64,000 nucleotides of DNA from Mesodorylaimus sp. YZB2_4 (lineage: Eukaryota; Nematoda; Enoplea; Dorylaimida; Dorylaimidae). The stretch lies in assembly GCA_030248295.1 (NCBI GenBank), contig JASANH010000072.1:372001-436000 (forward strand), read 5' to 3'. A model generated the notes under the pieces. The model was not told the origin of the DNA. It saw only the letters and a list, made by a program, of their open reading frames with translations, and did not search any database. Position 1 is the stretch's first letter, and every line of letters starts with the position of its first letter. Positions 1 through 64,000 of this stretch are shown piece by piece. The position numbers and the translations under genes are program-made.

Positions 1-171
1 GTGGTCTGGCGCCGCGTTCGCAATTGCCATCATGTGCACAAAGTCCTTCAGAACGCTGGCCGATTGGTCCAGGAGAAAGACGATGTCGCACGGGGCCTCG
101 AATTTTTTGGCCTTGCAGCTGGGAGCAGCCAGAAAAGCGAGAACGGCCACGCACATCATCGAACGCTTCAT
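1..171 (-). CDS. Secreted von Willebrand factor A (VWA) domain protein, 5' end only
   Basis: The reverse strand from an ATG at 171-169 stays open for 57 codons to the window edge, so the gene is cut off. The first 20 or so residues (MKRSMMCVAVLAFLAAPSCK) are a clear signal peptide. They are followed by a short linker and CDIVFLLDQSASV, the start of a VWA domain: a hydrophobic beta strand ending in the MIDAS metal-binding motif DxSxS (here DQSAS). Secreted VWA proteins bind matrix or other proteins through this metal site. The rest of the VWA domain and anything after it lie outside the window. The start is the only ATG directly before the signal peptide. The VWA call is firm for the motif; full domain content is unknown. 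Confidence 0.75.
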   Translation of the reverse strand, partial: MKRSMMCVAVLAFLAAPSCKAKKFEAPCDIVFLLDQSASVLKDFVHMMAIANAAPDH

Positions 172-2663
172 TTTGATTTTTCTGCTTTCTGTACTCGACT
201 GTTTCGCCCGAACATGCGTTGGTTCTTTGATCTATGAAAAAAGAGACTGCATCCAACCGCGCCGTCACGCTGCCAGATTTTAAAATGAAGCCACCCCGTG
301 AATAGACATGCAATTGTGAGTGAGAGTGTAAAGTGGGCAGCCTGTTGTGATTCAAAGAAAGGTGAAGAACAGTGCGTTTTGCATTTCCGTGCTAGCCATG
401 GACCAAAGTGGTATCGTTTAAGGGATAGTTTAAGGGATAGTAGAGTGAATAGGCGAGGCGAGTGTTAAATGTTGCCTGGGGCCCTATTAGCTTGTTTCAG
501 GAGCATATTTGGCAGGCTCCATATGGTATGTTCGGTTTTTTCTTTTTTGGCGCTCTACAGCCCTGTTTGTTTCTAGTCGTACAGTGCGCTGTCACTTTCT
601 GGCCAAGAATGAACCATCATGATGATGATGGCAGCGACGGATGGCCATGATGAGGTGGACCATGAGTGATGAGTATACTCGTACATACTGTAAATCGGAT
701 GATATTCGAATATAAGATATATCCACGTCACGACATAAAGATGCAGCGACGGGTGTAGAGAACTGATGATCGTTGTCAATGTCGCGAGCAGTGGAGGCAA
801 AGTTTAAATTATAGGTGACAAAATCATAGCAGCGAGGGGTTATGCCGAGTAGAGTGTTCTGAATCGTACGTACTGCTACAAATTTTTGTTGGTTTTTGTG
901 CAGGAAGAAACCGCGCGTCTAAAGAGGTAAACAGCGGGAGCGATCATTATCTCTGTTTTGTGCCATGCTGTGGAGTACTTTTTTGTCGAATTTTATATTT
1001 GACTGACTTTACTAATTTTAGCAAGTTTGTGGATAAAATTTTTAGCGGATTGCGAGAACGTTGCTATGTAGAATAGAATGCCCGTCTTCTGATTTTGCCT
1101 AATTTTCAAGGTGATCGTCGTTCCGCCATTCCGCGTATTCCCTGGTCACTCAGGCAACTCGTAATCATCTCCGCGAGGTCATTTCGGTTTTTGCCTCCCC
1201 GCTCCTACATTTCGCGAAATGTCTGGTGCTGGTCAGGCATTACGCGGAATCACATTTCGACTTTTTTCGCCAGCATCCAGACGCGTGCTTAGAGCTAAGA
1301 AAAACCTCACTATAGTCTACTTCATGTACAGTAGGCAACATACTGCACACCTGCTTAGAGGCTATTTGCAGCAATATTGTAAAAAGCCTTCGTCGCCCAA
1401 ATGCATGACGGAAACACGTGGATACTGTATGTGCGGACTGACACCAATGCTCAGGCAGCGTGTGTACGTGGATTTGTTAGAGAGGAAACGTGGCAGAAAA
1501 AGTGTTCCTTGCTCCATCACAAAATCAAAGGCCAGGTAATTTTAAAGGACAAAATCGTTAGTGTGAATGAGCCGTGCTAGGACTCTGAATGTAGCATGTT
1601 GGCCTAGTCATCACAAATTATGTGACGGGTTCAAGTCATTTCGGACTCTTGACAAACACCCACAAGTGTTTCCAAGCGACAGAAATCATCTTTTGTAAAG
1701 CCTCGATGCTGGAAAGTGGTGATGACTAAGAGCCTGGTGCTTACCCCCTTTATTCCGTAATTGCTGCACGTGGGCGAAATCTGCTGTAGTTCTCAACACA
1801 AAAAAAATAATTCGCTGCGCGTGAAATATTCTGGAGGCGGTAATGACCGACCATCAAGGCTATAGACCATTCTTGTTTCTATCAAATTTGATCAAGGTCC
1901 GCTACAGTAATCTCCTCCTCGGCCACCCAAAAAATTTAAATATGTCCTCACTATCCAGTGCGCGTCATTTTTGCGCAGGACCATGACCAGAAAGGTTAAC
2001 GTGCAGTAGAGTGCAAGCAACGCGAGCGGGAAATTCAAAAGGTCTAGCTGCTGAAAACTGTGAACAAGTAGGGGTCCCATTTGAATCCAAGGTCTGACAG
2101 AACTGCATACTCATTTCCAAAAAATCCTAAATTTCCAAGGTGACCAGATGGACGCGTTGTTTATTGAAAAGTGCAAGTCGAATTTGCTATTTACTGACAG
2201 ATAAGTCGTGACAGGGCTAGAAGTACAAGATATTCCAAAGTGCACCTTGCATATTATGCTCTAGATCGACAGATTCGACTGGCTCACTGCGTATTTTTCA
2301 CCAGCAGGACCGATTTTGATTTGTCTTCTGGGCACCTTGCCCAAAAAGTGAGAATTTCTGAACGCGCGTGGCTACGACAGATTAGATTCAAGAGGAATAA
2401 AGACTATAAATTTGTCACGACAATTTAGCAGCCTGTAATGGCCTGTCCATTAGTCCTGATTAGAATAAACTAAGTGTTACAATGCTTTCACTTTGAAGCT
2501 AAATCAGAGCACTAACGGTGACCAAGCTAATTTCAACAATTTGTGTAAGTGGTAGACATACTGTACAGGTGGTAGATAAGTGGATGATCTGGAAAGCTGT
2601 ATCAGTCCCGCTGTCTGTCGGGGGATAGACCTACAGATAGGAGGACGTGTCCTGGCAGTCAAG
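172..2663. other. Intergenic region between VWA gene and receptor copy A
   Basis: About 2.5 kb between two divergent genes, so it should hold both promoters. I see no convincing TATA box and no coding exon. There is a 15-base direct repeat (GTTTAAGGGATA...) near 417-446, and one copy of the dispersed motif GCGGGAAATTCAAA at 2026-2039. Nothing else is recognised. Confidence 0.5.
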
Positions 2664-5600
2664 ATGATGCAGCTTCGAGGCAACAAAAAAAGACTACTGC
2701 TTATCATCGGTATTGCAGTGCTTTTACTTGGCGACACTTGCGAAGCTTGTAAGTTGATCTTGAACCTTCTTGTATCAAAGAAAACTAGGACAGAGACATA
2801 TGTACAGCAAGCAATGTGGTGTGACGGCTATTTGAATCATACAAGTAAAATGACCTTTCGTGGAGTATAATTTAAAAGTGACGCAAGCTCTGTTCTGTCT
2901 TCAAGAAGCAAGCGTGACAGCGTCTCCTACGACGGTTCTGATCCTGTAGGTCTTAGTCGCAGTTTCAATTGCTCTCTTTGCCTCGCACCCATCAAAAAAT
3001 TTTGGCAGGTGCTACACCTATTAGAAGAAAGTTATTGAAGAGAAATAGCAGGTGGGCCAACCGATCTTATGTTCCATTTCTCTCCCGGGCATCTTTCTTT
3101 GGCCTGCCTTAATCGCCGACTCTCAACTTTTTAGATCTTAAACTATCAACGACGAGATGCACAACTCCGACATCAACAACACCTTCGCGTCTAACTTTTA
3201 CATCAACGTGCAAGACTACAACTACTACTACAAGTATTTTTGAAACAACAGAACTTTCATCTCAGCAGACCGATTTAACTGCTTCATCCATCTCAGCATC
3301 AAGTGCTGCTGGCTCAACCAGGAGCTCTTCTGATGGTCCAACTACATCTAATGCATCTTCGCCAAGTACCCGATTTACATCTGTTCCAATAACTACCACA
3401 TCAACAAAGACGATCACTCCCCAGCTACACATCAGTACTACCACATCTACTGGGTCAGTGCGTCGAACGTTTATGACAAAGTGCAAGGCACCTCCTACCA
3501 CAACTATAGTGAAAACAACGGAACTTTCAATTCAGCAGACTAATCCAACTGCTTCATACGTTTCAACATCAAGTGCTGCTGGCTCAATCAGGAGCTCCTT
3601 TGTTAGCCCCACTGCATCAAATGCATCTTCGTCAAGTACCGCCTTTATATCTGTTCCAATAACTACTACATCAACAAAGACGATCACTCCCCAGCTACAC
3701 ATCAATACTACCACATCTACTGGGTTAGTGCGTCGAACGTTCACGACAAAGTGCAAGACACCTCCTACCACAACTATTGTGAAAACAACGGAACTTTCAT
3801 CTCAGCAGACTAATTCAACTGTTTCATACGTTACAACATCAAGTGCTGCTGGCTCAACCAGAAGCTACTTTGTTAGCACCACCACATCAAATGCATCTTC
3901 TTCAAGTGCTGTGTCTGTATCTTTCCTGACAACTAGCACATCGACCAAGACCGCTGGGCCACAATTAATCGCCACTTCTACCACAAAAACTCCCAACAAA
4001 ACCCCCGTTAGCACAATTTCATCAACTTCTGTAACTGGGGCTTTAACAGCGGCAACCCCAAGCAGCACGATTTCGTCCAGTAGCATCGCAGTAATCCCAG
4101 TCGCCTTTAGCTCCATTGCGTCCGCTACAACTCTCAGAGCCCCAGCAACTGTGACCAGAAGCCCTGGCAATGCGACTCCATCTGGAACTACCACTGCCAA
4201 TGTCCAAGCAAACGTCACTCGAATCAACATCATCGCGACTTCCTTCTGTCGGAACCCCGCAACATTGCAAGCTGCTTTATCAACCAAACCGGCTTTGCCT
4301 AATTCTGCAACTTCTATGACAAGCTTACAAGCGACGAACACTCCTATATCCACCTTTCTCAGCGTCAGCTCGTCAACAAAACTCCTTGCGCCAGCCACAG
4401 TACTGAACGAGTCGCCATCCTCCGCTTCTACATCAACTCCAATCACTACCAGCATAAAGAAAACTACTTCAAGCACGACTTCTTTTACAAAGGCAGCGAC
4501 TAGCAAGTCAACTACTGAAAGCTCATCAACTTTGACAGCTGCACAGACATTGAAAACATCTAGTTCGTCTCTCCGTAGTGTAACTAATGCAACAGCTTCT
4601 TCAGTTTCCACGGCCGCTACGTCAAAACAAACAATTCAGACGCCTTCATCAAAAGTGCCAGGAGAAACCAGCAGTACTTCGATTCCTCTGCCGATTTCAT
4701 TCTTGACAGTATGTTCTACACCCATCACTAGCACAACCTCTGCAACGGCTCTGTCCAAAACGACAAATACAGATACAACCTCAAAGCTGATCTCAAAAGA
4801 GAAGTCTTCGATTTTAAATGAGGCCACAACCCCCTCATTTCCTATCGAGACTACACTCTCAATAACCGCACTGAATGAATTTATGACTGAACATCTAGTT
4901 GGAAAGAAGACCACAGAGGACGGGACTTCTATTCCATCTTCCACATATCTACCTGCAACATCCCCCGCCGTCAGAGTGACTCCTGCCCTTCTGACTGCGA
5001 CTCGTTTGCCGACTCCATTCCTGACGACATCGCCAGCTCCCACCACTAGCACAACACCAACGTCTTCATACAAAACAACAAAGACGAGCGCAAGGGTGAA
5101 AACAAGACCGCCAACCAAGGGGCCTGCCAGCTCTGCCGTAGCCACCACGAGAGAATCAACCGAAAGGACGAGTATCATGACTACATTCGCTTCAACAACC
5201 ATTACATCGAAACGTGGGGTTATAAGAATTCGAACTCCTTCACCGCCGCCTCTAATCGTAGACACAGCCAGCAATACTTTTGTGCATCTTTTGCAAACTG
5301 GAATCACGACGACTTCTCTCCTTTCTGAACCAACAGTCGCGAGCACAGGTACTGACACAACCACAAGAGTACCACCAATAATGTCAACCGTATGGGCTGA
5401 TGGAACCACGCACCCTGATAAGGCTGGATTGACAACAACGAGGAGCACAGCTGATCCAAAAACAACTACGTCCAAACGCGGGGTGTTGAGATCTCGAACT
5501 CCTCCACCGTCATTGACAGGCGCAGGCAGCAGCTCTTCCACGCGATTTTTGCAAGCTGGAATTACGATGGCTCCTCTCCTTTCTGAAAGAACTGAGGCGA

Positions 5601-8600
5601 GCACAAGCAGTGACACAACCGCAACAGTGCCAGCAACAATTTCAACCAAAGGGGCTGATGAAACCACACAGGCTGATGAAGCTGAATTAATTACAACGAA
5701 GAGCATTGTTGATCCAAAAACAACTGCATCAAAACGCGGAGCATGGAGAACTCGAACTCCTTCACCAACGCCAATAGATCCGAGCAAGAATACTTTCACG
5801 GATCTTTTGTCCAATCAATTCATGACGACTTCTTCTCCCGTTGCAGCCACGAGCCATGCGAAAGTTTTATTTTTTTCCACCAAGTCAACGATCCAGTCTT
5901 CGACAGCAGATAAGACCACAATCGAATCGTCCACTATCGGATCCGCGCCTTTGGGAGTCGCGTCGAGAAAAATAGTGACCGAAGAGCCAGTGGGAGCTAC
6001 ATCTTCAGCGAAAGATATCTCTACTCTTCCTTTCCTATACCAACTAACAGCAACAACTCCTCTTAGCCTGACATCTAGAAAGAAAGAAAGCATAACTAGT
6101 GTTGCAACCACAACAAAACTAAGCGCTAGCTTGGCAGCGTCGACAAAAACAACTGCAAGCCTCACACTCGCGGTCGAAACCATAGGAGTGTCTGTATCAA
6201 TAGAAAGCAACACCCCAGCCTTTCTCACCACAATTGCGAGTGACGCAACTTTATCGGCATTGACTTCCAGCCCTCCCTCATCGTCCTTCTTGACAAAAAC
6301 ACAAATCAACCAAGATCTTAAAACAGAAAGCACGTTGTTCGGGTCATCTGAGCAAAGCAGCACTCCAGATACCAAAACCAAAAAACCCATTTCCGCTTCT
6401 CCAACAACAAGCAGCATCACTCAGTCAACCACGAGTGAGCTCGAGCCCTCCAGTGCCGAAGATTCAGAGTTAGAAAGAACATCGAGGGCAACTTCAACAC
6501 TACTGTCTCCTGTCCACCATTCAACTTACAGTGCGCATTCGAATGGCTCATCTACTAGTCTTCTAGAGAGTCAAAGTATGCCAGCCTCTGTCCCCATATT
6601 CAGCCCTACCTCCTCTATTCAAAGCATGATAGCGTCATCCGCTGATCGACAAGCTACCACTCAAACCGCCGTGGGGGCTGACTCCACGAGGCCGTCTAAA
6701 ACGCCCACTAAAATTGTGCCGACTGCTTTGAGGGTTTCTACCGCAGCACCTACTATCGCGACAACTTCTAGTTTCACCATTTCTGAGCAGGTGACCAGCA
6801 GTCGTCGGAAAGTGATGAAAAAACGAACAGCAAAGTCGTTCACTGTCACACCGACTGTTGCTGAAACTCCAAGAGATGAAAGTGAGCCGAACGCAGCAAC
6901 TCTAGACTACACCACGAGTCTGATCACTGTAACAATGCCTGAAACATCTGCGGGCATGGCTGAATCGAAAATCAAAGAGTTTGGCGCAACTGCTGCTTTT
7001 GAGAGTCAAAATGTAAGCGATGAGGAAGTTCCAGAATCAGACGAGCCCACAAGCAATGATTTCACACCTCTAAAAGCAGCTACTTTTTCGGCCGAAGTAT
7101 CAAGATTAGTCCGGAAACAAGAAAAGTCAATTGGCCTCCGATCTGTCACCACGATCTCACTTCCGATAGAAACTTCTGGCAGTGTTCAAGATTACCGCGC
7201 GACGAAAAAAGATGTAATAGCCACCGAAAAATTGAGCGATCACGATTTTGATACACTGACAACAGTAGCGCACGTGCGCACTCTTTCAGAAGTTGAAAAC
7301 CATGAGACCAGACTGACCAGCGATAGCGAAAGCGAGAAAGAACAAATTAGCATTAAATCGTCGTCAACGAAGCCTGATACCGCCTCGAGTAATCAAAGCG
7401 ACACGAAAGATCACGCCGCTACTGCACAACTCTTCTCCTTTGACGTCAGAACTGCATTGGAGAGCTCGCAAGAGCCCACAGATACCGTGGGCAAAACATC
7501 TGGAGCCAGCAGCCCATCGTCAGAAACCTGGGCTCAAACATCAAAAAGATTCCCCAATTTGCTGTCAACCTCGCCAAAGTACTCCTTCATGTCTTCTATT
7601 TCCACCGCAACGCTGGGCAGGCTTGATTTATCTGAAAGCCCCTCTAATGCTGGGCTTTTCAAACGTTCAAGCCCGGCAAGAGGCACAACGCCATTTACCA
7701 CAAAATCCAATAACCTGTGGTCAACAGCAGCTCCAAAGGCTCCTAATGCGATCAGTAGTACAAAGCTAGGGTCACGAGCTCGGGCGACAACGACACCAGG
7801 TACTGTATCTGCTTGTTATAGGAAGAAGCTGTCGATGAGTTCAATCACCAAGACTCTTTCTTGCACAGATGTCTGCCTGTCACTGGAATGGGGCCCGTGG
7901 ACACATTGCAGCATGACCTGTGGATCAGGCGTCAGGACCAGAACCCGAAATCGACGTTCTACACAGAATGCAACTGTCAAGGACTGTCCGACTAAATCAC
8001 ACACAAAGGCCTGCGATATTCCTCCATGCGTAAGAAGTGACTTTGATGTTCATACACACTGAATGGAATTGCCTTTTACAGACCCCAATGACTGAAATCG
8101 AGCAGATGGCCACTGAAGTGATGATGAATGCGGGTTGCACTTGGATTATTACCGGTTTAGGGTGCTCCATTCTGGCGTTTATAGCATTCAGGTAAGTGCC
8201 ATGCAGGATTTAACGAGATTCACAGAGACTCGATGCTCCCAAATTTATTTGCCTTTTGGCTGCCACAATTTAAACTTTTTGACAAATTTTGTGCTTTTCA
8301 AATGACATCTGTATTGCAGATCGACCTACTACCTGCAAGTTATGCACGCCAACGAAGACATCAGTATGCTAGCCGCACATCTGCTGATTCTCTTTTTCGC
8401 CATGAGAGATGATTCAAAGTTCAGCCAAGTATGCCCGCTCTAATAGGCTCTGTGTTTATTCGCTGAGACACTGTCTTTCCTAGACTGTCTGCAAAATGGC
8501 CTCGCTGGGTCTGCAGTATTTCTTCACAGTCTGTTACACGTTCAAAGCCCTGGAGGCACTGCACATTTTCACCGTTTTGACGAATGTGGTGGTGGGCAAT

Positions 8601-9384
8601 AACGTGCTGATCAGTCTGTCAGCGGCATTGGTCTTGGGTTGGGGTATGTTAAAGAAGCTGTTCATTGTGCCAGTAACTTCAATCACCCCATTTAGGGTTG
8701 CCGGCGATCCTGACAGCCATCACGGGCGCCACGTTGTTCGACAGCTTGATGTCTGATTATTCGTAAGGGGTGCCTGCCTTGGTTGCATTTACAGGAAACA
8801 GGTCAGTCCCGTTTAGGTGTTGGATCAACATCGGCAACACATCAGCCCTCATGCTGTCAGCAGCTCCCTTATGCTCCCTCGCATGGGGCGCCCTGATAGT
8901 GTTAGAGGCGACGGGAAATTGGAATGAGTGGAACAAATCGGATTTGATCAATTCTTGCAAGTAAGATAGCTTCTCATTTTTTCTTGTCAGACACGGGAGC
9001 TCTGGGTTACAGGGTGGCCCGAATTGGATTGGTGTCCGTCCTCTCGGCGCAGTTCGCCTCTTGGTTCATGACTTTTTTGGGAATTTATTACCAGCACATT
9101 GCATATTTCACATGTGTTTTTGGTATCAACGCAGCACTTGGAATATTTATCTTCATTTATCATTTGCTTGCCAATCAGAAGGTACAGTGCATCCATTTTA
9201 TAATCTTCGACTGCATTGCACAGACTGAAAATAGGTTCAATACTTCACCCTCTCCCCATACCCTGCAGCTTGCAGGCTTTCATAGGACACACACATTCTA
9301 ATGACAAAAACTTTTTAGGTCAGGGCCGTGATTGCAAGGATTTACCGCGTTTGTTTTCCGAGGAACGAAATTGCGATGCAGTGA
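2664..9384 (+). CDS. Receptor copy A: mucin-like, TSP1, adhesion-GPCR-type 7TM protein without GAIN domain
   Basis: Proposed coding exons: 2664-2748, 3135-7799, 7869-8029, 8082-8191, 8320-8428, 8484-8643, 8696-8762, 8817-8960, 9013-9181 and 9319-9384 (TGA). All joins have GT-AG ends and matching phases, giving about 1911 residues. Residues 1-28 are a signal peptide. Residues 29-1583 are Ser/Thr/Pro-rich and mucin-like, presumably heavily O-glycosylated. Residues about 1583-1636 form one TSP1 domain with six Cys, WGPW and CSMTCGSG. Residues 1637-1911 are seven membrane helices of adhesion/secretin type: ITGLGCSI in TM1, a Cys before TM3 (TVCKMASLGLQYF), LGWGLPAI in TM4, the ECL2 Cys in CWINIG, and GIFIFIYHLLANQKVR in TM7. 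Only 19 residues separate TSP1 from TM1, so there is no GAIN/GPS cleavage module. The cytoplasmic tail is about 20 residues. Ligand and G protein are unknown. The long reverse-strand ORFs across the mucin exon are compositional shadows. Confidence 0.88.
3194..3990 (+). repeat. Tandem coding repeat, three units of about 273 bases, in the copy A mucin
   Basis: Three units start at 3194, 3467 and 3737 (spacings 273 and 270, both multiples of three). Each encodes about 90 residues with TF(T/M)(S/T)KCK near the start, then TTEL(S)xQQT, SSAAGS(T/I)RS and STKT. The unit carries one Cys. Its near-identity at DNA level indicates recent duplication inside the exon. Copy B has no matching array. Confidence 0.85.
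5204..5990 (+). repeat. Second tandem coding repeat in the copy A mucin, with basic SKRG..R.RTP motif
   Basis: Units begin at about 5204, 5468 and 5726 (spacing 264 and 258). Each opens with a strongly basic segment, TSKRGVIRIRTPSPPP, TSKRGVLRSRTPPPS or ASKRGAWRTRTPSPTP, followed by about 70 Thr/Ser-rich residues. The third unit diverges after the basic motif. The units are more diverged than the upstream 273-base array. Confidence 0.75.
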
Positions 9385-10119
9385 AAGCGGATAAAGGATG
9401 AACATGTACCCGATTTTGTGAGCATGGCAGTGGTAATAGGAATGTCACCTTTAATTATATTACAAAAAAGTGACATAAAATTCTTTCTTGAACAAATTTT
9501 AGAATAAAATTGCACTTCCTACATCATGAGGCGAAACCCTGATGTCTGCAGTAGTGACGCTGTCTTTGACCCTTAACCTTTATTGTTGTGTCATTTTCCA
9601 GTCAAGCCAGTTGTTGCAATCACGTGCAAACGTATTCTCAAAAAGCTACTTCAGGTATTTTTTAATAACTCGAGAAAAGAATTTGTGACGAAGCGTCTGC
9701 GAGTATATTCAACTTTGCCGCCAGTTTTGTGTTTGTGCATTTGCCAGTTTCTAGCGCTCTTATTCAGGCAGCGCATGTATCTGGGATGGACCAAAGGTGA
9801 TCAGCGAACAGAATCGGAAATCTAACACGCGTGCAGGTTTTGTTCCACACTGGTTTTCCATTTGTGACCTTGCCTTGCACCCTAGAAAGAAATACCTTGC
9901 GCAGATGTGCCTTTGTGATCTCATTGTTTTGGATTTTGTAATATGAATGAAGTATGTATATGGCACTTTATTTGATCATGAAAATTATGTGACTAGATCT
10001 TGTATCCTTGTGCTGAATTTATGATTTTAACAACTTTTTTAATCCCTAAATTAGGTGGGCCGCTGCAGCGTCTGCACATACAGAATGTGAGATTCCAGCC
10101 AGCCACAGGGCCTGCAGCC
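9385..10119. other. 3' flank of receptor copy A, no gene recognised
   Basis: This stretch holds the 3' untranslated region of copy A. AATAAA-like signals are weak (ATAAAAT near 9475 and AATAAAAT near 9503). I considered a short exon-like segment after TTTTCCAG at 9587-9602 but it does not continue the receptor frame. Confidence 0.4.
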
Positions 10120-11498
10120 TTTGCTACTGCTCCTAGTTTTTACATCCCAGGAATCAATTACAGGTCCTGTAGCTTTACTGTCATCTTATACAGTGCCCGT
10201 GGTGACCACAGCAATGTACACTGTGATAGTGATTATCCCAAATGTCATGTCATTCTTCATCCATATCCAAGCATCAATGTACAGCGCACTTAAGGGTTCT
10301 TCAGTTGTATTACATACTTCGATGATGCAAACGCCTTCGGTGACGCAAAGAGTGATTCGAAGGCCTTGTATACTTGCTCATTTACAACGAAGGCTTGTTT
10401 CAGGGTGAGTCATGAAGCGAGCTCTGTGCTAATGATCCCCAAGTATTCGCACACATGAATTGGACACAGACAATACATAATTGTAAGTAGGCAAAACTAG
10501 GTTTTATCTTTAGTGGATATCGCATTAATCCACCTCCCTTGCTTCTTCTTTTATATCTTATCACTTCCTTTCTCATCCTAGGCTTAGGCTAATTAGTCTT
10601 GTATTTCCTCGATTGCATACCTATCAAACAAGAAGTGCTTCTGTCCGTCGTATTTTTTAAGCGTGTGATCCCACACACGGTCAGTGCACGGCGACTGCGC
10701 ACACAGTTTCGTTGCAGTCGCAAACAGTCGCTGCCGCCACCTTTGACGCGTGTCTGCCTACACATTTGAAATATGCGGGTGGGAGTCGACCTCCCTGTAA
10801 AGCGCTCCCAGCGTGAGAGCCAGACGCCTTAACCGCTAGGCCACTACTCAGGTCAGTTAGTCAGACGCTCCTGCTTCACTTGCAAACTTGACAGTTCGCA
10901 TGTCGTCTCTTATTCTTGAACATGACGTTTTGTATTCTTACCGTTTCATGGGTCATGATTTGTTACGCCCATGCAAAGGTCTCACAACCAGTTTAGACGA
11001 CAAAGATCCAAACTTTTGTGAAAACGTTTGCATCACTAGGAAAACAAGAACTCGCATCCTTTATCCACCATCTTTTCTGTTTTTACTAGAAATCAGACTG
11101 ATCATCACGGCGATTCTTCAGGTCTCGATCCTGTAGCTTCGTTCCTTCTGAGCACGCGGCAGGTGATGCCCAGTTCACTTTCGAGGCACATGGAGGGTTT
11201 GGGGCACTGGCCTTCGTACCACTGGCCATCCTCCTGGCATATTTAGAACTGGTTGTTCTTTCAGCAAATGGCCTTGCCCGCGGGGAAAGTGACCGAAGCC
11301 CCGTTGATGACAGCTTGCACTCAGCGTCCACCATTGACGATGATATTAGGGAAAGACTGAAAATGGCCACAGCGATGAAAGTAATTGTGGAAGCCATAAT
11401 TTAAATTTTTAAATAACTCGATTCAGGCAACTCGTTGGCTGACTGGCAAGTGCGATATCAAACACGCCGTCGATGAGTCCTTTTATGGTGCTTTCTGA
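10120..11498 (+). CDS. Unrecognised protein with at least two membrane segments (partial gene model)
   Basis: Three exons fit together by phase. Exon A runs from an uncertain start (about 10120-10164) to 10404, with a good donor CAGG|GTGAGT. Exon B is 11122-11380, between an acceptor CTTCAG and a donor GTAATT. Exon C is 11427-11498 and ends in TGA; the intron between B and C is 46 bases. Exon A holds a hydrophobic segment (YTVPVVTTAMYTVIVIIPNV) and exon B another (GALAFVPLAILLAYLELVVL), followed by an acidic stretch with DDDIRERLK. I do not recognise the family. The 5' end is missing from this model, and further membrane-like segments at 11679-11732 suggest the gene may extend or be spliced differently. 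The opposite strand of exon B also reads as a signal-peptide-like ORF, which lowers confidence. Confidence 0.35.
10775..10852 (-). mobile_element. tRNA-derived SINE head
   Basis: On the reverse strand an A-box-like GTGGCCTAGCGGTTAAGG and a B-box-like GGAGGTCGACTCCC lie at tRNA spacing. No matching acceptor stem closes it, so this is a SINE head or tRNA pseudogene rather than a working tRNA. It sits in the intron between exons A and B of the surrounding gene. Confidence 0.55.
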
Positions 11499-12462
11499 AG
11501 GAGTGGTAGCACTTTATGACGCACGGTTTAACAGTGGAGGTTTGGCTGGCAGGTGCGCCATTACCAATTCAGGTGCTGGAGAATGGTGAAGATTATAAAC
11601 ATGACACTGACGATAAGATGATCCAGTTTTAGTGTGAAAAACTCTTGTGCAACTGTTGATAAGAATCTTGTTTTTGCAGTCGGGATATGACGTATTCTCT
11701 TTGCTATTATGTGGCCTCGTCATTGCTAGGTGCGTACATTCTGTGGGAGTTGCTTACAATGTGTGCACAACTGATAAAAAACGTTTCGAATTTAAAATTC
11801 CCGCTCAGGATGCTTATAACAATATATATAGTATCAAACAGATCTGCCCTTGCTCTATCTCCGAGGTGACGATGGTGAACCCTCTGGCCTGTGGATTGAT
11901 CTCGTTCGGTCTTGATCTTTGTCTGATTGACTTTCAGGCAGTCGTGTGCTCTCACTGCCAGAAGTTTGACATTGACACGTAAACACTGGATCGGGTCGTT
12001 TTGAACCCGACCCGGAAGTCCCTGACCCGAAATTTCGGGGTCGGACTTACCCGTACTTGTTTATAAGCAGCTGAAGTTCACTGAGATGAAAACCTTGCAC
12101 AAATCCTCTGAACATGCGCTGACTTTGGTGTAAAGGTGACTTTGTGAAAATATTTCGCTGTAGATATCTTGTTATACGAATCATTATAATGTTACCCAAA
12201 TCTTCATCTTTTCTTATTCCCCATTAATCCTTCATGAATTCCTTTATATTCCTTTATATTTCTCACAACTGGGGAAGCTCATCAGTCAAGCCATCTTGGC
12301 TTTTCCCACTCAGCCATAGAGATCACACAAGAGAATGTGATCATGATCTTTTTTTGATTTGTAACGGGGCTATAGCCCCGGGCAATACAAGCAAATGTGG
12401 CACCCTATCGATTGCTTTCTAGTAATGTCCAAAAACACGCCGACGACATATACAGTATCTGC
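11499..12462. other. No firm gene; two membrane-like exon candidates
   Basis: An exon-like segment at 11679-11732 (acceptor TTTTTGCAG, donor GTGCGT) encodes SGYDVFSLLLCGLVIAR. Another near 11860-11985 ends in a TAA. They could be 3' exons or alternative exons of the unrecognised gene to the left, but I could not join them in phase. Beyond 11985 nothing is seen. Confidence 0.25.
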
Positions 12463-12856
12463 ATTTCGAAAGGAATAAGAAGACCAATCAATTACTAAAA
12501 TTAGACATCATTTTTTACATTTTGTACGTTTCGTCTTGAGACATCATCAGGAGCTGATAAAACACATCGTAAGGCGAGAAACGCATCAATGAGATGGGAG
12601 CCCGTGAGTGTTTAAAAGTCCTTCTGCTAGCCTGGCTCGCACTTTTGCCATAGGTTGTCGCTACCTGAAAATCAACAATGAGCTGAGAATTGTGTGCGTT
12701 ACCATAAGGCTTTTTTCGGGCTCATTAATGCGTTTCTCGCCTTGCGATGTTATTTATCAGGTCCTGATGATGATAAGACGAAACGTCGAAAATATAATAA
12801 ATGATGTCTAATTTTAGTAATTTACTGTATTGGTCTTCTTGTTCCTTTAGAAATAT
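12463..12856. mobile_element. MITE with terminal inverted repeats over 100 bases long
   Basis: The left end (12469 onward: AAAGGAATAAGAAGACCAAT...) and the right end (...ATTGGTCTTCTTGTTCCTTT, near 12830-12848) are inverted copies. The match continues inward through TTAGACATCATTT, GACGAAACGT and GGCGAGAAACGCAT, about 115 bases per arm. The unpaired centre is about 130 bases. There is no coding capacity, so this is a non-autonomous fold-back element. The target-site duplication was not resolved. Confidence 0.8.
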
Positions 12857-14702
12857 CGCTATTAAGACGTCTTATTTTCTTCTTATATACAGAACATACA
12901 GTCGAGTCCACTTGTAGTCACTAATGTCTCAGCCTCTTTAATATCACAGGTTTTCAAAGTGTCCAAATTTTTCCCATATATTTTGTGCGTATATTTTGAG
13001 TTCGCATATTAACGTTATCAAACTGAATCTGGCCTAGTTTACTCAGTGTCACATACATCTCTTGGCCAGGGAGATAAATTAAAAAAGCGTCACATTTACA
13101 CTCTTGGCAGTCTGAAACAGGCGCAAAATCGTCAAAAAGTAGGATTTCTCGCGAGAAAACGCTTGCATCAACAGAGGGTTTCTGAGAGACTCGACCCCGG
13201 GCTGGCCAGTCCAATTTTTGATCCGCTTTCTTGTTTTTTTTGCTCTATGGAAAGTACTCACAAAACTGATAGCCTGAACGGAAGTAAAATTGTCATAATG
13301 CGCCTAAAAATGGAAATATAGCACTTTAAAGGTGAAGAGAGGTCTTTTTTGGTCAAAAAATCATAACTTGCTTATTTTTGGACCCAGAACAATTTAGAAT
13401 AAAAACAGAAATGACCGCTACATTTTAAGAAAAAGGAATCTTTTTTTAAAATTAGCCTAGCTCTAACCGTTAATCAGATATTTCAAAAAATTTGTTCGCG
13501 ATCAGACGCGATCAGGCACGCAATCGATTATGGGTGAATAATCGACAAGATCTCTTTTTTAAAGTTAAAACCTTGCATTTTATAGCCTTCTTTAAATCAT
13601 TTTAATAATTTATAATCAAAAAAAAATTTAAAGAAGAGTCATTCCCAAGAAAGATATCAAAAATTACAAACCGAATTCTCTCTAGATACGTCAAAAGCGA
13701 ACAGGAAGATCATTATCCATGCTCTTGGATAAATTATTACCTGAATTTCCAAACGACAAAAAATCCTCAACTGGGAGGAACTTATTTTGCTGCTGCGGAG
13801 GAGAGGAGAGAGGAGATCAACGAAAAGCTATTAGCTGTAAAAAAAGCTTATAGTAACACTCATCAAACATGCATGTCACCCTCAACGACATACCCCATCA
13901 AAAATTTTGTGTGCTGTAGTGGAGTCTTGAATTTGCTTGCAATGACGCGTAGGTGTCATCGCTGGCTTCGCTTTCACTGCGGCCAGCACTTACCAAGCTT
14001 GTCAGTGCCAGTATGATACTGCTGGACTCCAGTCTGTTTTGACCTGCGAGATTTCTGGATCAGCTAGATTAGTTCCTGGAGATATATGCACATGGACAGA
14101 TGTTTGGGGCCCATGCCAATAAAGATTCTCCTCCCCATGTTTTCATCGGTGGAAATCGTTGAATCGTTTCATCGGTGCCCCTATCCTCGAAAAAAGCCTT
14201 TGCTTACCCGATTCGAAAGCTCATCCCTCGAAAAAAGATCGCTGTATCTGCGCAATCTCTGCTGGTCTAGGCGTCCATGCCTGCGACGCCTTGCTTACCT
14301 GCAGTGCCTGAGGCGTTTTGTAGATCACTGTGAGCTGATGACAGTGGAATATAGATGACGACAGGGGCCAGTGTTCTTTGACGTAGGTGTGTTCCAGTAG
14401 TTATTAAACCGATTTCCTGTGTGGGCGTTGAGTTTTGATTCATCGATGTGGTTACAGTAATCACGCCTTGAGGCAGTACCTTTCTTCACCCGACTGCTCT
14501 ATTGTCGAAGCTATAGAGAGTTCAAAAAGGTCTTGCAACTGGCATATAAAATCGCTGCTCTTTGAATCTGATATACACGGCCGTTGACCTTAACATCTCA
14601 GGAGTACACGTGCAAAACAGCACCAGGCTGGGTTGAGTAAGTCCGGAAAAACCAACCTTGAATCAGGTCAACTTTGAAAAATGTCCGAGATTTCCAAATT
14701 TT
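12857..14702. other. AT-rich intergenic stretch, no gene recognised
   Basis: No open frame here shows domain motifs. The sequence around 13330-13640 has many A and T runs and looks like decayed repeat, but I found no clear boundaries. Confidence 0.4.
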
Positions 14703-14874
14703 GAGGTTCGAGCCGTCATTAAATTTCTGACAAAACTTGGCAAAAATGCGACTGAGGTGTAAACCGAATTACGCAAAGTTTATGGTGACTCAACTCCACC
14801 ATATCGTACCATTGCTTGGTGGGTGGCCGAATCCCATCGAGGAGGAGAAAGTTTTGAAGATGATGACAGGACTA
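14703..14874 (+). pseudogene. Mariner-family transposase fragment (N-terminal HTH region)
   Basis: The frame beginning at 14703 reads EVRAVIKFLTKLGKNATEV, then a TAA, then TELRKVYGDSTPPYRTIAWW and VAESHRGGESFEDDDRT. This matches the mariner/HTH_48 DNA-binding region (.VYG..AP...TI..W...F..G...EDD.R.GRP). The in-frame stop and the loss of similarity after the final RT mark it as a dead relic. No DDD catalytic domain or terminal inverted repeats are visible nearby. Confidence 0.75.
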
Positions 14875-15547
14875 TAGAAGGTTCCTGAGACGGTTCCTAT
14901 TGTGATATGGCTATTTGGATTTGCCGCATAATGAGAGTGGGAATCTCTTCTTGTGTCAGGACCAAAGCAAGCAAGCTTATTAGGAATAGATACGTTTCAT
15001 CTTATTGATTCTGCCATCAGGTTTTTCTGCACCTTGATTGGATTTTATTCTGTAGATTTGCATGACGACTGATTAGGTAAGCACTTGCATTATCCTGTTT
15101 TGCATATTTACTATAGACTGCATTCCAGTTTCCTTATTTTGCACCGATTATCAACTAGTCTCGCTATAGGCCTGTGTATTAGGAAAGGTTTACAAGGACT
15201 AGCCCTGAGCATGTCAGTCACTGCGTCTATTTCTCGTGCGTCACGCTCTCGAATAAAACGTCGTTGGCTCATTTCGTTTGATTTGTGGTTCGGTGGAATC
15301 GATGGCTCGGATCGCTGGCGCTCGCCGAACGCAAAGATTCGCATCATATCAACGTACCCTCGGTAAGCATCATTGAGTGTGGTGTGATTAGGACTGAGGG
15401 CTAGGAACATCCCAGCCTGACTACATCACACTATGTCCGAGGCCCCTAAGAGCGTAATCATCGCATTCGTCAGTTGCTCAGGACAAAAAACTACTTCTTT
15501 GTTATGTGTTCGTACAACATGTGCCTGAAGGGTGGCCTTTTTGGTGG
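14875..15547. other. No gene recognised
   Basis: This may include decayed remains of the mariner copy. A 99-codon reverse-strand ORF (15410-15111) looks mildly protein-like but has no motif I know and no splice context. Confidence 0.35.
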
Positions 15548-15870
15548 AAATTTGACGCATGACGTTTTCATAGTGGCTGGACTCGTCCTGGGTTCGATTC
15601 CCGGCGTTGTAGGTCGGTTTGCGACCATAAACCCTCGCTGACCTTGCACGCCTGGCCAATCTGGGCTGTCGAACACCGCAGGCGCTCACAGCCCGCCCTC
15701 CATCGTCCGATGAAGTCGGTGTGCAGTCCAGGACGCCCTCGCGTGGAGGTGCTCCTAGTGAAGACGCACAGGGAATGCTGCAGTCACTTCAGGGCCTCGC
15801 TTATCATAATATGACTGCTGGCCGGCTATTGGCAAAACGGATTGGAAGTCACGTGGAACTGGGCCGGCGC
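15548..15870 (+). mobile_element. tRNA-derived SINE, dispersed family in this window
   Basis: A B-box-like GGGTTCGATTCCCGG at about 15590 is followed by a body shared with other copies: GGTTTGCGACCATAAACCCT, CCATCGTCCGA, GTCCAGGACGCCCTCGCG and GCTGGCCGGCTATTGGCAAA. Related copies lie at 24888-25008, 48985-49225, 49285-49480 and 61846-62262. RNA polymerase III promoter boxes plus a conserved tail are typical of SINEs. Exact ends were not set. Confidence 0.75.
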
Positions 15871-16623
15871 GGGGACGCACAAAAATTTAAAAAACCTAAA
15901 GAGGCAGCCGCCTTAGCTGCTGACAAACAACCCGGATTAAAGTAAGGCAGTGTGTGTTAAAGTAAGTAAGTCTGTTGGTGTTTACCACGCGTCGCCTCTT
16001 CTCTGTCCATAAACACCCGCAGGTGAGGCTTGCTTTAAGAAAACAGAACCTATGTATTGTCAGAATTCTTGGAACTTTAAGACTGACATCTTTTGTGACT
16101 TTTTAAAATGGTTATCAGGCTTTCTAGAGTAGATCTGTTCCAACAAGCACCTAGTCAGGGCGCATGTAGCGCTTCAGGCAAATGTTGGCATGTGGCATGA
16201 GATGTACAGGCAAGGATGCCATACAGTAATTGCTGCCCGAGAGCAGCTAGTAGCAGCCTAGAATCGACATTATCGCGCTAGCTATACTACCCACATGCCA
16301 TTTTTAGTCGTTATACTGCACACGGAACATTTCTAACGATAAGTAGGCCGCAGCTTGATACTGCACCTGTTCTGTGGTGGTGATCGATAAGGGCGTGCAT
16401 TAGTTGTCAGCCTCTACGGTAGCACCCCCCCCCCCACTGTATGTACACTTCTACAACAGGACTGTACGTGTAGCCTACCCGAATGCACATTTGCGACCCC
16501 CTCCCCGACTACTGCGTCATCTTTTTATTTTGACCAGACGTAAACATCTCGACGGTGCATCGGAGAGGCAGCCATCAAAAAAGGCTTGGCACTACGCACC
16601 TTGTTTGGATTCTCAAACTCAAA
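15871..16623. other. Upstream flank of the acyltransferase gene
   Basis: The region should hold the promoter and 5' UTR of the + strand gene starting at 16624. It contains a run of 13 C at 16423-16435. No TATA box or other site was identified. Confidence 0.4.
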
Positions 16624-19109
16624 ATGAAAGGAGACCTTTGTCAAAATGTTTTGCAGTGGCTAGCAATTATTTCCATCATTTTCTTCCCAGCTCTTTGGAT
16701 AATTAACTCGTCATTCCGATTCTATACAAAGATATTTTTTGTTGGTCTTTGCATGGTCATCGTTAGTTTTCCATTTGCTTTTGGCAGCTTATTAAGGCCG
16801 AAGGATGTCAGAAATTACAGGTAAGCAAATTTAGCCATTTTGTCTACATTTTATGCTTCTACAATGACAGTTCAAAAAATGAGCGTCTGGTTTTTTTATA
16901 CAATCGAATTCTTTTGCTTCTGATCCTGTGCTGAATTGATTATTTTCTTTTTAAAATTCCATTTCAAAAAGCAACGGCTGGACGATTTAAAAAGTTCAAA
17001 ACAGGATACAGTCGACCTCAGATAATTGCACCTCGGATAATTGCAAAGTCCGGATAATTGCAAAAAGTCCCAACTCCCCGTTTTTTAAGCTATAGTATAT
17101 TTTACACTACATCAACATCGGATAATTGCAACTTTGTCTGATTGCAACTCATGTTGGCGTCCGGAGCGATTACAATTATCCGAGGTCGACTGTATATGTT
17201 TATTTAGGAGAAATACGTTTTGAGGCATTCAATCTGCATAAATCAATATGCTGCGCCCCAAAAGCGCAAAGTTTACTGTAATATAAAATTTGAAACGTTT
17301 CTATGAATTTTTCTTAAATCCAGCAAACCTCTCTTGTTCGGTCATGTCGGTCTGGGCGACCAATGGGTGCAGAAACTTCTGCCCCACATTTGACAACCAA
17401 ATGTGCGGCAAGAAATCGCAGAGGGACAACAAAACAACATGCGGAAAATGCGGGAAATTCAAAATTTAAGTGTAAGAAACATTTCCATGTAGTTTATATG
17501 AAATATGGCCCCGTAAAGTGAATTCACGCAGTGTGAACACAAAATTCTCTGAACAAAAGGCGAGATACAAATAAAATGCTCTTTTTACAGACTTGGTCAG
17601 TGGTTACTTGCTCATGCCACTAGTTTTCTAAATATCAAGTGGGAGCTACGAGGCAAAGAAAAATTAGATAGGTTAAACGGACCCTGTATTTTTGTATGCA
17701 ACCATCAAAGCTTTCTCGATTTGATCGGTGAGTTCCGTTCGTCCATTTACAGGCTACCAGAATATAGTGCATAAGATTTCAACATAAATTTGCGTGAAAT
17801 AGTAAAATCACATTCACGTCGCACAAGCAAGCCGTAAAGTGCCTGCGAACCAGGGGCCAGTTTCACAATCAGCTGGGACATGTCCTAAAGTTAGGACGAT
17901 AAAATCGCAATGATGTAAGATAGGACTTACGGTGTCCTAATATTTAGGACATGTCCAAGGCGATTGTGAAACTGGCCCCATGTATAAGCAAATAGGCGGG
18001 AATTCAAATGTGTCTCCAGCTCGCTGGAATAGAAGGTGGGCATCGCCTTGCAGCCATATTGTACACTCTGTCATGGGGCGCACTGCTTGAAGCCAACCAA
18101 TGTTTAAGAGCAGACCAGAAATCCTGGCAAAACAAATGACAGATCTCCAATGTTTTCGTGCTGTGCATTATATTTTAAGGTATGATGCACATGTGGCCAG
18201 ATCGGTGCGTCCCCATGGTCAAAAGAGAACTGATGTATTATGGCGTGTTTGGATTGGTCGGCTATCTGACAGGTTCAGTGTTTATTGATCGCTGCAATCG
18301 ACACAAAGTTGTCGAAACTTGCCAGAAGACCATCGAATATTTAAAGTTGAAAGATGTAAGAGAATAAAATGTGTTGCTGCATTTCTAGTTCATACAGCAG
18401 CTTGCATGTGTTTTCCTATTGGCGGTGTTGTGCACATGCCCCCTGTTTTCTTTCTCTCTACAGCAGAGTCACCACGCGTTATCGGACAGGGTGTGATACT
18501 CCATGCAGTGTTTTCTCTGCAATCTTTGTAAATAATCAGTCCAGAGCAGGAAGTTTTCAACTCAGAAATTTTATCTCTTCTGATACCTTGTTTGGAGTTT
18601 TGTCCCAAAAAGCTCAAAGTTACAGCACGGCTAACAGAATAACACTCACTCGACCAGCACTGGCGATTTGTTAGCTTTTAGGTAAAACTTTGGGTCTTTC
18701 CCGAAGGGACGCGCAATGATAACACTGAAATGCTACCGTTCAAGAAAGGTGCCTTTCACATGGCTATCCAAGGTCAACTCCCGATCGTACCAGTCGTATT
18801 CTCGTCATATGCCCCATTTTACGATCACAAAAGGAAAAAATTTCTTGAAGGTATGGCAAGCTCGTAGTTATTGCGTATATGTTTATTCAAAACGCATTCT
18901 TGTGACGTGAATAAATGGTTAAGATATAAGCTGGAAAATCATTTTTAGATGGACTGATCATCATGGAAGTGCTGGAAGCAATAAATACGAATTCTCTGGC
19001 TTTGGAAAACGTCAAGCAATTATCAGAAAATGTTAGATCGATTATGATGAACGCGTTCGAAAGAGTCAGCACGCAAGCCAGCCGAATGTATTCAGCCAGG
19101 AATTTTTGA
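16624..19109 (+). CDS. 1-acyl-sn-glycerol-3-phosphate acyltransferase (AGPAT/LPAAT)
   Basis: Five exons join in phase: 16624-16820, 17591-17727, 18180-18355, 18682-18850 and 18949-19109 (TGA), giving 279 residues, the usual size for animal AGPAT1/2. The enzyme transfers an acyl chain from acyl-CoA to lysophosphatidic acid, making phosphatidic acid in the ER membrane. Two N-terminal membrane segments lie at residues about 10-60. The catalytic NHx4D motif is present as NHQSFLD at the end of exon 2, and the substrate-binding FPEGTR motif is in exon 4 ([10 protein letters not shown]), followed by FKKGAFHMA and PIVPVVFSS, all family hallmarks. The exon 3 acceptor is TTTTAAG, weaker than the others. 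Introns 1 and 2 each carry a MITE. The start is the ATG directly before the first membrane segment. All key residues are intact. Confidence 0.92.
17009..17192. mobile_element. Pogo/Tigger-like MITE in AGPAT intron 1
   Basis: The 184-base element begins CAGTCGACCTC and ends GAGGTCGACTG, and is flanked on each side by TA, the target duplication of Tc1/mariner/pogo elements. CGGATAATTGCA-like units repeat inside it. It has no coding capacity. The superfamily is inferred from TA flanks and the CAGTCGACCTC-type terminus. Confidence 0.85.
17853..17979. mobile_element. Small palindromic MITE in AGPAT intron 2
   Basis: The 127-base element has inverted ends GGGGCCAGTTTCACAATC and GATTGTGAAACTGGCCCC. 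Inner palindromic blocks follow (GGACATGTCCTAA / TTAGGACATGTCC). It is non-coding and able to fold into one long hairpin. The target duplication is unclear. Confidence 0.88.
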
Positions 19110-21541
19110 TTAGTTTGTTTCTTCATTTTTTTTCAAGTTTATGTGTCCCCTGATTCGTGTGCATAAAATTTTTTGGAGTAACACTTTGGGATCATTATTT
19201 CTGTAATCATCTTATCGTGAGTTTTCTTCTGTACATGCTGCTATTTCACAGCAGAAAATCCGAGCTTCATCAAAAAAATCAGTCGTACAAGTCCTGAATT
19301 TCTTTAAAATTCTGCTGCTATGATGTGGTGGATGAAGAAGTGTGTGTCCTCTTCGTACTGTACTCTGCACGGCGGCCATGATAACAGTGTCTTTGCACGG
19401 TCTAGATATCCTACGCGCGAAACCACTCCCATTTCTTTTTCGCTTTGTTGAAATCAGCATCGTATTACCATTAATTAGTGAACATCGGACTGCTTTCTTC
19501 AAGCATCGATGCTCTGCTTGTTGCTTTAGGATACTCATTTGAACTGACCTTGTGAGGTGTAACTGAGCATGGGTGGGGGTGGTACTCTTATTACGAAATG
19601 TGTGATGTTATTGTTAGTCAAATGTGCACCATTATGTCCATCAACCAATTATGTGCACAGTCAATCAAGCATGTGTTTCTGTCATAAGCCTTGAGTGCTT
19701 GGTTAGCCATGGCTAGTGGAAGAGAACCATATATCACAATAGAACTAGACAAGGCTGAAACTTATATCAAACCAAGCCATGGTTATGGCCGAAGGGAAGC
19801 TGGTTTTGGCAATAAGATGGAAGCGTGCCAGCTCGCAGAGTTGAAGGCGCCACAAAGACAAGGCAAAGTCTCAGAATCCAAGGGCTACAGGGCAAGGGCT
19901 TAAGGATCATTCGTAATATTCACTGATCGTGAGTTCTCTGTGACTGCGCGCTCAGGACAGAGTTCACTGGCTTTTTGTGACTGAAAGGACGTTCATACTG
20001 CCTCCAGAGTCCCCGATTCAGAGCACTCTGAACACCATGTTTAGGAACGGGGAGTCTGAACCTGCGTCTAGAGAGCACAGCCCCAAGACAAAAGTTTTCT
20101 GCCCCTTGCGCAAAGAGGCGCCGCACAGACCTGTCGGAAATGAGGGCCTATACACGACAGAGACACTCGGTGATTAGAACAGAACGACGTGATAACCAGC
20201 TGCACCATTGCCTTGTTGTAGTGCTTGTGATTAATAAGAGTAGACAATATTAAACTGCTGATAGGATATGGTCAATATCGATACGATCGATGGATATACA
20301 ATAATAGTTTAATTGATTGGTTGCTTGATGCTCGACAAATCGATAGGTGATCAGCTGATATAGAAGATATTATCAAGCGGTTGGTTGATCGATCGACAGA
20401 CTAATCATATTGATAAGCGGATCAATCAATCGATCGATTATCTGATGGCTATTCAAAATGATCAGGCCGATCAAATCGATAGCCACTATCGATCGACTAC
20501 TCTAATTTATCAACATGGTGGACACGTCAGCCGTGGCCAGGTCCGATCATCATTTTATGAGCTCTTTCAAAGTGGAAACGGGGCCCCAAACAAATGGAAT
20601 ATAGGTCAAAATCGCACCAAAGCCGTAATTCTGACGTTATTTTCGGACTCAGCGATAAAAACTGCATCGGCTGCATCTTGTCAAACTTTTAGAGGATCAT
20701 CGATTTTTTAGAATCGATAAAAGTGGGTCCCCGCGTTTTTGCGCAAATTATTACTTCTGTGCAAAAACGCAGACGCCGATTAGGGGCCTAATTCGGGTAA
20801 CGATCGCGTTCATACCTATTTTCCCGATGATGCATATTTACTGGTCTCCGAGCTCTCTAGAACCAGCAAAAGCTGTGGCAGAGTACACCAATCTTCGACC
20901 ACGAAAATTTCGGACCATTCCAAGCGGTGCTCCCCTATGCCTTCGCGTATTCTATCTGTGCTACGACATATGATTGTGGCAGTGCCATGTCTGTCACAGA
21001 GAGCTCGGTAATCTGTATCAATTAGCCTTCAGATCTACAATCATACTGCGAGGCGTACACAAGTAAATCCAAACTGGGCAGTTTTATCGATTGACTTTGA
21101 CTAATCCGCACAACTCAATGCTTCACACATATGATCTGCCCGATACCGTACTTGGTGAACTTTCCGTCGAATTTAAAATTTGTCATAGATTTCCTTCTCA
21201 GCCTTCGATTATGTTTCGCTTTATGCTCACATATTGTATGACGTCAGTCTCACAACAAGTCAGGTGTTGATATAGATTTTACTCGCCGCACCGTAAGCCA
21301 GGAGTTACACCGAGAAGACAAACTGGGATACCAACAGGAGGCTATCAGTGCAAGTCACAAAACAAAAGAAACAAGGGAAACCAGTCAGCATGACCTGTAC
21401 CCAATGTTGACTTAGGCCTAACAGGCAAAGGTAGCATGGGCACACCAGACACAGATGACATTATCATAGTGCACCGATAACTCGATCTTACATCCCCCTT
21501 ACAATATCCCCAAATATACCACAATAAAAGTCATCAGCTTA
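19110..21541. other. Intergenic between two convergent genes; ATCGAT-rich patch
   Basis: The 3' ends of the acyltransferase (+) and the MFS transporter (-) face each other here. No coding exon is supported. A patch at about 20270-20510 is dense in ATCGAT/GATCGATC words, and a short inverted repeat sits near 20700-20780 (TTTTTGCGCAAA / GTGCAAAAACGC). Confidence 0.45.
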
Positions 21542-24302
21542 TCAGCGGGGGCCACTTATCTTAGAATATACGCCTACCATGACACCGAAAATACTTACTA
21601 GAACGAAACAGCTAATAAACGACCAACGAACACAATCGATTCCTGCACAAACCTCAAAACCACTGGGCACATGAATTTTGTAGACATACGCAAAGATAAT
21701 CTGTAATCCCAACGAAAATAACCCAAATATAAACAAAATAATGGACCAGTTAAAACCAAAATATTTCATTCCATGGCACTCGCTTATAATTGTGGGCACT
21801 AAACACCACAGGGCACCAAATGCAATGCCTACAACTATGGGAAGTAGAATTATGGCAATGGTCTCCTCCAAGTAAAACATACTGTACCCCGAAATTACGA
21901 CCAGGGGTACGAATGCTAAGCAAAGGAAATTAGGGCGGGCGACACGATGCGCGCAACTATCGGACATGTAACCCACAAAAAGGGAAGTCAGGCAACTCCA
22001 AATCGTAACCAAAGCACTGCACGCCGACAGGTAGGCACTGGATTGGACCGAGTGAAGAATCGGTCCCAAATTGAACATCATGAGGAAGCAGACACTCGCA
22101 ACCAGCACAAAAGGGAGGCTGAGAAAGTGCAAATTTATATTCTTGAACATTCCGAAACGCACTGGGACAGGTACTCTAACCCTGATGGATTGTGCACTCG
22201 ATGTCGATGGCTCGAAATCTTCACTTGACTCTGGTGGATTTATTGACCTTTCGTCGTCCAGCATTTCTCCACTGGCCAACGATGGAAGACTGGGAATTTT
22301 ATCATCACGAAGACCAACAACACTCGCGAGGCCAGCCACTGCACAACTAATTGATAAAAATAGGAGGAAACCAAGTAAATTTTGCTCGCCAGCTGGTGTT
22401 GGCCAGAGTGAACTAGAGAAGGCAAGCTTGTAAATTAGCAACAGTACGCTGCCACTAATAAAAAACATTGAGTGTAGGAAACCTGCAATGACGGGAAGGT
22501 AAGAGTGCAAGCATCACACTATGTAACTATATCGTTGCTTACCGATGCCAGCTGCACGATACCGATTAGGTAAATTATTCGAATTGGTGGTCAGAGATTC
22601 CAAGTAAAGATATGATAATCCATGCCCTGCAAACCGATATAAGTGTATCTATGGAAGCGTCACCATAACACATTCCTGGGGGGCACGTGGGCGTGTGCGA
22701 AGGGTGGGAGCATGCGGGTCTGGCACGTGATCACGCAGAAAGCGGAAAGCTAATCGAGTAATACAGTATTGATAAGTTGGCCCCCAGAAAAAATGAAGAT
22801 TCAGGTCAACAGAACACAGCTACTCTGTGATCCTGCTCATGTATTGGCTGTATGTAAAGCCTGACAGTGAGTCTGTCAATTATAGTGCATCTGCGACGAC
22901 TAAACTGCGACACTTCTTTGCAAATGCGTGCTGCAGGCGCGAGGGGCACGCAAATAAAAATATCCAGTTACCAGGCACCACAAAGTTAGGAAGCCAGGAT
23001 GGTTGGACAGTCAACACATGCTGATATTTCTTGTGATACGAGTACGAGCAAATCGATTACAGACGGCTGGTTTAAAAGCGATGCAGGTCTCATCGTCAGC
23101 ACGAAAGTCAGCATCTTCAGCTGACTTTATCTGCAGCAAAACTCTCACCTCATCAATCTCGTCTCATGCTGTGTAACAGCAGCAGGCAGTGTGCCAATCG
23201 ATTGGCACAAGTGGCACGTCAATCTCTCGGGTTGGTGTTTCACCAGTCACTACTAGAGGTCCGAGACTGCTGCTCTGAGTCTTACGCCGTAACCCCCCTC
23301 CCCCCCTCCCCCGGCGAGGATTCTCCAACCTGAAACTAAACTTGACCACCTGCGTGCCCCAAGGATTCGTCTGGTGGGAGTCAGCGCGCCTTGACTCAGG
23401 AAGCGATACCAAGGAAGACGTAGGTCGTAGGCGCGTGTTCCAGGCTGCAACAAAATAAATGCATCGCTGGCTGATTGCAAATCAATGGCCCTGCCTTGTC
23501 TCAGAAGTGCAATATCTGCTTTCATCCCTCATCCTACTTCCGTAAGTCTGTAAGCTCAACAATAATACAACAATAACAACAATAATTTGTCCCCGCTGAT
23601 TCTCTGAAAACATAGTAAAGCCTCAGGAAGGTTGGTCCTGCTTTCACCATGGTATTCTCACAACAAGGATTCTCGCATCACATAGTGATCGGGCGGCATA
23701 CTGTGAATTGTAATCAGCATTCCTGGCGGTCTGGAATTTGATACTCTCCCATGGCTGGGAGACAGTCCAGATCTGAATACGATGTGCTAATAACGGCCTT
23801 TTCCAAATAAAAAGGACAGCACTCCTCTCAGACCTATGCAGCGAAATAGCGATAACTGACCTCGTAATCGTGTCAGAAAAAGATAACACATCAGGTGATC
23901 ACTTACCCATCATAAAATAATACAAGCAAATCAACCACGATTTGTATTGATAGACAGCATTTGATAGGACTGCACTCCAAACCAGTACGCAGCCTGCGGT
24001 CGACATGAAAAACCCAACCACAGTAACCCACATTGGCCCCCACCGCAAGCGTATAAAACCAGCAGGCATTCCAAATGAAAATCCCAAATTTCCAAAAGAC
24101 TGAATTAAACCACCTAAAAGAATAAAATCGAGTCAAGAAGACACTAAAAGTGTTCAAACAACTTACTCTCCATTTGTGTAAAATTAAAAGTACTTTGCAA
24201 AGTGGATGCATAAATGTTGTAGGAGAACAGGCTTCCAGCAATAAGCATATCTAATGCGCCTATAACCAATGCGGTTATAAGTTTCCACTTGGGCGCGCAC
24301 AT
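21542..24302 (-). CDS. Nodulin-like major facilitator superfamily transporter
   Basis: Four exons on the reverse strand join in phase 1 throughout: 24302-24167, 24113-23907, 22626-22543 and 22482-21542 (stop), giving about 455 residues. About 12 membrane helices are expected. The N-terminal half reads SLFSYNIYASTLQ, Q.ES.LIQSFGNLGFSFGMPAG and LRWGPMWVTVVGF, the pattern of the nodulin-like MFS family (plants, protists, fungi and scattered animals). Exon 3 gives GHGLSYLYL..LTTN..N.PNRYRAAGIG, the helix 4-5 region of that family. A charged cytosolic loop (SINPPESSEDFEPSTSS) separates the halves. The C-terminal half has ISECHGMKYFGFNWSI, like the late-helix family motif. Substrate is unknown. The start is the ATG before TM1. 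The 1.28 kb intron 2 is the only long one. An SLC43-like assignment was considered but fits less well. Confidence 0.8.
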
Positions 24303-25953
24303 GATTCTTCCTAAGGCCTAGTTCCAGTCGCCGCAGCCCAACAGATCTTATAGTATGGATTCGTCGAGAGCTGTAGACTTCTTTCGAACGAGCGTACTTC
24401 TGACGCTTGTAACTTTCTTCACAGAAACGCTCAAAGTTGCCTGCCCATGCGATAAAAGTGTGATGAAAACTTTCGTCACAAGTCTGGTTAGACTTACGCT
24501 TTGTGTCAGCCACGCGTGATCAAGTATTACACGTTTTGGGTGGAGCATTTAGTCAGCGGAGCGCGGTGTGGGCGCGATGACTCTCACTTTCGAGTTAGAG
24601 TTAGCGAGTTTTACTGCAACCTCTCTCTTTGTCATTCCCAGGCGGAAGTCAGAGAGAAATTTATATAACTCTTTTCGAACTCGGGTTTCCAGTATTTAAA
24701 CAAATATAATTGTGAAAAATTCAGTCACAACTCAGTCGTTGTCCCCCTTTTTACCTTTACTAGACTATGACAGATCGTGATAACTGCTGCATAGAGAAGC
24801 CGTAATAGCCAACAAACCTGTGAGAGGGACAATTGTAATTTGGAATAATGAGCGCAAAAAAACCCAGTATTGTGCTTGATCGTCCGATCGTCCGAGGAAG
24901 TCTGTGCGCAGTCCAGGATGCCCTCGCGAGGAGGTGGAGGGGCTGCCCCCGCACAGACTGCTAAATGCTTGACTGCTGGCCGGCTATTGACAAAACCGTG
25001 CTTTAAAACTTAGGAAATCAGTTTGCAGTTGGGACATTTGTGTGGCATATTCGGCGCCAACTTATTTAAACCTGAAACTGAGCGAGGTAAGCAGATTAGG
25101 GCATGAAAGTCCTTAATATTATTTTAATTTTGCGATTTTCCTGCCGGAAGCGCTCAAAAACTCGGAGAATAGAACTTGTTGCATCAATGGGCGGAATCGA
25201 CCTATCACCCATCCAGCAGTTAGAATGAAGAAGAGTGATCAATTTTGTGTTGAATGTTGAAATATGATGCTATTATTTCCTCTTTTGCAAGCTATCCTTT
25301 CGTATGTGACAAGACATGCTCAGTGTGCAAAGTTCAATCTGCAGTGAAATTTTGATTTTGGAGAACACCAGTGATTTCGAGAGTGCCTACAAATCGTCTG
25401 TAACATTTGCAATTTGTAACTATTGCGACCAGTTGATACCTTGTGCCTGCGCAGTTGAGGCCTTGCGAACTGCAGTAACACCCAGTTTTCGTAATGCTAG
25501 AATAACGTTATAAGTCAATTTTCTAGTGCTGTCGCAAATGAGGCTTTTCAGTTTGGTCCCCAAAATATCTTTTAATTGTTCTGATAATACAAACTGAGAG
25601 GAAAGTTTTGAGCAAAACAGCTTCAAGCTGCATTTACTGTATGTTCCTCATAAATAGCATAAAATGTGGTCACAGGTGGCGTGCAGTAGCACTTTGGGAG
25701 TTTCTGTTGGCCGTGCGGCTTGGCGATTATCTCAGCTTGACGATGATCAGAGGTAGCCAAATGTTAGAATGTTATTAGGATGCGATATTTTGATAAGATT
25801 TTACGTTAGTACCCTCATAAGTGACATATAGCCTAGAAATATGGCCCCTGCAAAGCGCACGGCTGATACAAAAACACACCCAAAGATAAGAGGCACAAAC
25901 ACGATATCTCACGATGGTTTCTTCCTCGATGCTATGCCACGAGACATTTTCGC
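24303..25953. other. Upstream of MFS gene; SINE fragment
   Basis: This stretch lies between two - strand genes. It contains the MFS promoter side and the SINE fragment described separately at 24888-25008. The remainder, including 25010-25950, shows no coding or RNA feature I can support. Confidence 0.4.
24888..25008 (+). mobile_element. SINE 3' body fragment
   Basis: CGATCGTCCGAGGAAGT, GCAGTCCAGGATGCCCTCGC and GACTGCTGGCCGGCTATTGA match the body of the copy at 15548-15870 in the same order. The tRNA-like head is missing, as expected for a truncated copy. Confidence 0.7.
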
Positions 25954-26610
25954 TCATATCGACGATCTTCTCCTGACCAAATGCATTCGCCTGAAACACT
26001 TCTTTCTCTTTAGATATCGGAAACATTTGGCCACTTGAGCATAGAATCCAACTTCGGCCACGAGTCCCACCGCACATAAGATAACTACAACGACTGTGTA
26101 ATCGTAAGCATTCTCTTTCTCCCTCGCAGACGAATTCTGCTGCTCTTCATCACGTTCCCAATGTCCTCGTCGAATGCCAGCCTCGACCCCGTAAATAACA
26201 ACAGCCACTGCCAAGCCGACAATAGCCAGTACTTGACAGACCATGTGTGGAACGAGGTAAGAATATTTTTCTCTGCGCACACCAATGATTAAGAATGTAA
26301 TCACCAAAACTCCCACACCAGTCGCAACTAAAACGATTAGGAAATTTTCCAGCCCATAGGACACGTAATTTGTTGCATATTCGATGATAGTCGCCAATAA
26401 ACTGCCAAACAAAGCGAGTAATTCCAAAATTGCGATTGTATAAACCCACTTGGTGATGTGACAACAACGTTGGCTATAATGATGTTCATCAAAAGTAGCG
26501 TGGTGATGTTTCCTCGACGATTCTGTGAAGCCGTACAAAGACGAACTTGGAACATTTGTGACAAAAGTGTCACTAAAACATCGATTTCTTTTCATCTCGC
26601 TTTCTTGCAT
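25954..26610 (-). CDS. Four-transmembrane protein of unknown function
   Basis: A single open frame of 218 residues starts at ATG 26610 and ends in a stop at 25954. The N-terminal 50 residues are polar (MKRNRC...SSRKHHHATFDEHHYSQ). Four hydrophobic helices follow: about residues 53-84 (VYTIAILELLALFGSLLATI), 90-112 (LIVLVATGVGVLVITFLIIG), 120-146 (MVCQVLAIVGLAVAVVIYG) and 171-195 (TVVVVILCAVGLVAEVGF). A basic tail (KRKKC...RRRSS) ends the protein. The CC-H-I-TKW-x-Y-T start of TM1 and overall topology resemble small LAPTM/MARVEL-like tetraspan proteins common in nematodes, but no diagnostic motif places it. Both termini are predicted cytosolic. No intron is needed, which differs from most neighbours. 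Confidence 0.7.
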   Translation of the reverse strand: MQESEMKRNRCFSDTFVTNVPSSSLYGFTESSRKHHHATFDEHHYSQRCCHITKWVYTIAILELLALFGSLLATIIEYATNYVSYGLENFLIVLVATGVGVLVITFLIIGVRREKYSYLVPHMVCQVLAIVGLAVAVVIYGVEAGIRRGHWERDEEQQNSSAREKENAYDYTVVVVILCAVGLVAEVGFYAQVAKCFRYLKRKKCFRRMHLVRRRSSI

Positions 26611-29600
26611 TTTTTAAGCGTAAGTGTAAAGGCAGAGCAAAGTAATAAATTTTTCAAGCTACTATAGCTCCGCCCGTAGTAATGATAGAGTTGCCCCTCT
26701 TTGCTTTCACTTTATACTTTATTGATAAGAGAATTCAGTCTAAAGGGCCTGGTATTTGCTGTGGCAGTTATCACTTCCAAGGTCTAGTTTCTGCGCCTAA
26801 ACGGGCCAGTGTCAGGCGATCAAAGCATAGCCAGGGTATCACACGTCACATTACGCGGTGCCAAAATACCATCTGCCATGTCAATGCCAAACGCACATTA
26901 CAGCACCTTATCCGTCTTATCTCAGCCATAAAGCAGAGAAAAACAAACAAAAAGCCTCCATATCTCAAGTAAACCCCAAATGAACGCTATTCAGAAGGCT
27001 CGGAAAGATTTTTGAAAAGTTTGATTAAACTACACTTTTGCGATAGTGAGACAAAACAGTTTTTTTGGAGGAACATGGACAGGATGAACATAAAAAGACG
27101 AGCACGCTTGACTGTGTGTGTAGACCATTTTACAGATCACGTTACACGCAAAATTTGAATTTTCCGCAGCAAACCGCTTCTGACAGCAATAAATGAAAAT
27201 TTCCTTGCTGCGAAAGCTTGTGCGCGCCCCGCTCGTGGAAGCTTTTTTAAACAGACGCAACCAACTTCGCAATTTTTTGAAAAGAAACCCAGTAAAAATT
27301 CATTTACCAGGAAAACTGTCAAAAAAAATTTTCTGCCAATATCGCAAGCGCGCAGGCTTTTTAAAAAGAGGGAAATTTTATTCATGTGACATTGTTGTTG
27401 GCGGTTTCAAGCGGGAAATTTAAATTTTGCAATGTACGAAGCCTGTAAAATCGTCTATGGATCAATTCTCAAATTTTGCAAGCATGAACTTTTAAATTTC
27501 CCGCGGGCGTCGCTACGGCACTTTACAGCCTGTCAACCCTTCTAATCCTCATTGAGCCTAAAATGAAGGGACAAAACGCGCAGAGGACAACGAGGATGCT
27601 ATAATGGGCTATAATGCGGTTAAAATGAAAATTACTGTGACTTTTTCATGAAATTTCATACCGCATGGCAATGTTATTGCTTATTCTTAAATTTTGTGCT
27701 CTTTTTAAATTTTGTGAAAGATAGCATAAATTTACTGTAGTTTTCAAATATTCTGTTGAAGTTTGACGCTCAATTCGCCCTCCATATTCATATTTCGTCG
27801 CATCACCGAAACGGGAGTATGCGCTCTCGACGTTGAAGGGACAACGATTCACGAAATTTCTGCAACGCACAAGCCCGCATGCCCCAAATTAGGTTTCACA
27901 GTTGATCTAAGCTGTGATGACATTTCAGGGAAAATCTAGTTTTGGAAAGATAAAACGAAGAGATTCAAATTCTCGGCATTAATCTTTTTTAAGCCGCCCC
28001 AGCTCGAAAATTCATGCTACAGTTTTGCATGCAACGCGCTGTTGAGCGAGGCAGCGAAATCCGCGCGAGATTTAAAAACTGGACAATGACGACAAAAAGG
28101 TTGAAATGTTCTCGCAAACACAGAAAACAGAGAATTTTAAGCTACAGTGGTGTCCGCCCATTAGAGGTTAAATCAAATTTTTATTTCATCAAGATCGACT
28201 TCAAAACTGAGTGTGAAACCAAAGTCAAAAAACGCGGAGTTTAAGAATTCGTCAAACAATTGTCATTGGTTCCCCATCAGCCGGTTACTCATTCAATGTC
28301 ATGCCATACTTTATCATAACCAAGAGCCCAATGAAATTTTGCTGTGATGTCACGGCGTGCTACGGGATATTGGGGGGGGGGGGGGGGTAGGAAATTTATG
28401 AACTTTTGTGTGATTTACACGTTTTACATGTGAAAACGTGTTCGATTTTTTATGTTCACACTGCAATGTGCCTGTATTTGGAATGTTGAAAACCAAAAAA
28501 GGAGAAGGGGCAGTTTTGCAAGGACCAATGCTGAGTGTGAGCCGCACCATAGTTTGGACTCGCTAACTGATAAGCAACATCACCTGACGAAATATTAGCT
28601 TCTTGTCTTCATTAATTCTTGGGCAAGAGTAGACGTCTGGGCCAAAGAATCTGAGGTGCGTGTGGTCTGTAATAGTGCAGAAAGTGGCAGTGCAGCTGTT
28701 GCACCTCGCCGAAAACTCAGAGCACCTAGCCAGGTCTTCCGACCTAGTCCATAGTTAAAACATTACCCTGAGTTACATTACGCCAGTTGTCTGTTCTATG
28801 AACGGGACTAATTGCCAGGCGAGCCTCCGCAAATTGATCGAAATGATGATCGATTTGAGTAATTTTCGATGGCAACTGATTGTACACTAGACTTGCTGTT
28901 AAGTTCCATTCGGGTATGATGACTGGGAGAGATTTAGCGTCATCGAAATTGCAACTAGACTTCGCAGAAATTTGCTTGGTGCAAAACTCATGATTGCAAT
29001 CACATGGAAAATGCTGCGTCTAGTCAATATGTCTCACTGCAAGGCTCTTGCGTGATAGAGCAAACTCTGATCCAGTTTGGTCCTAATGGTTTTTGATCCG
29101 AGCTGGCACCCCACATCAGCGCCTAAAAGTCGCCATCTGGTTGGGAGAGAACTAGAAGCTCGATCGCTGTAAAAGGCTTCATGTGAACCAAGGCCAAATA
29201 AAGGTCGCTACAAGCGTCGATCAAGCTTGTTCCCCGCGCTTCAGAGCGACCTATCTGGTCAAGGTAAGCTGTGGCGCTTGCCCTGGACCAATCGACGAAG
29301 AAAACCTGGAAACTCATTAGCAGTTTCTTCGAACTAGCCCTCATGAGGATCAACAAGTCAAAATTGTAATATCATTCCAGTTCCGCCCCGACGCTTCGTG
29401 ATAAGGTAAGTGGTCATCATTAAGCGTCCTCTGGCAAAGGCTCGTTATCACTCTTTTTTCACATCCATTTATGGAAAATTTGATCGACAACTGCCTGACA
29501 CAGGCCCTGATGCTTCCGGCCACTCTTTTTCAGAAGATGCGAAAGTCCACATACTGTTTGTGGTGTCTCTTTGCCTTACAGTACTCTACAAAGCTCCTCT

Positions 29601-29794
29601 CACGGTACACCTCTTACAAATGACAATACTGAATGGAGAGTGCGCGCAAAGGAAGCGACTATGATGCAACTTTTATTTGGATGTTTCGAATTCTTGCTGA
29701 ATGGGAACTATCTCATGATGCTCAGAGCCCATTTTCTAGATCATTATAAGCATTTTAAGGGCCATCTTTTTAATTGATCACAATATAAAATGTT
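26611..29794. other. About 3.2 kb without a recognised gene
   Basis: The stretch contains two copies of the motif GCGGGAAATTTAAA (27411-27424, and inverted at 27491-27504) and a run of 16 G at 28372-28387. A reverse-strand ORF ending near 29123 (LALVHMKPFTAIELLVLSQ) reads a little like a terminal exon but has no partner and no family match. Nothing else is supported. Confidence 0.4.
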
Positions 29795-30920
29795 TCAGCA
29801 ACCCGGTTTTCGTTTGTTTTGCTTGATCAACACTCCCGTGACTCCTTTGTCGTATTTTCCACGGAAATCCATGGCAACGATTCCATAATAGCAAGTGCTA
29901 GGGCACTTGTTCTCATTCAGAAATTTATACGGCTTCGGGTTGACTCGATTGGCCACTGCGTTTGGATATGCTCCGCTGCTAATTCCGCTGGCGAAATTAA
30001 TGAACATCTGCTGACTGCCACTGTTGTGATCGCTAACCGCCTTTTCCAACTCGGCTTTAACCTTGTCAAACTTTTTGCTGCAGTCGAATATGGGCTTGAC
30101 AGTCCAGTCGTCTTGTTTATTTAAGGAATTCCATGGAATGCCGTCCAACCAGCTCACATCTGCCAAAATGACCATTTTGCCTCTGGCTTCCCCAAAGTTG
30201 GAATTTTCTCTTCCGTATACATCCAGCTTTCTTTGCCTGCTTGGTACTTTTTGAAAATTTTAATGAATTCTTCACTTGATGCAGAAGAATGTTCTTGTTT
30301 GACTCTCATCAGTATGCTTTCGGAGGGGTGAGCAGTAAGGAATCGAAACATTGTTTCAAAACTTCTCCAAAGGTGATTTTCTCATGAACTATGCTATGAT
30401 GTATGGCAAAAACACCATTGATCACTCTGCACCTGATATCCAAGAATCGAATTCCATAATTTAGTTGATCAGACACGGACATTGTTAGAAATTTGGCCAT
30501 ATTCCCTCCAGAACGAGCGCACGAATCGTGAGTGCCTGGGATGCTCATCAGTGACATTAGCTGGTCGTCGTGGACAGTCGACATCCAGTCGCTGCTGGCC
30601 GGGTTGCATACTCGATTGCTACACTACACTTGCTATCCTCTATTGATCACTAATTTCACTGTACATACCTGCGATTAGCTGCACTGTTAGCTGTATGTGT
30701 GGCCAGGCTGACCAGCATGTCATTATCGACCCCTTCCTTCGACTGCATTTCGTTTTTTTGGCTCCATCTCCATTGAAATATCAAAGCCAGGTGTGACTTG
30801 ATATTCCTTTTCAGCAACAGTGTCTTCAATGTTACTGGTCAGAGGGCTGGCTAATGCTAGCGAGCAGCAAAGCAGGAAACGGGCGGAAAAGAGACCAGCA
30901 GTTTTGAAAAACTCACCCAT
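29795..30920 (-). pseudogene. Secreted PI-PLC X-domain phospholipase, frame-disrupted copy
   Basis: This reverse-strand gene resembles bacterial-type, secreted phosphatidylinositol-specific phospholipase C, which cleaves PI or GPI lipids by a two-histidine mechanism. It begins with a signal peptide from ATG 30920 (MGEFFKTAGLFSARFLLCC). The X domain shows SIPGTHDS (first His), QLNYGIRFLDIRCR, FAIHHS (second His), AHPSESILMRVKQE and, near the end, YYGIVAMDFRG. Reading it through needs three frame changes: a +1 shift at an A7 run (plus-strand T7, 30753-30759), a -1 shift near 30345-30350, and a -1 shift at a G4 run (plus-strand C4, 30190-30193). One intron of roughly 75 bases (donor GTATGT near 30670, acceptor near 30598) separates signal and X-domain exons. 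The shifts at A7 and G4 fall in homopolymers, so a recent pseudogene and sequencing error are both possible. Catalytic residues are intact. Confidence 0.8.
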
Positions 30921-32841
30921 GGCTATCACAGAGGCTGGAGCTGAGGCAGAGGCTGGCGATCGTCGAGCACAGTTGGAAATTGGAGTGGATGACATGTGGT
31001 GAAGCTGTCAGCGATTTTAAAGACATTTAGAGCAATAATATTTTGCCGAACTTTTGTCTATGCAGAGATAAGTATGTAGTTTTATAAACATTCCTGCTTG
31101 GTAAGCTTTTTGACTGACAATGGCCATTCTATGAAATATTTTTTTTTATTCAGGAGCAACACCCAGAGAGAAGAGATTGCGGCATTACTGCGGTATCAGA
31201 GATGAGCACAAAGTTATTTGCGCTGCTACAGCAAAAATGTTTTTGCTCTGTGAAGCAGTTCTGTGCTCTGTGAAGACTTTTCTGTATGTCAAGGAGATTC
31301 AACAAGTGCTCAAAATATTGCGCTGTAAGTACATCTTTAAAGACTCTCCCAGTTAAATTCGGCTTCAGTAGTAGTTACCAAAAAGCATGTATTTTGGCAT
31401 AATATTTCGAGAAGTAGTTCCCAATTACAGCTGCAAATTCTCAAGTCTATCTTCCCAGTTTGTAGCGCTGGAAATTGCTCATTCAGATGATGCTTCTGAT
31501 GCATCAAAAACTGACAAAAGTGTGCTTGTTTTGCTATATTTGTCGACCTTTGCGTCCAAAATGGAAATGTCTTTTGTTTGTCCGCTTACGAGTTGAACTG
31601 CTCGTCCAGTCATTCTACAGTACTGCACTGGCTGGTTGATGAAGCTGGTGTTGCTTTTTGAAAAATACATACATGTGAATGAACAAAATCTTGCCTGTTG
31701 TGCTTAATTTATCCCGGCACTTCATTGACAAGCCGCTGTTGCACCACTTAAAAAATTGCAGTTGCAAATTTATACTCTGACAGACTTCATGCAGGGCTCC
31801 ATCGGTCCATCATCCGACTGACGATGGTACCGAAAATCACTTTGACGCCTAACTTAAGTAAGATCGATTGGAGATACGAATGGGATCGTTCAAGCATGGC
31901 CATAAACGGATGAGAGTCACAGCACTCGCCAGGCTCAGTTTAGGAGTGCAATCAAGTCTCGCTGGTCAGCAACTTTTCGTGATCACCAGCCACCTCCTTC
32001 TTTAGGCAGGAAGATGAACATCTTATGCACATCGCCTAAGAAAACAATGCCGCTGTCTGTTTCCCTGTCAGCGACTCAAGTTTTCTAGAAAATGCCGTTC
32101 CATAAACTTTAAGAATTCTCTTCTTACTTGTAGGCTTCCTTCGGGTTTCTGAAATACGACCTCTAAGAGGCGCAATCTTACATTAGTTTCAGGCTCCCCA
32201 CAGTTGCTACCTGCCGCTCATGGTGCCCCAAAGTCAGGTGTAAAAAGGAGTTTACACAAGCTTGTGCTTCATGTAGACACGAGTTCAGATCAGCTGATCA
32301 TAAAAGACCCAGGTCTATAAAAACACGTTTTTTAAGAGCCGCGCTTAAATTGTTCTGCTGTGAAGCTTTAATTACAGGATTTTACAAGGCAGAAATTACC
32401 TCATTTGAGTTTTATAGATCTCGCGGTCAGCCATCCTCGCCACCAGCAACAAGTCCAAGAGGAAAGCACTGTTTATCCAACTTATCTTTAAACTTCGAAG
32501 AGAGCAAAAGGCAAAGCTAAGCACCAGTACAATGGGCCATTGTACCTGAAGCTAGCCTTCAAACAGCAATAATCCTCTCACATAAACAGCTATATTGTTC
32601 ATTAAGTACGCGTACCTCAAAGTCAGATCCGGACGCCCACGGAATAAACAGGCTATTCCATCCATACCATGCCCACAGCAGGTTTCGAATTGCACAGTCC
32701 TGTTGTACATCGATTTGTTCCCCGTATGTCCACAGTTTATGGAGATTACGTGGGTTTGTTTGGTCAAGACTCGCCCCTGGTGAATAAAACGTCGAAAATA
32801 GGTGGCTTTCTTCATTCTTGGTCCAGTCGATAACAGAAACC
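30921..32841. other. No gene recognised between PI-PLC and SLC46-like genes
   Basis: These divergent genes must both have promoters here. No TATA box, RNA gene or repeat boundary is evident. A 129-codon reverse-strand ORF (32948-32559) overlaps the 5' end of the transporter and is treated as doubtful. Confidence 0.4.
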
Positions 32842-34398
32842 ATGTCTATTGTAGCCTTGCTTACTCGATTTAGCCACTTTTTCTTGTCCATCATAAGAAA
32901 TATCTCTGCTGAGCCAGGTGTTGTCATTAATTCCCTAGCTGGCTCCATTCACACGACAGCCAATCAAATCGGTTTGTACCACGTCGCCTGTGAAAAGATT
33001 ATTGCCAAAAATGAAATGACTTATTCCACTTATAACAGCACTATCGATTGCTGGGGATCGAATTTCACAGGCTGGAAAGATTTGGAAATCCAAATGCAAG
33101 CGTCAGCAGCAAACTGGAACATGATTTTTTCGATTGCCTACACAGTGCCCAGTGTTTTCGCCGACATATTCTTGGGCGCTTATAGTGATGAGAAAGGAAG
33201 GAAATATCCAATTTTGTGGGGTCTTTTCGGATGTCTTATATCCAAATTACCTTGGGTATTCGTTTTCTATTGGCCAGTTTCCGCGCCACTTTACACTTTG
33301 GTCATCGGATATGCATTTGGTGGATTGACAGGTTTCTTCGCTGTCATTTCCATTTCTTCCGCTGCTTATATCGCAGATACAGTCACTGACAGTCGTATGC
33401 TTACCATACGCATGACCGTCCTCTCATTGGCCTCGGGTATTTCCAATATAATTGGTCCATTAATCGCAAAAACCCTGCTTGCAGTTAATCAATACGCTGG
33501 AGCTGTCATTCTGGCACTGGCCATTGAGCTAGTGTCCATCTATTCGGCCATTGCGCTACTAAAACAAGTGCCACCAAAACAAATGCGTAAAATTGCTCAA
33601 ATGAAAGCTTCTGGGGCCACGAAAGAGCAAATACGTCTTCAACTGAAAAAAGATTCTGAGTCAATTCAAAATGATCAATCATTTACAAATACAATTAAAA
33701 TGGCACTTGCTAAGGTCGTTGAGTTGACCAAAAGCGTTTGCTTTACTTTTACCAAAAGACGACCGAGTCATGGCAGAGCATATTTACTTATTTTGACTGC
33801 AGCAGTTTTCTTAAGTTCAACAGCAGAAAATATTACGACAGGCATGATAATGACGTTATTCGTGCAAAAATCACCTTTCTTTTGGAATCAAAATTTAATA
33901 TCGTATTTCAAGTCAGTAGCCTATGCAGTATGTCTGATTGGCTCAACCTTGGGCATATTTTTGTTCAAAAAACGTTTACAATTATCGGATACTCTGCTAA
34001 TTGTGATTTCATTAAGTTCAACAATTTTAAAGTGCTTACTTATGTCCTTGAGTAATATGGATTGGCTCTTATATGTGTCAGCGGTGGCTGGTTTTTTGGC
34101 CCCTCTGGTTCAACCGTGCGCTCAATCGTTTATTGCAAAAACTGTAGAAGCGGATGAAGTCGGCAAGGCATATACGGCTTTTAGTTTGGCAACGAATTTA
34201 GCTATGTTCGCGAACAATTTAATTTTTACTGGAATTTATCAAGCGACAGTGACATATTTTGCTGGATTTGTATTCTTGTTTTGCGCTTTCCTTCTTGGAT
34301 GCGTATTATGCATGACAATTTGGATTCATGTCGATCATAATAATTATTATCGCTTATGCTGGCCTAGAAATAAAATTTGCGTGAATGAAAAATTTTAA
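32842..34398 (+). CDS. SLC46-like (proton-coupled folate transporter type) MFS transporter
   Basis: A single uninterrupted frame encodes about 518 residues with roughly 12 membrane helices. Members of SLC46 move folates and related compounds with protons across plasma or lysosomal membranes. Family marks are EPGVVINSLAG near the start, a first luminal/extracellular loop with N-glycosylation sites, the QASAANWN and P.VFADIFLGAYSDEKGRKYP block (MFS motif A between TM2 and TM3), SAAYIADTV, and R.TVLSLASGISNIIGPLIA in TM4-TM5. A basic central loop (KQVPPKQMRKIAQMK) separates the halves. The chosen ATG at 32842 is the first in frame; an upstream coding exon cannot be excluded because family members usually begin close to the EPGVV block. 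The lack of introns in a 1.5 kb frame is unlike the receptors and enzymes nearby and suggests a retrocopy. No disabling change is seen. Confidence 0.85.
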   Translation: MSIVALLTRFSHFFLSIIRNISAEPGVVINSLAGSIHTTANQIGLYHVACEKIIAKNEMTYSTYNSTIDCWGSNFTGWKDLEIQMQASAANWNMIFSIAYTVPSVFADIFLGAYSDEKGRKYPILWGLFGCLISKLPWVFVFYWPVSAPLYTLVIGYAFGGLTGFFAVISISSAAYIADTVTDSRMLTIRMTVLSLASGISNIIGPLIAKTLLAVNQYAGAVILALAIELVSIYSAIALLKQVPPKQMRKIAQMKASGATKEQIRLQLKKDSESIQNDQSFTNTIKMALAKVVELTKSVCFTFTKRRPSHGRAYLLILTAAVFLSSTAENITTGMIMTLFVQKSPFFWNQNLISYFKSVAYAVCLIGSTLGIFLFKKRLQLSDTLLIVISLSSTILKCLLMSLSNMDWLLYVSAVAGFLAPLVQPCAQSFIAKTVEADEVGKAYTAFSLATNLAMFANNLIFTGIYQATVTYFAGFVFLFCAFLLGCVLCMTIWIHVDHNNYYRLCWPRNKICVNEKF

Positions 34399-37300
34399 GC
34401 TTATCTTTTTAAGTACTGTAGTTTAACTAAGAATGTTATCCTTACCCGCCAGCGATTCGAGTTGTTTTTTTAGCAACGTTCGATGGACTTTTGTGAATCT
34501 TTTGGGAAAAGCGTTGTTTAGTAATTTTGCCAGCTTTTTCGTTATGAGCCTATTTTGCAGTTTTTATCTGATAATAAGATTTTTTGACATTCACAGGCTT
34601 TGAAAAGAAGAAGATACTTTTACATTGTTTATGCGTCTCCCATATCCTAACAAAAACAAGAAACGCCTGAAATTCCTGAGCTAACTGATCGAAAGAGTCG
34701 TCTTTTATCCAGGTTCCACGCAAGTGCACGTCAAAAAATTTCTCATCGTTTAATCTTTGAAAACTTCAGGACACAAAATACTTCAAAATGATACCCGCCA
34801 AGGAGTCGAACCTCGAGCCTACCAGCCGCGAAACAAACACTACAGCCCCTGCGCGAAACCCAATTACCTGAGATCAGAAGCACAAATTACTTCCCTTTTC
34901 AAAGCAGGGGCTGGAGCTGCGCAGGGGCATAATTACTGCAGCAAGCACACGAACTCCATCAAGTTTTCACGATCCCAAATAGGTCGGATAATCGTAAGAA
35001 CAGAACTAAGGAACATGAAGAACGAAAAATTAAATGAAAAATGCCTTGAAATAAAAACAAAAGAAGCCTGCAAAACCTAGATAAGGACCAGTGCATTCGA
35101 AGTTGCACAAAAAACTTGAACCTAAAGGTAGTTTAATACGAGTTAGAACCAGCCCACAATGCGAGACTCACACTCAGGAGCAAAAAAATCAAAAGCAGCG
35201 GGAGTGTTTGGGCCAATAAATAAATCTTTTAGCATCATTTCGATATTCAATCGTTTTGCAGTATTTTTGTAGCAAGGTGAAACTCTTTCGACAAAAGGGA
35301 GATATCCATTATTACATTTGCGGATTAGCAAAAAATTCATGGAATGAAACTGGGGAAGGTAGCACATGGGGTTTCATGCGCCTTTGGAGCAGGCCAGTCC
35401 AGGCTGACAAAAGGTGATCAAGAAAGATCCTGCCTGGCTCTGGCTGGTCACATGAACTGGCGGTTTTAGGGTTGACAAGTAGACCATAACAACTCGCCTT
35501 ATTTATGTCAATAGCATGGGGAAGGTGGCTGCTAGAAAATGCTCACATCTGCAGCTCTTGTATAGTGGATATTTCAGAGACTGTGGTTTTTGAAAAATGT
35601 TATAATACTTGCAGGACAGGTCCCTCTTTCCATTGCACAATCTCCTACTCAGGCTGGAATCTTGATGAATGTGCAGCTTCGTGAGACCGTCTATCAGCAA
35701 TGGGGCACAACGAAATTCAGACACTGATCGTGAGATGCTTTGCGTGCCTGGCGCTTTTGACCCGATTCATGGAATTTATAAGTGCTTATAAATATTACCT
35801 TAAAGTGAAGATGAATTGCGACTCATCCAAAGGATGGAATTTGGGTCTGCAATGAAATTCGGTGGCCACTGTTGTTTTCCTGCTGCAGATGTTCCCCACA
35901 TATCCTCAGATAATCTAGCAGTTGGCCGAAGCAGCATACGGCAAGGAGCCTACATGTAGGTAGCGCATGCTCGGAATGTTGAACACACAAGTGTATAGTG
36001 GCAGATAATATTCCAGTTTACATGCAAGAAAACTTTTCTCTCTCGTTTAGTCCCTGTTCGGGCATATTCTAAAACCAGTGTTCAGAGTCTTAGCTCTTTG
36101 TCGTAAGTCAGTGAATCGTGAGTTCTGTCGTCTGCCAAATTGCCTGAGAACTGAGATATGCAACTTCAGGCAGGAAAATTGTAGTGACAACTATTTTAAG
36201 CCGAGTAAATTGAATACTTTTATTGTAACTGCTCATGAGATTTGGCTCTGTCTTATGATTTATACATGAGGAAATGATCTATTTCTTGCGTGTGTACGCG
36301 TGGACCTGTCAATGTGCCGACGCTAGCCTTGCTGACACTGCTTTTGGATCGCAAGCGCGTCGTCTTTCTGTTGCCTCGTGTCGGTGGGGAGTCGATAGGA
36401 CAGGATAATCTTCTTTCCTGATCTATATTACCTTGTGCAGTGGATAACCCAGTTTTTCATTATTGTATACGGTGCTTGTTAGGTGCAGCGCCCAGTGAAC
36501 TCTGGGGCTCCAAGCTAAACGCTGTAATTTCCCAAACTTGTAATCGGGTTCATAATAAAGCATTCGGAAGCCGTGAAACAAGCTTCCTCTAAAGTCCCCA
36601 AGCCATTATGCTTTGTTGGGGCAGAAGTTGAGTGGAAGCGTTGTTTTCCCAACAGAAGAGAATGGCTGGCTTGGAGCGAGTGAACATTTGACCAGAATAT
36701 ATTTGATACAAATGGGAAAGGACGTCTCAGTCCCTATTTTGTGCGCACCCCCCGATGTATGGATAGGCAATGCGAAATAAGGTGCCGGACTTGCTCCTCC
36801 TGCTTGATTTTATCACGATCACCAAAGCATCAAGCAGAAGCATGCAAGATCCGCTGCTTCTGGAAAATACCTTAGTGCATCAGCATCGCTCAGAGCGGTT
36901 GAAATCAGTGGCCATTGTTTTGTCACTCGAACCATGACGAGTCTTCCACTAAAATTCTCTCTCTGGCTTAGCTAAGTATAGGCACTCGTTTGCACGTGTC
37001 TTAGTGCTAGTATTTCAGGGAAAGACAACCTTTCCTTCAGACTAGACGTTGCACTGTAGACTTAGTTCAGCAAACATTAGGTCAGTTCTGTATGTCATGA
37101 GGATCCCTTTCATTGCAGTCTCATTGACTTCCAGCATGTAGGGTAAGTAAATCACTTCGTGTAAAATGTGTCCCTTCACCCTCGAGTGCGCATAAGCGTT
37201 TGGTGATGTGGAAAAACATGAACATGAACATGATGTGCCCAAGTCGAATTTGATGGTGTGACAACCAGTATTCAAATGACCAAATTTTATAAAATTTTAT

Positions 37301-38994
37301 AAAATTATCTCCAGTCAATTTTTTCACGCTGCTATTCACGGCATAACATTTTAATCTCGTTTTCAGTGCATACTCTATCCTTAATTATAACCTGCATTTT
37401 CGCTGTTTTATTGCCAAGTTCTTTAATAACAATTCGAAGGAAGAACGCTTTTTTAAAACATATCGCTCTTTTTTAAGACATGACAACTTTTGTGGCGATC
37501 AAAAATGATTTTTTGGCTTGATTTTTATTCCCCCATTAAAATGTCGTTCGATGCTACTACGTAGTCTTGTGAGTCTCATGCTTTTACCTCTTTTACATGA
37601 TTTCCATGTACAGGATTTCAGACTCACTTTCCCTTGTATCTACTGCATTTTTTGTTTATTGAAGCTCATGCAGCGACCCCAGCGACCCCGTATGAGGGGA
37701 ACATGCGCAGACCGGTCCCTCTAACGTCCGCTGTTATTGTCAGTCACTCTTCATATTACGCCTTTTCTGTATAAACACCGTTTTTTAAAGTTTCCTAGTA
37801 TCGTCTTATTTTTTAAGTATAACTGTCATCGTCATTCTTGTGCAGAGACGGCTTTCAAAATGTGCAAGAAGTGTTGAATCCCACAATTTGAATTTCCCGC
37901 CTTTTTTAAAATTAGACATGGGTTTTTTCGTTTATATATATATTGATATAACAGGACTTCCATGAGGCCTATGACCCTGTATCCTCGATGAGCCACAAAG
38001 TCATATCCTGCAGAATTTTTGTGCGTTTCCAAATTTTTTGAGTTTTTCTGTTCAATGGACCCCCAACAAAAACCAAAACTTCTAACTTTTGTGAGAAGTG
38101 ATATTTTTTGGTCAGGAATTGCTCCCCGCACCATCCTGACTCGATTGAGCTATAGAAAGTTGCCCTAGGCCTTTCCAGATGGTTTTTATAGGGTCTAAAA
38201 GAACAAAAAATGATAATTCCACCCGAGTGGACCCCCTTCTGCGCACCCTACATGGGTCAATAACTGGTCAAAATCAATGCCAAAAGGCACCAGCAGTGAT
38301 GTTACCTTGTCATTTGAGCATATAGCTGGATCCCCCGCTCTCACGCAGCTCTAGATCGGCGTTGTGATCTATCGGGTCCATACATACATACCTACATACA
38401 TACATACATACATATATGACGCGGACACATGTTTGCCCATAGAAGAGTAACTATCAGAGATTTTGAAATGGTTTTCTGACACACACCTTCCCGACTAGTC
38501 CCTCATATTCACACCAAATTTCATCGGTTTTGGCCACACGGTCCGCGAGTTATAGCGAAAATGAAAAACCAGGTCGGGATTTTCGCCCTCGCACGCCTAG
38601 TATGAGTGGAGCCCGAACGGATAGAGTTCTTGGAAATTCCTTCGAAAGAACTAGATCTAGTGTAAATTTACGCCAAGAAACAAACTTTGTTCGCCTTATG
38701 ACTTCAGGCTGTTGAGATATCGTTGTTGGTGTGGCACATGTACTACATGGGGGACGCTACCGCGCCCTAATGGATCTGTTTATCATTTTTAATCTATCCA
38801 GCTGCAAAACTTTCCGTTGCTTCCTCCTCCTCTAGTTGAAGCACGCAGCTTATTTCTGTCATTTATTTCATTTCCACCACTAATACCCACGTCAAGCAGT
38901 TATTTCCGAGGCATTTTATGTTTCACACACGATGAGAAGTCACAGAATAAAATAAACTCTAAAGTCGCAAAGTATTATTCTCTCTATCTCTGAA
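34399..38994. other. About 4.6 kb gene-free repeat-like DNA
   Basis: No exon with motif or splice support was found. Seen instead: a B-box-like GGTTCGACTCC with a T-arm-like hairpin on the reverse strand near 34798 (no full tRNA), one motif TTTGAATTTCCCGC at 37887-37900, an ATAC microsatellite at 38379-38416, and from about 38180 to 38740 a block that reads like the tail of a dispersed repeat (CCAAATTTCATCGGTTTTGG near 38514). Coding capacity is absent. Confidence 0.45.
38379..38416. repeat. (ATAC)n microsatellite
   Basis: About nine ATAC/TACA units with one interruption (CATACCTACA). Confidence 0.9.
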
Positions 38995-41900
38995 TCATGC
39001 ATTGTTCTTTGGTACGCAGAGATTGATTGTCTTCGCGAACAATCCTCTAACCTAAAAGAGCAATCTTGGAAACCATTCAAATAGTAAGAGCTCAAGCAAG
39101 CGAATGACCTGAACCGCTTTCAACTTATACTGACCAGAACAGACAAATATTATACCTTCTGATTTGCAAGCAAATGGTGCATGAAGATGTAAACACCAAG
39201 AGCTGTGTTAATCCCGAATGCAATCGTGAAAAATGCGATAAGCTGATAATAAATTGCCAGAAACGTCAGAAACCACGAGGCCAACTGCGCCGAAAAGACG
39301 ATGGCCAATCCAGCTCGTGCCACCCTGAAACAATCGCTCGCATGTGAGGAAGAGTGACAACGGGACGACAATCCGAGTCTCACTTGCACGAATTGATTAT
39401 ATCCGATTTATTCCACTCGTTCCAATGACCAGCTGCCTCTAAAAGAATAATGGTGCCCCATGCCAGCGAGAAAATCGGAAGTGCTGACATCATCGCAGCC
39501 GATGTGTTGCCCATGTTGACCCAACACCTAAATGAAAGTGACATGATCAATGTGTGACAGATCTGTAGGCACGAAACCCCTCACGAATATTCGGACATCA
39601 GGTTATCGAACAATGCGACCCCCGTAATGGCCGTCACGATGGCCGGCAGACCTGAAACAAGTGGCATGAAATCTCAGCACAGCAATCAGCCCGCTCGCAT
39701 ACCCCAACCAACGACCATAGCCACATTCAAATTGATCAACGCATCGTTTCCCATGACCACATTTGTCAATACAGTGAAAATGTGCAGTGCCTCCAGGGCC
39801 TTGAACGTGTAACAGACTGTGAAAAAGTACTGCAGACCCAGCGAGGCCATTTTGCAGACATTCTGGAAAGAAACAACGCAGCAGGTCAAAAATGATATAT
39901 GATTGGTGGCTTATCGTGTGCATCACATACTTGGCTAAACTTTGAATCATCCCTCATTGCGAAGAAAAGAACGAGTAGATGCGCGACTAACAGACTGATG
40001 TCCTCGTTGGCGTGGACAACTTGCAGGTAGTAGGTAGATCTGGAAAAAGCAAGCTACAGTAGTTGCCTGCGCGTCCTCGAGGTTACACAATTATGAGGTC
40101 GACAGTGTGCAATGTCGGTTCCTTGCGCTACGTCAGTGGATATTTTGGTGTGGGGGCAAGGTCCAATCAGGATAGGATATGACGGAACCACGCTCGTAAT
40201 TCGAGTCAGTAGAGGGCACTTTGCATAATGCGGTAGGACCTGATTTAGGTGTGCACAAGCATGTTGTTCGTGAGGCAAGGGGATCCAACCCCCCTATGGT
40301 TAGTATGTAAGTGTGATTTGCATATCGCCCAACTTGCTGGGCGACCTGGGAATTTCTAGGGTGTGTAAGATCAGGTCGTTTGTGTTAGGTGGAAACTGGT
40401 TGCACCCTATACCCATGTGTATTAGAAATGTATATAAGGAACCCATTCTGCCATGCTCAGTCAGTAGTAGAGTTGCAGTCACTCGCTGGTACGTCGTAGT
40501 CATTCGTGATCTTCGTATTTCTTGCTTGTACGTCGGCTCGTATTCAACGATTTCAGTTGGTTGTCAGTGGTTTTCTTTTGGGCAATGTTCCGTGTGCCGA
40601 GTGGACGGCGATTCCGCCCATATCCAGCCCGATCTTTGGGTAAGCAGTCTTGTTGAGTGTAACCGTTTACTGTGTCCATATTAGGCTAGGCCAGTAAACT
40701 ACGTTACAAGTGTCTACTTCCCTATTGTCACGATTAAGCAAACTCCACAGGGCGAAAAGAGTGAGCTGCACTTTCTGAAACCCGTCGCAGAAGCATTTCT
40801 TGACATCTAAATGGTGAATCACGGCCCAATGTGAGGATGCGATATCTCTACATGCTCCGCGCTGTTCCATTTCAATTTTCAGGCTACTTGCGCACCAGTA
40901 TGCACGCAGCGTTTCGCTTTTTTTGGAGCAGTTGTATGATTCCTCCGCTAAAAGGTAGTTTTTCCCACCAAACACATGCAATCTTTACTTTTCTAACCAT
41001 GGGATCGATGGGAAGACTGGCTGCATTTGAGAACCGCCTGAGATATCGATGAATTTTGACCCCAGTATTATAGACCATATTCAATACCTGAAGACCCGAC
41101 TAGGTTCGGGGGAGATTAATCAGAAACGTCCTGGAATGTGAACTATACTCGTACTATATACATAGTCGTCTTTGAGTGTGACAGGAAAAAGCATGGCAAG
41201 CTACGGATTGCCTGCGGCATCTGTTACAGCTGCTGCAGAAATTTGTCAGGTTTTTATCATACACAGTAATCGCACCAGTCTGACTCCGTTTGAATACGCT
41301 TTTTTTTTGTGTAGTAATAGGTGCCTCAGTGTACTCTATTAGCATAGAACATCTAGTGTGCACCGAGATGCGCAGACTATTTGTCTTCCTCCCTGGTCAG
41401 GGCCGAGCAAGCCCAGAGGCCGAGCTAACTGGTTTTCCTAACATGCGAGGGATTGATAACACTAGTTCTTGGGCCCGAGCATCGCCTATATAAAGGCCCT
41501 GCCCCCTGCCTGGTGAGATCAGTCAGTTCAGTCCAGATCAGTTCGATTAGACGACTTCTCGACGACCCGACGTTTGTAGCCGGCTCTCTTGGTCCTGCGT
41601 GAGTCCCCTACTGGTGCGGCGTGGTGGATACTCGTTGTGCTGGTGGGCTGCGTGGCTTGATTCGAACCTCAACACGACAGCACAGTTGGTTCAGGGTTGC
41701 TGCCTGAGAATCTGACTGTTTCACTTGCCATCTTTGCCGCTCTCTTGGCGCTTACCTGAACATTATGAATCCAAAAATGGAGCAGCCTAGCCCAATAAAA
41801 ATCCAAATACAACCCACATTCATCATTACTTTAGTCGCCTCTTGTTCGATTGCACTCATTGGAGACTGCAAGAAAAACCAAGTCAAAGTTTAGCGCGCAA

Positions 41901-44900
41901 GAGCTCTTCAAACTTGAGCTATACGCACGCATGGTGGAATATTGCAAGCCTCCTTGTGCGATTCGGCTGGGCAGTCCTTGATTGTGGCGTTCTCTGTGGG
42001 GAGTCGATTCCTAGTTCTGCTCCTGAGGGCTGATCCACAGGTCACGCTGCAAGGTGTCCATGCATCCCACTCCAATGATTGGCAGACATCTAAAGCAGGG
42101 AGGCAAGAGTTAGTGGGTGGCTCTCTCTGCACCAAGCCCATACCTGGTGTCGTTGTGGTCCTATTGTCAGCCCGCTGCCCCAGCGTCGAGCCTTTAAAGG
42201 GGCTAGAAGCCTCTGTGGCCACTGAGAACAAGAAGGAATTGGTGGGTAACTTAGTTGTGCTCTTTGTGGAGTGCCGACTACTCGAGGACCAATTGTTTGA
42301 GGAGCTTCTGGATGAACTTGATGATGCATTGGCACTGGAAATTTGGGAGTTTATTGACGTTCGTGTTAACGTTTCCTGGCTGAGAGGCTTCCAGTTTTCA
42401 GATGTTTTTGAAACACTAGTAACGGATGTGTCACCAGTTTGTGATGTGCTGCTGACGTACTGTTTGCTATTGATCTCTCCTGGCACTCGAGAAGTTAATC
42501 TGGTATCGACGACGTTTGAAGATTTGAGTCTTCCAATAGTGCCGAGGTCATCCCTAGCTCCTTGCTGCCCCATGTAAAGATCGGCGTTCGTAGACGATAA
42601 CTGATTTTGGTCTTTCTTGTTGCTATTGTCATTCGTTGGAGTGGACTTCGGGGTTTGAAACTCCGATGTAGTTCGCAATTCCGCTCCTGCCGTTAAGATT
42701 TTATTTGCGTTGTCACTAAATACTGCTGTACTCTCTGCAGGAGACTCAGAAACACTGCTCGCTGCTGCTTTGGGGGGTGAGATTACAGTTGCAAGCTGCA
42801 ATGCAGTTAGCTTTTTGAGCTCTGAGACTGATCTTGTCATTTCGCCAACGAACGTCGTCGCTCTTGTTGTCAGAGGTTTGATATCAGTTAGGCTAGACTC
42901 GGATGCTGTTTCTTCACCCTCACTTTCCCGTTCAAGAGGATCTGTTGCACGGAATTCAAAAATTGTGGAGCTTGGAGTTTCTGACATTGTCTTGACTGGC
43001 GTTGTGATTAGACTCATACTGGTCGTGACCGTACCGGAAATTGGGGCTGTGGATTCCGTCTCGCCTTCTGTCTCATCCTTTAAGTCAACAATGGATTGTG
43101 GAACTGTGCTGTACTCTGGGCTGGTTAGTGGCTGATTATTTTTAATGTTGACTGTCTCTTTAAATGGCGCTATGAAAACTGGAGGGGTCTTCTGTTCAGC
43201 GGGAAACTTGGATGTTCGTTTTCTAAAGATTTCTTGATTAGTGCTAGCTGAAAACAGCGAAGGATTAGTGAAGATTTCGTGCGCTGAAGCTATCGGCGTG
43301 ATGAGTGTTGCTGCTGCTGTCATGGAGGGTGTAGCAGTAGTCGGTTTTATTGCAGTTACTGTTGCTGTTGCGGGCGTGCTGCGACAATAAGTACTGGTAG
43401 TAGCTCCTTCAGCAGTCGGTGCGGAAGCGGTAGGAGTAGTGGGCAATGCCTCTATGGTTTGGGAAGCATAGATCACGCTGGAAACGGAAAGGGGAGCAGT
43501 TGCAGAGGTGCTTACACTCGCTGCATAATTTTTGGTAACTGCGCTGGAGGAAATTGCGTTAAAAGTTCCAGGAGTGTCAAGAGGGTTTGTTTTAAGTAAA
43601 CTGGTTTGAGGGGCTGCCGAGAACAAGCTTATTGAGATTTCAGGCGTATTTGATTGCAACAGCGTTAAATCTTTTGTTATCGGCATGGTTTTTTCTTGAG
43701 TTTGAGTAGTGTCCAAAGATTGAGTGAAAGGAATTTCTGCCGCACTGGTGGTCATGATGGTCATCCGAGGGTTTGTTTCAAGTGAGATGGTTTGAGGGGC
43801 TGCCGAGAACGAGCTTGTTGAAATTTTAGACGTATCTGATTGCATGGTTGACTCTGTTGAAGTGCTCGTGAGAGCTGTCGTAAGATCGTTACTGATTTCT
43901 GTTACTGCCGAAGACCCTGGAGGGTTTAAAGTAGATGTCAGCAGATCGGCAGGAAAAATTGTCGTGCGCTCAGTTGTTGTGTCACCTGCAGTTGCGACTG
44001 AGAAGGTCGGAATGATGCTTTCTATTAATGCAGACAGATCCGCGCTGGTTTCTGAAACTGCTGATGTCGATCTCCCTGTGCTCTGACTAGAGGTTGGCTT
44101 GGAGATATCCATTTTTGCAAAAGTGGACCAATATTGACCCGATGCGGCAGATGTTTCAGCCGCTGTCGATATGACTTTTATCGGCGCTTCAGTGGTCCAC
44201 TGTGCGGATGCACTCACTGAAGGTGTAGAGGGAGATTGGATTAGGCGCTCAAAGGGTGTCGGAAACTGACTTTTCGACTTGGCTGATGTAAAGTAGGAGA
44301 TCTCATGTGTTGTGCTTGAACTAATTGTGGGTTCAGATGTGGTGTCAACAACGGGCGAGGTTGTCGTCACAGCAGTCGGCAAAATGCTGCCGGTTGAGTC
44401 TGGTGGCTTCGAAGAAGGAGTCCGAATTCTCCTTACTACACGGTTTGTTGTTGTAGTCTTTCGTGCAGCTGTTGTGGTCATTATTTCCGTGAGTGCGGTT
44501 AGCGTTTTCTCAGTACTCGTGGTCTGAAAACGCTCAGTTTCTAATTTATCAGCTAGGATCTCCATGGTTGTCAGCTGTGTCGATGTTGCAAGCTTAGTTG
44601 AGGTAGTTGACATTACACCGGCTGGCTGGGCGGTCGTGTTGGGCTTCAGGGAATCAGTTGATATTGCAGTCGTCGCCTGCCTGCTAGAGGGGCCTGAAGT
44701 TGTGGATGAAGTCATCCTTCGATTAGATGATATGGTTGTGGATGAAGTTTTTTCGGAGGTAGAGGATGGCGCAATGGTTGGCGAAAGCTGCGTTGTCGAT
44801 TTGGTACTGCTGCTGGCTGAAGTTGGTGGAGATATAAACGTAGCGGGGGACGGCACCTTGGTTGAGACAGCTGACGATGCTGTAAATTGCAGAGAAGAGA

Positions 44901-47900
44901 ATGTCGTGCTAGTAGAGCTTTTGGTGGCTGTTGTTTGGGGACTGGTTATGGGAGGGACTAGAATTGTACTGGTGGGGCCTTGTGTTGCAGTTGATTGAGT
45001 GTTGCTACTAAATGTCAGTGTGCTGCTAAGACTTTCAGCGGCTGTTTTCAGATGTCTGGTTGTAGTGGAGCTTTGCTGAGTTGTAGTTGGGAAGCTGGTT
45101 TGGCTAGTAGTGGTAATGGATAATTGTGCGTTGGCGAAGCTGTAGGTGGCAAGCGATGGGGGGTAAGTTCCAGGGGAGGATGAAGTAGTTATTGCTGAGC
45201 TTCTAGGTGCTGCTGCATGGGGGCTTGTTGAGCTAGATGTGGCCATGAGTGTCGGGCTTTGGCCGGCACTTGATGATGCGATTTTGATGAGGGGTGAGGA
45301 AATGTAAGTGGGGCGTTGAGTGGCACTTCCAGAAGAAAAAATGAACTGAAAGAAAAGGATCATGGTCGAGAAGTTTTCAGATCTATTTGCTGCAGTGAAA
45401 GTGGATGCAGCTTGTGTGCTGCTCTTAGTCGATACAGGCGAAGTCCTGGAGCTTGGAGACGCACTAGGGCTGATAGAGGTGCTCTCTGTTAATCTCGACA
45501 CTGTCGGAGAAGTTGTAGTTATCTGTTCAGTTTCAGTCGATCTTGTGGTCTGTTTCGAGGTTGTTGGGGGTCCATTGCTCGACGTAGTCGTAGCGACTGA
45601 TGTGGCGATCGGGAGGACTGCAATGTGGGCTCGAGGCGTCGTTGATGGCGATGTCCGTGTGCTAGCAGTCCAAGGGGTTGACAATGTATGAGTCGAGGAA
45701 GGAGATGGGCTTATTGAAACTGCAGTCGGAGCTGGAGACCAAATACTTAAGGAGGTAAATTCAAAGATAGATGTGGATTTCTTGCTGGTTGAGCCTGTTG
45801 TTGATAACGAGGCGCTGGGCGCAGCTGAAGCCGAAGCAGAAGAGCTAGTTGCCGAAATTGTGGTTGCTTGGCTGGGAGTTGATGTCGAGATTGAATTCGT
45901 TGACAGTGCGATCGTTTGTGTTGAGCTGCCAGTTGATGTGCTGGTGGTCGTTGTAGTGGTTGATATGGTCGTAGTGTTGGGGTATGTTGTCCCATTGCAT
46001 GCCCCCAGAGATAGAGTAGATGGACAATTAATCATTTTTGAATCGCAGCCTGCAGATAAGAAAACGCGGTCATGCGTTATAAAATCGCTCTTTTATATTT
46101 TTTACTCGTACACTTACCTAATTCGCAAATCATTGTAAACTTGTATTTACGTGTATCATCGCGAAAGTTGTATTTGAGAGAGTAAAAGTCGCACGGTTGA
46201 GATGGATTAACGCCTAGATAAAACGGGGGTTGATCTGTGATGCTCAAGAAAGTTGTGTTCACTGGAATAGACTCCGAGGCGACTCGACATTGAGCAGGTT
46301 TATCTCCATCAATTGTCCAGTTATAATAAGAGAGCTGGTCATTGGAGGCATTGGTAACCAGTGCTCCCATCAACACTGGTTTGCCCTCGATGCTGGTTCC
46401 GACCATCTTCTGTTGCAGATTTTCCATGACGCTGAGATAATCAGCGGTGCTTTTAAAAACAGCAAGTCTGGAGTATCCATAACTGATAGATGGACATTCC
46501 ATTTCTTCACCATCCTCTATGTTCTTCAAACCGACGACATAGCAAATATTATTGTGAATATATGTGACTGCATTTTTTTCTTTAGCGCACGCCGCTGTGA
46601 CATTACCTTAATTAAACAACAGAAAGCAAATCGCAGAGATGGTCAAACACAAAGAGAATCATTATTGGGTGGGGGAGGGGGGTGGCAACTGCAGCTATAG
46701 GGAAATTCATAGTGGTAGAGCTCTTCCTCAGTCACATGATTGTTATTCGATTATCTTCCAGCATTCTAGCAGTCGGTGAAAAAGAAAAAACTGCTCATAA
46801 GAGTTTTTTAAAATATTTTGGACAAGCTTCAACATATTTTAAAGAGGTATACTACATATACTACATCTTTACTAGGTATACTACATCTTTTTTCTGACCT
46901 CTTACAGGCAATATAAATATGTTTTTGCTATCCTTTTTCGTTTCGGCCATCATTTCAGCACACAGGACAAAGTGAAGGGCTAACGTGCATGACAGGGCTA
47001 AGACAGCGCCTGGTTTTTAAAGAAACTTCGACACAGAGGGCATTCAAGAAGTTCACGGAATGATGTTCGCATCGCGGAAGTGTAAAATTTTTTTGACCTG
47101 TCCTGGTCGGTCCATGGGAGGGTCGATTTTTGGCCACCTTCCCGCGGGAGAGGGGGCTTGTCAGCTGACCGTATCTTGCCATCAACAAGGGTCAACCGGG
47201 ATGCATGCCGGGCAAGGGCGCGTGTAAGTCGCTACCCCGCGATGTCGGTGGACCATGGGGTACCCATGGGGTAACCATACCCAGCCCGGGCCTCCCGCGC
47301 AATAAGTCCTCTCCCCATTTATCGACGCCGGAGGGATGAAGGGTGAGTCGCCCACCACCATGTGTGCAACGCGCAGAGAGAACTTCACCAAGTTTTTAGA
47401 CGGCCAGAGTTGAACTCGGGGCCTACTGGTTTCCAGCTCTGCCAAGCAAACTGTGACACGCCTTTCACCGCTACACCACCGCGGAAGTGTAAAGTTTTTA
47501 TCAGGGGCCGTATTCCAGAAGCGTTTTCCTGTTTTCCACTGTTTCCTCCGCATACCCTATTCAGCATTCCGCTGCTGTTTTCCTTCAGCGGTATTTTCCA
47601 GCGGCTGAGTTTCACAAAATCTTTGCAGAACTTTCCTTGGAGAAAAGTTCCTGCGAGTTTGCCACCTCGCAGGAAAACTTTAGTGTCGGGCACCTAAAAT
47701 CTTTCCTGCGAGTTTTCAATGTTTAACACATAGTCGTGCTGCTAAATGTCTCGTTGAACTCGTAACAAATATTTAACTCAAGTCCAGCAATTTTTAAACC
47801 GTATCATTCGACAATGGTACGTGACCAAAACGTATCACTCGCTATCGTTACAAGTGTAGGCAATCCCTTGTCTTCTTCTTACCCGACCTCACGAAAGCTC

Positions 47901-50499
47901 GTCGTCAATGCTCTCTAAGAGTTGAGCACAGCTGCTTACTGCGCTTTGATTTTATGCAAGCAATAACCATATCAATTCTCGATGGTGATTAGCCTAGCAT
48001 TTCACAGCTACGTACTCTATCGAAAAGTTCAGCTGTCTCCGATCATTTTGCCAAAAAATCAGTCATCAGAGTTCCTGAGCGCTTATGCTCAAGATGTGTG
48101 CGAGGTTGGGTTGAAAATTTTGTGAGGTTGGGCGGTTGGCTCTCGAAACCCTAAGCAATTCGATCAAAAGAGCCCGTCTTCAACGTGAAGTAGCTTGCCC
48201 ATCATTGTGATTCACTATAATGTACATCACAGTTGAGTCATCCAACAACTCCACATTTTTCGCAAAGCTCCTCGGTATCGGGAGGTTACCAGCGGGGTCA
48301 TTTCATCCTCGGCCTTCCATGCCGAAAATCTTCCAGATCACCATTCAAAGAGCCTCTTTGGAATGAGAGTCAACGGAAGTATATCAAGCTCACAAGAAAA
48401 TGAGAGTGAGATCGAGACACACGACAAGTGGAAGCGCATTTTGATCTTCATTCTGAGTCTCGTTAGCACAAAACTGGTTCATGGTATGTTGGCCACACGG
48501 TGCTTCGACTGCATGCCCGACTTTGTTGGAGAAAAAACACAGATGAGCATCGTGATCGCTGATGACAACAAAAATGATCAACTGACTTTTTCTGGGCTTA
48601 GGCGCCGAGAATGACGCAGCTCCATTTCATCCCATATCATGAGTGAGTGCCTGAACATGTAGTAACTTGGTTGAAACCGTAACATTCACTGAGCTAATTC
48701 CTTCCAGCTCACTGGAAGTTTCCTTTGAGGTCACTGTGCTTCTGGAATAGGGTCACCTCACCGGGCGATTTTCCTTTAGGCTCACAGGAAAGTTCCATCG
48801 AGCTCCAAGAGATTTTACCCTGCGAGCTTGAAGGAAAGTTTCAGTGACCTTGAAGGAAAATTTTCCTTTCACCTCGAGGTTTCCTTCGAGTTTCTGGAAT
48901 ACGGCCTCAGAGCAACTTTTCTCGTTATGCAAAATCCCTCGCAGGTGGCCCGCGCATTCGATAAACTAGTTCAGGCGCAGCGGCCCCTGTATCACAGCGG
49001 CTCGGCGTTTATATTGCTGTATTGCTTGAGGGCGAGTGGCTGGCTCCGTCGCGGGTTCGATCCCCGGTGATGGCGGTGACAGAACGGACCCTCGCTGACC
49101 TTGCAGTGGGTAAGTCACCCGGTATCATCGAGGTGCTGTGAGTGGAGTGACGTACGCCAAACGAGGAGACAGCCAACTCGAACACTGAGGGTTCACAGCC
49201 CGCCCGCCATCGTCCGAGGAACTATTAGAAAGGAGCATGATTGATGTCTTACTATTTTTTCAGCTATCCAGTACTCATTATTTAGTCGCAGAGGCCCGCG
49301 AGAAATTTTTGGGCCAAAGCTCGTTTTGCCTACTGTACGAGTACAGCCGGCCAGCAATCAAACTTTTCCAGCAAGGCTACGCTTGGCCCAGCACACACAG
49401 TAGCGTTCCTTTGTAAGTTCCCTCTAGGAGGACCCACTCGTATCTTCGAGAGGCCAAGACTATGTATATCATTGGCTGGGCATTTGGCCTGATTCAAATC
49501 GGAGTTAGCACACGGCGCCAACAGGAATGATAGAGAAAAGTTGCGAAAAGATTGGATAATACAGTGATACAGTACTTACAAGGATCGAATGCGCAGACGC
49601 CGGGTTTCGGGCATTTTGACTGAGGTGGTAAGCTAGTTTCCCCGCTTTGTGCCGCAAGCGTCGTCATGGTCTGTCCAGGCCCTGGGCATGTCGCTGGTGG
49701 GGAGTACATATCGCAACCTAAAGCACTTATTGCTTCGTTTTGCTGTTTATTACACTTTGGATCTAGTCTCTTACCAAATTCGCAAAGCATCAGATTTTTC
49801 TCGCTGCAGTTGCGTCCCATGAGTGTGGCGGGGCTTCTTCGCACGTAAACTGCTAGACAGGATGGCATCGTGCTCGTCGCTACTGCTTGAACTGCCACGC
49901 TCACTGGCTGGTTTGACACTTGCGATGCCATTTCGCATGCCGTGCTCATCCAACAGTAATCGGATATTTTGTGACCGAATGAAACAGATCCAGCGCCCAA
50001 CCAGATCGGTAAATCAAGACTAATATTGGCCTGATGCCCGTTTGTAACTGCTATGTTAGCAGCTAGTATTTTCAATTTGCTGATAACTTGCGAGTAGTCG
50101 CTGAAGTTATCGAAAACAGCTGCTCGACCGTAGTTCATTTTTGGAATAAATAGACCGGCGAGAGCATTGCACTTTTCGTAGCTTTTCTCCCAACTATATT
50201 CATATTTGTAAATTCCATAGCATTTATTGTTATAAAGATAAGTGACCATATTGCTCGAGCTATATCGTGCGCATGAGCTCATGCTACCTGCAAAGCATAT
50301 TTTGGTGCACATGATAGCCAGATAAGAAAAAGAAATACATACACAACAGCGATCCATTACTGCCCGCGCCCGTTCCTGGACAAATATTGCTCGAAGAAGA
50401 TGACGGGCAAGTTGCAGGCAATAGGCATGACCCTGCGACTAATTGTATTGGTATCAGATAAACGAGGAAAGCGGGTAGTATTGATCGATATAGACGCAT
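38995..50499 (-). CDS. Receptor copy B: CTLD-CTLD-mucin-TSP1, adhesion-GPCR-type 7TM protein without GAIN domain
   Basis: Proposed exons on the reverse strand: 50499-50343, 50287-49580, 46594-46118, 46049-42144, 42089-41929, 41865-41756, 40039-39931, 39862-39703, 39651-39585, 39527-39384, 39324-39156 and 39051-38995 (TGA), about 2074 residues, with all phases matching. Residues 1-52 hold the signal peptide (MRLYRSILPAFLVYLIPIQL). Residues 53-288 hold CTLD 1 (NNKCYGIYKYEYSWEKSYEKC ... NLMLCEFGK), and 289-447 CTLD 2 (NNICYVVGL ... FTMICELG). No EPN or QPD calcium/sugar motif is visible. Residues 448-1749 are mucin-like, then TSP1 (WDAWTPCSVTCGSA) and seven helices closely matching copy A (VCKMASLGLQYF, LGWG-equivalent VGWGLPAI, CWVNMG, LGVYIFMHHLLANQKVR). 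TSP1 and TM1 are separated by 19 residues, again with no GAIN/GPS. The 3 kb and 1.7 kb introns are filled with SINEs and LTR-like sequence. Confidence 0.88.
40040..41755 (+). mobile_element. Intron of copy B with two LTR-like promoter blocks
   Basis: Copy A has 128 bases at this intron position, so most of these 1716 bases are insertion. Two blocks each have a TATA box followed 25-35 bases later by TCAGTCAGT: TATATAAGG at about 40433 with CTCAGTCAGTAG, and TATATAAAGG at about 41490 with GATCAGTCAGTTC. This arrangement resembles arthropod-type LTR retrotransposon promoters. I could not find clear TG...CA ends or matching target duplications, and no reverse transcriptase or integrase is present, so these may be two solo LTRs. 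Confidence 0.4.
47060..47492 (-). mobile_element. SINE-like element in copy B intron 2
   Basis: Reverse strand: GCGGTGGTGTAGCGGTGAAA (A-box-like), then GAGTTCAACTCTGGCC (B-box-like), then a body with GGTGGGCGACTCACCCTTCA. The head resembles that of the 61846-62262 SINE (GCGGTGGTGCAGCGG). Confidence 0.55.
47506..48906. repeat. Pair of inverted termini GGCCGTATTCCAGAA in copy B intron 2
   Basis: GGCCGTATTCCAGAA (47506-47520) is matched by TTCTGGAATACGGCC (48892-48906). Both ends are followed inward by palindromic AGGAAA/TTTCCT-rich sequence. They are either the two ends of one 1.4 kb element or single ends of two small MITEs of the same family. No coding sequence lies between them. Confidence 0.6.
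48985..49225 (+). mobile_element. SINE copy in copy B intron 2
   Basis: GCGGGTTCGATCCCCGGTGA (B box) is followed by ACCCTCGCTGACCTTGCA, GTAAGTCACCCGGTA and CCATCGTCCGAGGAA, in the same order as the other family members. Confidence 0.72.
49285..49480 (-). mobile_element. SINE 3' fragment, inverted
   Basis: GGGCCAAAGCTCGTTTTGCC, GCCGGCCAGCAATCAAACTT and CCTCTAGGAGGACC match the inverted 3' body of the SINE at 61846-62262. It lies just left of the CTLD 1 exon of copy B. Confidence 0.65.
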
Positions 50500-51211
50500 G
50501 ATTCTTTTAGCTGAAATGCAAGAAATCACCTTATTGTAAGATTCTCTCCTGTCGACGAAGTGTAAGGTTCAGTCTGGCAGCATCAAAAATTGGACAGTCC
50601 ACTTCTAAGGTTTGAAAATAAATCTACGACAATGCTAGCAGTAGCTTCCAGTATGCGCCTCAGCCTTCGCAGCAGCTTCCAGTGTGGTGCCTTAGCCATC
50701 ATAGCTAGAACAGCCGATCCACAGAGACAGTAATTTTCCTCCGATCAGCCTACTGTAGATCCATGCAGTGCTGCACAGTATGTCTGCCGAAGTCCTACTA
50801 TGCGACTTCTATACTCAGGTCTATGTACAATCCAGAACTCAACTCTAAACGGATGCCATTAGAGCTGAAGGGTCATTCTGATTGTATGAAGAATTACAGT
50901 CAGGAAGCTCTGCTAAGCAACAAAGAGTCCTTCTTTAGTGAAAAATGTCAACGCCGGTACATCATATTAAATGTCACCAAGCACCATGAATATTCCACGA
51001 TTGACAGAGGAATTTGCCAGAAATCTGCTTTCTTTGGCGAATAATTTAAAGGGTTGGCGAACAACAAATTGGCGCGTAGCAGACGGGGATCCCCTGTCTG
51101 CTGCGCGAGGGATTACTCGCGCCGCTTCAGGAGAGGAAAGAGGACCCCCAGCCGAGGGGGAAGGGAAGGGAAAAGCACCCCACAACCCAAGGAAAACAAA
51201 ACCCCAATTCA

Positions 51212-51277
51212 CCCCCCCCCCCCCCCTCCCCCCCCCCCGCCCCCCCCTATCCCCCCTCCCCCCCCCTCTCCCCCCCC
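51212..51277. repeat. Poly-C tract
   Basis: About 66 bases almost entirely C with a few T and single G and A bases. It is a possible i-motif/G-quadruplex sequence and a likely spot for length errors in the assembly. Confidence 0.9.
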
Positions 51278-51539
51278 TTTAATGCGACGCGATGGCGCGC
51301 ATTTACAGTACATTGTTACATTTTACACACGGCCATATCTTTTCGACTACAGCCCGCCTGCGACCGCTTGTGAAAGCAGCGAGCGCGTGAGAGATCGCAA
51401 GAAAGGTGTCCCAACAGTGTAATTGTTAAAGTAGTTCCAAGCTGTAACCTGCGCACCCAGATGGTGAGAGATAATAGAGACAAAAGCCTTTTGCGCGAAA
51501 AGATCCGACTCCGGAAGGCAAGTGTCGCGACTATACCTG

Positions 51540-51612
51540 CCCTAGAAACATCAACCCGACAGGTTGTCGTCTCCTAGCCAGGGGAGGTATCGATCTCCCG
51601 ACCACCCGGAAT
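51540..51612 (-). mobile_element. tRNA-derived SINE head-like fragment
   Basis: Reverse strand GGGTGGTCGGGAGATCGATA then CCTCCCCTGGCTAGGAGACG gives a B-box-like GGGAGATCGATACCTCCCC. It is a different type from the main SINE family. Ends are not defined. Confidence 0.4.
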
Positions 51613-54454
51613 GCTGGACAGAACTTTTCAAATTCAACGAAATTTCTAAGCTCAATAAGGGTGAAATTGGTGGCAGCACTACGCATAAACATTAAGCAAA
51701 TCGGCTGGCAGCTTCAGGCTTCCCACCGCACGCACACACGCTTTCTTTTATGCCGCAAACAATCGCAGGTGGTCGCGGGGTCGCAAAAATTTGTGTCTGA
51801 ATGTACAGTAAACTGTGAAAGTTCTTCTCGGTATACTGTATGTACGTCGTCGACGATGGAACAACGCAAAGTTTAAATTTCCCGCTGTCAGCCGCAGACG
51901 TTTTACTCGTAGATTCACAGCCCCACTCATTTAAGCCTGTGCGCACACTGGCTATGTTTCACTGCATGAGATGGGCATGTCAGTATGAGCCCATATCATC
52001 CAAGCATCATGGTCCTAGTGATAGCGCAGTGGGTCCGTCCATACGGCCTTCCTAGCAGCACAAGGCACGATCGGGCTTCGAAGTCAGGAGCAATATCTAT
52101 ATATACCTGCGCGGGAAATTTAAAAGGATTAGGCCTGAAATGGTCTAATGCGAAAAGAGCGACTGCAAGAGAAAATGTAGAAGGTAGGATACCTTTTTTC
52201 CAGCCCTCGACTCCTTGTGAAAGCTAAATAGACTCGAAAATATCACATCCACCGCATTGGCTTTCTTGCCTGAAATAAATATGTAATCGTCAGTTAAAAG
52301 GAACGGAAGGCAAGCCGAAAATACATACGGGAGCCAAAATAAATGTATGTATTGCCTCGAACCTCCTGCGACTGTCGAAGTGCTCAAGTTAGTCGTCCTT
52401 CAGCTACTTGCCGATTGAATTCTAGCCGCGCTCACTCCATTTGGCAATAGGACCAAGGCGACAAAGTGTCTGCCAGTGCAAAGTGTTAATGGGAAAACGA
52501 TTGAAGCAAGTATTCTGTTCTAAATTCTACGCCAGTGATTTACTGTGCATGGTGTCTGCTTAGCAACAGTGTCCTTAGCACTTTATTCCGATTAAAGATT
52601 GTACTCACGCACCTGAGCAATCTGTATGGCGTGTAGAAAAAGCTGGCTACCAATGCTGTTTGTCCTTTTGATTCGATATGTGACAATATTTTTTATTTGG
52701 GGTAACCAAATTCTGACTTGAATGTACCTTACATGCTCTGGAAAGCTTGTTATTGCAGCTTCTCAGAATGCTCTTAAAATGTTGCATCTGACATCTGGTA
52801 TCCGTTGTGAAGTACAGTTCCACATTTAACACGCATCATCACAAGTCAACTGCTGGCGAATCTATCCTGGGGACAGTACGCGAAGAACACGATTCTGGCG
52901 ATAGACTTTGACGAGAAAACGAGAACTCATCCTGACAAATTTAGCGAGAGGGGGTAAAAATTAACTAGTTCACGAAATTATGTTTAGTCGACGCCTTAGA
53001 GGCGTCGAACAAATGCTCAAATATTTTCCAATAGATCTTTCTAAGCGCTATGAAATGTAGCATAGCTGACTTAAAAAGCAATAGTAAAGCTTTTAGCTTT
53101 GGAAAACAAAAGACGAAAAGCTTGGGCGGGAAAAATTTCGACAAGCCGCTCTGCAAGCTTCTATGTATAGAGGTAGAATGCCTTAATTTCAAATGACTTA
53201 TGAAAATTAATGACTAATATCATGATTTATAAATGAAAATCCGTTTGAAAAAGACTTCCGAAGAGAAGATCGTGCTTTGTTTGAATGCGAGTTAGAAACC
53301 AATTCAAAGCGTGTCCATCGCAGATGCTTCGCGTAAGTGAACTAGGTATACATCCTCAGCCATTATCATGGTCAGATATCATAACAACGAATCAGATTTC
53401 GTGTGTGGCTCTGATAGGTAGGCATTAATCATCACTCACACAATGTGTAAAATGTATAATTCTGGTACCCGCGACTACACCACCACGCAATGCAAGCTCG
53501 AATAATTTTTTACATCCAGGCTAAACCCCAGCAGCGTCAAGCAAAAATTGCCTATTTTCCCGATGTGAATAGTTGATTCAGAGATGTAATTTCCACTATT
53601 CCACAGTAAGTTCTACGAATCAGCTCGTGTTTTTAAGATTTATCAACATTCTGCTGTTTATTCTGCTTGTGCTTGATTGCGGCCAATAGTAAGCCATAGC
53701 CTACCCACCTTTTTATCGCGCTTTACCCACATAAACGTTAGTGATCTACAGTATTTGCCGTGTTTGCCGTCTTGTAGGCCATAAAAAATTTTTATTGGCC
53801 CCACCCACTGCACTTTTTTAACTAATATAAAGATGTCCACATGCAAGGGGCAAGAATTTTGATGCCAGCCGCTAAAGAAACCTAATCTTCAAGGTTTAAG
53901 CGCGATAAAAAAACATCTTGACCAACCCTAAAACAAGGATATTTCGTGCCTGTTGCATAAATAACTCAAATACAAGTCTTGTATTCGAGTTCCTGTCCTC
54001 ATGGGGCGAATCTTGCATAGTGCGCAAAATCCAAATTGTTTTTATCTTATCTTTCCGAGACTCGCAATTTTTATAATACTGCCCGTTTCACGTTGTCATG
54101 GCTTAATCTTTATTCCATATGACTGTCCAACTTGACAAGATACACCACCAGAGCGAGAGCTCAAATTGCAATTGACGCCAAAAAGTGGACGCAAAAGGAC
54201 GTCTGCACAGGTGCTGACATAGTTGCCAGGTTTTCTCTAATTTACCCAACGGTAAGAGGCAATGAAGATCTAGTTATGTTCACTATGCAAATGTGGCTAT
54301 TCTACCTGGACTTGGTCCTGTCTGATAACATCTAGTGATTGATGTGCGCGGAGCCTGTCTTCATTGTCTATTTTGCTTGTTTAATGCCAGTGCGCTACTG
54401 CCTTCTAGATTGGTGCCTGTTGGGTTGTCACTCTTGTACGGCTGGTAAAAATAC

Positions 54455-54550
54455 TTGATTTGAATGCGTATGCGTATACGCAAAGTCTCTTGAATGCGCA
54501 TGCGTATTGCGTACTCCACAAAGTGAGCGTACAAGTTTGCGTATTGCATA
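54455..54550. repeat. GCGTAT-rich repeat, related to the inside of the 55439-55652 MITE
   Basis: GAATGCGTATGCGTATACGC and GTACAAGTTTGCGTATTGCA recur in inverted orientation at about 55470-55590 (GTATACGCATTCGAC, ACGCAAACTTGCTTGTACGC). The two look like diverged copies of one element. Confidence 0.5.
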
Positions 54551-55030
54551 TATTTCCTAGTATGTATAGCTATGAAAATGTAATAACGATCCCCAATGTG
54601 GCTCGCCTAACCACTTGTCTGCGGGCTCGGGTTCTCAGGGGCTTGAGGTTGTAGTATGAGGACTCACAACCAGGAACCGAACTCACCAAACGTGCAGAGA
54701 CTACGATGAGCCATACTCGATTATTGACCACACAGATATTCCCCAAACGCACGTACACTATTACTATCGGTGACAGTCAACCAACAGTCTCCCTAGCATA
54801 GCAATGCACACGCCCGACCAGAAGTGTGCAGCATTACACTATCATTCGGATAAACGCGGACACACGCTATCATTCCTGCACTGCTTTATCACAATATATC
54901 GTCTTGAACTGCAAATAACTGTATGTCAATAACTAAAAAGACAGCTTCCACAACAGACAACGCAGAACTTGTCGCTGCCGCTTATGATCAGCATAACAAA
55001 CGTCTGTGGGGAAAAATTTCTGTTTAGCCC

Positions 55031-55160
55031 GAAGTATAGTTGGATGCGATGCGTCAAATAAGCGTGCGATGCGACACTTTTGGGTCAACTGACAATGTAA
55101 AAAGGTGCCCAAAACGTCGCATCGCAAGCTTATTTGACGCATCGCATCGAACTATACTTC
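55031..55160. mobile_element. 130-base palindromic MITE
   Basis: Left arm GAAGTATAGTTGGATGCGAT ... GTCAAATAAGCGTGCGATGC; right arm GCATCGCAAGCTTATTTGAC ... ATCGCATCGAACTATACTTC. Arms of about 53 bases flank a centre of about 25. It is non-coding. Confidence 0.88.
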
Positions 55161-55438
55161 CAGCTTCAAGGTTTGATCATGGGTTATTTCCCAGGGGCCT
55201 ATCCTGGTTCAGCCGGAAACCCTGCAGCCCTGGCCAGAAAGGGCCAGAATCCCTTTCTGGCTGGTGCCTCTTCTGAGCCAGTGTCGCGTTTTGGAAAGTG
55301 TTCCTTTACGGCCAGTCCCGATTTAGCCAAAATCTCTGTACAGCAAGTGCATATGGTAGGTAGCGTTCTCTTTTGGGTGCCTGCATCCGCACCCATTACG
55401 TGGTTGAAAATGGTCAAAATGCCAACAGATCAACAACA

Positions 55439-55652
55439 ATATGGTACAAAAGTGAACTATACTTCACAGTGGCCATACGCATTAACTGTATACGCATTCG
55501 ACCTGATGTACGCATATACGCAAACTTGCTTGTACGCAATACATAAAATGCGTATTTTGATGTTAGCGGCTTCAAAAATATTGCGTCATTAACGACTTTG
55601 CTGTAGTACAAGGAAGGGCTACTGCAAAGTATAATTCACTTTTGTACCATAT
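55439..55652. mobile_element. 214-base MITE with 25-base inverted ends
   Basis: ATATGGTACAAAAGTGAACT (55439 on) is mirrored by AATTCACTTTTGTACCATAT (to 55652), with ATACT/AGTAT continuing inward. The centre carries GCGTAT words. It is non-coding. Confidence 0.82.
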
Positions 55653-56260
55653 TTTTTATTCACTGCACATCTTCGTACTCGGGAATACGAGTCAAGTTTT
55701 TAGTTAGAGGTAGTAGTCGAGTTATTTTGCAAAGTTTAGTACAGAGTTCACTTACACTAAGTTTGGAAGTTTGCAGCAGATGGAATAAGTTACAGCTATT
55801 AACTTGGTCTCATTATTTCTGGATTCGGACTTATTTAGACATACATTGTGGCGGGGCGGGGAATCTGTATTCGATTTCGCAAAGTAACTGACTACCTAGC
55901 ATGACTGCTCAGGATTCCAAATGAAGATCCTTCCAAAGCGAGCCAACGCGCACACAGGACATGAAGAAAATGCTCATATTTACATATAAAACCTGCTTTT
56001 TTCAAATAATCGGCCAGGAAGAGAGCTGTTTCAATACAGCGAGTGAGTGACAGCCGCTGTAGCTTCTCAAAGCAGACTACTGCATAAGGTTGTCGAAGAA
56101 GCTCGAAGTCGGTCGCTTGCTGATTGTAGGTTCCGGGCCACCAAGCCAATATTCTGTGCCAGATTAAAAAAACACTTACAAAAAAATTTCTGTGTAGTCA
56201 ATAAAAAATTTTTTTGAGCAAACTAATTTCTGCTGTTCCCCTTCAATCAAACGTATATAA

Positions 56261-56355
56261 ATGCTTTCACAGAAGACCAAGAAAAATGTTGCACAGGGAC
56301 CAATCAAACAGGAGACCAATCAAATGCTTTCACAGGGACCAAGAAAAATGTTGGT
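56261..56355. repeat. Short direct duplication, 63-base spacing
   Basis: ATGCTTTCACAG(A)AGACCAAG with AAAAATGTTG occurs at 56261 and again at 56324 in the same orientation. Confidence 0.7.
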
Positions 56356-56954
56356 CAATTCAAACTATTTATCAAGTAAGACATTGTTGTACCAGCGTGT
56401 TATGCGTCTGTACTCTACATGCCTTGCATGGAACAAGAATAAGTAATGGCTCCCGCATCCAATAGCACATGCACATCCTTCAAATTGGTTGCTAGTCAAT
56501 ACCGTATACTGTATATCCTTCCTTTGATAAATACTGTAAGCGAACACAAACATATAGCAAACGCTGGAAAATCAAACACTTGCGGCAGTCACCTGTCATT
56601 CTTTTATCTTACTCGAAATGCGTGAACTAACATCCTACACGGTTCTTACTTTATGCATGGCTTGCGCTGTTATTGTAAGTGGGTACAGTAGAACCCATGG
56701 TGTATGGACGGCCATAGGTAGACTTTCTCATTATGATACGCCTCCGACATAACTACATGCTACGAAAAGTCAGCCTAAACTGCCTTCTCCAAATAATATG
56801 GACTCTACCCAAGGCACAATGTACATGGCAGCTGTGTGGACAAGAAATGTAACTTGAACAGTAGGTATAAAATTAGGGGTCAGAGTTATATCATTCATTT
56901 GGTCTTGACTGCCTTCGACTCCACTAGCTGCGGCATTAGTGAAGAAAGACGACG

Positions 56955-59476
56955 ATGGCGATACGATTCGGTTTCATTTTACTGGCCTGCGGGCTAGTTG
57001 TTCAGGTGAGTGCACTCTATGCCCTATCAGTCAGCAGTATGTCCCATTCGGAGGAAGGACAGAGGACATACTCATTTCAAGATTTATGATCACGTGCAGA
57101 TTTTGTTGTAGCTTTTGTGCTTGCCGATTGTGAGGACATACAAACGCACCTGACACTTTTACACTGCGACTTTTATCTGGCCTCTTTTCTAGCACGGTAC
57201 AGCCACAGTAGTATTTTTCGAGTGATAACTTGTAATGCATGTGCCAAAAAATTCGTATTCACAGTACCTTCGGCGTTAGAGAAGGAAATCCCAATACATT
57301 GAAGCATAGCTAGGTTATAAGCCAAGATAACACGTACTACATGTTCCCTCTTTAGTCAATCTCCCTTCCTGACCCCTCAATCGAATTTGTTACTGTAAAT
57401 GGTAACAGAGTCAGTCAAAGTTTAAACGATTTACAAAACGGTTCTTCTCGTCTCGGGCACCGCGTGAGCATTGATTATTCGCCCATGGATTGCCAAGTCA
57501 AGAAGTACACAGGATACAAGTTCTACGGAACACTATCCACTAGTGGCAATTGGATCGATTCAGAGGACGTATGCGTATCGATTTGTTGGCAGCTACAGAA
57601 TCAGAATTGGCCGTGCAGATCAGCTAATTATATTCAGTCGAAGAATACGTGCGAGCTGATGCAAGATGCTTATGGTGATTTGGGAACCTCGCCAGATTCC
57701 TATTTGAAGCAGGACTCGACATCGACATATCTGATCCCAGTCAGCTGTAGAGCACGTGAGTACTGTAGCATGCTATAGATGCTTTACATAATTGCTTTTT
57801 GTGGCCGTCGCACTCATTTTATGATGCCTCCTTAAACCTCCGATCACCTAATAGCAAGCAATCGACTTTCCTGCTTGCACGTGTTAAGATTGCTCAAAGA
57901 ATGGAGCCAAGACTTAGCGCTTAACTTCCACCTGAGCTAGGCCCCGCCTACACCCTCTGCCTGATGATGATGGGTACCTGATGATCCAGTCACTGTTTGT
58001 GTTTCTCACCGCCAATATTTTACTGACTTCTTTGCAGATAGCAAGCCGCAGCCCCAGCCAACGCCAGCTCCAGTCCCAGCCCCAGCCCCTGCACCTCAAC
58101 CTTCGCCAGGTGGAAGTACCAACAACATACGCCCTGGAAGCTGCGGACAAGCCTCAGTCCCGCAACGGGTTAGCCGTGCTTATCTGTCTGGTCAAGCTGC
58201 TTTCCAAAGGATTGTTGGCGGCAACGAAGCTCGTCCTCATTCCATTCCATTCATCGTCAGCTTAAGGTCGTGGAGTTGGCACTTCTGCGGGGGCACTTTA
58301 ATTCGGGTAAACGACAAGGACGAAAGTGATATTGTCATAACAGCTAGTCATTGTATCGGTGGGTAAGTACTGCAGAAGACACAAATGAGCCAGATGGCTC
58401 ATAAAAGCACTTTTTATAGGGACCCTAACAACCCAAATTTCAATGTTGTTGCTGGTGCCCACTACAGGGGGAGAAAGCAGCCAGGAGAAGAAGATGTCCC
58501 AGTGGTGAAGGTGATCATGCATCCGGAATACAACAAACCAGGTACGATAAGTTTAGTGTGTCAGGTTTGTACTTTTGGATAGCACTGAACCTATGCCGCG
58601 TTAGATTAAGGGCTGCACAAGTTCAAAGCTAGATCTTCACATGTTGAAGCTGATGTGATTTGTCGGGGCGAGCAGTAAGGCATACAGTGTACAGTATTAG
58701 TGAAAGGTGCCAGCAGAGCAGAGATTTATCATGAGATTTGGAATTGTCACCCACGAGTTCATGTGCACTTAGTGGAACTCATTTGGGATCATCGACGCGC
58801 AGGGTCTTAATCATAGCCAGTCCACCCCTTGAAACATCTAACCTGGCTGTCGCTCCAACATAGTCTTTCTTCTTTGATCCTGCCATGCCAGTGACTAACT
58901 GAGACCTGTAACTCGCTAACCTTGCAAGTCTTACCTTCAGGTTCGACCGCTAACGACATCGCCGTCCTCAAGCTTGCTCGTCCAATCAAGTTCACCGACA
59001 CCATCCAACCAGCTTGCCTGCCCGCTCAAGACGAGAAAATACAAGAAAATGTCCGCGGAATTGTTGCTGGATGGGGCGCATTGAGTGGTAAGACAGACCT
59101 TTGCGTTATGTCCCAGCAAATAAGTACAAACTAAAAATACGCGCACACGCTTTAAGAGGGAGGAAACAGCCCCGATGCTTTGAACCAAGTGGTCGTGCCA
59201 ACTATTGGACATAGCAAGTGTCTGACCATGTATGGCACCATCTACGAGCACGCCATGTTGTGCGGTGGCTATGAGCAAGGCCAACAAGACTCGTGCCAAG
59301 GCGACTCGGGAGGTCCATACTTCTTCGAAGGCAAGAATGGCTACACTCTGCATGGCGTGGTCAGCTGGGGGGCTGGATGCGCCCGCCCGCGAGCCCCAGG
59401 CGTCTATGCGCGCGTCTCCACCTACATCAATTGGATTAAGCAACAAATCCAAGCTTTGACTGCGGTGAGAGGATAG
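56955..59476 (+). CDS. Secreted PAN/apple-like domain plus trypsin-like serine protease
   Basis: Six exons join in phase: 56955-57005, 57356-57755, 58038-58362, 58420-58541, 58941-59087 and 59157-59476 (TAG), giving 454 residues. Exon 1 is the signal peptide ([17 protein letters not shown]). Exon 2 is a Cys-rich PAN/apple-like domain ([42 protein letters not shown]). Exon 3 starts with a Pro/Gln/Ala linker ([19 protein letters not shown]), then the activation site [13 protein letters not shown] and the first beta barrel. The catalytic triad is intact: His in ITASHC, Asp in NDIAVLK and Ser in GDSGGP. Asp six residues before that Ser ([10 protein letters not shown]) predicts trypsin-like cleavage after Arg/Lys. 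The conserved [17 protein letters not shown] end is present. It is probably made as a zymogen cleaved after R in QR|IVGG. The exon 6 acceptor TTTAAG is weak. Confidence 0.92.
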
Positions 59477-59583
59477 AAGATAAAAAAATCGGAGAGCACA
59501 ACTTTTATTGTGATACAGTACTACGAATACAGTAAACGACAGTATCCACCAGGCACAAGACCAAGGTCTTCGTCAAAAAAGAC

Positions 59584-59788
59584 ATCAAAAGCCGCCACTG
59601 AAACTCTGCCTACTTTGCATGCATGGGAAAAATCCTTTTATTTCTCTCCACCCTTTAGGGCACTTGTAGTCATCGCAGACGCAAAGTACTTGAATGAATT
59701 GACAGCAGGTAGGCAAAAGGCTGCAACTTTCGCAACAAACTGGACAGCAGCACACCCCTGGATTCCCTCGACAGATCGACCCACGCTT
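59584..59788 (-). CDS. Cysteine-rich terminal exon, probable secreted protein
   Basis: After a good acceptor (TTTTTACAG) the reverse strand reads 67 codons to TGA, with 13 cysteines: RGSICRGNPGVCCCPVCCES, then CSLLPTCC, LCVCDDYKCPKGWRE and FFPCM. The density and spacing suggest a compact disulfide-bonded secreted domain, but I do not recognise the family. Upstream exons were not resolved. Its 3' end lies only 107 bases from the stop of the convergent protease gene. It could be a chance frame in GCA-rich DNA, though the splice acceptor and clean stop argue for a real exon. Confidence 0.4.
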
Positions 59789-59929
59789 CTGTAAAAAGGT
59801 GCATTACAGGCCGATGAACCTCGTCGGGATGAATGTCCTGACTTTTAAAAAATGAAAGGCTTTCCTCTCCAGAATCAGCTATAAGGAAGTTCTCGAAAGC
59901 ACCTGGGCTATATTCGTAACGGCAATACC

Positions 59930-60185
59930 CTTCTGGGATCACGATCGCTTGACGGCTTTCTGGCATCGCTGGTGCATCTTGCCCTTTCCGAATCCGGTTG
60001 CTACGTTTTGCGCATAGAACTGGCTGTTGGTTTCTGGCCCATGACTGCGATTGGAGCATTTTGAATCACCTCTTACCGAATCTGCGCCAGAATCACCAGA
60101 ATGTTTGCTCTGCTTGTCCTTCACATATGCGTAGCCATCGTAGCTAAACTTTTCCTTGTTTTGCTCAAGAGTAATTGCAGGATCC
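59930..60185 (-). pseudogene. FLYWCH-like zinc-finger fragment (possible Mutator-type transposon relic)
   Basis: Reverse strand from a possible ATG near 60185: KEKFSYDGYAYVKDKQSK fits the first half of a FLYWCH finger (.Y.GY.Y.KDK.SK). In another frame downstream, LCAKRSNRIRKGQ and APAMPES resemble the second half, and at about 59880 FLIADSGEESLSFF resembles the block after the finger in FLYWCH-MULE proteins. The needed frame changes and missing His-x-His suggest decay, unless the GTAAGA at the end of the first part is a real donor. Confidence 0.33.
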
Positions 60186-60256
60186 ATTTCTTCTCCGCGC
60201 ACTGACAAAACTCTTGACAATACGACAACGAGACTGATGAAACACTGCTCGTCTCG

Positions 60257-60400
60257 TCAAGTCATCCGTCGCCAGGTCATTGGTCGGAAAGTAGGCTGAT
60301 CGACTGGTCATCCCTCGCCAGGCTGTCCATCGCCGAGCTGGCCAATCGCCAGGTCGGAGTCGCCAGGATGACCAGAGCCAGGTCGTCGTCAACCTGTTCC
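60257..60400. repeat. Imperfect TCGCCAGG minisatellite-like repeat
   Basis: TCGCCAGG(T/C/A) recurs five times or so at irregular 19-38 base spacing (CCGTCGCCAGGTC, CCCTCGCCAGGCTG, AATCGCCAGGTCGG, GAGTCGCCAGGATG). It shows no coding signal. Confidence 0.5.
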
Positions 60401-60483
60401 TCAGGAAGACAAATACAAGTTTCAAAAAGTTCGTAGACCGATTTCGCTCCTAAATATCGAATAGGAAATTATAACGAGGGCTG

Positions 60484-60688
60484 TAAAAAAATCGTCTGTT
60501 GCAGGTTATATCTAATCTTATATTGCCAGAGCACGGCCTATTTGAAGAAAACGTTCATTTGCGAGCATATAAGAACCTCACCTTATCTAAATTGACCTTT
60601 CTGGAAACGAAGGTTATATTGTGTTTTACGAATTTGAAAAAGCTTTCTATAGTATCGAATGGGGCTTTATATATGTTGCTCTAGAATC
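60484..60688 (+). mobile_element. Non-LTR retrotransposon (LINE), reverse transcriptase part 1, degenerate
   Basis: VISNLILPEHGLFEENVH followed, after a frame change, by NEGYIVFYEFEKAFYSIEW and GFIYVALES matches LINE reverse transcriptase (LP..Q.GF...ENI ... DFEKAFDS.EW.F...L). The first catalytic Asp position reads Glu-Phe-Glu here. The frame is cut exactly at 60688 by the inserted element and resumes at 63283. Confidence 0.8.
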
Positions 60689-61152
60689 CAGCATCCGAAA
60701 CTGACCCCCCTCTAAGCTAGATAAATTGGCAATTTTGTAATGTTAAAATTTTGAAAAACGGGTCTAACCCCCCCTCTAGACAAGCCAAAAATTAGTGACC
60801 CCCCCCCCCTATGGGAAAGCTAAGGAAATCCCGACCCCCCTCCCCCATCCTCGATGAGCCAAAAGTTGGTGAGCCCCACCGCAATCCTGACCCAGCCGCG
60901 ACTTTTGGCGCGGCAGGCAGGGTCAGGACCAAGGGTGCAAGTATACAGGGTCAACCTATAAAGTACGAGTCGCATTCTCAAAGCAAAGAAAAATCAGCGA
61001 ACAGAGGCTGCTCTGTAATTTTATAGGAGTCAGCTGACAATCAAATATTCTTAAATTTGCCGCGCGAACTGATGCTCAGGTGCAAGAACCTTATGACAGT
61101 CAGAGGTAAACTTGGCTAGCGCAGTGAGAGGTTTGCGCGAAACGCCTCTCAT

Positions 61153-62603
61153 GGGGCCATCCATAAAAAACGTCCACCAAAAAATGCGATTTTTTGACTC
61201 CCCCCTTCCCCTATCCACCTTTCATCCATTTCGCCTTAACCCCCCTAAAAAATGGATGTCCACTTGAGCAGACCCCCCGCCATAGGAAAGCATTCACTTC
61301 AAAAAAGCATTGCTCCCACCATCGAATGATCCGCCGAAATGATGGGTCATTCAGTCTTCGGTTTGATTCGACTGCTGCATCAGCCGAACTGGGAAGTAAA
61401 ATTTTACGCTTCCTTTCTGAAAATGTGACATGCCTCATCCAAATTAAAACTTCTCCAATTTTCCTCTAAATCCAATTTTCCTCCAAAATCAGAATTAAAT
61501 CCCGCTTTAGGTGGAAGGTAGGTCTCCTGAGTTTTTGGAGTGGTTTGCTGGACAGTGACAGCGAGGAAAGGAAATATAGGGCAGGTTGATAGGGACGTGA
61601 TCCTTATAAAAATATCTTATTTCTTGAACGGATCAGCCAGATCGAGCTCGGGATTCACGTCGAGGGTCGAATCAGTCGATGCTATCTATAATTGTGCAAC
61701 ATCTCTGGCATCCCAATGAACCCGTGGCGCCTGGAATCTATCGCCCTGGACGGGGGGTTGATGTTTCAGCCACAGATAAACTCGCTCACTCTCACATTCA
61801 GAGTACTTTCCCAGCAAACCTCCTCTTCCACGTCTCGGTTTTTTTCAAACTTTTGTGGGCCCAAGCCCGTTTTGCCTCTGGCTAGCCAGCAGTCAAACTT
61901 TCTAAGCAGGGTTGTGCGGGGACCGGTACACACATCAGCGCCCCTCTGCGTGTCTCCACTAGGAGCACCTCCACGCGAGGCCATCCTGGACAGGACACCG
62001 ACCTCCTCGGACGATGACTGTGAACCCTGTTGGCGTTAAACAGCTGAGGTTGTTTCCTCGTTATCTTCCGTCTCTCCTCTCGGAGCGACTCTAGGGTACC
62101 GGGTGAGTCACCCACAGCCTGGCGTGCAAGGGCAGCGAGGGTTTATGGTTCGCAAACCGGCCTCCATCACCGGGGAGCGAGCCCGGGACGAGTCCAGCCA
62201 CTCGCTCCCAAGCAATACGGGGAGACGAATGCCGAACCGCTGCACCACCGCGGCCGGTTACCAAGGCACCTGATTGAGCGACAAAGCCATTGGCAGCACC
62301 ACTAAAATCGTTTTATCCGCCTCAGAAAAAGACAAGCCAAAAGGATGAAAATTGTTTAGGAAAACTGGAATATTATCGACCTGAGTCCTTTGATAGTCGT
62401 TTGATGATTTAAATATTGGTAATTTGACTCGTATCTCTAGCATTAATACTATGATAATTGCGATAATTTTCCCCAAAACCCGCTGATTTTGTAAAGTGGA
62501 TGTCCACTTGGCGGCAGCCTACCCCCTCCCCCATTCACTTCCGTCCACTTTCCGCTCACCCCCACCCTCCCCCCTAGGGTGGACGTCCTTTATGGATGGC
62601 CCC
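61153..62603. mobile_element. Second nested element with GGGGCCATCCATAAA termini
   Basis: GGGGCCATCCATAAAAAACG (then TCCACC) at 61153 is mirrored by GGACGTCCTTTATGGATGGC then CCC, ending at 62603. CAT occurs on both outer sides, possibly a 3-base duplication. Two related GGATGTCCACTTG segments occur inside, near 61252 and 62500. It has no transposase. Confidence 0.7.
61846..62262 (-). mobile_element. Full-length tRNA-derived SINE, innermost insertion
   Basis: Reverse strand: GCGGTGGTGCAGCGGTTCGG head, GGGCTCGCTCCCCGGTGATG (B-box region), body with ACCATAAACCCTCGCTGCCC, TCATCGTCCGAGGAGGTC, GTCCAGGATGGCCTCGCGTG, and an end with GGCAAAACGGGCTTGG then an A-rich tail. It is the most complete copy of the family in the window. 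Confidence 0.78.
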
Positions 62604-63274
62604 CATTGAGTTTTGCTCGCGCGGAATAACCGATATTCAAGGAGCTGTAACAACATTATCACAGAGGACTGAGCCCAGTGGCGGCCAGACTGCCAGACTT
62701 GAAACTTGTGCCCCTGATAGAAAACGGGGACGCTGCAACCAACGTGAGACCTTCTCTGTCGAATGAATATTGCCGCCTCCAAACCGTGTTCGCAAGCAAC
62801 GGAATGCAGTACGATCAACGGGCACAGGCTGAGCAGCCGGAACCAACCCTGCCGAACCGAACCGAAACAGTTTGAAAACTGTGCGAAAAACATGCGACAA
62901 TCGGGGAAAATGAGAATCTTTGAGCCAAAATCAGCAAAAACTAAAAAATATTATTCCAGGGTTCAAGTCGTGAAAATTCAGAGAATAATTTTGATTTTTG
63001 TCCAGAAAACATGTAAAAATCAGGGGAAAAAATAATCTGCCAGGGAAAACTTGAAGGTTGCATTTCGAGGTTTGAAACTGGATAATAAAGAAAATTTCAA
63101 TTTTTACCTGGGGTTTGGAAAAATCATCTTACGCGCCGTGTGTGAGGCTAATTAATAAAACAAGTTTAAAACGCATTGGTAAAAAATTTGTGTTTTTGCT
63201 TCCTGGACCCCCCTTTTAAGGCCCCAAAAAATTTTAGACCCCCCCTCTGGCCGAGCGCTAGGTTTCGGATGCTG

Positions 63275-64000
63275 CTAGAATCCATGAGCTTTCCTCCTAG
63301 CATCATTAATTTGGTTCGACTCCTAAATTCCCATATCTGCTGTTCTATAATTGTTCATTCAGATCTACTGACCCTTTCGAGTATGGCAGAGGCTGTCGTC
63401 AGGGAGATCCTCTATCAGCCTATCTTTTCATCATACCTATGTATAGAAGTTTTTGACTCTTCTTATAAAACTAAACTTTCTTCTTCGGCCTTGAGTCTTT
63501 CTTCCTAAAAAAACCCATTTTATGTTTTTCAGATGATGCCGTTACTACTCATCGATCCTCAGGAGTCTTGAACTTTTCCAAGAGTTCGGCAAACTTTCTG
63601 GGCTGACTCTTAATCCAAATAAAAGTATGATCTTTGGCTCTAAAGCGGGAGCACCCCTCTGTCTTGGATGCTCTCGGTTGCTGCATTGAACGTGGAGCAG
63701 CAAAGTACTTGGGAGCTTGGCTAAATTGTGGTATGAAGAAAGCAATATAAATTGAATTTAAAAAACGAGTGGAAACTTATGACTGCCTTCTAAATCGGTG
63801 GAAACTACGTGGTCTCAGTCTGATTGGACGTAATCTCATAGTTAAAACCATATATTTATCACAGCTTACCTATCATTTTCAGTTTCTGGTTATCGGTGAG
63901 TCTTTTTTGCAATCATATCAAAACTCTACAGATTTTTTATTTAGCGTTCTCCCCCGTAGGTCTAAACGTGTTGCTACAATCTCTCCTCTTTCTCGGGGCG
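63275..64000 (+). mobile_element. LINE reverse transcriptase part 2, running off the window
   Basis: The block resumes with MSFPPSIINLVRLLNSHICC, RQGDPLSAYLFI (motif before the catalytic box), FSDD (catalytic Y/FxDD box), LFQEFGKLSGLTLNPNKS, AAKYLGAWL and LNRWKLRGLSLIGRNLIVKT, in the usual LINE order. Several frame changes separate these blocks, so it is inactive. The last frame, from about 63754, is open to the window end. Confidence 0.88.

Follow-up and report, generated by a model that had tools for sequence, protein, structure and literature searches.

Two genes in the dorylaimid nematode Mesodorylaimus sp. YZB2_4, which we call gene A and gene B, probably belong to a family of adhesion-type receptors in which the GAIN domain, the GPS and the Stachel are absent, splicing joins a TSP1 domain directly to a conserved 19-residue linker and TM1, and the uncleaved chain signals. 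Read from the sequence, the predicted domain order is signal peptide, two C-type lectin-like (CTLD-like) domains in gene B and two of its paralogs, mucin stalk, TSP1, linker, 7TM and a short tail. Both genes lie in the window, by which we mean the whole 64,000-nucleotide stretch of DNA that was analyzed (G000:C83:372001-436000), and the genome that was searched for relatives comprises 145,146,385 bases in 1067 contigs.

Domain organization of gene A and gene B

Gene A occupies positions 2664-9384 of the forward strand of the window, where a GT-AG splice model gives nine exons and 1934 amino acids. Exon 1 (2664-2748, ending in phase 1 at a GT-AG intron) looks by eye like a signal peptide, with a basic start followed by a hydrophobic run. 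One exon (3135-8029) encodes both a mucin-like Ser/Thr-rich stalk (3135-7885) and a TSP1 domain (7886-8029), the last Cys codon of which lies at the donor site. The stalk is 1577 amino acids long, is about 40% Ser plus Thr, and includes in-frame tandem repeats of 270 bp (2.5 copies, 3243-3907) and 258 bp (1.9 copies, 5289-5766); gene A thus has the long, Ser/Thr-rich, tandemly repeated region that characterizes mucins. A phase-0 intron of 52 bp (8030-8081) separates TSP1 from an exon (8082-8191) that encodes the 19-residue linker (TPMTEIEQMATEVMMNAGC) and TM1, and TM2-TM7 with a short C-tail are encoded at 8320-8428, 8484-8643, 8696-8762, 8817-8960, 9013-9181 and 9319-9384. Pfam recognizes TSP_1 at 42.1 bits (cut-off 21.6) and 7tm_2 at 49.5 bits (cut-off 20.6). 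At E<=10, the whole of gene A matches just 7tm_2, four TSP1 models and a stray sub-threshold WsaF_C (0.08), with no match to GPS, GAIN, SEA, HRM or the Methuselah ectodomain.

Gene B lies on the reverse strand (50499-38995) and is modeled, again with GT-AG splice sites, as 12 exons and 2077 amino acids. Its first exon (50343..50499) reads by eye as a signal peptide, and its mucin-like stalk (42073..46049; 1319 amino acids, Ser plus Thr about 40%) shares an exon (46049-41929) with the TSP1 domain (41929..42072). A phase-0 intron of 63 bp (41866..41928) precedes the exon for the linker (SPMSAIEQEATKVMMNVGC) and TM1 (41756..41865), and TM2-TM7 with a short C-tail are encoded at 40039-39931, 39862-39703, 39651-39585, 39527-39384, 39324-39156 and 39051-38995. 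The Pfam scores are 36.4 bits for TSP_1 (cut-off 21.6) and 47.9 bits for 7tm_2 (cut-off 20.6), and the mucin-TSP1 exon matches TSP1 models only at E<=10, with no GPS, GAIN or SEA. The splice junctions proposed for both genes in the initial annotation (8029/8082 and 41929/41865) and the 19-residue linker are thus reproduced in these models. From the TSP1 exon onward, the two genes have identical exon end phases of 0,2,0,1,2,2,0.

The genes differ at their N-termini. Gene B carries two domains of about 165 amino acids that look CTLD-like by eye (WLGA, spaced Cys residues and a CEFG ending), encoded by exon 2 (49775..50287) and exon 4 (46118..46606) and separated by a Cys-containing spacer exon (49580..49717); a paralog has a similar stretch between its two CTLD-like exons. 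The N-terminal 456 amino acids of gene B have no Pfam match at E<=1, no Pfam lectin match was obtained for any of seven copies of these domains, and the top rows of a search of their profile against the PDB are weak matches to C-type lectins (convulxin beta at 0.088 and lymphocyte antigen 75 at 0.17). The C-type lectin-like assignment of exons 2 and 4 is tentative. Near gene A, a search at E<=1e-3 detected no counterpart of these domains. The contig also carries, upstream, two paralogs (~348-356k and ~361-368k) that have, in their frames and by eye, the same order of two CTLD-like domains, a Ser/Thr/Pro-rich frame and TSP1-7TM; in a third, L010, the corresponding frame is less rich and is ended by the edge of the piece taken. 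In six comparisons, the CTLD-like domains have dN/dS ratios of 0.24-0.43 and are evolving faster than TSP1, linker and 7TM.

Several other features were noted on this contig. At L011 (C83:359718-360524), a further CTLD-like exon precedes a short Ser/Thr-rich frame and may represent a truncated copy, and long frames that look retroelement-like by eye, with an aspartic-protease-like DTGA stretch, lie between the paralogs at L010 and L012 (C83:342633-346472). Within the window, open frames at 32788-34398 (forward strand) and 21542-22513 (reverse strand) resemble by eye multi-pass transporters of the MFS kind, and frames at 57356-58366 (forward strand) resemble, again by eye, a PAN-like and a trypsin-like serine protease gene.

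A genome-wide family under purifying selection

A genome search with the 7TM of gene A yielded 160 matches, 76 of which were grouped into 46 loci; Pfam detected TSP1 no more than 1.5 kb upstream at 21 of the 46. Spliced alignment covered gene A, gene B and 40 other loci (42 altogether), leaving out loci on, for example, C76 and C260. At 33 of these 42 loci, a phase-0 intron follows the last TSP1 Cys exactly, with [TNSK]-[PV]-[MLI] on its other side; the spliced models lean toward this boundary, since a profile of genes A and B, and later one of the family, guided the aligner. The reading frame is open from TSP1 to TM7, with no stop or frameshift, at 27 of the 33, and the other six are broken, partial or unresolved. 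The nine loci that do not show the junction are L066, which is intact and has TSP1 with a shifted splice; L075, which has a TSP1-like stretch with stops; L067, L070 and L079, where TSP1 was not seen; and the fragment-like L064, L065, L078 and L080. Genes A and B had been described as a pair. The recurrence of their exact junction at 33 of 42 loci exceeds what chance would give and replaces that description with a larger one: by these alignments, both belong to a genome-wide, lineage-expanded family of tens of loci.

Purifying selection acts with similar strength on TSP1, linker and 7TM. Between gene A and gene B, dN/dS is 0.17 in each of the three, and in ten other pairs the values are mostly 0.07-0.34, with a few pairs saturated or unchanged and with an outlier in L059-L060 (0.75 for TSP1); the 7TM of L046-L076 gives 0.30. 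A quick tree was built from 37 rows, omitting L044, L047, L064, L065, L071, L073, L075, L078 and L080 as broken, partial or unresolved models; in it the TSP1-bearing copies group together, though not strongly (SH-aLRT 82), and the rows without TSP1 fall outside that group.

The junction between TSP1 and TM1

The junction intron is 51-72 bp long at 30 of the 33 loci and 232, 233 and 722 bp at the remaining three. Given that these introns are so short (52 bp in gene A and 63 bp in gene B), a GAIN/GPS region does not fit between TSP1 and TM1. An HL[TS]-like or AVL motif occurs in none of the 33 linkers, and the C.C.HxT/S motif is absent from all three long junction introns; three GPS-bearing control loci in the same genome do show these GPS-type motifs. 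A TxFAVLM-like Stachel, or tethered agonist, is likewise seen in none of the 33 linkers and is present in two of those controls, L081 and L082. The Pfam results, the short introns and the lack of GPS motifs all agree with the original proposal that no GAIN/GPS lies at this point and that GPS cleavage, with release of a Stachel, would not take place there. Autoproteolysis is thereby excluded at this site, where TSP1 adjoins TM1 and GPS is missing, unless transcripts differ from the predicted splicing.

The sequence that does occupy this position is highly conserved. The last TSP1 Cys is kept at 33 of 33 loci, the linker Pro at 32 and Met68 at 33, and the linker conforms to the motif xPM[TS]..E....VMMN.GC, in which Pro, Met68, Gly71 and Cys72 are nearly invariant across the 33 loci though TSP1 and 7TM diverge much. 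Similar motifs precede TM1 at two loci without a recognizable TSP1, DPMTPLERKV in L070 (C366:3700-5900) and PLTEFEQKV in L067 (C2:889200-891500). Because the motif is retained in the apparent absence of TSP1, the linker may matter in itself.

The 7TM core and GPS-bearing receptors in the same genome

Pfam finds 7tm_2 in all ten family members scanned. A profile of ten 7TM sequences matches ADGRL3 best in the PDB (4.7e-16), followed by ADGRD1 (1e-15); the 21 top rows are all adhesion GPCRs, and secretin-type receptors appear from 3.2e-5. Cys before TM3, Glu in TM3, W-G-x-P in TM4, CW in ECL2, Trp in TM6 and Gly in TM7 are invariant in the ten-sequence alignment, and all 27 complete copies keep the Cys and Glu of TM3, the Trp of TM6 and the Gly of TM7. 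By sequence comparison, then, the family 7TM is adhesion-type (class B2-derived) and is nearer to adhesion than to secretin receptors, as had been recognized from the letters of genes A and B. The family thus has the 7TM core of class B2 and a long N-terminus with adhesion modules (mucin stalk and TSP1), and it lacks the GAIN domain with GPS before TM1 and the Stachel that also define that class. Assignment to the secretin receptors (class B1) was considered and rejected: gene A has no HRM, and none of 13 HRM matches in the genome is on C83 or C39.

Profile searches of the whole genome place GPS at eight sites, six of which sit 0.2-0.8 kb upstream of a 7tm_2 match and none of which is on C83 or C39; Pfam GAIN matches occur at one place (C58). 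At two of the GPS-bearing loci, L081 and L082, TM1 is preceded by CxCNHLTTFAVLM, and the phase-2 intron at the end of TM1 is shared with the family. In a third, L083, three later intron positions and phases are as in the family, at a low alignment score. These shared intron positions and phases suggest that the family descended from a GPS-bearing adhesion receptor in which the GPS/Stachel stretch was replaced.

Alternative explanations

The same sequences could be read as two genes per locus, one for a secreted mucin-TSP1 protein and the other for a short 7TM receptor whose translation begins with the ATG in the TM1 exon. The unspliced frames do stop soon past the donor (at 8060-8062 in gene A and just after TSP1 in gene B), and an ATG is the third linker codon at 29 of 33 loci. 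However, that codon is TTG at two loci, CTG at one and ATC at one, and the preceding Pro codon is kept in 32 of 33 with silent changes that use all four CCN codons (15 CCA, 10 CCG, 4 CCC and 3 CCT). Donor, acceptor and phase 0 recur at 33 of the 42 loci, a 7TM protein by itself would be without a signal peptide, and the similar purifying selection that TSP1, linker and 7TM show favors a single gene over two. The conserved phase-0 splice, the silent Pro-codon changes and the selection make two genes very unlikely, and we reject that reading; the initial annotation was right to treat mucin-TSP1 and 7TM as one coding unit, for which splice and selection speak on both sides of the junction and in which the ATG is not conserved. 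A secreted form could be made additionally from retained-intron transcripts. We give next to no credence to a GAIN/GPS exon that is present but was missed, either because it is concealed within an intron or because it has diverged too far for Pfam to recognize. GAIN is indeed easily missed by a Pfam search, given one GAIN place in the genome versus eight GPS places, and three family introns reach 232-722 bp. Those three introns nevertheless lack C.C.HxT/S, the other 30 are too short, and GPS, the better detected part, is found in no family locus but beside six other 7tm_2 loci. On intron length and absent GPS motifs, a missed exon is rejected as well.

Two further readings concern what the linker and the 7TM do. 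The linker might be a built-in, uncleaved agonist in place of the Stachel, as its nearly constant Pro, Met68, Gly71 and Cys72 beside divergent TSP1 and 7TM domains, and the like motifs before TM1 in L070 and L067, would allow. The hydrophobic TxFAVLM pattern is missing from every one of the 33 linkers, though, and folding or capping of the TM1 helix could explain the conservation, so that we regard an agonist role as tentative and somewhat doubtful. It is unlikely that these proteins are structural surface mucins or anchors whose 7TM no longer signals. The very long stalk and the short C-tail (~20 residues) would suit an anchor, but selection on the 7TM is at least as strong as that on TSP1 in most pairs, and the Cys pair, the Glu of TM3, the Trp of TM6 and the Gly of TM7 have been kept.

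An intronless branch with EGF modules

Some of the matches are intronless, and six pieces that hold such matches were examined (L084 and L087-L091, on C24, C103, C159, C688, C1 and C130). By eye, these six relatives consist of a lectin-like domain or a repeat/mucin-like stalk, EGF modules and 7TM, with GAIN absent. In the four scanned with Pfam, EGF is above the cut-off in one and below it in the rest; three have a sub-cut-off 7tm_2 match, and the fourth has none. A profile of the intronless 7TM joins that of the TSP1-type 7TM in hhalign (99.7%, 4.1e-25); the alignment of the EGF-type 7TM has no match in the PDB at E<=0.1. The intronless lectin-like domains give sub-cut-off Pfam Lectin_C matches in two of three cases (0.043 and 0.017) and match botrocetin at 0.0086. 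Since hhalign gives a probability of just 3% for a link between them and the gene B CTLD-like domains, lectin-type heads may have been gained separately in the two branches, or one of the labels may be wrong.

Another piece, L085 (C73:253316-254668 plus flanks), holds, by eye, mitochondrial-type COX1 followed by ND4, with a COX1 frame that is open only when TGA is read as Trp, along with a second, partial copy on the opposite strand. The contig numbering exceeds 253 kb, and the piece may result from insertion of mitochondrial DNA into the nuclear genome or from a join made during assembly.

Relation to known receptors

In the EMR/ADGRE receptors, EGF modules and a mucin-like stalk precede an adhesion 7TM, and in the BAI/ADGRB receptors TSP1 repeats do so. 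Both groups retain GAIN between those modules and the 7TM, whereas here TSP1 (or EGF) directly adjoins TM1 with no GAIN between. Methuselah and secretin receptors also combine a class B 7TM, without GAIN, with an ectodomain of their own; unlike here, that ectodomain is of the Methuselah or HRM type, neither of which was found in gene A. Methuselah receptors are mentioned in PMC2396169.

Departures from the GAIN/7TM module are already in print. The module is described as belonging to most, not all, holozoan adhesion receptors in the part of the source available (PMC12716839). ADGRA1 (GPR123) is, in the accessible account, the only human adhesion GPCR without GAIN, and in that respect it resembles the present family; no mucin, TSP1 or lectin is given for it there (PMC8421042). 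Among adhesion receptors of the sponge Amphimedon, GPS is reported absent in 12 of 40, and these share a 7tm_2 core with the nematode family, but the available excerpt describes short N-termini and perhaps incomplete models, in contrast to the long, multi-domain N-terminus here (PMC4302439). In Trichoplax sp. H2, 28 of 36 CTLD receptors are Secretin/Adhesion 7TM GPCRs, one Branchiostoma case is known, and the authors linked the placozoan CTLD receptors to defense or symbiont management, according to the portion available (PMC6321704). Like the present receptors, these are lineage-expanded adhesion-type 7TM proteins with lectin-type ectodomains; unlike them, they are described in that portion with no mention of a mucin stalk, TSP1 or EGF. 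The terms GPS, GAIN, TSP and EGF have no occurrence in the text of PMC6321704, which does not tell the GAIN state of its receptors.

Our literature search, a search outside of which most subscription journals lie, found no paper on a mucin-TSP1-7TM receptor without GAIN, and none that combines CTLD, TSP1, 7tm_2 and GPCR. The suggestion that the receptors may be new therefore holds for their exact layout, as far as that search went, but not for their kind, since GAIN-less and lectin-bearing relatives have been reported in the accessible parts of three sources (PMC6321704, PMC4302439 and PMC8421042).

Proposed working and significance

In the working that we propose, the receptor would remain a single uncleaved chain, its CTLD-like or mucin part would keep a ligand, be it glycan, matrix or microbial, at a distance, a pull or the binding itself would shift TSP1, and TSP1 would use the linker to act on TM1 and on the extracellular pocket. 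Surface display, the ligand, force transfer and G-protein signaling are all presumed in this scheme, as is the sensor or anchor role suggested in the initial annotation. A mucin-like residue extends roughly 0.25 nm, and a stalk of more than 1300 such residues could reach hundreds of nanometers. The tandem arrays and the faster-changing heads suggest, by analogy with what has been proposed for placozoan CTLD-GPCRs, that the heads may recognize variable ligands.

We also put forward, as a speculation that we consider rather unlikely, that a receptor class of this lineage swapped GAIN and Stachel for interchangeable rigid modules (TSP1, or EGF in the intronless branch) on an uncleaved linker that is itself the built-in agonist, such that force or a ligand, acting on lectin-like or mucin rods of hundreds of nanometers, would drive the adhesion-type 7TM with no autoproteolysis involved.

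The usual account of adhesion GPCRs rests on GAIN autoproteolysis and a tethered agonist. A large family that selection maintains and that retains an adhesion-type 7TM without this switch, together with GPS-bearing controls in the same genome, would make it possible to ask to what extent GAIN and Stachel are needed, and whether the core can be activated by just a membrane-proximal module and the linker. Their lectin-like heads and tandem arrays would also make these receptors candidates for a role in recognition, comparable to the placozoan CTLD-GPCRs.
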